The notes beneath the pieces are model-generated. The model did not search any database, was not told the DNA's origin, and saw nothing but the letters and a program-made list of their open reading frames with translations. The translations under genes were made by a program, and so were the position numbers. Below are positions 1 to 64,000 of a stretch of DNA of 64,000 nucleotides, in pieces (the stretch's first letter is position 1; the number at the start of each line of letters is the position of its first letter). This DNA is from Cliona cf. orientalis (Eukaryota > Porifera > Demospongiae > Clionaida > Clionaidae), in assembly GCA_963930775.1 (NCBI GenBank), contig OZ005692.1, positions 3,334,135 to 3,398,134 of the forward strand, read 5' to 3'.

Positions 1-1
1 A

Positions 2-355
2 TTGAATAACTGTGGGTTGTTGGAGCCAAGCCAGGTTTTTCTCATGCCCCAATTAAAGCATGTAGCTAGCATAGCTCGGTGGGTAAAGACTACTCTAGCC
101 AATGCAGGAATTGACGTTACAAGGTACTTGGCTCACTTAATCAGGGGGGCATCAACATCGAAGGCATTGGAATCAGGAGCCACGCTCTCAGAGGTCCTCC
201 AACAAGCTGATTGGTCCAAGGCTACAAAATTTCATAACTTTTAATATTATTTCAGACCATCACAAGTGAGATCCTTAAGTTTCACACATGCTGTCCTCTC
301 ATTAGCTCATACGTCAAATTTACATGCTGATATCAAGCCGAAGCACTCCGAAGTA
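2..355 (+). pseudogene. C-terminal fragment of a tyrosine recombinase (DIRS/Crypton-like retroelement)
   Basis: An open frame runs from the window edge to 243 and resembles the C-terminal part of tyrosine recombinases carried by DIRS-type elements. I see an arginine/tryptophan helix near the start, then an H-x-x-R box (residues AHLIRG) followed by ASTSKAL, and an ADWS turn just before the catalytic tyrosine region. A stop (TAA at 241-243) falls at the catalytic tyrosine position. The frame continues past it with YYF and a recognisable family tail to about 355, so the copy is dead. Family features (H-x-x-R, final Tyr) are known; assignment to DIRS rather than Crypton is inference. It abuts the inverted repeat at 359. 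Confidence 0.6.
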
Positions 356-358
356 TAA

Positions 359-1685
359 TTACCGAATGGCTGAGGCTCAATAGGCTGTAAGCTAGCTAGC
401 TATAGTGACGAGGAGTGTGTAGGCGAGATATCAGCATAGCCCACCCACCAACCCTGAACTATATCAATTATAGTTAACTATTAAAATTTTAGAATTATCT
501 TTAGTGATCTTAATTGTCATATCATCCTTGATTTGTCAGTTGGCATGTGCAGCAATCTTCAAAGGTCTGAAGATGGAGCTGCGCATGTGCAGATTAAGTG
601 GTATACTCATTCTTTTTATGCGTTAAAATTGCTGTGAAATATTGTAATAAAAAGGTTATTACATACTGATATCTTGCCTACACACTCCTTGTATAACTCC
701 GAATAGCTTACAGCCTATTGCAGTGGCGGATCCAGGATCTCTAGAAGGGGGGTTCTGATTTACTGTTGCGCGCGAAGCGCGCGCAAATTTTAGAAGCCAC
801 GCCCACTTTCAGGATAAACCACGCCCATTTCGATCGTTTTTGAGACCAACTACCAGCCCTACCAGTCCAATCGATCTGTTTTCAAACGAATTTCTTCTAA
901 AGCATTCTAAGGTGAGCCATAGCAGCAGTTTTCTTAGTTCTGTAGCCAAAAGGGGGGTTCCATTTAGCCTAGCATCAGTATACTTCTCATATCAAGAAGT
1001 TGGGGAAATTTGCTATACTTACTAATGTGAAAAAATTGCCACTTTTTGGCGCATATGCTGTCTAGTTTATACAGGAGTCTATGGACATAAGCAGCTAAAT
1101 CTGGCTTAAAATGGCCACAACAACCTTGTCTTATGTCTGTATGACCTTTTCCCCTGGATTATTCAACTTTGATCCTTTGGAAACGCAATGACCAAAAAAT
1201 GTTGCACAAACGTCATTGTCTTCATCAGTCAAAACTGGTAAATACCAAGTGCATTACGTCATTTAGCCCAATACAAAACATATGGAGGGGACCCGCCCTC
1301 CTGAATGAAGCATCGTCATAACTTTCCAACTATTCAATGGATTTACTTTTTCCGCTGGAAATATGTAAAACGCTTCAACAAGAATGGAATAAGTTGACAA
1401 CTGTATCTATTCGAGGTCGTTAACATCCGTCATTTTTGATGTTTAAGTCTAGCCAACTTGGGTCAATGGAGACTCATCGACCTGCTAGACCTACTAGCTA
1501 GTGAGAATATGTGTTAATTCGTCTACTCTTTGAACATTTTAGCGCCTTGCATAGGTGTCTAAACTTCTCTTTTCAGCCAAAACTTCTTCATATGTAGTGC
1601 TAGGTGCAGCCCAAAGGGGGGTTCCTGTGCACCCCTGGATCCCCCTCTGGATCCGCCACTGTATTGGGCTTCAGCCATTCGGTAA
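359..1685. repeat. Inverted-repeat terminus of the recombinase element, split by a nested transposon
   Basis: The left arm (359-435) and a right arm (664-720 continued at 1667-1685) are inverted copies: both contain the reverse-complementary forms of CCGAATGGCTGA, CAATAGGCTGTAAGC and GGAGTGTGTAGGC. The spacer 436-663 is unique sequence. The right arm is interrupted exactly at 721-1661 by a CAGTGGCGGATCC element. Such inverted ends close to the recombinase reading frame fit a DIRS-like terminus, which is an inference. Confidence 0.7.
721..1661. mobile_element. Non-autonomous DNA transposon, CAGTGGCGGATCC family, with 5-bp target duplication
   Basis: The element begins CAGTGGCGGATCCAGG and ends GGATCCGCCACTG, so its terminal repeats are inverted. 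TATTG occurs directly before (716-720) and after (1662-1666). The intact inverted-repeat arm at 361-395 shows the site before insertion with a single TATTG equivalent, which supports a 5-bp target-site duplication. The interior has no transposase frame. A subterminal GCGCGCGAAGCGCGCGC palindrome lies near 767-783. Related copies are at 19559-19890 and, truncated, ending near 11622. The superfamily is not determined. Confidence 0.85.
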
Positions 1686-2189
1686 ATAGCTAATCATAAG
1701 GAATTTTGGAAAGCAGTGAAGTACACCAACATAAAAGGATCATGTATTCCTACCCTAAAATTAATGATAATAATTCTCCTGCTGTGGTGCACTCGAGCTC
1801 TGAAAAGGCCAATATGTGCATGCTTAGTAGTTTCTTTGTATGATGCACTACCCCGGAGCCCAGGAGTCCCTCCCTCATGCTGAAGACTTAGTGGGTTTTT
1901 CAGAAAATTTAATACCAATGGATCTATTAAAGGAACTGCAACCAGCATTGCACCCGCAGTTACCAAACTTTAATTAATATCTCCTTGCGGCAGGGTGAGC
2001 TACTGAGTGAGTGGAAACATGTGTGCTCTTATTACTTCAATTCCAAAAAGAAATGAACGATCCACTTTGAGTAACTATCGACCGATATAATTAACCTATA
2101 TCTCCCACGGTTTGGTTTCCTGAAGTGGAGATCTACCACGTACAGGAGTCTTAATCACTGCTATAAAATTTAATGACTGGCACACCCCC

Positions 2190-3180
2190 CTAGATAATGG
2201 GCTGGATATATGTGTCATATTTTTTGACTTAAAAAAAGCATTTGACAGCATTAGCTACACACATTGCTCTCCTTAGGAATATTGCTGTTCTGAATCCTGA
2301 TCCACATTTGCATTATTGGATTACGAACTATCTCTGTCGAAGGATCCAAACAGTGGATGGCGAAAGTTCATCAACACTGCCAGTGATCTCGGATGTATAG
2401 AGCTACCACAGGGCTCAGTGCTTGGGCCACTGCTCTTTCTAGTCTATATTGATGGGCTTGCTGATGGCCCTAACAGATGATATTATCAATCAATCCCTCC
2501 GTAATGCAAGGCTTAGCTAGTGACTTTATGCTACTTGTGATGTTGACACTATCTCGAGCTCTGATTGGATCAAAAGTAACCTCCTTAACCCTTAATGATA
2601 AAAAATGTACGTAAGCAGATGGTAATTACAAGGAAGAAGCATCCCGTGGAGTTCCCCAATTAATCTAATTCGCTTGACGGAAAAGCCCTGGAGATGGTGA
2701 ATGCCTACAGGTATCTTGGAGTGTGGATCACCAGTGACCTCAGCTGGACTAAACAAACTGTAAGAAGCAAATCAAAGAATCAGCATGCTGTACCAGTGTG
2801 GGACCCACATCTTATACTTCTAGAAAAGGTACAAATGTTTCACTTTGCACTTAAGGTTTGCACGAAGACATGGAATCAACCATATGACACCCTACTCTTA
2901 CAAACCCAGTTGCCGCAACTTAATTTTAAGCAGAGGAGAACACAACTCAAACTTTCATCTATATCAATTTGTATGAGATTTAGCGTTTTGTCCACAAGCA
3001 CCTCTTGTATTTTGACAATGTAACATGTCCGTTAATGTATACATAATAATCCCTACTTAATAAATAGACCTATCATTCTACAGCTCATTATTCCCACATT
3101 CTATTTTTTGTGGAATAACTTACCCAGTTCCGTCATTTGTTCATCGTCATTGTACGCCTTTAAATGTAATGAAAGTATAA
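2190..3180 (+). pseudogene. Decayed non-LTR retrotransposon (LINE) reverse transcriptase
   Basis: Reverse-transcriptase blocks appear in order but in shifting frames. FFDLKKAFDS lies around 2220-2250, the typical first catalytic-aspartate region of LINE RT. LPQGSVLGPLLFLVYIDGLA lies around 2402-2463. YRYLGVWITSDLSW lies around 2706-2750, followed by the conserved region with paired RR and KL downstream of RT (to about 2970), and FLWNNLP near 3107-3125. The YxDD active-site block is not readable between these, and several stops and frameshifts are present. The order and wording fit the CR1/L2/jockey type of LINE. No target duplication or tail was located. Confidence 0.75.
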
Positions 3181-3429
3181 TGCATTTAACATTTTGCATA
3201 TCCTTTATAGGGCGGATACTTGTATTAGCTATTGCTATTTTATGTGTCCTAGTTTGCATGTATGCAATAGCAACAACGAAGTAATAGGATATAATTTTAT
3301 AATTTTATAATTATATCCCCAATAGCTAGCATTTCACTTTTCTATGGTTGTGAGGTAATTATGGTATTACAGTAATGTACGTTAAAATTATGATGAAATA
3401 TGATGCAACCTATGAGGTAATTACGAGAA

Positions 3430-3516
3430 AATTCAGGGCCTTGGTGGAGAAGGCTCCACCACGTATATTATACGATTTACTGATTATCCCAGAAGGCTCC
3501 ACCGAGGCCCTGAATT
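3430..3516. repeat. Short palindromic MITE
   Basis: Arms reading AATTCAGGGCCTTGGTGGAG and its inverse CTCCACCGAGGCCCTGAATT face each other across about 45 bp. The element is intronic or upstream relative to the copy A block. Confidence 0.7.
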
Positions 3517-3859
3517 AGATGGCCGAATTTCACAAGTTACCTTTGGCTTACGTAATTCAGTGGATAAATAAAACTAACCTTGGCAGTTGCACTATAATAA
3601 TATATAGGATGCATCACTGTACGTAAAGAGATGGCCCGTGAGACCGTCTACGCACCAACCTCCTAGACTACAGCGTACCATACCACAACCAATCTGACTC
3701 ACCTATTATTATAGAACTATACTGTACCTGTTATAGTATAATTGGGATGTTGATGTTGCCCTCAGCACTTGTAGATATCTAGGGGTTTCTGTATAACCTT
3801 AGCTTAGGGCAATGATCTGACTTAATATAGTACTTTGAATGAATTCATGCATGGTATAG

Positions 3860-6800
3860 GTCCAAGTCAAGATACTGACCTTGATTTTGTTGAAAGGTGC
3901 AAGGTAGGTTTTCACAAGTGAGGAGTTATAGGCCGCCCCTTCAGTAATCCCCATCATTTCTTTAGAAAGCAAGCAAAACACTTACAAAGCTTCACTCAAA
4001 GCATGGAGAAATAGTGTTTCCTGATAAACACTTACAAGCAATGATAAAGACAAATGAAGTATTGGATTTAAAGGACATCTGTATCAGCGTGTTTGGTCAA
4101 CACAACTGTGGAAAGAGCACTCTGCTAAATGCATTAATCGGAGAAGAGTAAGTGAGCCATGCACGAGTCATGCATATACATGTATAGCGGTGAGGGTTCT
4201 GCACTCCAGTACATTGATTTCATTTTGTTTTGACTAATGTTAGTACGACAGCACAAGGTATACTAAGCAAACTAGATAAATAACTGTTATGAACAGTGCA
4301 TATTAAATATAATATAGCTTATAAGTATAATGTAACTGATATGGCCTAATGTTTGTTATTCAATCACTTGCAATCAAGCAGCACACACGCAATTCTGCAA
4401 CTCTTAATAATGACATTGTGGATGTGATACACATGCATGCAGTTACAATAACAATATTATTAATGCATGCATACATTACTATAACTATTGTAGTATTTAT
4501 AGTGAGTACAGGCAATGTCATGTTAATATATACTTGATTATCCACCTAATAATAATTATTAATTGTTGTAAGGTCAGATCAGTATGTTATCTATAATAAT
4601 TGTTGCTATAGCAATGATGATTCAAGAAATCAGATAATAATAATATTATACACTTTCTTGAATGATCATGGTTGAAGCTAATAATTATAGGGTTTTATCC
4701 AGTGGGGGAAGCTTCCCCACCAAACTCCCTAGCTTCCCCCCCCCCCCTAAAAATTAAAGAAATTCTCCTTTACATCCCAAGGAACTTGGTGTGCTGAATA
4801 CGCCCACTCATTAATTGCTCTTCCATCCCAATTGCAAATTTTTGTCACTAGATTATTATAACATTATAGGCTGCTTCCAGTTTATTCTATGAGTGAGACA
4901 AGTGTCAAGATAAAGGTGCAACATGATAGCAATATACACCAAGGAATTTGTGCACAAAACTGCCCATTGGCAAATCAACATGGATCTCGTCAGCAATCAA
5001 AGGTAAGTGTACTATGGCCAAAAGCATCACTAAGTGTATACATGCATAGAGCCTTATCATAATATTAAACTTGATTAGAGTTGTCCAAAACTTCAAGTGA
5101 CCTTAAAAGGGAGTAAGAAGGAAGTTATTAAAGGAGCTGAAGCAATCTATGATTACCTCAAACAGTTGAATAAACAAATACGACGGGTAATAATTAAATT
5201 AATTGACCCATTACTTTTGTAACTCTATATTATAATATTATACTAATTCTGCACCACGTATTAATTATTTTCCTGGGTCACCTTGGAGCAGCTTGTATGT
5301 AGTGGACTACTGATTATATGGTCTCAAGCTCCCATATACTGGACTTTTAAATTAGTTTGATTCCACATGGCACCTATGCCTTATACTGCTATGACTTTGA
5401 TCAAGTCGCAGTAGCTAGTACCCCATCTCCAGTAATGGTATACCAAACATGCAGGCTCACAGTACCTCTGAACAGTGTCCAGAAGATAGTATTGGGATGT
5501 ATAGGCCATAATCAGAAATTAAGTTCCTTAATCAGCAATTGATTATGGTAACGCTTCAATCTAGACTAGATGAGGGATGCCACTGCCACAATATGCATTA
5601 AGTTACATAAAATAATATTAGTAGCTACATCAAGTATAGCTTTTAATTTTTAATATTATGGAAAGGTGATACTTAATTATTAATTTTTATGATGATTATT
5701 CATTTCAGGCTGATCATGAACCACCTGTTGTTGTCCTCAAAGTTAACATTCCACTGCTTGCTGGGCGAGTGCCTCCAGGATGGACTGTGAGTCTGGTTGA
5801 CAACCCAGGATTTGGAGAGGCCAAAGAGCATGTAGTTCAGTTGGCTGATGCTTCCTTAGTGACCAGTTCAGCCTACATTTACCTCCTTCAGATAGAAAAT
5901 ATTGGTGGCACTGAGGCTAGAGATTTCTTTAAGGAACTAACTGCAAAAGATAAAAGTAACAGCTAGTAGCCAACCCATTTTGATTTTTCTTGATAGCTAT
6001 CATAATGTCTTCCATACAGCTGCACTGAGGGATGGTCGGCTAGCTGTAGGTGTCACAAAATTTGATACTATCTATTCAAACAAAGCAAGAAAGCGTAGTC
6101 GTAGAGGAGCCCCCACTACTGTTGAAGAAGTCAGGGAAAATTTGGTCACTAGCATAAAGGAGGCAACTGGCATTGATATACCAGATGACAGTGTTATTCC
6201 CCTGTGTGGTGAGTGGGCTATGGCAGCCAGCAGGCTGGCTAGATATTTGAATAGTGATCCCATCTATGAGAATCAGAAGAAGGAAGCTGTAGAGGAAGCA
6301 GCTGAATATCTGGAGGATTATCCTCATCTCTCTCTGCCAGGAGGTCAGGAACAGAGTCCAAAAGATGCTATAAAGAGTCTACAACCAATGGCTTTGATTG
6401 ACCAGCTAGAGAGAGCAAGTGGAGTGGCTGATCTGAAAAAGACGTAATAAAATTATCAATAATAACAAGTATGAGCAGGGGGCATAACGTTAGTCTAAGA
6501 GTGGTTCAGAAAAAGATGTCATATGTGAAAAATAGACCTTACTCGACCGTAAAGCTTGGAGAGAGTACGTATGGGGGTATTGAATAGGTCATGCATGCGG
6601 TCAATTACTGCCCTCTTGGGTGGTATTATTATAATAATTATCTACAACATCATCCTGTTTGAAACTGTGGTCTAGTCAATCAGCTGTGGTCTGTTGGTTT
6701 CTCTCTCAATAATCTGTGAAGACAATCACAGACTCCATTACCTGCTTAAATTAATGATTGATTTTGGGAAATTTTACTTATAGCTACCTTATTGTGAATC

Positions 6801-9800
6801 CAACTCCTTATTAGCTAACTATATAGCTGCATGGATAAACAAATTAATACTGCCCTGGACCCATTAATTTAATGCATGATGGTTACCTTCATTAAGCTAA
6901 TTAATTCAGATCTTGTTTGAAGTACAAGGGTTATTGATTTATTTATCAGTAATGGGGCAATCTGATTCATGTAATAAACAATTAATTTCGACCTCAAAAA
7001 ATATTATTATGCAAGGCTATTTCTTTGGCCACTAAGCATATTAATACTGGAAGCATAGAACTAGAAATTTAAAGCTCTAGATCTGTGAGTAATGATTATG
7101 GTACGAGTGAGGTAGTAATAATTTGCATAATATTATTATTGATTTTTGTGGATGTCACCGTTTACAGAATTCACTATGTTGTTGGAAATGCTTGCGTGAA
7201 ATTATGGGCCACAAAAATCTTTTCTGAATTCCAACACTATCTGGAAGCTGGAAACAAAGGAATAGAAGGAAGATCTATTTATTTAGCAGATGAAATAGCA
7301 GGTAGGTATACATACGTAGAAAATCAATGATCATGCAACTATAAATCATTTTAACAGAGAAAGGAAAGGATTTTCACAACGCACAAGATCTGTACAATGA
7401 GATCTTATCTTCTAAAGAAAAGATCAAACACACAGCTCCTAAAAGGAAGAAAAAGCAAACCTTGCTATGGAAACAATTTGAAACAAGTTATTACAAGGAT
7501 CTTGAGGTAGCTATAATATTATAATAATTATCACTATAATAATATTCTTCCAGGAATTTTTCTTATGATTTTGCGGATATCCACGAAAATTATAATTAGT
7601 TGTGTATTGATCAGTTACGGTCCTACAGAATCTGATATTAATATAATAGGAATATAAACCTCAAGAAGCAGGAAAAATGAAAGTGAGAGATTTAGTGAAG
7701 GAGTTCAGGGATCAGTGCCAAGCTAGGATTACTTCAAAAAAATTCACCCCAGCAGAATTTGAAAATAGTATGGAAAAATATTTCTGAATCGACAATTACA
7801 AATTTTATTTATTGTAGGCATTCACGTGTTCTTGAATGATAGTGGCCCAAAGCTACAGAGGGTATTTGATTCTTCATGTGGGTTTTGGAATGTTCAATCT
7901 GTTTTAATGCAACACATTGAGTTTATGGTTGAGAACATATCAAAACTCCGATCAAATGCAAGGATGTTGTGTAAAATGGGTCCAGAAGAAGTAATTGAAC
8001 CACGTAAGTTGAATCTAATATTATTATAGGGTATAAATTCAAGTACCTTTAGATCGAAGGGGATCCACATCAGAATCAGAAGGTAGGGCTTTGAGTGCTC
8101 CAAATCTAGCAGATATCAAACTAAAAGTGACAATTCCGTAAGATTGTTGCACATAGTTGTCATCTTGCATAATTATTGCTTCTGTAAATATATAGGAGTG
8201 TCTCACTGCGCTGGTGGGAGAAAATTATCAAGTTTTTTAGGTTTATCCAATTTGGCATATTATGATCGTAATGACATTAAATGTCTATATTTAACTCGTA
8301 TTTTAATAATAATAGGAATCTGCATAGCAATAAAATAGAGCAAGAGAGAGATGAGGAGTCAGAATTGGATGATCAAGCCAATGAAGATAGCAATGGTGTA
8401 CCAGGATCACCTGGTCCTTACTTATGCAGCCAAACCAGTGTACCAAAAGAGAGAGATGACACAGATGAATCCGAGTCTCAGAGTGATTCTGACGAAGATT
8501 GTAATAAACACGAGAGAGAAGCCAATACCTGGTCCACTCCTACAACCACTAATCAAGACCCATCAAGTTTAACAGTAGAATCAGAGAGTATAACAAGTCT
8601 CTGCAGTACCTCTACAGCTGAGGATGAGGCAGATGGTGGAGGAAATAAGCAAGTCTCTTCTAAACAAATGAACTCTTACAGGTTAGCTGAGGTTTGAATA
8701 AAGTTTGCGGATAACTTTATGACATTGCCTGTAGCCGCATGTTACAGTATCATAATCATAATATTATTAATGTTGGTGCAGGAAATGGACTCAAGAGTTG
8801 GAGGATGCTGTTTGTGAGCTTCAACAGAATATGGAAACAGAATGTGACAACTATTTTCAGAAGATTATGCCAAAAGCCATCAAGGTACAATTATGCTTAA
8901 TAGTAGATGGACCTATAATATTATACTTTTACTGTGTACAGTTACAAAGTTATACTGTGACTAGAGAATAGTAATAAATTAATTATTGAGATCTATAGCT
9001 AACATAGTGAATACCAATCGATATTTACATAGGAAGTGTATATAACAATACAAAATAATGCTAGTGTTTAGATGACCAAGTGTCAATATTATAGTGTCAA
9101 AACAATAATAATAGTTGTGAACAATAATTATGTCACATAATAAATTTGATCCTATATATATACTTGTAACAAATACTGTTACAGTAACAGTGATCTAATA
9201 TTATTGGTTAAACTGCAGTAACTATCCTTCATATAAAAATACTCGTAATCCTCATAAAAACCTTGTAAGCTCAATAAAAAAACCTGGTAAATTTTGTTTG
9301 CCTATGGCTAGTTTGTTGCTAAGCAGTTGTTTATATACAAAGCTTTTGGACATTATTGCTAGGATCTAATTTAAAGTAGTTAGACACTGTTTAGTCGGTT
9401 TCTACCCAGTACGTGATTTAAAGACCACAGGGCTCCATAGAACACTTGCTTTGCTCGAGATTCTACATACAGCCCTTCAGTCTTATAAATCACGTATAAA
9501 GAAACCTCCTAAACATGAAGTGTCTAATTATTATTTAGACCAGTTTTCATAGGCTATAGGTTTAATTTATTACTGAATTACAGTTCTTTTATAAAGATTA
9601 CTCACGAAAGACACGTGACCGTTTGGAGGCCTTTGATAAGGATTTCAATGGGCCATTGGAACAAGAATATCGGCGACAGAAAGAGGTTATTCTGTTTAAT
9701 AAAAGCAATTATTGATACTAGTCCATACTTAATTATTTAGTTTGTCAATTATAATGTTCTAGCTAAAGAGTGACATTGATTTCCTACAAAAGGAGTATTA

Positions 9801-9906
9801 TGAGCTACAAGCAAAGAAGATTGACATTAAAAATCTTACACAACAGCTGTTAGATGCATATTCAGCTGAATTTGCTAGTCAACAAAGCGGTAATACAATA
9901 ACATAA
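3860..9906 (+). CDS. Dynamin-superfamily-like GTPase with helical tail, copy A (16 exons; 5' exons not in window)
   Basis: Exons by eye: 3860-3903, 3966-4147, 4870-5002, 5079-5186, 5709-5955, 6020-6443, 7168-7301, 7358-7506, 7650-7767, 7818-8003, 8053-8137, 8196-8240, 8316-8681, 8782-8884, 9584-9685, 9763-9906. All introns are GT-AG, phases agree throughout, and copy B has the same structure. The joined frame gives 855 residues ending at TAA 9904-9906. The G domain shows G1 (GQHNCGKS), a LLPV..SET stretch like the dynamin switch I region, G3 (DNPGFG) and G4 (TKFD). The remainder is mainly helical: a middle domain, a small exon with tryptophans, an acidic serine-rich linker and a C-terminal coiled coil. 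Exon 1 begins with two bases of a codon, so at least one coding exon lies upstream, and I find none in 1-3859. All exons are open, so nothing suggests a pseudogene. Identity as a dynamin-like protein is based on motifs; the exact family is unknown. Confidence 0.85.
3966..4147 (+). CDS. Copy A exon 2: P-loop (G1) exon
   Basis: Phase 0 start, phase 2 end (donor GTAAGT at 4148). It encodes helical residues and then a beta strand (ICISVF) leading into GQHNCGKSTLLNALIGE. This matches the G-x-x-x-x-G-K-S/T P-loop and the following LLNAL helix of dynamin-superfamily GTPases. Confidence 0.88.
5709..6443 (+). CDS. Copy A exons 5-6: switch II (G3) and G4 exons
   Basis: Exon 5 (5709-5955) carries PPGWTVSLVDNPGFGE, a hydrophobic strand running into D-x-P-G as in dynamin-type G3. 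Exon 6 (6020-6443) carries VGVTKFDTIY, a strand followed by T-K-x-D (G4, guanine specificity), then a basic patch (RKRSRRG) and PLCGEWAMAASRL at the expected G5 position. The separating intron is 64 bp. An open frame that starts at 5980 runs through intron sequence and is not the true start. Confidence 0.88.
7168..9906 (+). CDS. Copy A exons 7-16: helical middle and tail
   Basis: Exons 7-10 encode long amphipathic helices with a basic PKRKKK patch near 7437-7457. Exon 12 (45 nt) encodes the short tryptophan-containing peptide VSLRWWEKI. Exon 13 (366 nt) encodes a Ser/Glu/Asp-rich, probably disordered linker. Exons 14-16 encode a charged coiled coil ending with EFASQQSG. A weak donor-like GTAATA at 9891 could extend the gene, but the in-frame stop at 9904 and an AATAAA at 9949-9954 favour ending here. 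Confidence 0.8.
9381..9525. repeat. MITE in copy A intron 14
   Basis: TAGACACTGTTTAG and ACGTGATTTA on the left are repeated inverted on the right as TAAATCACGT and AAACATGAAGTGTCTA. It accounts for part of this intron, which is 699 bp long in A and 6474 bp in B. Confidence 0.6.
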
Positions 9907-9948
9907 CTATAGAAGTTAGAGTAAGCATAATTATATGAGTGATCTAGT

Positions 9949-9954
9949 AATAAA
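9949..9954 (+). promoter_or_regulatory. Candidate polyadenylation signal of copy A
   Basis: AATAAA lies about 43 bases after the copy A stop codon, a normal distance for a compact 3' end. Copy B has no canonical AATAAA in the first 200 bases after its stop. Confidence 0.5.
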
Positions 9955-12147
9955 TATCTTGTGTGAAATTATTGTTTGTAGAGTGCAGTACACTTTTTAA
10001 CTGAAGCCTTTTGTTGAGCTACTAATAATAATTATTATTGTGATTATATTAATGATCAAAACTTATAGGGAAGCTGACTTTCACTCCCTACCGTGTGTAT
10101 GCATATGAAACAGATCCTATGATAATTACATGCATACGTGTAGTTACCCCGCGTGCATATGCAAGGGGTAAAGCAATCGGTTTGTCTGTCTGTCGTCGTT
10201 GTCGTTATCGGCACAAAAATCGCCAGATTTCATGTGATATTTTATGCTAGTTAGACACTAAGTAGAAATTATACACTAAGTAGAAAAAAAAACAAACATA
10301 ATCTAATTCGGGGGGGGGGGGGGGTTTGGGAACACTTGGGGGGATAATTTTTATATGGACATGCAGAATGGGTCGAAACTAGAGATTTGACCGGAAAGAA
10401 TTTTGATTCACACCTTGTAACAACAGCCCTTTGAAGTTATCCCTAGGCCTGGGCCAAATATTCCTTTAAATTTGTCCATTATTCAAATAATTATTCTTCA
10501 CTTATCTACCCCATTATTCAAAAGAAGGTTCTTAAAAAGGCAAATGAAACATGATCAGAATATGACCAGAATGTACATGTACATTTTGGCCAACAAGTGC
10601 TGGATTAGATGCAAATTTCCTCTTTATTGTAAGTTCTGAGGCTAAAGGAATGTTTAGCACTCCCAAAAATGATCGACGACTAGTTATCTGAGCTAGCTAT
10701 TTGTTCTAGTGCTTCTTCCATTTGACCACAGACTCATGTCACATGACACAAAGTTTTCTATTTTAAGCATGCACACATTGTGTATGTGCACTAATTCCTT
10801 GAGTAGTTGAAAAGCCCATTATTCAACTTCTTCAAGAAGCTGCCTATTATTCAAAACATTATTCATGAATATTTGGCTCAGGCCTAGTTATCCCATATGC
10901 TTGTATAGGAAGCCATGCATTTGCAACGTTTTCTGCCCACGCGCACACATCAACGTGACAACCATTACCCATTTTGGTGAAAATTGATGTATAGGCTGCA
11001 TTGTATGGCTCTGCTATACATCTAGCTCAACTATGTGGTGGTTTTTCTGCTTAGTGTGTGGTCTCCTTGTTACACACTAAGTTACGCCATAAGATAAAAG
11101 AATGTCTGTATGAGTAATGTAATGTAACTAAATAATTAACTTATCTGCTTATTGGAAGGGTTTACAAGATAAATTTACATGTACATAGAGAGGAAGGAAA
11201 TTCTTGAATAATGGTCGAATTGGAATTTTTAATTTCGCTTTCATATCAGAGAAAATGTGAGTTTTAATGCTCGAATGCAGAGGGAAAGTCCCGTATTCCA
11301 CGCCGCCATAGAGTCTGTACAAACTTGATCGGTGGCTATGACGTCTTCGCGCATTCGGGTACGTATTCAGGCCAAATGAGCATACCTGCGGGTTTATTGG
11401 AGGTTGCGCATGTTAGAGGCGCTCCAGGACTTCAATTCAAATCTTCACTAATAAACGTCCAAGTAGGTGTGCTAAAGACAGTGACTTTAGTAACTACTGT
11501 AGCAAGCTACAGGGCAAGGGGTTCTACGAAGCCTAGATTTTACTACACAGGCTAAATACTAGACAGCTAGTCAGAAAGGGGGTTCATCCGAACCCATCGA
11601 ACCCCCTCTGCATCTGCCACTGGATTGCCTCTCTGCAAAAACTATTGGGTCATGTTAATCTAACATGGGATATCTCAGTTGCACTCACTTCTAGTCACAT
11701 GTGACAAGACAAAATGCTACATGATGAGAAATCACCATAATAATATTATATTCTTTAACTTGTACACCTACCATTGTTACATGATAATGATTGTTGTTCC
11801 GTAGTAGCTATATTGATCGATGAGCACAATACTGCTTTCTATACTTGGCATTACCTAGCTAATCTAAGTTCTGAAAAGTATAGCTACGTGACTAAGCTAT
11901 CTTAAAAATTTTATAATTCACATGTTCTTTTTTGGAACTGAAATTTTATGGACTACAGTATCGTGATTACTGATAAATACTATGAAAACAATTGCTATCA
12001 CGTAACAATGGCAAGTGAGCAGCTGCTATTGACCTATATCGAGGGGTGTGGTCTACGAACGCGAAGTACCATACCATGAATAACTAATAGGGTTCGTGCT
12101 GCTGCATGCAGCTGGCATGCGCGCTGTACTAATGATTGATATGCGTA
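9955..12147. other. Gene-free stretch with repeat fragments
   Basis: No convincing exon is visible. The stretch includes a segment at 10141-10205 (CCCCGCGTGCATATG..., then GTCTGTCTGTCGTCGTTGTCG) that recurs inverted near 38140-38215. It also has a poly-G run of about 14 at 10311-10324. A 5'-truncated CAGTGGCGGA-type element ends at about 11622 (CATCTGCCACTG) and shares its interior with sequence at 41370-41480. Confidence 0.5.
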
Positions 12148-13521
12148 CACTATAAAAAAATGGTTGTTACAGTAACAACTTTTGGGTTGTTTGTACAATA
12201 GTTTAAATATAACAACCCTTATTTCGTGGGGGTTGTTACAGAAGGTTGTTACCAGTGCAATTCAGGTTGTTATAGAAGGTTGCTAGCGCTACACTTCTGG
12301 CAGCCTCAATGGTTGTTCATATTACAGTTCAGGTTTTTTACTTCACAATTTAAATTGTTTGCCAAGCATGAATACATTGTTTCACAAGATTGTACTGGTA
12401 ACAATTCATCTTGTATTGCTAACATAAAAAGTTGTCACAAAAAGATAAACAAAGTGCAAATTACAAAATATACACACTATTTAGCTAGCTACAAACTTTA
12501 CAGGTATACAAAAAAAATAATATCAGCTAACCACTCACTAAACTTGACTCAGTAAAGTGCTCATTTTGCAGCATGTGTCTCAAAGTGACAATAATTCATA
12601 AGACTGACCATAAGCACCACATGCAGCGAGTGAGCTATGTCATGTTTAGCACCTGAAAGAACCATGCACATTGATTAGGTAAGATAGCGCACAATAATTT
12701 CAAGAATAATGTCCACTTACCATTTAGAAAGAGATGACTTAAACAGTTGAAGGGTAGCTGCACAGTATAGCCCAATTAACTCAGACACCCTATAGCTTAT
12801 GGAGCTTATAAACTATCACACTGAGTTTCTGAGTCCCGTGGAGTGAGCCATTTTTTCACTGAGTTCAGTTCGGAATCCCTTCCTTTGCTAACTTTTCAGT
12901 AAAAGTAGATAGCTATGTAGCCAGCTGAAAGATAACAAAATTCACAAAAAAGTAGCAGTATATAGTAAATTCCAAGCTACAGTTCACAACATGCTTTAAT
13001 ATCTATAGTACCAGCCCCAGGCTAGCCTACTATAGGCTAATACAATATCAAAACTGAAACAAAATGCTCATAATTGCTAGCTAGATATAAAAACTTACCT
13101 ATTTACACTTTAGAAGCTCTCTTTGATGTTATGCACCAAGATAAGAGAGAGACATAGACACAGCTAGGAGTTCTTTCAAAGCAGCTGCCAGCACTGATTT
13201 TTGAAAATGCACGTGTCATATGACATCACCATACCGCACACTCTTACAACCCAGGATTGTTACCAAAACATGTTCAATTGTTTGAAACGTTGACAGAACA
13301 AATTTTATCATGAATTTGGCTTAAATGTACAAAGCCAAACTGGAAGAATTTGCTGGACTATATAATGGCAGAAAAATGGGATAGTGAATACTATCCTCAG
13401 TGCTTCATACAACCACAATTGTTGCTGTAACACCATATCACTTAGTGCATTGTTATGGAAACAACTTAAGAAATTGATTTTGATCGTGGGTTGTTACTGT
13501 AACAACTTATTTTTTACAGTG
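12148..13521. mobile_element. 1.4-kb terminal-inverted-repeat element with TA flanks
   Basis: The left end CACTATAAAAAAATGG.TTGTTACAG faces a right end reading CTGTAACAA...TTTTTTACAGTG, so both begin CACTRTAAAAAA. TA dinucleotides flank both ends (12146-12147, 13522-13523). The GTTGTTAC motif recurs inside as subterminal repeats. There is no transposase frame. A TA duplication is known for Tc1/mariner-type elements; assignment is tentative. Confidence 0.7.
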
Positions 13522-13559
13522 TAGCTACAGCTAGGGAGATGATAGCTACTGTTTAGATT

Positions 13560-13945
13560 TTCTCTGAGTAGACGCCGCGGCTACTATTTATTTCATCGCC
13601 CGAGTTTGTGCGGCGTTTATTCGAGAGCGGCGACTATTCGAGAGCGGCGTTTATTAATGCCAGTAGCTGCCAGAGAGGCAATCCTTACAGAAACAGTCGA
13701 TTAACAACACTGATCTAGGAGATTCTGGCCCCTTTGCTGATGTAGAGAAGGTTAGAATTTCTTCTAGACTGTTTATCGTGTACCTGCTATCGAAAAAATG
13801 AGTCGCGAGGCATGTCCACGTGCTGGTATCTCGAATAGTGGGCGTGGCGCGGCTACTATTTGAGAGCGGCGACTATTTCGTTCAGCACTTCTGGAGGTGC
13901 GACGACTATTCGAGAACGGCGACTAATCGAGAGCGGCGTCTGATC
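13560..13945. repeat. Cluster of GACTATTCGAGAGCGGC direct repeats
   Basis: The 17-mer GACTATTCGAGAGCGGC and close variants occur repeatedly at 13610-13655 and 13850-13940, on either side of unrelated sequence. The flanks read GCGGCTACTATTT on both sides. The arrangement looks like the two complex termini of one small element. Confidence 0.55.
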
Positions 13946-14531
13946 GAGCGAATACGGTAGCTATGTGAACTTTAATAGCCACTGTACTTGCATATTTTTC
14001 CATGATTGTCACATCAAACATAGCTACTTGTTCACTGGAGTCTAGATTCAATGGAACGTGGAACGGTGGAATGGAATTAACATGACTACAGTATACTCTT
14101 CCTTTATGCCAAGTATACCTCGAATACATACTTGCTCTATCCGCGAGTCTCAATTGATGCCCAACGTTCCTCCATGGATTTATACATATTCCCCTGGGGA
14201 TGCAGCCCTCACAGATTTTCTAAGGGAGATATTCAGCTCTACCTCTACATGCTTACAAGTAACCTCCATACCAGCTCCTTAGGATCGTTCCCAGGCTCTC
14301 CCCCTCTTCTACGCGCGAGTTATTTACGCGAAAGGAGAAATAATTTCGCGTAAATAAAATTACGCGTAGAAAATAAAGATTGTTGTTGGAAGTGTCGTCA
14401 TTCAACCGAGTCCATACAATCTATATAGTCCAGTCTAGTCTGGTGGGCCAGCCATACAAGGGCGGCCCACCAGACTAAGTCCAGTACAGATTACCTGTTG
14501 TTACGAGGTCAAATTGTGCACAAATATAATT

Positions 14532-15519
14532 GGGGCGAGCCTGAGCAAGCCCCACATAAACGGGAATGAACTGCGCGAATGAGATATTTGGGGCGAGCCT
14601 GAGCGAGCCCCACATAAACGGGAATGAACTGAGCGAATGAGATAGATATACCGTAGAATCCCGCGATTACGCCCCCCTCGCGTATAAGCCCCCCCTGCAT
14701 TTTTAGCTCAAGTTCCTGCATAGGTAGTTTTGTCTCGCGTATAAGCCCCCCCCCCCTCCCTGACTGTAAAATGGAGTCCATAAGTCAATAAAAACAGTAG
14801 CTACAGCTAGCAAACTAGCTATTTGTGTCATCATATGCCTTACTTTGTCGTTTTTCTCGAGTTTTGCCCACCAAACAGCCAGAGAAAGTACAGAGATCGC
14901 GCGTCCATGTGTCATTCGGCGGTCGGTAATGGTCGTCACATGGAAATGTTAGGATCCCGCGTATAAGCCCCCTCCCCACTTTTGCCCAATGCACAAAGGG
15001 GGGGGGGGGGGGGGGCGTAATCGCGGGATTGTACGGTATATATGGTACGTCGGTCCTTCCTTAGTTACGCCCCGCCCAATGGCGGTCATTCCGGATCCCG
15101 TATGTATGCTGTTCTAATTCAGCACGCAACTTGTAAATTTACACTCGTGTCTTTGGCTGTGAACGCTGCACTGAACAAAGCATATTAACTGTAAACCAGC
15201 GAGAACCGAAGCTCTAGAGGAGGCAAGAGCGAGACAGAGTTCGTTGTCAATCGTAGCCTTCAGCTCAACAGCCGTGCCGCTCAGAGCGTTCTGGAACAGA
15301 GGCAGCTATATCCTTGCATTGAACGAAGGCGTGATGGACTCGTCCGCGCTGATTCAGTAGAGTATAGGCTACTGGAAATGAGTGCTTATCAACGTGAGAG
15401 ACGGGCCATAGAGTTGGTAGAAGAGCCTGAGAGAGGCCACCCACGAGCATGCATCCTGCAGCCTATAGTTGGGTGTGGTGCAACATAAATACGCTCACTG
15501 TCGCTCAGGCTCGCCCCAC
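14532..15519. mobile_element. Element with GGGGCGAGCCTGAGC inverted ends, containing another MITE
   Basis: GGGGCGAGCCTGAGC occurs at the left in two tandem ~58-bp units (about 14532 and 14590). Its inverse GCTCAGGCTCGCCCC lies at about 15504-15518. The 14649-15038 MITE sits inside. The death-domain exon starts about 315 bp downstream, so part of its upstream region is transposon-derived. Confidence 0.55.
14649..15038. mobile_element. TACCGTAGAATCCCGCGATTACG MITE
   Basis: The left end TACCGTAGAATCCCGCGATT and right end AATCGCGGGATTGTACGGTA are inverted copies. The interior is C-rich on the left (GTATAAGCCCCCC) and ends in a long G-run at the right, so most of the 390 bp can fold back. Nothing in it is coding. 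Confidence 0.75.
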
Positions 15520-15833
15520 AATGCTGTGCTTTTCCACTCCCATTTAATGAAATTCATTGTTTCTCATCACCTCAGTATCTCCTGGAGGATGTGGGCGGGC
15601 GATCATTATCATTGTTCATTATCCAATTTAGCACATACTGTCACACAATACTTGGCGCTTATAGCGTTTACGTTTTGACGACCATTACCTAAAATAGTAT
15701 TCTTGAGCATGCGCAGTAAGAATTCACAGTGCTCTGGTGCAGGCACGAGTTTAGAAGTGCTGCTCAAAAAAAGTAGGCGGGCGGGTGATGTCGGAGAAAC
15801 AATGAATCTCATTGGAGTGGTCTTAATGTATAA

Positions 15834-16176
15834 ATGGCGCAGATTTCTGCCGAAGACGTTGCTAATGAAGTCGGCCTCGCGGCTGATAAGCTCCCAAGAC
15901 CTTGCAACAATAGCATTATTCCTTCTCTGGCCGATTGTTTCAGCCAGTGGAGAGTGATATTTGGGTCTTTGCTCAGTGACCTCGATCTTGGTGATGTCCA
16001 TAGAGAAAACGCTACAGAAGGGGAGAAAAGGATAGCTGCTCTACGTAAATGGAAGGACAGGAACGGACGTGGAGCTACTTATAAGATCCTCATAAAAGCT
16101 TTGCTGGATAGCGGCGAAAAATACCAAGCTGAGTCTCTGTGCAAGATTCTAGCAGACCATCTGAAGGACAAAAATG
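15834..16176 (+). CDS. Death-domain first exon, proposed 5' end of gene B
   Basis: ATG at 15834 opens a 114-codon frame ending at the strong donor GTAAGT (16177) in phase 1. Residues about 29-108 fit a death domain: helix 2 with QWRVIF, an LGDVHREN turn, then the hallmark LRKWKDR, GATYKILIKALLDSG and a final amphipathic helix. The tryptophan in LRKW and the ATY..L..AL pattern are the strongest family marks. Death domains mediate homotypic adaptor assembly in apoptosis and innate immunity. The next exon must begin with two codon bases; the exon at 22983 does (G + AA gives Glu). Joining them is an inference over a 6.8-kb intron. The frame read past the donor degenerates and stops at 16383. Alternative: a separate small death-domain gene. 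Confidence 0.75.
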
Positions 16177-16643
16177 GTAAGTGCCAATATTCTATGATCC
16201 ATGTTACAGTATTAAATTCTGACACCCTCCCCTTTGTGGTAGGATATTTAATTTTGTTCCTGGGCCCCGTTGCAACATATCCTTCAACTATAAGATCTCT
16301 CCAACGGTGCCCATGGAGCACCTTGGGAAATATTGACTCGGAAACCTCTTCTTATGCAGCACTGATAGATAGGGACCGAGGTTAATTGTGCCATATGATC
16401 TTCCGGTAGCCAATCAGAGAGTAGCCTCTCATGGGTGTTAAGGTCTGTCTCGGCCACTAAAGCCAATAAAATGTTAATAATATAATTGATTTTACTCAAG
16501 GCTATAAGCAAGTTGGCAACAGTTGATGGGTATCAAACAAAAGAGTGGACCTTCCTTTACTTCAGTAACAATTGCCACGCCCCCTAGTTAATTAACCATC
16601 GGTAGGCGTGGCTTTGAAGTCATCGACTATCTTGGTAAACAAT

Positions 16644-16984
16644 GTCAAATACGGATTTGAAATACCTTACATGAAGGCTTCTATTTAGTTTTTTCCAGTA
16701 TGTTAAGCTTTCTACTATGCCATATACTGTGCACAGTAGATAAGTTTTAAATGCTATGTAAATATTATATTGAGCTGCTGGGAATGTAGCTTCAAAGCTT
16801 CATGAAGGCTAGACATGCTATACTTATAAAAATTGCTTACCTCGAGCACCCTTCTATCGAGTTTTACAGACTTGCACGATGATGAATGCCAACTCCCAGC
16901 AGCTCATCTTGTAGAGTAGCTTGAGTAGTTTCTATGTCATACTTAGATAGAGTCTATACTAGCTCTTTTCAAATCCGTATTCGA
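16644..16984. repeat. MITE with GTCAAATACGGATTTGAAA ends
   Basis: GTCAAATACGGATTTGAAA at the left is matched by TTTCAAATCCGTATTCGAC at the right. The interior also has partly inverted segments around CCTTCATGAAGCTT. No coding frame is visible. Confidence 0.65.
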
Positions 16985-17335
16985 CGAATGTTTTCATCAC
17001 TTGATACGGCTGCCGCCTTTGACTCGCTTGTAGAACGAGAAAAGCCTAGCGACGAACTCAAACTATTCACTACACGTTAAATAGAGCCCTAAGCTAACGA
17101 CTGACACTGTAGATAGCTAACTAACTACGTTTCTAAACTCACTAGCCACTCGCTTCTTGATGGACTGCCAACTTGAGTCAGCCATAGCCATGCCTCCGTA
17201 AAATAAAGCCACACCTCCGTATAATATTCAATTTTCCCCGTATACTTCCGCGCGCGCGCGTATGGCCTGGCCCAGGCCTTAACATGCATGAGCTCGAGCC
17301 TAGGCTCACTTTTGGGGGAGGAGAAAGAGAGCCTA

Positions 17336-18409
17336 GTAGCGTAAAGTGCCAATTATCGACATACGGTTTTCTCCCGCGTGTGCTGTTGCTTAGGAACATC
17401 GCCTGAACTTCGAACTTGGACCAAAAGGTAGGGGGTCGCCAGGGCTACAAGTACCTAAAGTCTCATGGGGCTGCCAATCAAAATACGTCTGCAATGGCAA
17501 TTTTAGCTTATAATTGCGAATGCCAGTTATCAACAGTCGGTACGTATTATCGGCACACCGTATACTTTCAATACAATCAATTATTGTCACTTGGAGCTTT
17601 GTCATCACAGTGCATGCAATCCAAGAGTAAGAATATTATATAAAAAATACTAGCAGGTGCATAATCATGAGCTCTAACTACTGAGACAACTTCATGTTCA
17701 TAGGTGAACTTGTTCGATCTTTATCGTTTTTTCAATCTTGGCAGAAGCGCCTCGGGAACGGCACCATCGCGTCTTTGCCCCTGTATTGAGAAAGTAAGAC
17801 ACTGTGAGGGTCATCTTATCACAAATGAAGCAAAACTTACCTTCAAAAGTCCAGCCTGAAGCACAGAAGCGAGTCGCGATCGACCACGCGAAGTTATTAT
17901 TAAACGCACCACGCCCACTGCCTATACTAAGGCCCTATGTCGATAATCGATACCCGTATTTCCGATAGTTGAAAGACGCGATGGTGCCGTTCCCGAGGCG
18001 CTTCTGCCAAGATTGAAAAAACGATAAGATCGAACAAGCTCACCTATGAACATGAAGTTGCCTCAGTAGTTAGAGCTCATGATTATGCACCTGCTAGTAT
18101 TTTTTATAATTTTCTTACTCGTGGATTGCATGCACTGTGATGACAAAGCTCCAAGTGACGATAATTGATTGTATTGAAAGTATACGGTGTGCCGATAATA
18201 CGTACCGACTGTTGATAACTGGCATTCGCAATTATAAGCTAAAATTGTCATTGCAGACGTATTTTGATTGGCAGCCCCATGAGACTTTAGGTACTTGTAG
18301 CCCTGGCGACCCCCTACCTTTTGGTCCAAGTTCGAAGTTCAGGCGATGTTCCTAAGCAACAGCACACGCGGGAGAAAACCGTATGTCGATAATTGGCACT
18401 TTACGCTAC
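17336..18409. mobile_element. Long foldback element (arms about 440 bp)
   Basis: The left arm (17336-17777) and right arm (about 17973-18409) are near-perfect inverted copies, starting GTAGCGTAAAGTGCC and ending GGCACTTTACGCTAC, around a loop of about 195 bp. Both arms therefore contain the same 70-odd-codon open frames on opposite strands; these are repeat sequence, not genes. A diverged single arm lies at 52471-52705. The arms are similar enough (a few differences per 100 bp) to suggest recent origin or conversion. Confidence 0.88.
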
Positions 18410-18473
18410 GCTCGGCCGATAACACAAGTCGGCCGATAGTCGAGGTTTTACGCTACTCGTACATTTGGGAGTG

Positions 18474-18556
18474 ACCAGGTGTTAAAAGGTCAATATTTTA
18501 CATATAACAGAGGATATCCGTGTTGTTACTGACCTTTTAACATCTGGTCACACCCA
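18474..18556. repeat. Small palindrome
   Basis: ACCAGGTGTTAAAAGGTCA at the left is matched inversely by TGACCTTTTAACATCTGGT at the right, around a 45-bp spacer. Confidence 0.6.
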
Positions 18557-18664
18557 AATGAATGGGTACAAGTGATTCAAAAATTAATGACGATCCAGGT
18601 GTTTGGTGTTTGATGTGATGGTGAAGCAAGTTTGTAGCGGGCGATACTCAGGGTCTTTGACACT

Positions 18665-19502
18665 TAGCGTAAAACCTCGACTATCGGCCATGTTTTTCGC
18701 CTCCGGGCGTAACTCGAAGTAGGAACGGTTCTAGGCTCTACTTCAAAGACCTACAGACTGGTCTTATGGTTCTCTACACAGTGATACAAAAATAATGTAC
18801 CTTTGAACAGCAGACACAGTACAGCGATCTCTTGAAACTCCTGTTCGCTGGCCTGTATTATCGATAACCACCTGGTATTATCGGCTGTACATACACATGC
18901 AGTACAATTATTATCGGCTAAATCGAGCCTTTTTGTCTGTCGACTCTTACCTGTTCAAAATTGCCACTCCTGCTCAACAGTACTGAAACCAGCAGGCGTG
19001 ATTACCCTTTACCAATTACAACTAACTTGTTCTTATGCAGCATTGCTGAAAACGAGCTATGAATTATGATTGATAATGACATGATATAAATGCTAATATT
19101 AACTTCGGCGATGCTTTCTGGGGTTCATATGAGTACTGTCTCCTTTCTTCTGATCTGGATAAAAATAAGTCAAGTGTCTAATATCAGATTAGGCGATGTA
19201 GCTAGCCTCCAGCCCTCATGATCGGCCACCATTCAGTACGCCATCTTACGCCCATTCAAATTGGTTCAACACCATTCTGTACCCTTCTCTCCCTTGTATT
19301 TAAGTTCTAGAAGTAAGTTAAGCCTACCTGGTGTCTTCAAACGAGTCTAAAACCTGATCCAGTCTTCGAGCATAAATGGAGCTCTGCATCATCTTTGTAA
19401 ATTTTTCCGTATAAACTCGTAAATGTCCGTAAAATAGTGGTCGATAATCGATGTACGCTCGGCCGATAACACAAGTCGGTTGATAATCGAGGTTTTACGC
19501 TA
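18665..19502. mobile_element. TAGCGTAAAACCTCGA element, copy 1 (838 bp)
   Basis: It begins TAGCGTAAAACCTCGACTAT and ends ATCGAGGTTTTACGCTA, which are inverted repeats. The interior is repeated with high similarity at 20680-22036. No transposase is visible. Its uninterrupted version of the 19198-19230 region defines the insertion site of the nested element in copy 2. Confidence 0.85.
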
Positions 19503-19558
19503 GTAGCTGAAGGTTCAAATGCCAAAGTGCTCCTTTCTTTTTTCGATCACACCAGTAG

Positions 19559-19890
19559 CAGTGGCGGATGTAGGATTAATTGAAGGGGGTTCTGTTCTAT
19601 TCTTGCGCGTGAAGCGCGCAAAATTTTTAGAAGCCACACCCACTTTCCTCTAAACCACGCCCATTTTCGATGGTTTTCAGAATAACTACCAGCCCCTACC
19701 AGTCCAATCGATGGATTTTGAACGAATTTTCTGCTAAAGCATGCTAAGGTGAGCCATAGCAGCAGTTTTCTTAGTTCTGTAGCCTGAGAGGGGGGTTCCA
19801 GTTAGCCTATCATCAGTACTTCTTATAACTAGGTGCAGCCCAAAGGGGGGTTCTGTCGAAACCTCCGAAACCCCCCTAAATCTGCCACTG
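19559..19890. mobile_element. CAGTGGCGGA element, short copy, with 5-bp target duplication
   Basis: It starts CAGTGGCGGATG and ends CATCTGCCACTG-type sequence (AAATCTGCCACTG). AGTAG lies immediately before (19554-19558) and after (19891-19895), a second independent 5-bp duplication for this family. The interior keeps the family's GCGCGTGAAGCGCGC palindrome. Relative to the 721-1661 copy it lacks about 600 bp internally. Confidence 0.85.
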
Positions 19891-20679
19891 AGTAGATACC
19901 ATGCTGTATATGCACGGAAGTTGACAATAAATCATGTGCGTACGTGTTTCTTTTCACCCGGGTTTACCTTAAAGAAATGCCTTTTGTTTCTGGGCCATTG
20001 GGTTGACAAAGCTTACAGAAGTTCTGTCACTTGTGCACACGATCGCAAGTGTGACTACTAAGACCACATCGCCAGATAACCACCTAGCGGCAATAGGCAC
20101 CACAGCCCCTCGGAGGCACCCAGTCCTAATTATAGATCGTGAAACTTTCATGATTTTTTGTATGGTTGTAATTACTAATTACAAGGCTTATACAATGCAA
20201 ACATGTGGGTGTCCACTGCTCCGTAGGGCATTTCTGACAATATTTTGACACTGGAGTGGATAAAATGGATATAATATAATTGTTGAGAATACTAGAATCT
20301 GTATCTAGCCTGCACAGCATTAGATCCTGCTTCAACTTCTCAATAAAATACTGTATGATTGACAACTTGAACAACAGTAAAAATGAAACACAACTGACTT
20401 ACTTATATAGAATAAAACTGGTCAAACTGGTTTTTAGAGAATATTTTAGAAGAAAATCTGCAAAAACACGCACAGACAGATTCACAGAGATAATTAAAAG
20501 TAACACTACAGATTCGCACAATCAAAGTATTGCACAACTCAACACTAGAACTTAATTAAGAATGATTGCACAACCAACTAAGTTGACATTACATCAAAAG
20601 TGGACCTTTTCAACAGATCAGATTTGGGAAAACCCTCCGTAAGGGATCCGCACGCGATTTGCACGATGCATGTTTTTAG

Positions 20680-22036
20680 TAGCGTAAAACCTCGACTATC
20701 GGCCATGTTTTTCGCCTCCGGGCGTAACTCGAAGTAGGAACGGTTCTAGGCTCTACTTCAAAGACCTACGGACTGGTCTTATGGTTCTCTATACAGTGAT
20801 ATAAAAATAATGTACCTTTGAACAGCAGACACAGTACAGCGATCTCTGGAAACTCCTGTTCGCTGGCCTGTATTATCGATAACCACCAGGTATTATCTGC
20901 TGTACATACACATGCAGTACAATTATTATCGGCCAAATCGAGCCTTTTTTACCAACTCGTTCTCACCGAGATACAGTGAAAACGAGCTATGAATAATCAT
21001 TACTACATTGTATACAATGTATTTTATGATTGATAATGACATGATATAAATGCTAATATTAACTTTGGCGATGCTTTCTGGGGTTCATATGAGACCTGTC
21101 TCCTTTCTTCTGATCTGGATAAAAGTAAGTAAAGTGTCTAATATCAGGTTAGGCGATGTAGCTAGCTTCTAGCTAGTCTATCGAGCTAGACCCTTCCTTG
21201 CGCTTGTATTGTACGCGCGGGGGGAAGGGTCTAGCAAAGGTCACGTTTAATTGAATTTCAGCTGACCAATCAGATTCAACTATCCAAATTCTGGATAGCA
21301 ATTTATGCGTGGGTGAACGCTCGCAATCAGTGTTTATTTGCGATTTCGAGCTTTCGCTTGGATCATTTTGTGTGGCGCTGAAGTACTAGTACTACAGAGG
21401 CAACAGCGAGCGATTTAGAAAACCATTCGTCACCATTTTTGAGAGCTGCCAGAGAAGAGTTGATCATTGAAACGGGAGAGAGTCCGTTCAACACTTGTTT
21501 GATCACCGTCCCAGCCAGGTCAGACTAGTGGAGTGCCTTTTACTCGCTACCTCTGTACATTTCGGCGTTTATTGAGAAGTTCTTTGTACCAACAAAGAGC
21601 TGCCAACCTTGCCATCATCATCATTTTACTGCTTTTCTCGCTCACGGTTTCCGCATTTTAATTAATTGCATTCCAAACGTGACCTTTGCTAGACCCTTCC
21701 CCCGCGCGTACAAAACAAGCGCAAGGAAGGGTCTAGCTCGATAGACTAGCTTCCAGCCCTTACGATCCACCACCATTCAGTACGCCATGTCACGCCCATT
21801 CAGATTGGTTCAACACCATTCTATACCCTTCTCTCCCTTGTAGCTATTTATACGTTGTAGAAGTAAGTTAAGCCTACCTCGTAGCTTCAAACGAGTCTAA
21901 AACCTCTGATCCAGTCTTCGAGCATAAATGGAGCTCCGCATCACCTTTGTAAATTTTTCCGTATAAACACGTAAATGTCCGTAAAATAGTGGTCAATAAT
22001 CGATGTGGGTCGGCCGATAATCGAGGTTTTACGCTA
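20680..22036. mobile_element. TAGCGTAAAACCTCGA element, copy 2, interrupted by a nested foldback
   Basis: Its ends and interior match copy 1 at 18665-19502. The extra length is caused by the insertion at about 21171-21752. Confidence 0.85.
21171..21752. mobile_element. Nested inverted-repeat element (CTAGACCCTTCC ends)
   Basis: The left end GTCTATCGAGCTAGACCCTTCC and the right end GGAAGGGTCTAGCTCGATAGAC are inverted copies. Secondary inverted pairs (GCAAAGGTCACGTTT with AAACGTGACCTTTGC) lie just inside. Copy 1 of the host element lacks it (GTAGCTAGCCTCCAGCCC), which proves an insertion. Flanks contain TAGCTTCT and TAGCTTCC, a possible imperfect target duplication. Confidence 0.8.
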
Positions 22037-22289
22037 GTTCATGTCAAAATTTGTCAAAGTTCAGATTTTGTCATTTACATGTTGAACAACCCTTCTTCTA
22101 ACTGTTGCTGTTGTCTACGGAGGCTAGTTGTGCTATACAAAGGCGAAATATGCCTTCATTTTGACCCACCTAGTCAACACAGCTGCCGTACCCGGAGCCA
22201 ATTGCTATGGGCACTAATTAAAATTCCCGCCAGCGGGCTATCTAGATACAGCTAGGTTCGTCCAACTACTGCAAATTAGCTCATCTCAG

Positions 22290-22420
22290 GGGCGTGTCCA
22301 GGATTTGAGGAAGGGAGGTGCTGAGCCCAACGCGCGCAAGCGCGCGCGCAAAATTATTAGCCACGCCCCCAAAGCGTTGACCACGCCCCTCATTAACACG
22401 TTCTTGAAGATAGCTTGATG
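22290..22420. repeat. Fragment of a GGGCGTGTCCAGGAT element
   Basis: CAGGGGCGTGTCCAGGATTTGAGG and the following CGCGCGCAAAATTATTAGCCACGCCCC resemble the left end of the element at 30346-30681. No right end is visible. Confidence 0.5.
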
Positions 22421-22679
22421 ACAAAGAAGGCTGTTTTAGGCCTAGTAGCGACGAGAAACTACCGTTTAGAGCGAGTCCAGTAAGTTTAATGTTGGTCTTA
22501 GCTACTGCTTGATCTTTACGTTCATTGTGAACAGCTCCACCCAGGGCCATTAATTGATTTATGGTTCACGTGTAATATGCAGAAACGCTATACGCGTGCA
22601 TAGTAACGCCTTTAGACCGTAATTTCTCGATTATTGGTGGTGACTGGATCTATATCCATCCCTAAGCCTATTCACTCAG

Positions 22680-22965
22680 TGTTGAGTTAGCCCTGATAAT
22701 GAAAAAGAAAGAAAGAAGAAAGATTGACATTTGAAATGGCCTGTTTTTTGAATGTCTGGTTCTGGCATGTACAATTGTTTTGATGAATGATCTTAGTCTC
22801 AATATATATAGATAATTTGCTGGAGATTCTGATTTTGACACTTAGAAATTTCATAAACTTACCTGTTTTGAGATATTTGGGTATTTGTAATGTATTATGT
22901 ATATGGGGTGTCCGGGCCATCCCTACTTATAGAGTCTACCGACTCTATGGTAACTTAAGATCATT
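22680..22965. repeat. Repeat directly upstream of the module exon
   Basis: AGTTAGCCCTGATAATGA through GAGTCTACCGACTCTATG matches 54477-54722 in the same order and spacing. The repeat covers the first roughly 60 codons of the open frame that starts at 22787, which argues that those codons are not part of the protein. Confidence 0.65.
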
Positions 22966-22982
22966 AATCTGGCAACTTTCAG

Positions 22983-24065
22983 AAACCACCACGACTGACT
23001 GTGATGCAAAGGAAAGTGAATCTGACATAAAATTTCAGTGTCCTTGTGGTGAATGCTCATTAGAAACTTACCTTCAAGACGGTTGTCCAAAATCGTGTAT
23101 TCCGTACCTTGGAATGACAACTCTTAGTGAAGGGGATAGAGAAAATTTGAACTACATGCTCCAAAATGATATCCAAAAAATTATGAAGAGTTTTGGCAAT
23201 CTATCAAATGGAATTTGTGATTCTCTAATACGGCAGGGAGTAACAGTTGAAAAATTAGTCAGAGTGGCTGTCAATTTCAATCACTCTTTACACGACAAAT
23301 TAATAGGATCAACATCGGTTGATCAAGTGTTTACACATCTCACTCAAGAAATGTCATTTTTTAATCATGAAATTTTGGAAGATATAATCAATGTTCTTGG
23401 TGATAAAGATGACAAAGATCACTTAGATGATTATTTTAAGGAGTTTAAGGAATTTTGTAAGCGAAAAGTTTTTGAAATTGAACCAGGCTGTTGTACATGT
23501 TGGCAACGCCTTTCTCAATTGGAACGAAAGAAACTGTTTATTGTAGTTTTACCAACTGGTGAAAATACAATGTTACTTGAAGATGCTGTGAGTATCAAGA
23601 AGATACTTGCAAAAGTTCTTGGTGTCCCACCAGCTACCCTTCATCTCCACCAAATTGACATGGGTAGTGTAATACTTGTATTCTCAGTTCCAGATTGTAT
23701 AGCAGCAGAATTATTTCCGCTGCCAAACGAAAAGATGGGCTTACTGAAGGCGAAGGGTATAGTACTCTTTACACCGCAACATTTGAAATCTAAATCAAAG
23801 ATGTCTGCCATAAAAGATCTCAGAAAGACGCACCAAATAACTGAAACATTATTTGGAGATGATATTGACGGATTCACTGTGATCGCAAATACTGATTCAC
23901 CACCTGCTGATCATGACGAGCGGAAAGAGATTCGTGAACAACTGGGTAGCTCAGCGGAAGTCTCCTTGAGAGCTAGTAAGCAGCCCTGTTTGATGACAAG
24001 AATAGGGAGGGGTGTAAAATCAGCCGTTGGCGGTGCAATAGGAGGTGCAATCAACATGTTTACCG
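22983..24065 (+). CDS. Module exon of gene B: cysteine-rich head, helical region, beta-rich domain, Gly-rich helix
   Basis: A frame open from 22787 is taken to start at 22983, after the acceptor TTTCAG; an alternative acceptor lies before 23039. It ends at the donor GTGAGT (24066) in phase 1 with a G, exactly what copy B exon 1 (36386) requires. Proceeding along it: a CPCGECSLETYL head; a helical stretch with NLSNGICDSL; a predicted bundle with MSFFNHEILEDII; a beta-rich part with LPTGENTMLLEDA and GSVILVFSVPDC; then a flexible segment and TRIGRGVKSAVGGAIGGA. I recall this arrangement from predicted sponge proteins but know no domain name. Stop TAA at 24071-24073 follows if it is unspliced. 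No promoter is seen. It may be the middle exon of a death-domain GTPase or an independent exon. Confidence 0.8.
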
Positions 24066-25406
24066 GTGAGTAATTTATTTGTGACATTACAATTTAACGT
24101 GCATAGTTATCATAATCTAGCTAATCTTATAAGCAGATTGAGCAAATCACTATGTATATGTGTGATCGATGGTTCCCAATAAAGATTCTTGCAAACCCCA
24201 TATTATGCACCCTTAATCACGGTCTGGTTAAAACACGAATCATTCGGTGACAAATTCTCTTATCATAATACCATGATGTATAATATTACGTTGCACAATT
24301 TCACGTAAATAGCTAGTATATTCCTTTTGAAAGTGAGGGGACTGGAGTGTGAAATTACACCAAACATACCCACTTATTAACCATTATTAGAGTTTATTTA
24401 CAGTTCACAATAATAATAATTCAAATATTATAGCTACCGTAAAACGGCTGGTAGAAAAGCAGTGCTTGCAACTGAACAAACAGTTGATTTATACATAGAC
24501 AGATGTTCAAACATTAAAACCTTGCGATGTAACTTCCCGCCAGAACAAATTCACTTGATTAAAATTGAAGCAAGCATGAGACTAAATGAGGCTGGCTAAG
24601 TAATAGATATAGTAGCTAAAGCTAGCTGCCTATAGAAATGCAAGGTGCATGTCAGCTGCACCGGGCGTTTACCATCTAACTTCCTAGCGCTGTATCTTGC
24701 GACCAAAAATCATATAAAGAGTGAAGATATAGTTATCAGTGAGTAGCTATAGCTACCATTTATAGATGATAATTCTTATTACCATAGTTAATCGAATACA
24801 ACGCATGATCCAATTTATCGCAAGAAGTTAGCATTTTACGAATTCTCATAACGTTTATTATTTTATGGAGCGATTGACGAACTTTACCAGAAAAATGCGC
24901 GTTTTTCAAATGTGACCCGCTCTGGAAAAACAGACCACTCGCAACTTTCTAATGAAAATCACGTTTTTGGTGTAGATTGATGCAGAAGTTACTGTAGAGT
25001 TCAACGGTCAAAGAGCCAGGCTCTAAAAAGCTTCGTAAGCCGAGTTATGGCCCAAAAATTGTACACGGGTCACCCGTGCCTCAGTTCATAATTTTTCGAG
25101 AAACGGAACGTTTTGTACGTACATAGCTCAACGTTCAATGTTTCCGTATACTCTCCATAATTACACCACGCGGTTAGCGCCATAATGAATTTGCCGGGAA
25201 AGATGGCCACAGAGACAGCACCAGTACAGCAGTCCTGGTCTTAGGGAGAAGATATCGAGAGAAGCAATGGACTCTACACTTTGTAAGTTGTCTATGATTG
25301 TTCTTATAGCTAAGGCTGCATGTAATAAACACCCCTGCGTGTGATTCAACATGAAGTACTTCTGGCACATGAGATAGCCATTCGTAGCTGTGAATTTACT
25401 AGCTAG

Positions 25407-25590
25407 CTGTGTGCACTGTTTGATATGAACTTACGGTTGTGAAAAGCTTTAGCTGTGTGCACTGTTTGATATGAACTTACGGTTGTGAAAAGCTTTACCT
25501 TTGTTGTAGAAAATGTAATTTTGAAGGCTCTATACTGCGCTATGCAGGTTGTGAAAAGCTTTACCTTTGCTGTAGAAAATGAAGGCTCTG
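25407..25590. repeat. Two short tandem duplications
   Basis: A unit of about 46 bp (GCTGTGTGCACTGTTTGATA ... GTGAAAAGCTTTA) occurs twice (from about 25407 and 25452). A second unit (GGTTGTGAAAAGCTTTACC ... GTAGAAAATG) occurs twice (from about 25485 and 25547). Confidence 0.8.
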
Positions 25591-26103
25591 TAGTGCGCTG
25601 TGAGTCTACCAACTGACTGGATGTGATACTCTCACTGTGAGAATGAGTCTGCTCATTGTTTAGATTTGGAAAGCTAAGGTACATGTATAGTAAACAGGGA
25701 GAGTTTGTGTGCATGTTGAAGAGTGTGTGTGTGCATGTACATGTATGATGTGCTTGTAGAAATTTGGGGGGGGGGGGGGGGAGCGAGAGAAGGGCTTAAA
25801 GTCAGCAATAAACATGAGGAAGGAGAGTCAACTAGTCCAGCGTCAGATCGTATACTGTGGGACAAAGTATGTATACAAGCTGGCACATTTTTGAGCTTGG
25901 ATGACGACGAGATAGTGGCTGTTGACTCAACAGTGATTCTGAGACTGATACACTGACAAGGTCTTCTCAGTAGCTGTTGTGAAGTTTGCTGCACAGGTAC
26001 TAGTTCCTTAATTCATCCTCCTCCATAGCCATACAAGTAACATGCATGTCAAATTATCCGTGTATGTAGCTATGTCCATGTAATTTAACTCTGTATTTAC
26101 CTC

Positions 26104-26109
<6 letters not shown>

Positions 26110-26139
<30 letters not shown>

Positions 26140-26164
26140 CTTCTCCCCTCCCCCCCCCCCCCCC
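26110..26164. repeat. (CT)n microsatellite followed by poly-C
   Basis: About 13 CT units, then TTCTTCTCCCC and a run of about 15 C. Confidence 0.9.
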
Positions 26165-27659
26165 TCTCTTTTAGATTCACTGAGTCTTCAGACAGCTCAA
26201 GACAGTGTTGTGCTCAAGGGTGTGAGCTCCCTCAGGCAGGACTGCAGCTGGGCTGCTGCTGTTGAGCTCTGCCGATCTATATAGATAGTTAGGCATTAAT
26301 ATTGATAATTCATTTCAGTACTATGACAGTGTATTGGGGTGGGGTGGATGGGTGGGACTGTCTGCACCAATTCAAGGTGGTGTGTTTTTGCAAATAATAA
26401 TTGAATTATAAAATTTAAAGGCACCACCAAAGCCTAGCTGTAAGTATAGAATTCAGTCAATCTCAAGTTAGTTTAATACGTAGCAGCTACTATAGCTAGC
26501 TATGTATATTATGAGGTATATAGTTTCTGTTGTTTATGACTATCCGTAAGAACCTAATAACTTGGGAATTAACTCTGGACTAGCTATCTTAGACTGTAAT
26601 ATTATATTAGTTTAGCCTGAACTCAGAATCCATGCACTTAAAGCTAATTAATAGCTAAATAATAATAATAGCTATTGATGTGTAATAACCATTCTCAGTT
26701 TGGTGTGATCCTGATTAGCTTGATATATATATACTGTATAACACTAGCTCTAGCTAACCACTATAGGTTATACAAATACATCTATGAAAATTGAAGAGTT
26801 GAAAACAAAGCTCGTTGAGAGATGACAACTTTAATGCCCTATACAGCCATCAGATTCTGGGTTTGCACTGATTGGCAGTCCTAGAATGCTGTCATGCCCC
26901 TTCTCTGATCGGGAAGACACACATTTTGTGCCTTGCTTGCTCTAAATCAGGTCATGCAGGCATTCATATCAGGCAGGTGAAAACCAGTAACTGTTAGCTA
27001 TATATAGTAGCTATTTTCAAGCTGGTCAGTGGAATCTGAGTGTGTCCTATAGCTATTGAAAACTGCGACATGCAGGTTTTTTTTACTCCTTTCCTGTATC
27101 TGTGCCATACTAAGTGATAACACATGGTACACATATACGTGTACAGACTGATTAAATTCTAGATAGTCTTATTTAGCATACTAACATATATTATATAGGT
27201 GAAATCATACTCAAGACATAGCCACAACACGGGTACACATTCATCATGCTAAAGGTAGCTAGTGGCTACGGCTACAGTAACCGTAATATTGCTCAGCTCC
27301 TCCAGATTATACGTATCTGAATAGCCAATGGTATGCCAGAGTCTCCTAGTGATTATTTCTTCCTGAGAGCTAGTGTATTATAGCTAGCTAACAATCTTGA
27401 GTGTCATGCAAGGTAGCTATAGTAGCTAGCTATATGGAATTAGCAAACAGAGGTCAAAATATCATCCAGAATCAGACCATTGTGGTAAAAATAGGACTAG
27501 CTTACAAGGCTAGTAGCTAAACCCTCAAAACAGTATAATTGGAGAATTAAATTAAGGCTGTGTCTACCGTACCGGCACCGGTACTGATAATTTAGCGCTT
27601 CGAGTACCGGCATAATAGCCCGCCAAAAAACTTAGAAAATTTTCGAAAGTGGAAGAAAA

Positions 27660-27750
27660 AAAAAAATCCAAAGATCCAAGCGGGATTCGAACCCACGACC
27701 ACCGCTCCACCAATCCCAGCCCTAGCCCACTGTACCAACCCGGCTCGCCA
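27660..27750 (-). repeat. tRNA-derived SINE-like segment (degenerate)
   Basis: On the minus strand it reads GGTTGGTACAGTGG (A-box-like), a gap, then GTGGGTTCGAATCCCGC, a complete T-arm/B box. Downstream lies a run of nine or more T, a Pol III terminator. Acceptor and anticodon stems do not close into a proper cloverleaf, so it is tRNA-derived, not a tRNA gene. Confidence 0.6.
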
Positions 27751-27913
27751 CTGCTGGATGCCGTTTTTTTGCCACCTTTATACACCTTGTCACTATAATA
27801 CTAACCCTTGGTCAACAACCATACCCTAAAACCAAACCCCCCTCGTCTCCTACTGATTACCGAAACCCAACCACGCGCTACTAGCCTCACTAGCCGTCTA
27901 TAGTGGCTATTAG

Positions 27914-27967
27914 TATAGCTATATATAGATCCCAGCCCCCTTCGGGGGCTGGGATCTATAGCTATAT
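27914..27967. other. Near-perfect hairpin with C(UUCG)G loop
   Basis: The arm GATCCCAGCCCCC and its inverse GGGGGCTGGGATC close on a TTCG loop, the very stable tetraloop sequence in RNA. The stem extends outward through TATAGCTATA. Confidence 0.8.
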
Positions 27968-28455
27968 AATATAGTTGCCGGTACTCCAAGCACTAAATCT
28001 TGGGTACCGGTGCCGGTACGGTAGACACAGTGTTAAATTAAACACCGATTTGTGCCATTTGGGGGTCAAAGTCGAGTCCAGTAGTCCAGTTCAGTGCATT
28101 GTCCAGTCTACTGGATACACCCACAAGAGTCTTCTGGTCCTATGTCGGCTCGATGAATGACACACCAGCCATAGAGCCATAGCCTCGGAGTCGTCGCCTT
28201 TCGCAGGCTGAGCTCCTCTGCTTTCTTCCCTGATAACAAAAGCAATAAACGTCTAAACAAGTACCTTCCTCCCTGTTGGCTGCCCTATGGGCTAGCTGCT
28301 CTCGTATAGCTACCACATGTTTCTGTTAAGTTGCTCATCAAAGCAAGGTCTGGTAAATCTGCTTTGTTGTTGCCGCATTTTGAGTGCTGAAGGGGTTAAC
28401 GTGAGGTCAAAGGTCACGGGGCTTCTCGTGGCATAGCTATAGATAGATACTGCGC

Positions 28456-28831
28456 AGAGGAGGTAGGACACGCTTGACCTTTGGCTAATAGTTCACTAAT
28501 TAAATCGCTAGTATAGGCTTTTGTGAAGGTTTTTAGAGAATATCGTTGTGATTTTCGAACTCAGCGCTGCTGATTTAGTGGGGGAGCCCCTCTTTGTTAG
28601 CACTGTAGAGCAATTTTTAGGTCCTTGGAATGTTAATCAAAGCGGCTAATTGACATTCCAAAGACCTAAAAATTGCTCTATAGTGCTAACTAAGAGGGGC
28701 TCCCCCACTAAATCAATAGCGCTGAGTTCGAAAATCGCAACGATATCCTCTAAAAATCTTCACAAAAGCCTCTACTAGCGATTTAATTAGTGAACTATTA
28801 GCCAAAGGTCAAGCGTGTCCTACCTCCTCTG
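28456..28831. mobile_element. Foldback MITE (arms about 185 bp) with 10-bp target duplication
   Basis: AGAGGAGGTAGGACACGC at the left is matched inversely by GCGTGTCCTACCTCCTCT at the right, and the inverted similarity continues to the centre near 28645. GATACTGCGC flanks both sides (28446-28455 and 28832-28841). Duplications of 9-10 bp are known for Mutator-like elements; the assignment is an inference. Confidence 0.88.
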
Positions 28832-29133
28832 GATACTGCGCTTGCGGATGCGATCACGTGCGCAACATCATGACGCGCGTTTACGTCAGCTGCAAAGGCA
28901 GGCGGTGTGGGCGCGGTTGTCCAACGGCAACAAAGGGCAGGTCTTTGAAGCTCATGAAGGTTTGCTCAAAGTGAGATGAGAGCAAATATTCCGTACAAGT
29001 TGTCAACAGTCTCTAGACATATCGAGTTCCGGGTTCGACCGTTAATGCTTACATATCTGACCTCCGTGATAACGATAGTGACCGGCGAATTATACTAGAA
29101 AAGACTCCGTAAACTCCGCGCACGCGCAGACAG

Positions 29134-29139
29134 TATATA
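29134..29139 (+). promoter_or_regulatory. Possible TATA box of the short first exon
   Basis: TATATA lies 118 bases before the ATG at 29257, in a locally GC-rich stretch (28840-29150) unlike its AT-rich surroundings. Weak evidence. Confidence 0.3.
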
Positions 29140-29256
29140 CGGGGAGGTTTGAGCTATTATCTATGGTTTGAGCAAGCAGGCGTAACGATTTGCAAGGGGT
29201 GTGGTACGCAAAGTAGATCGAGCATTCGTGCGAAGTTGCTCATTCGAGGCAGAACC

Positions 29257-29473
29257 ATGAATCCAGGAGAAACTGAAACATCGTTCGGAGGTGATGACGA
29301 GGAATTTACTATGGTTGCAAGTGCTAGCGCTGTTCCACCACCTGCTGGGGATGGAGAAGAGGTTCAGCCACAATCGAGAGATGGCCCCTTAAAAGAAAAG
29401 CAACCTTGGTTGATTACAAGAATTAGCAGGAGTGTAAAATCAGCTGTGGGCGGTGCATTCAACATTTTAGTGG
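29257..29473 (+). CDS. Alternative short first exon of gene B
   Basis: From ATG 29257 the frame runs 72 codons and ends at a donor GTAATT (29474) in phase 1 with G, interchangeable with the donor of the module exon. Its protein copies the last part of that exon: ETETSFGGDDEEFT here against TETLFGDDIDGFT there, and ITRISRSVKSAVGGA against MTRIGRGVKSAVGGA. Joined to copy B exons 1-16 it gives an unbroken 919-residue protein. The upstream frame is open to 29149 but shows no similarity. If unspliced it stops at 29494-29496. It could also be an internal exon (a possible acceptor GCAG precedes 29253), but then its phase would not fit the death-domain exon. Confidence 0.65.
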
Positions 29474-30345
29474 GTAATTTCTCTACAAATTTATGATACT
29501 AACATGATACTAATATTAATTAAATCTTTTAAGCATGCTAGCTATTGCGTGCCTCGGGTTCTTGGTAGTTGCATTCAGGATGGTACATGCAGACTCAGGC
29601 CTTTGGGTGTCTTAAAACGGAGTGGCTATTGGTCTGGCAGCTGGATGACTTTTCCAATGCTATAGATCCGGCATAGCAAAGGCCGTCCGGCTGCCGAATC
29701 AATAGCCTCTGTGCTCTTAAAATGCGCTGGGATCTTGCACTTGGTTTATATTAGGCAGGGCAAACTAAATTAACAGCAAGTTATTGTCAGACTTTTCCAT
29801 TTGCATGCGGGCGGTTATTATTCAGATTTAAAGCTTGTAAAAAGTGTACGAGAAACGCTAGATCAATCGCTGAGGCCATGCCCTTCAATTGCAGCGCTCG
29901 AGGGGCGGGGCCAAAGTGCAATAATATTTGAATTTTTTTGAGAATATCTGCGGGTGGTGACGATAAACTGCGAATTCAGTTTGATACTGCATTGTCTATC
30001 TAGACACACAGGAAGCGCATACACTAATCAAGTGTCACTAAGTAGGAAGCAATTAATATTACCACTAGTGCATGCATGCAGGTAGCTACAGCCATGTGGC
30101 ATTCCTAAAAGAAACCTAATTCAAAACAGAGAGTTACATGTAACAAGCTTTGTATATAAATGCAGAAAATGACACTCACTGTCGTTTACTGAAGCTAACC
30201 CTATAAGGAAGCCAAATTAGCTAGCTGTTGAAGATAAGCCGAGGGCTGTATGCATGGTTATGCATGACATACAGCACTAGCTAGTATGGGTGCGTTTACT
30301 AGTTTGTATCCCACTGTTATACTGTGCATGCAGGTCAGTTATCTA

Positions 30346-30681
30346 CAGTGGTATGTTCAGGATTTGAAGGAGGGATGTGCTAATCTTAAGCCAACCGCGT
30401 GCAAAATTTTAAGCCACGTCCCAAAAACGTTGACCACGCCCCTCGCTAACGCCTTCTTGAAGGTAGCTGTCTGGCAAAGATAGCTGTTTTGGCCAAGTAG
30501 CGACGAGAAAGAGTGGTTTAGAGAGTGAAGTTTAGAAAATAGTTAGTTCATTGTTGGTTCTGGATACCAGTTGTCGATTATCAGCATAAACAGTTGTCAC
30601 TGAGCAACTGATTTGGCTGTTGTGCCAGAGCTGAGGGGGATGCTCGAGCACCCAGAGCCGCCCCCTTGGACACGCCACTTG
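30346..30681. mobile_element. CAGTGGYRTGTCCAGGAT element
   Basis: It starts CAGTGGTATGTTCAGGATTTG and ends CCTTGGACACGCCACTTG. It is relatable to, but distinct from, the CAGTGGCGGATCC family, and shares the internal CCACGCCCCTCGCTAACGC motif with 22370-22400. Confidence 0.6.
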
Positions 30682-31147
30682 TCTAGTTGAGGAATGGCAC
30701 CTGTATCTGTCACTATATAATCAGACAGCCTTTGTGACTTGTACTGACTGGTAACTGAATTAAGCACTTGAGAACCACTGCCTATTTACCCTAATTGCAC
30801 TAGCTACTAGTGTGGTGTCGGAGTCTGACCACTGTGCCAGGTTCCTATATTAGTCAGCTGTGCCACAGGGTAATACCGCCTGGCGACGGGGCAATATCCA
30901 GTATGTTGCCCTGGCGGTAGATTGATCTAAATCATAGGTGAGATACAATGTCAGATATTCCTATCAGTCACTGGAACAATACAGAAAAGTCGAGGATCTC
31001 TTTGCTTCATTTTCTTTGCTGCATCATGGAAGAGTTACTATAGAAGAAACTCGCGCATGCTGCTCTGTGGACCAATCGCTGACAGATGAGATATATATCA
31101 CTTATTGTCTAGTTGCCCAAGGTCTTAAGAGATCCTCAGGCCTTTAA

Positions 31148-31592
31148 TAGTGTAACCTGCCAATTATTGACACATACCTATTATCGACACTTGCCGTACC
31201 GATTATTAACATAGTATACAAGTTAGTTCGCTGAGAAGAGAACAAAGCAAGAGGACATCCGAAGACACCCGTAGAATTTGATTCAGATGTTGTATATGAC
31301 TTTCTGGGCAGGAGATATATGCCCAAGAAGTTCGAGATGATGATATTTGGTGTATTAGTGACTATGAGGTGGCGATAATACTTATGTACGGCGTGGCAAT
31401 AATTGATTTTTTTGACCAAATACCCCGGAGTGCATAGCTCCTTGATTGTTAGGGGCTACCTCTCTCCAGTCCATATGACAGTAGCCAATCTGAAGACCTC
31501 TCAAGAGCCAGCTTCATAAGTCACTCCTGGTGGGAGTTACAAATAATTATTATTGGGGAAATAAAGGGGTCGATAATAGGTAGCTTGCACTA
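31148..31592. repeat. MITE with TAGTGTAACCTGCC-type ends
   Basis: The left end TAGTGTAACCTGCCAATTATTGAC is matched inversely, with differences, by GTCGATAATAGGTAGCTTGCACTA at the right. The interior contains CGATAATA-type motifs. No gene. Confidence 0.55.
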
Positions 31593-32627
31593 GTACCATC
31601 ACTTTGCATGAAATGCTACAGCCTAGGGCCTTCGTGTCTCTTAACGCGTTGTGACCTGGATTTGGTCTCTATAGCTATTATTAGTAATCAGAAATGTCCT
31701 GGAAGAAAAGGTCTGTCGAAGACATACTTGCCAATGAACTAATGTTCAGTTTCCTTTTAGGAAGTTCCTACCAGATTTTTGTCATGCCTGTTTAAGGTAA
31801 TCCAATGTAGGATATAGATGTGCGTTTTTTGTATTGGCCATCTCTCTCGAAAAGCACCTCAGTTATATATCCTAGTCTAAGAGTGCTGTGCCTGCTTCAG
31901 CTCCCCTCCCTTTGCTTTACGTTGAACGAGTTCAAATTATACTGATAGTCTTAGACTAGTACCAGTGCGTCAATATCTCGAGCACCCCCTTCTGCTCTTG
32001 GACTAGTTGACATAATCCATATTAGAACAACCTCATCCAGCACCCTCTTAGCTACTAAGCGCGTGCGCAAAAGTTTAAGCCACATCCACTTATTAACAGG
32101 TATATGGTCGAAGTCCAAATTATCACAGAGAACGTGTTCTGAACGTAGATAGCAAGCTATTTCAAGATTTTTGTAAATAAGGTAAGTATCTAACTATCTT
32201 CTAAGCTATATTTTTGTAGTAGATGACAGTTTGGTCACGCACATAGTCCGGCACCCCCTTACCTAAATTCCTGGCTACGCCCCTGATTGTGGCCAATGGG
32301 TGTGATCAATGAATATCCTTATCAAATTTACATGGATTAAGGTAACCTGGCAACGCAGTAAATATAGATTAAGCACATGTATAGCATGTGCCTAGAAAGT
32401 GGGATGCTTTTATAAGACCATTCATTATGGCAAATCTAATTAAATTTGTGCCACTCAGACGTTGTTAGCGTACGCCGATGATTATCGACCTGTACTATTG
32501 ACCTCGGACGCATTGATTATTGACCACCCAAAAATACGAACTGTGCTTGTTCTGTATTGCATTTTGGGGCGTGGGCCAAATTGACCCGGACGTGACCTCG
32601 ACCTTCCATGTGGTCACGCTGCCCAAT

Positions 32628-33405
32628 ACCGTACTTTCTCGCTATTAAGCGCATACGCTTATATATCCACAGGAAGAAAACCTGCGTTTAATAGCGGAGT
32701 GCGCCTAACTGTGAGATACGCCTAACTAAAACTAGCTCCATCAAGAATGCATATATGTTCGTGGTATCATTTAAGGGGTGTGGCCAACCAATATCGATCG
32801 TGCTGCATTCCGCCCAGGTCGAAATGGTGTTCATTGCTGAGAATCCGATTATCGGCAGTAGCCATCGTGATTTCGACTAACTTATAAAAGGTTGGAGCCC
32901 TGGGCAAGCTAGCAAATGTACAGATATCGAGGTTAATGGTCACATAGTAATATTATACGCTTATACGTGAAATGCGTCTTGGGTTAGTAACTGTGACGAG
33001 GATACCGTATAGTGGGTAATTTTTGTGGGGGACTAATTTTCGTTATTTTCGTGACTGCTCTAACAGTCACGAAATTTACACCCCACGAAAGTTTGCCACA
33101 GTAGGTAAAGATCATCTGGTAAAGTTGCCGCAAATGTGCACGCAGTCGTGGTCAAAATGCATGGCATCTACCTCCAAGCTGTTGAGTCTCTGTGATCATT
33201 GAACACAGTATGAGACGGGAAAATTTCTGTTTCTATCACTTTGGTGACAGTCATCGGTAGGTTTGCTTGATGATGGCGAACGGGGCATGGCAAATGCAAT
33301 CATCAAGAGCCGTGAAATTTAGACCCACAAAAATTAAATCTGGAGGCTAAATCTTACTTTCACGAGAATTGATACCCTCGAAAATTTCCCGCTATACGGT
33401 ATTAT
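32628..33405. repeat. Two adjacent TACCGTA-type MITEs
   Basis: The first starts TACCGTACTTTCTCGCTATTAAGCG at 32628 and is related to 40521-40980. The second runs from GATACCGTATAGTGGG (33000) to CCCGCTATACGGTATTA (33403), with inverted ends and an inner palindrome at 33047-33075. Confidence 0.6.
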
Positions 33406-33699
33406 TAATCAACTATTGACTGATTACAGGTCGCAGTCTTGTGCCGTACTTCGAAATAGCTACAGTCATCAGTTCTTAAACTATGCTATCGGAGAAGCTA
33501 CCATTTAGGATCAGAGATAACCATGAACAGTTGCCTGGGACTAGCTATTATAAGCATCTGAAGCTAATGATCATATATTATACATGATCGATCCCAGACA
33601 GATACAAAAAGAAAGTCCTATCAATCTACTTTGTACTTTAACTGTCTGGGCCAGCTTTGTGAAGCATGAGCTTAACAAGGATGGGCACACACACTCTCA

Positions 33700-33950
33700 C
33701 TTGTCTGTGTTGATAGCAGCTAAACTACTAGAGCATCATAGACCCCTGTGTTGATAGCAGCCAAACTGTACTAGAGCACCACAGGCATGCGTCATCCCAT
33801 CTACATCCTAACGCTAGCTGGAAGAGAAAAAATCCGGGCAGCCGCCGGGAATCGAACCCAGGGCCACTGACTTAAGCCACCAGTGCTCTACCACTGAGCC
33901 ACACAGACCCCTGTGTTGATAGCAGCCGAACTGTACTAGAGCACGAGAAT
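33700..33950 (-). repeat. tRNA-derived SINE-like segment with flanking repeats
   Basis: On the minus strand, 33832-33905 reads TGGCTCAGTGGTAGAGC (A box/D arm), then CTGGGTTCGATTCCCGG (T arm/B box) and a TTTTTT terminator. The acceptor arms do not pair and the anticodon loop is too large, so it is not a functional tRNA gene. CCTGTGTTGATAGCAGC recurs around 33705, 33745 and 33908 as direct repeats. Confidence 0.6.
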
Positions 33951-36385
33951 TGATACCCCTGATTATTGAATGCTACATTGTGGTCATGATTCCTCGTTTA
34001 CATGTCCATAAAAAGCTTAGGACGTTTCCATGGACCTAACAGACTTAATTACTAGTTTTTCACGCTTTCAAATTTTAAAATCTATGTGGGAGACGGCTTT
34101 TTAAACTTTATTGATACACAAGTTAGTGCTGAAATGCAAGTATTGAAATCAAATCAGAGAGAGTATGTAGCCTAATAATCAAATTTAGCTTTCTATATAG
34201 TAGAGAAAACTTTCATCAGTCATGTTAACCTTGTAGATTTAGTCTGCAGCATGCAGATGATGTCATCATTTTTAAAGAAAATAGCTAGCTATATAGTTGC
34301 TATCTAAATACCATTTTCATGGGGACTTCAGATGTGAGATGTCAAACAAATAGTTTCAAGATGACAGAAAACAGTTAGTTTCATGAATTCTTTACTGTGC
34401 ATTCCATTCATTTCGTCTGTTAATTAACATGTGACTGCTCACGTAAAAGGTCATGCTTTCTCAAAATTTGATGTGGGCGGGCCTGAGAAACTGTTAATTA
34501 ACTTTGTATGGCCTTAAATCTATTGCCGCTACTAAGTACCTAAGTAGCTCTGCCTTGTGCTTGCATGGATAAGGATTGCCTGAGCAGATAAATTACTGGC
34601 TGGTTAAATTATCTCATTTAGGATTGATAGTGGAAGCTAGTCTCGTCCACAAACTCCCCAATTTTTCAATGCATGTGAAAAGGATCAGGGAGACTGGGGA
34701 CGAAGCTAAGTGGAAACTTGATCTAGCTACTGAGTTCCTAGTCTGGGGTACCAGCCCCTTCGCAAGAGAGCGGAAGGGTCTAATAATACATGTCTGGAAT
34801 GTGGACATCAGATTACAGTTTGATCTAGCGCATATTTAATTTACTGATATATTCGCTATGTACAGACTTGTACTTGCTTGTGCGATGTGCTATCGGCTTT
34901 GAATCACACCAGTACATAGCGCTATGATTATTGGCATGTTATTAACTCTTGGTGCATGCGCCGCAGGGTTACTGTAGTCGTTCTGTGTGTCTGTCTGTTA
35001 CCACGCTAACTGCTACATACGTACCTCGTTTGCGAGTCCAAAGTGCGGTGTTATAAAGTTCCTTATGGCCTTCCAAAGGCATAATTTGTGTGGATTTCTT
35101 CGAAAGTGCTTTGTTCGCCAGTTTTGGTATCATTTGCCGATTCTAAGCTTCTTGTCATTGACTGCCAGATGTAGCGATAGCACGACTTAAAGTATAAAAT
35201 TAATAGAACGTTGTTACAGTATGTTGCGCGCTATATACAGTATGCACGTCTATTATAACCCTCAGCGCATGCCCTTTAGGCACGGTTGCATCAATCCCGC
35301 CACCTTCCTTGCTTAGTCCACGGGTGAGCTCTCGACGATCGTGGGATGACAGTAGCTTCTTTTCAACCCTAAGGCTTAGCTACCAATTACCAGTGTAGCT
35401 ATTCTTGTGGTACCCTTTGACTCTCTGGCTACCTAAGCTTGTATGCATGCATGGTATTACAGTACTTGAACCAATGGAGAGTTGCTTATTGGACATGCAA
35501 AATTGCTCAGTGTAGTTCAGTCTTGCGCCAATTAAAGCTTTGCATCGTAGTCCTTTAAAGATATAGCTAGCTAAAATCCCCAAGAATTAGAGATTAGGCT
35601 ACAGTGAGGAAAGTTGAGTTGATGTCGGCACCACAGTGTGAAACTTGATACAACACACCAGGGTTGTTGCTGCTGTTAGCTGTTGAACCTTAAATAACAC
35701 TGCGGTGCAAGTATAATCATGGTATTAGCCTTGTCCCCAATTATTAATATCATAGTAACCTCATCCTGGCCCTGGCCTTTTAGCTACCCTCTTTTCTGCA
35801 TGCAACCGTTGAAGCATGTAGTTAATGCCATGCAACGCACCGAGGGTTTTGTGCTCGAGAGAGCTCTAGTTTTGGTTAGGAGCCACTTGAGTTGTGGTCC
35901 ACAATGTTTATACAAAACATTACATTCACAACATTCCATTTACACAAGAGTAGTATTTACCACACCCTTCCCCTCTCTTGCAAAGAGGCTGATACCCCAG
36001 CTATGGTAGCATAAGTACAAATAGTTGATCTTATGTCAAATGCCCCCATCATAGAACTGCATGTATATTTCCTCCTATTATCTCTGATTTTTATCAGCCA
36101 AATAATAATTATTATACTACTAATTTTGCCAGTGGGGTGGTAGGTGGGGCAAATACATTGATAGGTACGTTATCTGTGAGTCTTCAAAACACACATTAGC
36201 TACCTCCTCGGAAAACTAGTAATGGCAGTGCTTCCAAGCTGTTCTCCTGTCTTTCAGTATAAACATTCCCATTTTTCAGTATTTTGCGTACATTTTTACT
36301 ATTCTTCAGTATCATTTAAAGAGCTCCATATATGGTAAATCACCTGTGACACTGTGTATAATGCACAATATACAATTCATGATAG

Positions 36386-36679
36386 GTCCAAGTCAAGATG
36401 CAGACCTTGATTTTGTTGAAATATGTAAGGTAGGTTAATATCATAGATTAATCTAGCCATGGCATATGCCACCACAAGCATCATTCTAATTCTTTAGAAA
36501 ATAATTAAGACACTAACAAAGCTTCACTCTAAGCACGGAGAAATGGTGATTCCTAATAAGGAATTACAAGCAATGATAAGGACAAAAGAAAGTTTGGATT
36601 TAAAGGACATCTGTATTAGTGTATTTGGCCAGCACAACTGTGGAAAGAGCACCCTGCTAAACGCATTAATTGGAGAAGA
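36386..36679 (+). CDS. Copy B exons 1-2: linker and P-loop (G1)
   Basis: Exons 36386-36429 and 36498-36679, with a 68-bp intron. Exon 1 starts with GT, completing a Gly codon with the G left by either upstream exon (24065 or 29473). Exon 2 encodes GQHNCGKSTLLNALIGE, the P-loop. Residues are numbered 476-551 in the proposed long protein. Both exons align with copy A without gaps. Confidence 0.88.
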
Positions 36680-39600
36680 GTAAGCAATATATGAAAATAC
36701 ACTACTATTATAAAACTGTCAGCATGTTGGAATAGCTAAAGCTAGGTAGCTTATAATTTACTCGCTAAGCTAGTATAATACTATCACGCTTGTGTCATGC
36801 GTTAAAGATTGCATAGAGGATATAGCGACCTCTACCTCATTGGTGAAAGCGAAATGTTTCTGTAATAATAATATTGTGAAGGTAGCTACCTGGAATATTT
36901 GTCAAGCGAAAAGTTCATATATACATTTGTATAGCCTCTACAGTTTAGAGTCTCCTTAATTTGCGAGCTAACACTGGGTATAATATTATTATACTGTTAG
37001 GCGAGGCAAACTGAAATTACAGTTTATCTTCGCCGCCCGCATGGATCTTCATTATGGTGGTTATAATACTGTAGGTCGGGTTTTGAATGCGAGATTTTGA
37101 CTACAAATTACAAATTTTTATACACTGAACACAATCAAAAGAATTACAGGATTATAACTAGAGCTCTGTAGAGCACATACCCCGCGCGCATATTCTGCTT
37201 TTGTGTGTATGGGGAAATAAAATTAATATTGAGTAGAAATGTGTATCAAGGGCTTATAGATTCCATAAGCCCTTGGTTGTACATACGCTCCTGGTGATAG
37301 CAGCCAAACAACCACTGACTCTCTCTCTCTCTCTCTGCACCAGATCTAGACTACGTAGATATACATTTTGATTCGATGGAGCTTTGCATTCCAGTCGGCG
37401 TCTGCGGACAGCTAGCAACCAAACATAACATTATTATTATGCCACTAGCATTATTGACGACCTTTACCAGCTCATAATACCATAGAAACTGGTTGTTAAG
37501 CGCATGCGCTTATAACATGCGGCAGCAAGAAAATATGCGCTTAACAAAAAGTATGCGCTTAACAGGAAGCATGCGCTTAATTAAAAGTGCTAAAACACGG
37601 TAGATGGGGCGTGCGTAAAGAACGTGTCATGATCAAGGGTAGAAAGGCCTACAACGGTGGCCAAGAAGCGACTAGAGATCGAGCGTAATTCTCGACGTTT
37701 TCTTCTCCAGCCCACTTCTAGCCTTCTTTCTTGGCTCATGTAACCGATCGCTCATTGTTCAGCTGGCTTGCTGGGCATATGCGCCTAACAAAGAGCGGTA
37801 AAGCTCGCACAAAACTATGCACTTAATAAAAAATATGCGGTTAACAGCGAGCAGCGCTTAGCAACCAGTTTCTACAGTATTCGTTATGCGCATGAGCAGA
37901 AAGCACAAGGCTGCATGTATATAATAATATTGTAGCACATAATGTATTGAGTGGGCACTGTCGATAGGCGTGGTTATAAAGGCTAACAAAAAGGCACTAC
38001 TTGTGACACTCGTGGACCATGTCCCTCCATTCGAAGCACACTGAAGGCCGTTTTTGTCAAATGCGACTGATTCATTGTGCTTACTAGTTGCTCAGGTGCC
38101 TAGACCTCGAGATAATTATGGCAAAATTTGTGCTAACGACAACAACGACAACGACGACACAACCGATTACTTTACCCCTTGCGCATGTGCGCAGGGTAAT
38201 AACGTTACACAGTGACTATACCTCAAGTGCATGCGAGCAATATCAAACGTAAACATGCATGCACTACTTCTTGATCTAATTGCCTGCATGTACATACAGC
38301 TGTTGATCGCCGAGAATTAGTCTTCTTCGATTCTTCAAGTCAACTCGAGCTCTCAACCTGCCAATACCCAGCCAAGTGCAACTGTCGCTTGAGTGGTATG
38401 GTACTCTATTAATAGCCCACATGCCTCACAAGTCAAATTTCTATAAAAAAGTATGGCTTTCTCTTTTGGCAATTTAGAATCGCAATCTGGCTTGTATTCA
38501 CAACCGTTTAACTACGCATTCAAAACCTGATCTACATTAATATATTATTGTGATACTTTGGCCCCCCACGCATCAAGCGTTTCAATTAAACATCGGGGCC
38601 TTGGTGATTGTGAGTTCAAACCTAGCATTTTTAGCATTCTACTAGCTAGTTTAATATCAGAATTATGACCACCCACAATAATATCATTAATCTAAATTGA
38701 AAGCATGGATATAAACAATTGATCAAAAGAAGTAAGGTGGGCACGCCCTCAGTACGTTGTCACTATACCCGTCATAATACGACACTATAAGCAAACTGAT
38801 GTTGAAAGACTTAATCTGCTTATGCAGTGAATTTGCAGGTACAGGCTGGACCGTACCGAAGGTAGCAGGGACTAAGTACTACCACTTACTCAATGGAGTG
38901 CTTCCCAAAAGGTTCCAAGCAAATACCACTTGTGTGGTACTTTGGTGTTGTAACTCAGCTTGCATAAATTTTAGGACAAATGCTCCATTGATCATGCTAA
39001 ATCAATCATATTATAGCCGATGACGACAGATACAGACAAAATCATAGCTTTACAGTGGAACCCCTCTAAAGTGGACACCACTGGGACCAAAAATTTTTGT
39101 CTGCTGTAGCCGCGCCGGAAGTGTCCTTAGCTCAGAGGTTAGTGGTTGAGTGACCACATCCCTCCTATGATCGCGACCAGCTATAATAAAGCACTACTGT
39201 GGACAACAAATAACTCAGTGCAGTTAAGGCATGTCTGATTATCGTTGGCGCGCGCCCGACTGCGAGCCAATTAGTGGCTTGTATTGTGACGTCACTATCA
39301 TATCAGCCTTGAACAAGCCATGGCAAAAAGCCGCATAGCCGCAGTTTTGAGCTCACTTAATCAAGCAAATGCCGTCCGGAATTGTAGCGCTCATGTTTTC
39401 GCAGTACTAACGATAGAAAACCAAAGCCTACGATCGATGTTGACGATCTATCGGACGGATTGTCGATGGCTGCTTTCAGTTCGGAGCTACATGCGAAACA
39501 TCGTGCCGTGGACCCTCCCAAAATCTAGTTTTTTGCAACTAAAATCGTAGCAGAGGGGTTTTTCGACAATCCGTCCGATGATATGTTAGATCATCATAGT

Positions 39601-42600
39601 AAGCCTCCGTTTGTGTAGCTAAGGTTCGGTAGAAGTGGCCGCTTAAATTCCGGATAGCTCGATTTAGCGTTTTAGAGGGCGTGGCTGAATGGCGCTGCCA
39701 CGCCTAATTAGTTAATTGGTTGCGGTTAATAATTAAATATTCGGAAGGTGCTTGGATTGGTCTTTCATATGGTACTCTGATCAGCCTCTGATACTTTTAC
39801 TAGGTGCTTAAAAAGAGTCTTTGAATGTGACTGAAAATTGTAGCTTCTTCAACTCCAGACAGTCCTTAAGTGCACTGAGAAGACCGTATTGATGAGAGAT
39901 CTGTCAACTGGCAGCTCCTAAGCAATATGAGACATATTTAGGCTTTACTGTAGTTACTGGTCGCTGAAACCAACGGATTTTAGTAGTGGGTGTGGCCTAA
40001 CTGTCTGTTATGCGAAGTTGTTCACTATTGTGCAGGCTCGAACGGGACCAAAGTAAGTGTCCGTTATACGGAATAGTGGGGTGTCTGCTATTGAGGGGGT
40101 TTGAATATATTGAAGTCTATGGAATAATCCGGACATTCAGAATTGTCAATTATATCGCAGGTGTCCGCCATTGAGGGGTGTCCATTAAGCGGGGTTCCAC
40201 TACGTATATTCCCCTTTCTGTGTGTGTGTGGTAACTATCACTATACCATACTATACTATTCATCTAATTTTCTCATGGTAGCCTGGTAAACTTTGATCAC
40301 TAAAATTCATACTGAGAGGAACGGAAGTAGTTTAATAAAATAATGAGTTACCATGGCAATATCATAATTAAGTGGGGTCATACTTTTCTCCTTAACCAAT
40401 TTTTTTTCCTTCTAAGCAAGTACCAAAATGGCCCCAGATATGTAAGGGTCAGGATTCAAATGAAATAACAGATATTAGCGATGTAGATGGAATGCTTGAA
40501 ATAAAGCGATCACTGTAGCTGCCGTATTTTCCCGCTATTAACTGCATGCGCTTATATCTCCATATATAGGAAGAAAACCTGTGCTTAATAGCGAAGTGTG
40601 CCTAATAGCAAGATGCGCCAACAAAGAAAAGCTGCATCCAACAACGCATGTGCGTTCGCAATATCATTAGGGACGTGGCCAATCCATCGATCGCACAATC
40701 ATTCGTGTTGCTGCACTAGCTCCGCCCAGGTTGAAATGCCGCTCATAGCGCGAAGAACCTGAGAGTCGATAGTAGCCATCGTGATTTCGAGTAACTTGGA
40801 ATGGCTGGAACCTTGGGCTCACAAGAAAGCATGCAGATATCGAGGTCAAGGGTCACACTGTATATGCGCTTATACGCAAAAGCGCCTAACAACTAGTACT
40901 TAGGTCAGGAAAATGGCATGGGCTTAATAACGAATATGCACTTATAAGCGAGATGTGCCTCATAATGAGAAAATACGGTATCTTCTATGTACTGTCAAGA
41001 AGAAAGAAAGGTAGAAGTGATCAACAATAATATTCAATATCTGATTCACCAGAATTTTTGATTTTCAACAAAAATGCCATAAAAAGCCTAATGGCACCTT
41101 GTTTTCAATGTACATTATTATAAACAAGGTATATAGCAGCTAGTATGATAAATAAACATACACACACACACGGAGTGACCGTATCTACCAGCCAAGTATG
41201 TTTTGTTTATAGGAATCGATCCAGGATTTATCACAGGGAGATCTTATAAATAGAATGCGCACCAAATGTGCATGAAATTTCCAAGCCACGCCACTTGGCT
41301 AGTTGACCACACCCATTTCATGCTAGAGATATTACTAGATTGCATCTTTGAGGTCTTGTGACATGCTCTAAGACTTCAAATATTCACTAAGAAACGTCCA
41401 AGATGCGCTAAAGACAGCCGTTATACATGTAGTACTGTAGCTAGCTAAAAGGCAGGAGGTCCTATGAAGCCTAGACTTTACACTACTGTAGTTAACATGG
41501 CTCACCTTACCTTGCCTTAAGAAAATGTGTTTGAAAACAGATCAATTCGACTGGTAGTTCATGTATTTTTTCTCAAATAAATGATCGAAACGGGCATGGT
41601 TTCTAAATTATAGCTATGTTTGTTCCCAGTCTCTCTATGCTGTCCCAAATTGTCACTATTTTAAATGTAGATTGCTTCCAGTTTACGACATGAGTGAGAC
41701 AAGCCTCAAGATAAAAGTGCAACATGACAACAGTATACACCAAGGAGTTTGTGTACAGAATTGTCCAAATCAACATGGATCTCGTCAAGTAAAATAATAT
41801 TCAGTCATGTGTACCTAGACCTATTATTATAGTAGTATTGTTTTAGAGTTGTCCGAAGCTTCAAGTGACGTTTAAAGAGAGTAAGAAGGAAATTAAAGGA
41901 GCAGAAGCAATATATCAGTACCTCACACAGTTGAACAAAAAAATACGGAAGGTATCATTGATTATTAAAATTAATTACAATCAGGTCAGACTCATAATTA
42001 TTATAATGAAGCACTATCGTACAAAACTCTCAGTGCAATGCAATAATAGCTAGCCTATATTTTGCGAATGACAAAATTAATAATTGTAGCAAGCTAAGCC
42101 AGTATGCAACTCTTACTGTTAGCCAGCCTAAGCCTAGAGTAACCACATGACCAAGGACTAATTTACTCTCATTATAGTCTCCATGCAACCATACTCTTAC
42201 AATTGCGCCACAATAATAATGGAGTCATAAGTGATAATATTGCTCATTAGAATATTTGGGCTGCCACTTTCAATCAATAGTTGCAGTTCGTGGTGGCAAA
42301 ATGTGATTGTATGCGTTTAGATATTATGTCCAAGAAAGGCTTAAGAGTGAGCTGGAAGGTCATCAGCAAGTGGTGAAGGGGATGTATCTGGGGCTCGGTT
42401 CTCGCTGCATACTACTGAGTGATCGCTTACCCATATTTATTAAGCGCATATTTTTAACAAGCGCATATTTCCTTCCAGTATTATCTAATAAGTGCATACG
42501 CCCAATAGAGACGATAGTAATAATTATCAATCAAGAGTTGTCTACATGGCTAGTATAGTTAGCGAATTATATTCGGATAGCCAGTTGCACAAGACTGGCT

Positions 42601-45600
42601 AGCTATACTCGACACTGTGATATGCCACCGAGACAGGTTCGGACTCTTGATCTCGACTTTTGAAGCGAGTCTCGCCAAAGAAATCAGTTATTTCTCCACA
42701 GATTTTTTTCAGCAATGGCTTCCGATCATACTTTCATGTACAAACTATTACAGAGCTTATTCCAAGAATCGCTATGTTCATAATTTGTTGCCTTAGTGAT
42801 TGAGCATTCGAACATGCTGGGAATGGGCAGGGCCAAAACCTTACTCTCTATGAAGGCACATCGTTTAATAGGCGCATATTTCTTTACCACTGAGTGTGAT
42901 AAGCACATACGCTTACTAACCAGACTTTATCATGACACGATTAGGTAATACCTTCAACATTATGGTTGATAATTACATTACAGGGTGACGATCGACCACC
43001 TATTGTCGTCCTTAAAGTCAATATTCCACTGCTTGCTGGGAGAGTGCCTCCAGGGTGGACTGTCAGTCTAGTGGATAACCCGGGATTTGGAGAGGCCAAA
43101 GAACATGTAGTTCAGTTGGCTGATGCTTCCATAGTGACCAGTTCAGCCTACATCTATCTTCTTCAAACAGAGAATATTGGTGGTACTGAGGTTGCAGATT
43201 TCTTTAAGGAATTAAATGAAAAAGATAAAAGTAATAGTACTATTAATTGCTTTGATTGTTACATTTGATAGAACCTTTTTGTCATACAGCTGCATTGACG
43301 GATGGTCGGTTGGCTATAGGTGTCACAAAATTTGATACTATCTATTCTAATAAATTGAGAAAGCGTGGTCGTAGAGCAGCCCCCACTACTGTTGAAAAAG
43401 TCAGGGAAAATTTAATCAATAGCATAAAGGAGGCAACTGGCACTGACATACCTGAAGACACTATTATCCCTTTGTGTGGCGAGTGGGCTATGGCAGCCAG
43501 CAGGCTGGCTAGCTGTTTGATCAGTGACCCAACCGATGAGAAACAGGAGAGGCTGGAGGAAGCAGCCCAAGCCCTTGAGAATTATCCTCATCTCTCTCTA
43601 CCAGGAGGACAGGAACAAACTTCTAAGGATTCCATTAAGAGTCTACATCCAATGGGTCTGATTCACCATTTAGAGAGAGCAAGCGGAGTAGCTGATCTGA
43701 AAGTGAGGTAATAGGTGGTAATTTTAGATATATACTAGCCATGGGATATAGTAAGTATAATTTATGTTTGTTCTCGTCTACACCAACACCTCTATAACTA
43801 GTATTATCAATGGCTTATAGACTCCCGTGCAGTGGAGAAGAGGGTTACATCAGGGTTGCAATCTGCACATCTACCTACTTGTGTGCATGGTTGGTGAATT
43901 TAAGAATAGTAGAAATATTGTAATAGGCATAATATTATAATAATACATTCGATATGAAGATATCATATACTTCCCCCAGAGGGGAACTTGAGCCAATCAC
44001 AGAAGAGATCTTGCATAGCAACTAAGCAAGTGTAAATGCACTTGGAAACAATTCGGCAGTTGAACTTGACAAATTTTACTGGGGCTTGCAGACCTTATGA
44101 TAACGGTCGGACATCAAACATTTTCCGGACAAATAGCCAGTATGTCCGGCCATTGACTTGATTATCCGGACACTTTTTCCATTCAATCAATGCAGGATTC
44201 AATAGCGCAGTTCAAGCACTTAAATGATTGACTAGCATCCTGTTTACTAGCTTAGGCTGCACTGCAGTAGCTGTCACTGTGTCAACTATGGTTTTGGAGG
44301 CTGGCTTAGGGTGGGCCTACGCATGTAGCACCCACCAACTACACTGACCACGATGACTCAACAGCTGTACGTCTGCTAGTGGTATTGTATGCATGGTATT
44401 GGACAACTACTGTCAACATACCTGTTCCAGCATAGATAGTTCACTAACATTGGCCCAAAAGAATTATTAATACAAAATTAACGTACATTGGTGTCCGGGC
44501 ATTTGGTGTAAATGTCCGATCAAATTTCATTTTGATCAGATATTTTGACTGGCCATACAAAAAATTTATCATAGGGTCTGGGCTTGAGTACTGCTTAAAT
44601 GCACACACATACACAGGGAACACATGTTAATTTTACAGCAGCAGACATAGAACAGACATTAATTGACACCACCATAAGTACTTCAATTAGCTCGCTTGTG
44701 TAAACAAAGTGAGAGGAGCTACATGTATCTCTAGCTGCAAAGTCCTATTTGTGATGAATTCTAGTAGCTGTATACATGGATACTGTGACTAACAAACGAT
44801 GAGAACCTGAACTAAAGTTGACCTGACATAAGGTTCTATGCTACTCTGGAGTAGTTTATAGCTGTCCAGGGTGTCATACACTGAGCTTGATAGTATCCAG
44901 TGATGGACTACAAGTTTTACTGGCTGGCTATTTCTACTTTCAAATTCTGGTTAGTTTTGTTTCTAGGTAATGAATGCGTAACCTAGACGATCAGTAGTAA
45001 AATTATATATTAGTGATTCACTGGTTGCCAAGGAATTATGGCAACGTAAACAAATCTCATGATCACTCTCGGGCTGCGCCCTCGGGATCATTTCGTTTAC
45101 TACCATAATTCCATGGCCCCCAGTGAATAACTATAACATATTTTGTTTAGCTATCTTACATTCTCAATTTATTCCATAGGGTTTCAGATTTCAGTGATAG
45201 CATGGATATTACCGTAGATCGGGATATTTTCAACGGTAAAATATTTCGCTTGTAAATTTTTTGCATTGTCGAAATTTTGTCACCAGACTTTAGCGACCAA
45301 AAATAGGCATAGCTCGATGTACGTTATACAAGATTAATTTTAATAGCAATTTTGCATGTTTAATTTTCGTCAGAAAAGGTTGTCAACGAAAATTTCACTA
45401 TCTATGGTAGCTAGCAGCTAGTATAGTCGCTAAAAAATATTTCAATGATCTTTATCAGTTCACATAGTTGGCCACTTAGTTTGCACATGAGCCGAAAGCA
45501 CACTGAGCATGCATTATGCATTGAGTATATATAGGCACTGTTGATAGGCGTGGCTACAATGGCTAATTAACAAAAAGCACTATTAATCTTGTGACCCTTG

Positions 45601-48600
45601 TGGACCGTGTCTCTCGAATTGAAGCATACTGAAGCCAAGTTTTCGCTGAATTGGATTGATTTGTTGTGCATACAAGTCTTTTAGATTCCTGACTACTTGT
45701 TCAGAATAGAGGTTAGTCAGATTTACATAGCACAATATCATAATAATAATATTATATTCCTTGCATATAAACTGATTAGCTACATAGCATAATTATATAT
45801 TACATACCGTAGTGTTCCGGCAAGCACCCACTCCTGGGTAAGCGCCCAATGCGGGCCAAAATGACGAGTTATGTTTAAGCGCCCATAAGGGCACTTACCG
45901 GGACACTATGGAGATTACATTCCCAGTATATTTACTTTTCTGGCCGAACTTCACACGTTTCTTTGGCTGACATAATCCCGTAGATAGATAAACCTAGCCT
46001 TGTGCTATAATATAGCACGTATGCTGCATACCATACCACGACCAACCTGATGTTCAGAAGCTATACGGTGCTGTCAAGTTCGTCCCCTGTGATTGAAACT
46101 TGTCATTGTCGAGGTTGAGAATCGGTCTCAGACTCTATCTGTGCGATTGAGGTGCCGACGACCATTTACCATACATACTCAATGGCAGAAAAAAGGGGGA
46201 CATGCACAGCCCCCCTCCACTTTGATAGGAGAGGGGCTGAGCCTCTCAGATTTTCCAATGTCTATAGCATTACCTATTATATTATTACACTATAGATCTT
46301 TGGCATCACAGACCACTAATTCACATTGCACTTACAAAGATCAGATATTATTATTAATTGGCTCCAAAAATAACTACCAGAAGACTTCTCAGATAGTCTA
46401 ATTTTTCTGGGAGAGCATGCTCCCAGACCCCCCTATAGGTTACTAATTTAAAAGCCCATGGCATACCAATGATTATAGCATCAAAGAGCTCAGCCCAGGC
46501 CCCACTTTTACTGCATGCCCCTTCTCTGCCCTTGATATTATGAACTATCCAGCTACTGAGATGTGGTCAAGTATTTTATCACTATTTTTTGTGTAATAAT
46601 AACAATGCACCAATACATTATGAGAATGTTATCGTATAAATAGAAATTTTTGCAGGCACCGCCTGCTCTCATTGGGGAAAAGTAACAGTATAATTATCAC
46701 ACCAACTTTATGTCCCGTGTTAATGACTGCATAGGCCGACTTTACTGCATTAATGAGAATACAATCCACCAAATGTTTATGCTATACAAAGGTAGCTGGC
46801 TTGGTGAAATTTTTATCCATGGAGCAAGTATTTTCACATGTATAGCTATGATAATATACAATATAAAGTTGACTATAATATTACTAAGTTGAATGTGACT
46901 GTAACGTTCTGTCTATAAACATGGTTACCCAAATCACTGTTTACAGAATCCACTATGTTGTTGGAAATGCTTGTGTGAAAGTGTGGGCCACAAAGATCAT
47001 TTCTGAACTCAACAACTATCTGGAAGCAGGAAAGAATGGAATTAAAGAAAAATGTGAATATTTAGAAGATGAAATAGCAGGTATAATTATAAACCTAATG
47101 TTTATGATATACCTATAATATCTATTAATGTTATAATAACAGCAAAAACACAGGATTTTCACAAGGCACAAGATCTGTACGATGAGGTTTCAAAATCCAG
47201 GGAAAATATCAAATGCACGGCTCCTAAAAGGAAGAAAAGGAAAACCTCTCTATGGATAGAATTTGAAGCAAGATATCGCAAGGACCTTGAGGTAATATTA
47301 TAAATAATAATTATTAGCTTTAAGTTAAACACGATAATTCCTTATTATAATATTATACACAGCTTTTCAGAAGATTATTTTTTTTATATTATAGTCTATA
47401 ACATTACATGCATGACACACATACCAGTTGCTATGAACGCGCGGCAGCGAGAGAGAAAGTCCGCACTACAAGGCTCTGGATTGGTTGCAACTATAGGGCC
47501 ATGTGCACAAAGTAGAGTGGTCACAATGCCTCAGGCCATACAGCTAGCTAACTAGAGCATTGTCAAACGAGCGTTGTGAAGCACCACACATTTAAAAGCG
47601 GTCTGCTGAGTAGGCACTAGTCACTGAGCCTCGAGCGAATGGAGAGGTGAAGTCTGTTCTTTGGCATACCTATCAATAGTCTGGTAGCAACGTTCGAGTA
47701 GAATGGGAATGTCACCTTTGCACACTTCTTTAATAGTTCGAGCATAGCAACTACTACTGTTATGCAGTGAGGGGTGTGGCCTATTCATGCTTCCATGCAC
47801 ACCGTGCTAATAGGCAAGCAGGACACTGTTTGTGCATTGTTAATTGCCGCTTCCTACTAATTATTCATAATGACTATCGCGCCTGCTGGTATTCTGTTAT
47901 TGGTGTCATGAATATTGCTTTGGCCCCAAAGGGATAGACAGTAAACTGCGATTGTGACCTGGCCTGCACTGTAGCCTTTGGTTTGGACTTCTGCCACTAT
48001 AGTCAAGGATTGACTATGCCAGACTGGAAGGGGAGCAATCGCATGGTTGTGGTTGTCTGGGCTGAGGCACTGTGGTTGTTCGGTTTACTGCTTCCCTTAC
48101 TTTGGGTGAAAAATAGTATTATTTCAGAATAGGGATGAATGCACTTGAGTGCAGAACCCTCGCCGCTACATGCATGCATGACTCATGCGCATGTATAGCA
48201 TGGCTTACTGTGTATGCTTGTTCAATATCAGGAATATTGAACTACATACCCTGCACCTGAACATGTTTATGGTACTGTTCAAGTCTCTTCAGAGTCAGTG
48301 CATGATCTATATAGGAGTAGGGGGAAGGCACCTGGCTATGTCACTATACAAACTGAAAGCTTCTGTGACAACCTAAACCGAATTATGCACTTGAGAGCCA
48401 CTGCCTGTTTACACTCTCACTGCACTGACAACTGACCAGCAAGGCACAGAATTGTAATCAGTCATGTAGCTGAGATAAGAGCCATGTAAACACAGATGAG
48501 CAACAGCTGCACACTACTACACCACTGGGCAGGACTTACATGACCATTATTCCTTTGTGTCCGGTATACCTCGAATGCGTACTTTCTCTCAGACGACCCT

Positions 48601-51600
48601 TACCATTTAGCATAGGAGGGTTGCGACGGACGAACGGACGGACGGACGGACAAAGATCGCCAAACGATTTCAGTAACCCCTCCACCTACACTTTGTGGCG
48701 AGGATTAATTACAATTAATACAGGAATACTCATTTTATGAACAAGATGGATAATGGATGATATTGATAATGGGTCGGTATATATAAAATGGGGAGGGAGA
48801 CAAGAGAAACACCCTGAGCTGCTCCACCACGTGCTTCAATGAAATGCTTTCTTAGCCAGTCTCATATACGTCAGCCGTATATGCTCGGATTGTTACAGTG
48901 GTGGGTGTGGTTGTTAGTGTCCTGGATCGTCAGCTGTATTTGCTCGGATTGTAGTGAGTGTGCTTGTTAGTATCCTAGCTGGATCGTCAGCTGTATATGC
49001 TCGTATTGTAGTGGATGTAGTTGTTAGTATCCTGGGCATGACATGCATGGCCATTGCTATTATGCATCCCTAACTATAATACGTACTAAACGTACTTTCT
49101 CTACTCGGTGCAATTAAGGACAGTCTCATCTGTGCATGTTAGTCAATGAAATATGCACATTTTCAGGAGCTAATACTAGTGCTTGAGTGACAATTGATTA
49201 CTGATCATGACATTGAAATTGAAGCCCAACTCTAGTACTTCCATAATATGAAACAGTAAACCACAAATATCTAATCAATTAACTGATATAACCGTGATTA
49301 GCCACACCCTCTAAAACACTATTTGTCATTGTTCCTGTCAGATCTTTCTTACCTTAAGTAGACAAGTTAAATCTAAGCTATACTTTTCTTGATTTTTATT
49401 GAGGGATATTCAGAAATAATATCTTGGTAAGAAAGACAATTGCAAAAAAAAACGCCATTTCAGCTACCCTGATGGTACAATCTTTCACACATGCCCACAA
49501 AGCAGAACCAGCAATCAAGTTTTCCCTTCAGCAGATCCTTAATACGTAAATATCTGGGAGTTTAGTTTTGCACCATTCAAAAATTGCGAACCAACAATAT
49601 TGGAACAATATTGAAACTCGCAAAACGAAAAAAAAATTGCTCGGTTGTTGCAGCTATGTGGTTACATACTGCAGCTACAGCTTGCACTATGCCACTATCA
49701 GGTGACATGACGTCAAACCGCTAATTGGCCACAAATATGCACTCTAAGTGCCATGGCCGTCAGTACAGCGCACGCGATAACACTTGAGACAGTCCTTAAA
49801 CGCACTGACTATGTTTGTAATGTTAATAATAATATTATAGCCATAGTAGAAAGGCGATACCGGGAAATATGTATCATGAATTCATTGCCGTGTAGCTACT
49901 GTTACGAGTGCGAAGCACGAGTAGCAATACAAAAGGCAATGAACGAGTGGTATTTCCAAAATATGTCGTTGTTCTACTGTGGTAATAAGGTATAATATAT
50001 CGTGAGTGAACAACGCTAAACATTCAACCATGGTTCATTTTATGGCAATCATAATATGATGAACACGACTGATATGTATTTTGCACATGACGAATACGAC
50101 TGATACGGGAAATTATCATATGTGTTACCACCCACGTCTTTCCCATATATTAAACTTTGTATTATAAGGGTCGAAGTTCAATATATTGCTGTATAGCGGA
50201 AAATTTTGGCGAGGTTTTTAATTAGGCAATTTGGCGAATTGTGAAGAAAATCGAAAAATTAAAACTCGCCAATATTTAAATTATCACGTAATGACTACGT
50301 GTGCGCATGCGCATGTGAACGAGAGCAGTGCGAATTCAATAAAATTAGATTGATTGCTCACAACCTTCATGACCTTGGTGTAAAACAGAATCGTTTGTCA
50401 GGAATCAATGTTGCTGCTCAAGTTCTTTCAGGTTAAACATCCGACCCTTAAAGATATTGGCGAATTTTAAATTTGGTGATTTGACAAATTGTGAGCGCAA
50501 GCGCATGATGCGATAAACAAGTGACGTAATGCATGGATCAGCTGGCCGGCCGGCCACTCCATTCGCCTGAGTTCTCTACAGCAAGAACGTGCTTCACTTC
50601 TTTGTTCGCATAGTCGAGGTCCTTCCTGCTAAGAGATGAGTAGGCACATGTTGATGACGAAGGTAGCGTAGTGATTCGCCAGATTTAATGCTCGCCAAAT
50701 TTACCCGCTATACTGTATGATAATAGATGATCATACATACTAGCCACAATATTATTGTACGTGATATTATAAACATACTTATTTTAAATTAATTCTAGAA
50801 ATATAAACCTCAAGAGGAAGGAAAAGTGAAAGTAAGGGATTTAGTGAAAGAATTCAGAGATCAGTGCCAAGCTAAGATTACTTCAAGAAACTTCAGCCCA
50901 GCAGAGTTTGAAAAAAGTATGACAAAAATTAATATTCTGAATTGATCATACTTACAAAAATATTTATAATAGGTATTCACGAATTCTTGAATGATAGTGC
51001 TCCAAAGTTACAAAGGGTTTTTGATTCCTCGTGCGGATTTTGGAATGTTCAAACGGCTTTAATGCAACGCATTGAGTATATGGTTGAGGATATATCAAAA
51101 CTTAGATCAAATGCGAGATTGTTGTGTAAAATGGGCCCAGAAGAAGTAATTGAACCACGTAGGTTAAATAATCTATAGGTAGTCTAGTCTAAGAGAATGT
51201 CATTGAATATCTACATTAGATCGAAGGGAAACCATGTCAGAATCAGAAGGCAGGACTTTCAGTGCTCCAAACTTAGCAGATATCAAATTAAAAGTGAAAA
51301 TTCCGTAAGATTGATCATAATAAAACGATCATTAAATGATTACTGCATGATTATTTTTATAAAATACAGGAGTGTATCACTGAGTTGGTGGGAGAGAATT
51401 CTCCAGTCATTGTTTGGGTATCCAATTACCATAATAATATAATTATAATTACATCTTTTAAAACTAATTTAATAACAATAATATAGGTATCTGTATCCTA
51501 GCGAAGTAAAAGATCAAGAGATAAGTGAGGAGTCAGAGAGGAACAATCAACAAAATGAAGATAGCAGTAGTTTACCCATATCACCCGGTGCTTCCTTAAG

Positions 51601-54600
51601 CAGCCAAACCAGTATAACACCAGAAAAAAGAGGAGATGATTCAGATGAATCAGACAGTGATTTTGATGAAGACTATGAAAATATTTTCACAGAAGATGAT
51701 GTTGATGCCACTCCTTTGTCCACTACTCAAGACCCATCGAATTCAATTATTGAATCAGAGAGTAAAGCAGATCACTGCAGTACATCTATACCTGAGGATG
51801 AAACAGATGGCGGAGAAAATAATAAGCAAGGCTCTTCTAGACGAACAAGCTTTTACAGGTTAATGATTCAAAGTTTGAAGTAGTATAATATATATATGCA
51901 CACTACAAATCGACTTTGATACAGAAAATGGACTAAAGAATTGGAGGCTGCTATCTGTGACCTTCAAAAGAATATGGAAATGGAATGTGACAACTATTTT
52001 GAGAGCATTATGCCAGATGCTATCAAGGTCTAATATTCTATAATTTTAGCTTAATATTAGTCCTTCCCCTGCATGGCTAACCTCATACCATCAAACTGGC
52101 AATAATATTACAACCTACTAGTCTAAGATTTTCCCTTGGTGCTGGAATCCATGTGCGCACTGCAGGATCCCCCCCCCCCCCCCCAATACTTACTGCACAA
52201 TCTTCCATGATACAACTGATAAATTTTAATGTCAGATCACATGCACCTATATAATATTTGAATTGGACATATCTATTGGTTTGATATGCATAGTATGGTA
52301 ACTAGAGCTCTGGAGAGCGCATACCCCGTGCACATTGCAGTATGTAGCATGAGCCTTGTTGACAATATTTACCTACATAATATTGTCCTAGATTATGAGC
52401 AGATTAGAAAGCAAATGGCATGCTGTGCGGTATGGTCAACAAAACAGTATTTGCTACGCTCGTGGGGCATAGCGTAAAGTGGCAATCATCGACATACTGT
52501 TTTCTCCCGCATGTGCTGTTGCTTGGAAACGTCACCTGAACTTCAAATATGTACCAAAAGGTAGGGCGTCACCAAGGCTACAAGTACCCAAAGTCTCATG
52601 GGGCTGCCGATAAAAATGCATCTGCAATGGCAATTTTAGTTTATAATTGCGATTGCCGGTTATCGACAGTCAGTACATATTATCGGCACACAGTATACTT
52701 TCAACAAGTATAAAAACAATGAAATTGAAGGATGAAATAGGGATGAGAGGGCCAAAAAGTACACAAACAAGATCTGTAGGGATAATCATGTCCACTATAC
52801 ATCCCTATGATTGCTTTTCTCGATTATAGTTATCATCTGCCTGTTGACGATGATTCATTGGTGCTATCCTTAACCAAGAGAAATTCATGTTATCTCCTAG
52901 CTATTAATTATTATGGCACGTAGGGGTGGGGGACTGACCGTCACTGTACTCTAATATCTATGCCGTCACATTACTGCCTGGTTAGTTTATTCCTGCCACC
53001 TACTCAAAATGTAGAGTGGGCATGATTATCCCTACAGATCTTGTTTGTGTACTTTTTGGCCTTCATACTTCAATTTTATACTTGTTTCTGTTCTTTTTTT
53101 GTTCCTCTCCAGCGTATAAATTCATTAATGTTATCTATTATGGTGTTCTCATTAACTCTTAACTTCTGAATCGTTTTCAATGGTGCAGTGGCATTTATAC
53201 GTATACAGGATGACAACCCAAAGTTGCTCGCATGTGAGTTGTAGCCATGCCCCTCACTACGTTGTCGTTACCGTACCGCGGCCATAGGCGAGCTCTAGAT
53301 CTCGACATATAAGCAGTCAGCTCAGTGACTACTCAGCTAGGTTAAGGACTGTCTAGGTAGCTGTACTCTACGTTTGCACAGCGTTTCACTATAATTAAAT
53401 TCTTTACACCCACAATGATGTAATATTGTCAAAAATTAATAGAAACCATACATGTCCACTTTACGGCTGTGCTCGAACGTTCACGGATCATAAGCCACAG
53501 TTCTGTGGTAATACTGACGACTATAAATAATATAGTTAACATGCAAACGGCCGCACGGAGAGTGATGAATGGGCTCTGAATGGCTTCCAGCTCGAGAAGC
53601 GGCCAAGAAAGCGATGTCTGATGGTTACCTCCACATGCTCAACAGGTACTATATGATTAGTTTAGCATGATCAACGGAGCACTTGTCCTAATTTAAACTT
53701 TATACAAGCTGAGTTACAATCCCAAAAGTACCGCACAAGTGGCATACATAAAAAACATAGTTTCGCTTGTAATTTTTTTCCAAAATGATATTTTTTGAAG
53801 CACTCTGTTGGGTACTAAGTAGTACTTAGTCCCTGCTACCTTCAGTACTGCTAAGGACGCCAGCTTGTGCCTGCAAGTTCATCGTATCAGCAGATCAAGT
53901 CTTCCAACATCACTTTGTTTATTGCATCATAATGAATATAATGACGTCATATTGAAGGCGTGCGCACCTTAATTAAATTCTTTTGGTCTGTTGTTTATAT
54001 CTATACTTTCAATTTTGATTTATGATCATAATATTATGATATGGAGATATAGTGTTACAAACATGCACAACAAAATATGTCTTCAACAGGCTTCCCTGCT
54101 GAGTAGCCTCGTTACCAGGCCCAGAGAAGCTACTACGTATACCACCAATAAACTTACTGTTTTTTTAAGGTTTGCTCCCTAAACAGAAGTTTTTCATGGT
54201 CTAGCACGTTCTCAGGCTTCTGTCAGGTCCGCCTGCATGATCAATACGGTGGTGCGCCGCACCAGTGCCACTAAACTCCAATCACCATTGTAACACATTA
54301 TGAGTATGGGCATTACACGACAAAATGGCATTAGGACACACCCAGTTGTAGAATGCGCTGACCAAACCCATCATTACGTAATTGTCATGTCATGATTACA
54401 CAAAACTAGTGTGACACTGCACTGCGCGCTACAAAATAGAGAGAGAACTAAGCTGAGTGGTCCCAGAGTGTCTAGAGTTAGCCCTGGTAATGACAAAGAA
54501 TGATAACTGGCTAATTTTTACACAGCTGGTTCAGGCATACCTGATCATTTCCATGGATGTGTGGGAGCTTAATAGATAGGTATTCTTGCGTAGATCATGA

Positions 54601-57600
54601 ATATGAAAGTTACAAATCTCAAAATTCAAGTTGCTTGGAGTTATTAACGTTTTGTAATGTATTACATAATATGGCATATCCAGGCCATCCCCACTCTTAC
54701 AGAGTCAACTGACTCTATGATACAATCATTATGGTCAAATATCGTCACTTGGAGCTTTGTCATCACAGTGCAAACAATAAGAAAATTATACCATCAAATG
54801 CATAATTTTCACCGTTAAAAAAAATTTTCGTCTACAACTAGTGTCATAGTTAACGATCACTGTTAATATTCAAAACAACAATACTATCATTTCATTAAAG
54901 TGCACTATCATACATATAATATTATAGACAGAGAGAATAGATCCGCATGAACCAAACAATGACAGTAATATTATAAAGAATGGGTGGCACACGCCATAAC
55001 ATAAGAACAAGAAATATACATAAGGAAATTAAAAGGAAAAGTAAGTACTAATAATTAACCATACTACACTCCCCCACACTAAATCATAAGGTACACAACT
55101 CAAATTAGGATCGAGAGATGATACAATCAAATTCCCCAAAAGTTTACTGACTGTAATGATCAGAAGCATGGTGAGCTCTGGATGGATAACGTCGAGTGCT
55201 AGTTCCTGAAGAGGCCTCAGCTTCGTCAGCGTCATTATCAGAAGTGTTAGGCAGTTCGTCAGATGGATCAGGTTCGACACCAGGACCAGAGTTTCTTGCA
55301 CCATCTCCTGACTCTATTTGCTGGAGTGTTTGAGGGTGTACTACTGGGTAGCTCCCAGCTGTCAGTATCTGAATCAAAGTTCATGTCTTCTCCAGGTCTG
55401 TCCTTCTCTCATCTTAATGAGGAAAGACAGTGGCCCAAGTAGCTATCTGCACAATGACTCCGGATACCCACTTGGATCCAGGACGAAGATTCTTAGCCAT
55501 AACACTGTGGCCAACCTGAACTGGCAAATCCTGGCACTCTGGTCATGATCAGCTTTCTGCTGTGACTGCTTCGCAGTTACACGTGCCTCTTGATCAGGTT
55601 TGAGGAGGTTGAAACGAGTGCAAGTCTGACGTTGGAGAAACAATGATCACGGAGTCACTCCCGTCGTAGCATGTGGAGATGATTGATATATAGGTTAGAA
55701 GGAAATTGGATAGTCAATGATGAAGTGTTTTACCACCACTTAAACTGGTCTTAAGAGCTTGCTTTAGAGACTGTACAAATCGTTCTGCAAGTCCATTTGT
55801 AGCCGGGTGGTACGGCGCACTCTTAATGTGCTTTTATTCCATTCATCTTCATGAAAGTGGTGAACTCATCGATCCGACGTGAACTGCAAGCCATTATCAG
55901 TGACAACTTGAGCAGGCAATCCATAGGCAGCAAACAACTGTCTCAGCACAACGATAGTTGCAGTAGTGGTAGTGCTGGACATAATGAACACTTCTGGCCA
56001 CTTGGAATGCACATCTACGGCAACCAGGAATGTAGCATGCTGGAAGAGCCCTGCAAAATCCAGGTGTATCCTCTCCCACGGCTATGTTGGCCACACCCAC
56101 AGATGTAGTGGAGCACTGTGTGGTGCATTCTTCACTGACTGACACTCCACACAGCTGCTGGCAACTGGTTCGATTTCCTTATTCAAGCCAGGCCACTAGA
56201 AATAGCTACAGGCAACTGCCTTCATCTTCCATACTCCAAGATGATGCCAGTGCAATTCTTGCAGTGAACTTGGTAGGTACTATCCTTCTCGTCCCCCAAT
56301 AAAAGACATCCACTCTCAACTGTCAATTCGTCTTTCCTGTGTTAATAAGGCTTTAGGTCAGAATCTCTCGCTTCTGGCCACCCCTCCACTGTGAATTTGC
56401 AAACTTTGCTGAGAATAGCATCAGTGCGTGTGTTAGTCGGGAGCTTTGCTACCGTGACAGGTAAGCTCTCAAGAGCCCCATTTACACTAGGCCTTTAAAC
56501 CAGTTTGGAAGCCAGCTTAGTTTAAGCTCGCTTAGTGTAAACGCGCTAAACGCTTTACAAGTCGCCTTCTAAACCAATTTGTAAACCACATCTGGGAGAT
56601 GATTTGAAACCGGTTTGAAACCGGTTTTAGGATGTGTTGCTATAAAAACTGTTCATGTGTAAATGCTCTAAGCTGGCTTAAGGCCCTATGTGTAAACGCG
56701 ATTAAAGTGCATTCCAAAGCGGTTTAGTCTAAGCCAGCTTGTATGTGTAAATGGGGCTAAGTTGTACTATGTTGCAAAAAGCAGGCTCAGCAGCAAGGCT
56801 TTCCGTGCGAACAACGTTGAGAGGGAGGCGAGAGAGTGCGTCAGCGTTTGAATGATCATCAGTGGGACGAATCTCAATCGTGTATGAGTAGGCAGCAAGT
56901 AAAAGTAATTATTACCCGAAGGTAGTAAAACCATAGATATTAATTATAGACTTACGTGTACGTATTAAAGTCTATAATATCTATGGTAAAACTACAGGGA
57001 TAGGTCTACACTGTACTTCGCTTACCGCTTGGATCAACCACGCCCATACTACTGGGACATGTATGCAACCAACCCCTTCATAAAAGGTAACAAACTTCCT
57101 CTTTTATGCATGCGCCCCAAGTACTAGGATGACCAGAATGTTGTTTACATGGCTTGCGGCAATATGATTGAGATTTGAGCCGTGAATTATGCACGTGCTC
57201 TATCATTCCACCGTTCCATTCCATTCCATCCCACCAGTCCAGTCCATTCCACCATTCCATTCCATCGTTCCAGTCCACCGAATCCAAATACCCTATAGAT
57301 TCTATGGTCTGTGACACTCTTCAGCAAGATCTGGACACTGCTTTGGATAATCCTGTAATTTGAAGTAAATTACTACCAGTATGTCGATGATCAGTATGGC
57401 AAGTGTCAATAATAGGTACATATCGGTAATATTGGCAGGTTATGTTACTTAGCCAGCGTTTGAAATCATGGTGCGGTACGCAGAGGAGGTTGGATATGCG
57501 TCATCAAATGTCACAAGTGTGTCATGTGGTTGATCATGTGCACCAACGTAAAATGTATAGAAACATATTATGCCAGGTATCAATCGCGCACTCCTGTGCC

Positions 57601-58798
57601 CCGCAAAGTATGCCGTTGGGAAACAATGTGCACTTGACTAAATCAGCATTCCTGCAAATTCCTGCATAAATCAGCGACTTAGTACTGCAGTTATTTTGAT
57701 CACAGATTTAGCCAAACAGGACTTTCTCAGCCTGATTTCAAATCTAGAGAAGGAACAAAGTCTTAATCAGTCTGAAATTCTGACTTTTGATTGATTATGA
57801 GCAATAACAAAGCTTCAGTACTTGTTTGATGGTGACGTATCGTGAAATGTGGCCAACCTTCTCTGTGCAGTACAATAGTGCGTATGTACAGATTTAAATT
57901 TACAATTCGCTATAATATTATTATTAGAACAGCCTGTTGCTCAGGCATGAGAATGCGTATTGGAATATTTCACACTTATGTCCATAGAGCCATCCAGAAA
58001 TATATTTTGCGTAACCAACATACCATAATAGAAATACAAGTGACACACATCTGTACTGTTTTGGTCGGGTTTTAATTGCGAGTATCTATTAATTGCGAAT
58101 TGCGAGTTTTTCTATATTTCGCAATTAACAGATTCGCAAATATAAACGTGCACGTATACTACAGTACGGTACGGGGTCATCCATCGCAATTTAGCCTGTC
58201 TTGACAAGAATGCAATTATTGAACTACGCAATTAAAACCCGTCCTACGGTAATGTTGGTAGTAGCAGGATCAGTGGTATTTCCGGGATGACTACGGATCT
58301 ACAACCAACCAAAATTTCCACTAATTCACAAAATTTTAACCGTACACACGAAATTCATCCATAGATTGCACAGTGTGCGCTCCGGGTATGTGCTCTACAG
58401 ACTTCTAGTTACAGAATTAATTGTTTGTTGAATATACTAAACGGTGATAGATAATTAATAATGTAGATGACATTAAATCAGTTATACAACAACTGTTTCA
58501 GTTCTTTTATAGAGATTATTATCGAAAAACACATGATCGTCTGAATACCTTCGATAAAGATTTCAAAGGACCCCTGGAACAAGAACATCGGCGAATAAAA
58601 GAGGTAGCTAATTCTGTTTATTGTAACTAATTATTGATGTTAGTTGTTAAATGGTCTACATTATAGCTGAACAGTGACATTGACTCCCTACAAAAGGAAT
58701 ATTATGAGTTACAAGCAAAAAAGATTGAAATCAATAAGCTTGCCAAACAGCTGTTTGATGCATATTCAACTGAATTTGCTAGTCATCCTTATAAGTAG
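36386..58798 (+). CDS. Dynamin-superfamily-like GTPase with helical tail, copy B (16 exons)
   Basis: Exons: 36386-36429, 36498-36679, 41671-41788, 41847-41951, 42984-43230, 43290-43707, 46947-47080, 47143-47291, 50799-50916, 50973-51158, 51220-51304, 51370-51417, 51487-51858, 51925-52027, 58502-58603, 58667-58798. The joined frame gives 846 residues to TAG 58796-58798. Long form with the exons at 15834 and 22983: 1322 residues; short form from 29257: 919. G1 GQHNCGKS (about 534-541), G3 DNPGFG (656), G4 TKFD (720-723) and PLCGEWAMAAS (768-778) are intact, so GTP binding is likely. The rest resembles a dynamin-type stalk in being helical, but no stalk, PH or GED domain is recognisable by eye. 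Introns 2, 4, 6, 8 and 14 are 1.0-6.5 kb and full of mobile elements. Function is inferred: GTP-driven assembly, perhaps at membranes, in immune or death signalling. Confidence 0.83.
37478..37880. mobile_element. MITE with ATACCATAGAAACTGGTTG ends
   Basis: The left ATACCATAGAAACTGGTTG and right CAACCAGTTTCTACAGTAT are inverted copies. Many internal copies of GCGCATGCGCTTA-like motifs (TATGCGCTTAACA) are arranged toward both ends. Confidence 0.75.
39053..40201. mobile_element. CAGTGGAACCCC element (1.15 kb), with nested palindrome
   Basis: The left CAGTGGAACCCCTCT and right GCGGGGTTCCACTA are inverted ends. An internal pair, CGGACGGATTGTCG with CGACAATCCGTCCG, forms an inner palindrome at about 39452-39580. 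CAGTGG starts are known in pogo/Tigger-type elements; no transposase is seen, so assignment is open. Confidence 0.65.
40521..40980. mobile_element. GCCGTATTTTC MITE
   Basis: The left GCCGTATTTTCCCGCTATTA and right TAATGAGAAAATACGGTA are inverted with small differences. The interior is related to 32628-32960. Confidence 0.65.
41671..41951 (+). CDS. Copy B exons 3-4: switch I region
   Basis: Exons 41671-41788 and 41847-41951. Exon 3 encodes LLPVYDMSETSLKIK, where the Thr after SE is in the position of the conserved switch I (G2) threonine of dynamin-type GTPases; this assignment is a comparison, not a proof. Three cysteines (VCVQNC, then SCP in exon 4) are conserved with copy A. Copy A has five more residues at the end of exon 3. 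Confidence 0.82.
42984..43707 (+). CDS. Copy B exons 5-6: G3 and G4
   Basis: Exon 5 (42984-43230) encodes PPGWTVSLVDNPGFGE. Exon 6 (43290-43707) encodes IGVTKFDTIY, a basic patch and PLCGEWAMAASRL. The donor at 43708 (GTAATA) is chosen over an earlier GTGAGG because only it keeps phase 2 with exon 7, as in copy A. The stretch VPPGWTVSLV to VTSSAYIYLLQ is nearly identical in both copies, the most conserved part. Confidence 0.88.
44089..44580. repeat. MITE with CAGACCTTATGATAA ends
   Basis: CAGACCTTATGATAA at the left is matched inversely by TTATCATAGGGTCTG at the right. The interior has GTCCGGACA-type motifs facing each other. Confidence 0.7.
45014..45130. repeat. Palindromic MITE with GC-rich inner hairpin
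   Basis: ATTCACTGG and GGAATTATGG at the left face CCATAATTCC and CCAGTGAAT at the right. The centre folds separately (GATC....CTCGGG/CCCTCGGGATC). Confidence 0.7.
45805..45911. repeat. 107-bp MITE with TACCGTAGTGTTCCGG end
   Basis: TACCGTAGTGTTCCGGCAAG at the left is matched inversely by TACCGGGACACTATGG at the right, with AAGCGCCCA motifs inside in both orientations. Confidence 0.7.
46947..47291 (+). CDS. Copy B exons 7-8: helical region after the G domain
   Basis: Exons 46947-47080 and 47143-47291, separated by 62 bp. They encode HYVVGNACVKVWATKII, a long heptad-like helix, and a basic PKRKKRK patch that could act in membrane or nucleic-acid contact or as a nuclear signal; I cannot tell which. 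They align fully with copy A exons 7-8. Confidence 0.85.
48869..49036. repeat. Three tandem units of about 57 bp
   Basis: Units begin CGTCAGCYGTATWTGCTCG at 48869, 48928 and 48985. Each continues with GATTGTAGTG-like and GTTGTTAGTATCCT-like motifs. Confidence 0.85.
50187..50718. mobile_element. MITE with CTGTATAGCGG ends
   Basis: The left CTGTATAGCGGAAAATTTTGGCGAG is matched inversely by the right GCCAAATTTACCCGCTATACTGTAT. Internal TTTGGCGAATT motifs occur in both orientations. Relatives lie at 33000-33403. Confidence 0.7.
50799..52027 (+). CDS. Copy B exons 9-14: helical domain, tryptophan peptide, acidic linker
   Basis: Exons 50799-50916, 50973-51158, 51220-51304, 51370-51417, 51487-51858, 51925-52027. 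Exon 10 encodes a helical segment with FDSSCGFWNVQ. Exon 11 encodes SESEGRTFSAPNLADIKLK, resembling a phosphorylatable linker. Exon 12, only 48 nt, encodes VSLSWWERILQSLFG, an amphipathic, aromatic peptide that might insert into membranes (inference). Exon 13 is Ser/Asp/Glu-rich over about 120 residues and is the least conserved between the copies. The donor after exon 14 (GTCTAA, 52028) is weak; copy A has GTACAA. Confidence 0.83.
52471..52705. repeat. Single diverged arm of the 17336 foldback family
   Basis: AGCGTAAAGTGGCAATCATCGACATAC and about 200 further bases match the left arm at 17338 with scattered changes. The second arm is absent. Confidence 0.8.
53569..53645 (+). CDS. Possible orphan first exon (low confidence)
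   Basis: ATG at 53569 opens 25 codons (start MGSEWLPAREAAKKAM) ending at the donor GTACTA (53646) in phase 2. A TATAAATAATATA stretch lies about 45 bp upstream. The EW....EA.KAM.DGY pattern recalls the start of P-loop proteins I have seen predicted in sponges, but no P-loop exon follows within the window, so it may be a relic or chance. Confidence 0.25.
54477..54722. repeat. Second copy of the repeat found before the module exon
   Basis: Matches 22684-22955 in order (GAGTTAGCCCTGGTAATGA ... AGAGTCAACTGACTCTATG). Confidence 0.65.
55040..56905 (-). pseudogene. Decayed Ty3/gypsy retrotransposon pol (RNase H end, integrase, tail)
   Basis: Reading the minus strand downward from 56905: IEIRPTDDHSNADALSRLP, the end of the RNase H region with the NADALSR signature; then an integrase interval with frameshifts, including a VTDNG-like core near 55900 and YHPATNGLAERFVQSLKQAL near 55740-55810; then AKNLRPGSKWVSG near 55450-55500, the gypsy integrase C-terminal module; and a final STRRYPSRAHHASDHY (55150-55200) typical of gypsy polyprotein ends. 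GTGTGGGGGAG followed by TGTAGTATGG near 55060-55080 may be the polypurine tract and 3' LTR start. Multiple stops and a MITE inside (56472-56760) make it non-functional. Confidence 0.8.
56472..56760. mobile_element. MITE with AGCCCCATTTACAC ends, inside gypsy pol
   Basis: AGCCCCATTTACACTAGG at the left is matched inversely by GTGTAAATGGGGCT at the right. The interior is rich in AAACCGGTTT and GTGTAAACGCG motifs in both orientations. The gypsy pol frame resumes on either side, which shows it inserted into pol. Confidence 0.8.
56930..56995. repeat. Short palindrome
   Basis: ACCATAGATATTA.TTATAGACTT at the left is matched inversely by AAGTCTATAATATCTATGGT at the right. Confidence 0.7.
57195..57290. 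repeat. CCATT/CCAGT-rich simple repeat
   Basis: Imperfect CCATTCCATTCCATC and CCAGTCCAGTCC units. Open frames on both strands here are artefacts of this repeat. Confidence 0.75.
58054..58249. repeat. MITE with GGTCGGGTTTTAATTGCG end
   Basis: The left TTGGTCGGGTTTTAATTGCG faces the right GCAATTAAAACCCGTCCTACGG. A relative lies near 37073. Confidence 0.65.
58502..58798 (+). CDS. Copy B exons 15-16: C-terminal coiled coil
   Basis: Exons 58502-58603 and 58667-58798. They encode FFYRDYYRKTHDRL, then a charged coiled coil ending EFASHPYK before TAG. They align with copy A exons 15-16 except for the last few residues. They are separated from exon 14 by the 6.5-kb intron, but frame, phase and order agree with copy A, which makes the link secure. 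Confidence 0.85.
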
Positions 58799-59081
58799 TT
58801 AGTGACAAGATAGATAGCAATAACAATAGTGAGCATTTTATTAGTGACCCTTATGACAAACGTCTATTGTTCGTAGATGTATTATTATAGTAGCTCATAT
58901 TATGTTTTTTATTAGTAACCTTATGAGAAACATCAGTCTAAATGATGCATGCAACTTGCAATAATAATTATTATATTAATGATTGTCACATGACCAGTGT
59001 TCCACCGTGCAGTTGAAATAATCGGATGCCTGTGGACGAGGCTAGGCACTAGCTACCATAAGTTCCCAATGATCCAGTAGT

Positions 59082-60350
59082 GGATCCAGGGGGGTGCATG
59101 GGGTGCTATTGAACCCCCATGCCCTTGGGCTACATCTGTCCTAGCCTGTCATGACTGTTTATTGCTGTTACGTGGTCATATCATGCTATAGCCCGCAAAG
59201 AGGGACAACAAAAGCGAGGCATATGAAATGATAAGATTACAAGTCATTATAAGAATACTTCAATGGAATATAGCTATATACAGGGATTACACACCTTAAT
59301 TACTATGCTGTACTATTGATATGGGTATTAAGGTAAGCAGTGGCACGAGTCGCATTATCGGTCTCGTATAATTGTGTGGATATCAATTCAGAGAATATGG
59401 GTAGCACTGGCAATGAAAATGATGCTGTGATTTACTATGTAGCATCCACCTGTCATGGATTTGATTGTCCACAATAATAATAATAATAATATAATATTAT
59501 ATTATTATGAGAATGACAAAGCTCTCTCCTGTGTTGTGTGCACAAAATAAACTACATACATGGTACAATGCTATGTGGAACTAAGCTGTTGTCAAGTACC
59601 TGTAATATTCACGCGTCCAGTCAGTAGGACATTGCGTTTTGGCAGGGATCATATTCACTGTGCCTCTGGTCGGAACGTAGCATGAAGCACAGGGCACATT
59701 GTGATTAGCAAGGTTAGCAAGTGGAGCTGAGCCGAAAAATTCATATTCGGTTCCAAACATTAATATTCTGGAAATTCCTCCTAAGGTGGTACCTATTCTA
59801 GATGTATATACAATTGAGGTAGTCAGGATTGTTTGGCAGACAAATATATCTCAGCACCACCTCCTTGTATGTTGTAGAATGTCCCACCTGCTCTTCCAGA
59901 ATACATTTCAGTTCCAGGGGTTTGCGGGCAAGTGGGCTTCCCCCATCCGATGTACGTCACACCAGTTGTGTCTGTGGCAGTGGCGTAAGAAGATGTTTTT
60001 GAACAGGGGGGCTGTAAATAAAATTGTGCGCAAAGCGCGCCAAAAATTTTTTGGATCACACGATACGCCTTCAAACCATGCCCATTATTATGCTAATTTG
60101 GCTGTAAAGTAGAATTTACGTCACAAATCTGAAGATGTCAAGGCCTAGTAGAATAAATATCTTCCTAGGTTTAGGCCCCCTTGGTTGACAAGATGGGGGG
60201 GCTATAGCCCCCCCAGCCCCCCTGCTTCTTACGCCAGTGTGTGGGTAAGGATCATCGAAGAATAGTAAAAATACATGCAGTGATTACAGTCACAATATAA
60301 TAATTACTCCCATTGGCAGGAGTATGTATAATATAATATTATATAATATT
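59082..60350. other. Small-element region after gene B
   Basis: Contains CAGTAGTGGATCCAGG (59082), a fragment of the CAGTGGCGGATCC family, and an element at 59978-60239 with inverted ends CAGTGGCGTAAGAAG/CTTCTTACGCCAGTG. It also has (TAA)n near 59477-59490 and AT-palindromes near 60330. No gene is convincing; the 108-codon frame at 59786 overlaps the element. Confidence 0.55.
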
Positions 60351-60929
60351 ATATGCATGAATTACAGCTGTATATAATAATATTGCACTTCGGCTCTATA
60401 ATAATTATTGGTACTCTCGCTTTAGCCTGGGGCATATTATTATACAACTATTACAGAGGTCTCAGACTTACAGTTTGCTTCAGTGACGGCTCTTGCAATC
60501 TTCATTTCGATGTACCTGTCGAAAACTTGAATATTGTTCATTTCGATATAATATTATTATATACCTGTCGGGAACTTGAATTATTATTAATCGTTGAATT
60601 GACGGTTGCATCCTTCATCACATGTGTCCACACTGGTAACTTGTGCAGATATGCTTTCCAGAAAAGTGAGCACCACGGCAAAGTATATGCACCGGCCAGT
60701 TTAAAATCACATGCGTATAATTATGCCTAAGATTTATGAGTTTCCTGTACTGACCACCAGGAATGTAAGTTATCTCATTGCATGAGCTGTATATTATGAA
60801 ACTATCTTGTGTTATGTTCATTATTTCAGCTGATCCTGTATAAACTGACCACAAACTGAGACCATTACAATTAATGGCCACAATGTATCATTTACACATG
60901 TAGTGCGTGCATTCTGAACTAACTTGACT

Positions 60930-61235
60930 ATAATGTAATGTATAGGCCAATGTATTTTACTTGAGTTGTGCAATCACTTAAATTGGTTATGTTGTGTATC
61001 TGAGCATGCGTGTTGGTATATTATTCTTATGTCATCTTCCAGAAGGTTCTGATCACGTGTGTCTAAGATCTTGAGTTTGAGTTGTGTGTCATTTTTTGAT
61101 TTGAGATTTCGATCTGTGTTGTCTATCAATAAACATTGGATTACATATTATCAAGAGTATATAGCTACTCTTGATATTATTAAGTAAAGAGGAGTGTGAA
61201 CAGCTCTTTACACTGGCGTAGTCGGCAGGATCATG
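60930..61235 (+). mobile_element. LTR retrotransposon 5' LTR (start approximate) and primer-binding site
   Basis: CAATAAACATTGG (about 61126-61138) with preceding GT-rich sequence looks like the R/U5 polyadenylation region of an LTR. The LTR would end CTTTACA at 61212. Then TGGCGTAGTCGGCAGGATC (61214-61232) closely follows the primer-binding-site wording common in Ty3/gypsy elements. No gag-pol frame follows. A hairpin (ATCAAGAGTA...TACTCTTGAT) lies near 61150-61178. The LTR start is a guess. Confidence 0.6.
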
Positions 61236-61250
61236 CCCAGGAGTGAACTG

Positions 61251-61432
61251 AGGTGATTTTTCCAGTACAGTGCATTGCGATGATTATATCTGAGGAAGAT
61301 GACTGCCCAGCAAGTGGACCTCCTCCTCCTCCCACTTCGAATGGATCTCATCCATCAGATTCTTCTCATCAGCCTCACCCTGCAACAGGTGATTTTTCCA
61401 GCACAGTGCATTGCGATGATTATGTCTGAGGA
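61251..61432. repeat. 45-bp direct duplication after the primer-binding site
   Basis: AGGTGATTTTTCCAGYACAG ... ATTATRTCTGAGGA occurs at about 61251 and again at about 61388, separated by roughly 90 bp. Confidence 0.8.
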
Positions 61433-61691
61433 GCACGATTAAGTACATGACTGTCCATTGCATGTAGTGTGCCAAATACTGTCTGGCCACCAGCCTAAAT
61501 AAGGGAGGGGCATGTGTACTTTTTGTCACACAAGAGCTGCATTGTAAACTAGAGTTTATCATCAGTTGCAACCAAGCTGTTACCGTTACAGTACAGCCTA
61601 ATTGGATTGAAGTCAAGCCAGTCAGTATAGGAAACTATCTTCCAATATAGCTAAAGCTAGCCAGTTAACCTACAGTTATTCAATCAGTCAA

Positions 61692-62146
61692 TTAAGGCCA
61701 CTCCAAATAGGAATATAGTTTCCCGTCCTGGCTTCCTGTATTTTACATGCGGGCGGGCGCCCATTACCATTAACCATTATTATGAATATCATTATGAGCA
61801 CAATGAATATAATTAAAATTCTTGATCCCACAACTGTGCACGTGCATACAAGGAGAGCATGCTAGCCCTATAGGCGCTATATAGGCCTAGCCAGCGCTAC
61901 CGCTAGCTAGCTAGCGCACGTATGCGCACGCTGATAGCAGCACCTTGACAAGAAGGGGCATTATTATCATGAAAGCAAGGTAAGTACACACATCACCGTT
62001 GGTTGCTAGCTTCAAATTCATGAAGCAATACTGCTCCTAGCTGGCTACAACCATAAATAATGGACATAATGGTCAAATGAAGCGGTAGCATCAGAGAGAG
62101 GCGGGCGGTGGACGGGAAACTACGTTCTCATTTGGAGTGGCCTAAT
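61692..62146. mobile_element. MITE with AGGCCACTCCAAAT ends, upstream of the YWTD gene
   Basis: ATTAAGGCCACTCCAAAT at the left is matched inversely by ATTTGGAGTGGCCTAAT at the right, with inner TTTCCCGTCC/GGACGGGAAA. It covers almost all the sequence just before the gene's ATG, so promoter elements or an untranslated exon (donor-like AAGGTAAGT near 61978) may lie within it. Confidence 0.75.
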
Positions 62147-62270
62147 AATATAGTTCAGCACTGTGTCACTTTTCTTCTAGCAAGAAGTAATACCCAACCA
62201 CAGTGGCACTGCAGTGAGCAGTCATATCTTGAGTAAAGACAGGGTTCATTCTACAGTTCAAAAGAGGACT

Positions 62271-63568
62271 ATGATGGATATCATTTCAAGGTTTATCGCG
62301 ACTTCTGCAATTCTGCTTCACGTTCTTGTCATCTTGAGAGGACAAAATGACTTGGTCACTGCACAAGGTAAGCTTAGTAACTCTCTGAATCAACACTATT
62401 ATTATATAAAATTTATCCTCCACTACCAACCCCCAATCTAATTAAAGAGCAATTAACAATATCAATTCTCTTTCTCTCCCCTTCACCCGACAGCCGATTC
62501 TCCATACATAATTTTTGGCAATCGAGTAGCCATTCATCAGATATCACTGAATGGCAGTAACAGAATAGAGCTTCATCAGGAGCCTGATCCAAACTCAGAG
62601 GAAGTGGTTGATATCAGAGGATTGGATTTTGACTTCCAGTATGACAAAGAGTTTATCGTTGATTAGACTACTATAACAGCTAATGCTACAAGCAGGCCTG
62701 TTAGTGAGGGATTTATTAGCCACAAAAATTGGATTTTGCTACATGGCTGTCATGCATGCATGCCATGGTTGTAAATTAAATCAATATCCCTGAAATGTGG
62801 ACACCTCCTATGGTTAGGATACCATGCACAGTACTAGTTCCAGACACATAGAGAAGTACGTGTGCAAAACTATAATATTATACTGTAGCAATATTCAATC
62901 TTTTATAAATTCATAGTACCTAAGTTAATAACTAGTTATTACTTTTTCTCTCTATCCTTCCTACAGTCGAGGAATGATGTATTGGAGTGACGTCGCCAAA
63001 GATGTCATTATGCAGTCTCGATTGGATGGCAGTGATGTCAGAACAATCATCAATACTGGACATTTTGAACCAGGTAATGCAGGGTAGACCACACACTACA
63101 TAATTATAGATAACTGACAATAACTGCAAATTTTTTTCACTGGATTAGCCATAGATGTATACATGATTGTAATTAGTGGGTTAATTCTACACAGTCGTCT
63201 AATTTAAGTAAAAGGAAAGATTGCAAGTGTTAGGGTAAATACTATGTCATGCAAGAAATTATTAATTTTTCTCTAAAATGTGTTGTATTGTCAATAATAT
63301 TATTCTCATAATGTTAATTGCCCCTCCTCCCTTACAAATAGGAAATTGTACTGGAATCCCCTAATGATGTTGCTAAAACATTAATCCTATTTCTTCTCCT
63401 CCATGCAGAGGACATAGCTTGGGACTGGGTCAACCAGAAGCTTTACTGGACCGACAGAGAGAATAACATCATTAAGGTCTATGATCCCATCAGAAACATC
63501 CAGAAGATACTAATCAACACTGGGGCTGGATCTCTACCAATAGCTATCATTGTTGACCCAAGCACACA
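62271..63568 (+). CDS. LDL-receptor-related protein, YWTD propeller, 5' part (exons 1-4)
   Basis: Exons 62271-62367, 62494-62638, 62967-63073, 63409-63568, all GT-AG with agreeing phases. The frame is open upstream to 62214, but ATGATG at 62271/62274 directly precedes a signal peptide (FIATSAILLHVLVILRG), so I choose it. Exons 2-4 encode LDL-receptor class B repeats: a IIFGNR..IHQISLNGSN strand set, then MMYWSDVAKDVIMQSRLDGS and KLYWTDRENNIIKVYD. The YWSD and YWTD signatures with the DG and D-W-V-N-Q-K-L-YW pattern define the six-bladed beta propeller of LRP, LDLR and nidogen. A propeller directly after the signal peptide fits LRP5/6-type order, but too little is present to name it. The last donor (GTATGT, 63569) leads out of the window. 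Confidence 0.88.
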
Positions 63569-64000
63569 GTATGTATGCAGTCAGCTTAATACTAATAAAG
63601 CATGCAAATTTGAAGATGTGTATGTAGAAAACAGTAGGGCATGTGTGTGTCTGCATAATTTATTATGTGTGCATATTGACCTAACAAAAAGTCCAAATGT
63701 GTGTAAGTGTATGTGTCTGTTTATCTTCATAGAGGTGTCATGTGGTACTGTTTGTTAGTGTAATAATTTGTGGTGCTCTAGTATAGTTAGGCTGCTATAA
63801 TATATCAACACAGACATGCATGAATGAATGTAATTAAAGACTCCATCCATACTAGTTGATGAACATAATATATTATAAATAATAATAGACTAGCTGTAGT
63901 CCAGAGATCCCACTTCACATCAATTCTTAATAATGAATTAATGATAATAATAAGATGTGTAGTTCTTTGTATTATACTTGTTTTTGTTGATGCTAGCAAG
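63569..64000 (+). other. Intron of the YWTD gene, running to the window end
   Basis: No further exon with an acceptor and YWTD-type sequence is visible before 64000. The sequence is AT-rich and GT-rich. Confidence 0.6.

Follow-up and report, generated by a model that had tools for sequence, protein, structure and literature searches.

GBPs are members of the dynamin superfamily. In zebrafish, Gbp3 and Gbp4 join a GBP GTPase to a C-terminal CARD and act in inflammasome signalling (PMC4932187). TRADD-N domains of the NCOA6/DEDD2 clade show lineage-specific expansions in marine invertebrates, above all in Amphimedon (Kaur et al., 2021, PMC8195603). Amphimedon has 357 proteins with a Death-like domain, a TRADD-N domain and a variable C-terminus; the C-termini named are ankyrin repeats, SH3-LRR, kinase, MATH, SH2, PDZ, caspase and others (PMC8195603). 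In other animals, the DEDD2 clade includes TRADD-N fusions to GBP and AIG GTPases, and such fusions are proposed to form partly via reverse-transcribed segments (PMC8195603, section 11).

A Death domain and a TRADD-N-like module in frame before a dynamin-type GTPase, as encoded at the locus analyzed here in an apparent sponge genome, would combine known immune parts in a new way. The initial annotation knew of no described protein with this order. The word 'dynamin' is indeed absent from the main text of PMC8195603, but the theme of Death-like domain, TRADD-N and variable C-terminus is published, as are GTPase fusions. Judged from its sequence, the locus is real and is a new variant of an already known theme, and its full-length product is predicted. 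Positions refer to the window, the whole 64,000-nt stretch that was analyzed, and features within it are on the + strand.

The Death exon and the TRADD-N-like module

The Death-domain exon (15834–16176) encodes 114 aa from an ATG start and ends in phase 1, with ATG before the donor GTAAGT. Searched alone, it matches PF00531 with an E-value of 2.7e-4 and 21.5 bits, 1.1 bits under the cut-off of 22.6. At E up to 1, every one of the 26 aligned family members hits PF00531, with 2.5e-6 as the lowest value; this alignment omits a duplicate (L057), an interrupted copy (L058) and two fragments (L083 and L084). A profile search with the family retrieves the death domains of THOC1 (2e-4), FAS (0.004) and CRADD (0.005). 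The Death domain first proposed from the letters is thus borne out by its family, though the window exon itself is sub-cut-off. A GT donor is seen by eye at the end position of the exon in 27 of 28 loci and is not visible in L058.

The second exon (22983–24065) is preceded by AG, followed by GT and ends in phase 1. Its module part (22983–23800) has a Cys-rich start, a helical-looking region and an alpha/beta-looking C-terminal half, where a weak match to PF20694 falls (17.5 bits, below the cut-off of 23.7). At E up to 1, 9 of 23 aligned module members match PF20694 weakly (lowest E 0.0036), and of the 24 over-cut-off matches genome-wide, 8 sit C-terminally in a module-family match. TRADD-N domains adopt an RRM-like fold. 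A Ser conserved in the strand 2–strand 3 turn is the TRADD-N hallmark (PMC7159879). The window module has this Ser, as do 18 of the 23 aligned members overall, with Cys in the other 5; the turn was placed by eye. Searched against solved structures, the module profile had no strong match (best E 0.22, a chemotaxis protein). We class the C-terminal half of the module as TRADD-N-like. The initial annotation called this part a 'sponge module' and missed that it is partly a TRADD-N-like adaptor.

Death and module sequences recur together. The genome has at least 114 module matches and at least 121 Death matches. Among 32 close module copies, that of the window included (identity at least 51%, leaving aside short fragments and a tail-only match at copy A), 30 have a Death exon upstream on the same strand within 20 kb, and 26 have one within 4 kb; two module copies on C15 have one Death exon in common. 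The Death rows in this count are the 30 best of the at least 121 plus two on C6 (29–30% identity) chosen because they adjoin module copies, with 89 omitted. The pairing argues that the Death-module 5′ half is not a chance joining. By eye, the junction itself recurs at most loci, with the Death donor and module acceptor kept in place and phase. The window module has a mean dN/dS of 0.367 against 21 paralogs, compared with 0.384 for 63 randomly sampled paralog pairs; dS against the paralogs is 0.37–0.72, which does not date arrival at the present site. The module alignment covers the window module and 22 of L010–L038 (omitting two interrupted, four truncated and one duplicate copy), and the dN/dS set additionally omits L038.

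At most of the other family loci examined, the 3′ neighbor of the module is a fibronectin-III (fn3) exon, and at C5:4949397 a NACHT domain follows the module inside one exon. Neither fn3 nor NACHT homology was found within the window. No Pfam match at E 0.1 was found in the three forward frames of 16177–22982, 24066–29256 and 29474–36385, or in the forward frames of the upstream region 9906–15833. Likewise, no NACHT is among the matches listed for the joined protein or for the scanned forward frames of the introns. These searches showed no other 3′ partner, and we rejected the idea that the Death-module unit has one.

Two possible 5′ ends of the GTPase gene

Joining 15834–16176 and 22983–24065 to the 16 exons of a GTPase body, copy B (36386–58798), gives 3,969 nt, or 1,323 codons with a lone terminal stop at 58798, reproducing the arithmetic of the initial annotation. 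The 15 introns internal to copy B are all GT-AG.

The link between module and GTPase lies inside the second exon. Its tail (23801–24065, beginning MSAIKDL and ending INMFT) is a GTPase first-exon segment in frame with the module, ending CCG before the phase-1 donor GTGAGT. It is 80% identical in nucleotides to L085, the first exon of the tandem GTPase paralog copy A (C4:3321003–3321263, ~13 kb before the window). The homology covers 23798–24076: it starts 3 nt upstream of the start codon and breaks off at donor +11. The tail begins where the start codon of copy A sits, and L085 has the same end phase and the same residues as the module-exon end. In the window, the cassette no longer has its usual exon end or fn3 exon, and its reading frame continues into first-exon sequence of the GTPase. 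Tail and L085 differ by a dS of 0.198, compared with 0.470 for the bodies of copies A and B, and their final 69 nt are identical. This unusual closeness marks the tail as a recent copy or conversion and not as a piece of an old stable gene. At 0.74, the tail's dN/dS does not indicate selection on this segment, and with the cassette carried by 1 of ~8 GTPase copies there is no second case in support. The copied exon (exon 0) may have arisen by reverse transcription, gene conversion or segmental duplication; a spliced-mRNA template is disfavored because the donor was kept. A spliced retrocopy of copy A was rejected, as the GTPase body retains its introns.

A second candidate first exon (MNPGETETSFGG...) lies at 29257–29473. 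It joins 36386 in phase and with the body gives an ORF of 919 aa. Right before its ATG is a 12-nt 5′ UTR stretch that, by eye, is common to the copy A first exon, and its dS from the other two exon-0 copies is 0.73–0.75. This is probably the native first exon of copy B, which makes a separate short GTPase likely too. The initial proposal of one 43-kb gene therefore stands in part: the DNA allows the order Death, module, GTPase, but the locus could give at least two products, this being one of them.

Splice sites were scored with a small model built on 30 donors and 30 acceptors from copies A and B. Scores are ordinary for the Death donor (7.4) and for the 29473 donor (6.5). The module acceptor (−0.2) scores under all 30 model acceptors. 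The module donor at 24065 (1.9) ties the lowest of 30, and 358 of 1,206 GT sites in 16200–36300 score as well. The copy B exon-1 acceptor (4.6) is near the bottom of the set, and that of copy A (2.2) is under all. The 21 nt immediately 5′ of the module match three paralogs at 95%. Separately, upstream similarity to two loci on C1 (74–78% over 423 nt) may be a repeat.

We propose, at roughly even odds (about 50%), that the copy B gene gained a second, upstream 5′ end in the form of the Death and TRADD-N-like cassette that is common in this genome. The parts, their frames, the family-wide Death and module pairing and the in-exon fusion are established by sequence. The cassette is fused inside one exon to a duplicate of the GTPase first coding exon. 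A long transcript from 15834 would join 24065 to 36386 and encode a 1,322-residue Death-TRADD-N-dynamin-like GTPase, while the native start at 29257 would give a 919-residue GTPase lacking the adaptor. On the evidence of the letters, we lean slightly towards the long protein being made, with the poor score of the 24065 donor counting against it.

The strongest competing account has two separate products, a GTPase starting in 29257–29473 and an independent short Death-module adaptor, with the 1,322-residue protein never made. The adaptor would end by read-through of the donor to the TAA at 24071–24073, or at an unseen exon. We hold this to be a real possibility, though not the probable one. It fits the phase of the 29257 exon and its shared UTR stretch, a dS such as an older native exon predicts, the higher score of the 29473 donor than of the module donor, and the fn3 exon that follows most other family loci. 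But the window cassette has neither its normal end nor fn3; it has in-frame GTPase first-exon sequence and a phase-1 GT donor instead, and no alternative partner was seen downstream.

The GTPase body

Copy B exons 1–6 (36386–36429, 36498–36679, 41671–41788, 41847–41951, 42984–43230 and 43290–43707) encode an N-terminal segment and the GTPase domain. Exons 7–16 (46947–58798) encode a conserved region, an acidic linker (exon 13) and a coiled-coil-looking end with the stop. Copy A (3860–9905, the last base chosen by us) has a 16-exon structure matching that of copy B and is open, with 856 codons free of stops. The GTPase occurs at ~8 places in the genome.

The dynamin-type G domain proposed at the outset held up in a profile search. 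Dynamin_N matches over cut-off at 7.6e-13 in the full protein and at 1.3e-13 in the G-domain part (51.7 bits against a cut-off of 27), covering nearly the whole model. Dynamin superfamily GTPases self-assemble in a GTP-dependent way and act on membranes, and they carry the motifs G1 GxxxxGK[ST], G3 DxPG and G4 [TN]KxD. Copy B has GQHNCGKST, DNPG and TKFD; G3 and G4 are invariant across six aligned copies, and G1 is present in all three rows covering that region. Between copies A and B, dN/dS is 0.19 in the G domain, 0.32 in exons 7–12, 0.93 in exon 13 and 0.29 in exons 14–16.

Dynamin_M and GED are not among the Pfam matches listed up to E 10 (HMMER filters drop most above 0.1), so we do not file the GTPase as a classical dynamin. 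The GBP model PF02263 is not among the matches listed for the joined protein; the 19 GBP matches in the genome are all on other contigs. The GTPase could belong to another TRAFAC type, septin-, GIMAP- or AIG-like, in which case dynamin-type membrane assembly would not apply. Such an assignment is compatible with any reading of the 5′ end, and we think it unlikely. It would accord with the lack of Dynamin_M, GED and GBP among the matches listed, with an over-cut-off match to MMR_HSR1 and with weak Septin and IIGP matches in some members. It would also fit the searches of solved structures: among P-loop matches, GTPase Der is best (1.9e-4, and 0.0076 in another search), and a bacterial dynamin-like protein reaches E-values of only 0.38 and 0.28. 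Against this, Dynamin_N outscores every other family by a wide margin over a near-complete model, and four of the six aligned copies match it, with some of the six being partial.

A candidate receptor and its known counterparts

Improbable, in our judgment, is a Death-module insert that is an unused relic, a segmental copy beside copy B still open through recency: it would suit the recent exon-0 copy with its identical stretch, the single occurrence beside this GTPase, the 6.8 kb intron containing repeats and the weak splice sites, but the reading frame is open through Death, module and tail, their splice phases match, and the module's dN/dS is near that of paralog pairs.

Under the upstream-cassette reading, the long form would be NLR-like, with a self-assembling GTPase in place of the NACHT switch. 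Its assembly would depend on GTP and would probably take place at a damaged or invaded membrane, with the short form and tandem paralogs taking part. The Death and TRADD-N units would thereby come near enough to one another to attract Death-fold and TRAF-type partners acting downstream, and an inflammatory or death response would follow. Even given the long protein, we offer this mechanism tentatively. The 'sensor or effector' role suggested initially is plausible. The fuller description, an innate immune receptor in which the GTPase replaces NACHT and couples membrane assembly to Death and TRADD-N, made by recent joining of the cassette to a GTPase start codon, is possible but doubtful.

The locus shares with the described TRADD-N expansions a constant N-terminus of Death-like and TRADD-N or TRADD-N-like parts, many copies and a variable C-terminal domain; it differs in its dynamin-type C-terminus, which is not named in their main text (PMC8195603). 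Sponge NLRs with an N-terminal Death domain (NLRD) similarly couple it to an NTPase switch, but theirs is a NACHT/STAND NTPase with LRRs (PMC12909245), whereas in the long form it would be a GTPase. Within the present genome, the module is also fused to NACHT, at C5:4949397. Like the locus, Gbp3 and Gbp4 fuse a large GTPase to a death-fold domain, but their CARD is C-terminal, they lack TRADD-N and they have a GBP domain, for which no match is listed at the locus (PMC4932187). The junction between module-exon end and GTPase start codon is legible at the base level and bears on the reverse-transcribed-segment proposal (PMC8195603). If the receptor reading is true, the locus is a readable case of immune-domain shuffling in such animals. 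Two reported themes converge here, Death/TRADD-N units gaining C-terminal domains and the large GTPase/death-fold fusions of fish GBPs; production of the long form would mean that an animal whose immune expansions resemble those of sponges brought the two together independently.

Death exon and module

The initial annotation joined a Death exon (15834–16176) and a module exon (22983–24065) to the 16 exons of copy B, a GTPase body at 36386–58798, in one open frame. With all boundaries checked, this join is indeed open: 3,969 nt, or 1,323 codons, with a single terminal stop at 58798. From sequence alone, its least certain part had been the Death-to-module junction. Searching the genome (216.8 Mb, 149 contigs) gave at least 114 matches to the module and at least 121 to the Death exon. 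Of the close module copies compared (32, counting that of the window), 30 have a Death exon in the same orientation in the 20 kb upstream, and in 26 it is no more than 4 kb away; two copies on contig C15 share one Death exon in this count. By eye, the place and phase of the Death donor and module acceptor are kept in most of the loci displayed, and the 21 nt at the 3′ end of the Death-module intron in the window match three paralogs at 95%. Together, these make the proposed junction the family norm, differing only in its longer intron (6.8 kb). The 5′ half of the candidate protein (the long form) is a genome-wide cassette.

The long intron also holds a direct repeat (18665–18934 and 20680–20949, 97% identical) and a stretch (17972–18409), possibly a mobile repeat, with 96% identity to intron sequence adjoining two Death exons on C1. 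Also seen by eye, elsewhere in the window, are a tyrosine-recombinase-like end (1–240; no Pfam match at E 0.1), a LINE-like reverse transcriptase remnant (about 2200–3060) and retroelement integrase-like remnants (55200–56500, minus strand).

Junction with the GTPase

Among 29 retrieved module loci besides the window's, a query with one downstream fn3 frame matches within 1.5 kb in up to 26 others (one example matches PF00041 at 1.1e-14). At C5:4949397–4950194 and onward, the module's reading frame continues unbroken through a NACHT domain (PF05729, 2.3e-24), with no upstream Death exon among the Death matches listed; this is a second instance of the cassette taking up an NTPase switch. Both fn3 and NACHT are absent from the window, where the module exon continues into MSAIKDL..., a copy of the GTPase first coding exon.

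Copy A's first coding exon (C4:3321003–3321263) lies upstream of the window, at a distance of 13 kb; it opens with ATG and runs MSGIKDLRQKHQTTETSFGG.... In the window, the Met of the fused segment follows immediately on the final residues of the module, close to the usual end of module exons in the family. Homology between the two spans 23798–24076. Their dS is 0.198 (82 codons), against 0.470 for bodies A and B. The last 69 nt of the exon (window about 23996–24064) are identical in both and the following introns do not align, a pattern pointing to recent copying or gene conversion.

A third copy of this exon (29257–29473) is more distant (dS 0.73–0.75 to both others). It opens with an ATG of its own, and the stretch TTGCTCATTCGA just before that ATG also occurs at copy A's exon, so it is probably the native start of copy B. 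The Death-module end is probably an added second start. Other GTPase copies comprise copy C beyond the window, four at C4:3.74–3.93 Mb and one on C1; by eye, apart from the window's own, none of the listed module or Death matches lies near these. In a small splice-site model (30 reference donors, 30 acceptors), the 24065 donor is level with the worst reference donor, the module acceptor scores below every reference acceptor, and the rival donor at 29473 scores ordinarily. The low donor score reduces the odds that the long form is made to slightly better than even (about 0.55).

GTPase body and class

Copy A (3860–9905) has a matching 16-exon structure and 856 codons without a stop, so the GTPase body is secure. 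Between copies A and B, dN/dS is 0.32 (844 codons) and 0.19 in exons 2–6. Exon 13 (51487–51858; copy A counterpart 8316–8681) encodes an acidic, Ser-rich linker, nearly unconstrained between the copies (dN/dS 0.93) while the rest of the protein is constrained.

A Pfam search recovered a dynamin-type G domain, with Dynamin_N over cut-off; the general model MMR_HSR1 was likewise over cut-off, and motifs G1, G3 and G4 are intact. The matches listed for the long-form protein include no Dynamin_M, GED or GBP, and solved structures gave nothing convincing beyond P-loop GTPases. For the predicted copy B product, the most apt description is a GTPase with a dynamin-type G domain.

Relation to known TRADD-N and GTPase proteins

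The C-terminal half of the window's module matches Pfam TRADD-like_N weakly (0.0036), as do 9 of 23 module members at E up to 1. Genome-wide, this model gives 24 matches, eight inside places also found by the module query. PMC7159879 names a Ser in TRADD-N as highly conserved; 18 of 23 aligned module copies carry this hallmark Ser and five have Cys. The module's Cys-rich, helical-looking N-terminal part has no domain assignment.

According to Kaur et al. (2021, PMC8195603), Amphimedon has 357 NCOA6-clade TRADD-N proteins, most of their architectures having one to three Death-like domains, then TRADD-N, then a variable C-terminus, and the DEDD2 clade joins TRADD-N to AIG and GBP GTPases. By architecture, the window locus belongs to this theme. 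Searches of an open-access library showed no described Death-TRADD-N-dynamin protein by title or abstract; the figure or supplementary tables of PMC8195603 may contain one.

GTP-driven assembly of the GTPase would cluster Death and TRADD-N units, much as NACHT clusters signalling units in NLRs. A zebrafish GBP with a CARD may likewise cluster death-fold units; it depends on its GTPase activity to function, although it can induce ASC oligomerisation without it (PMC4932187).
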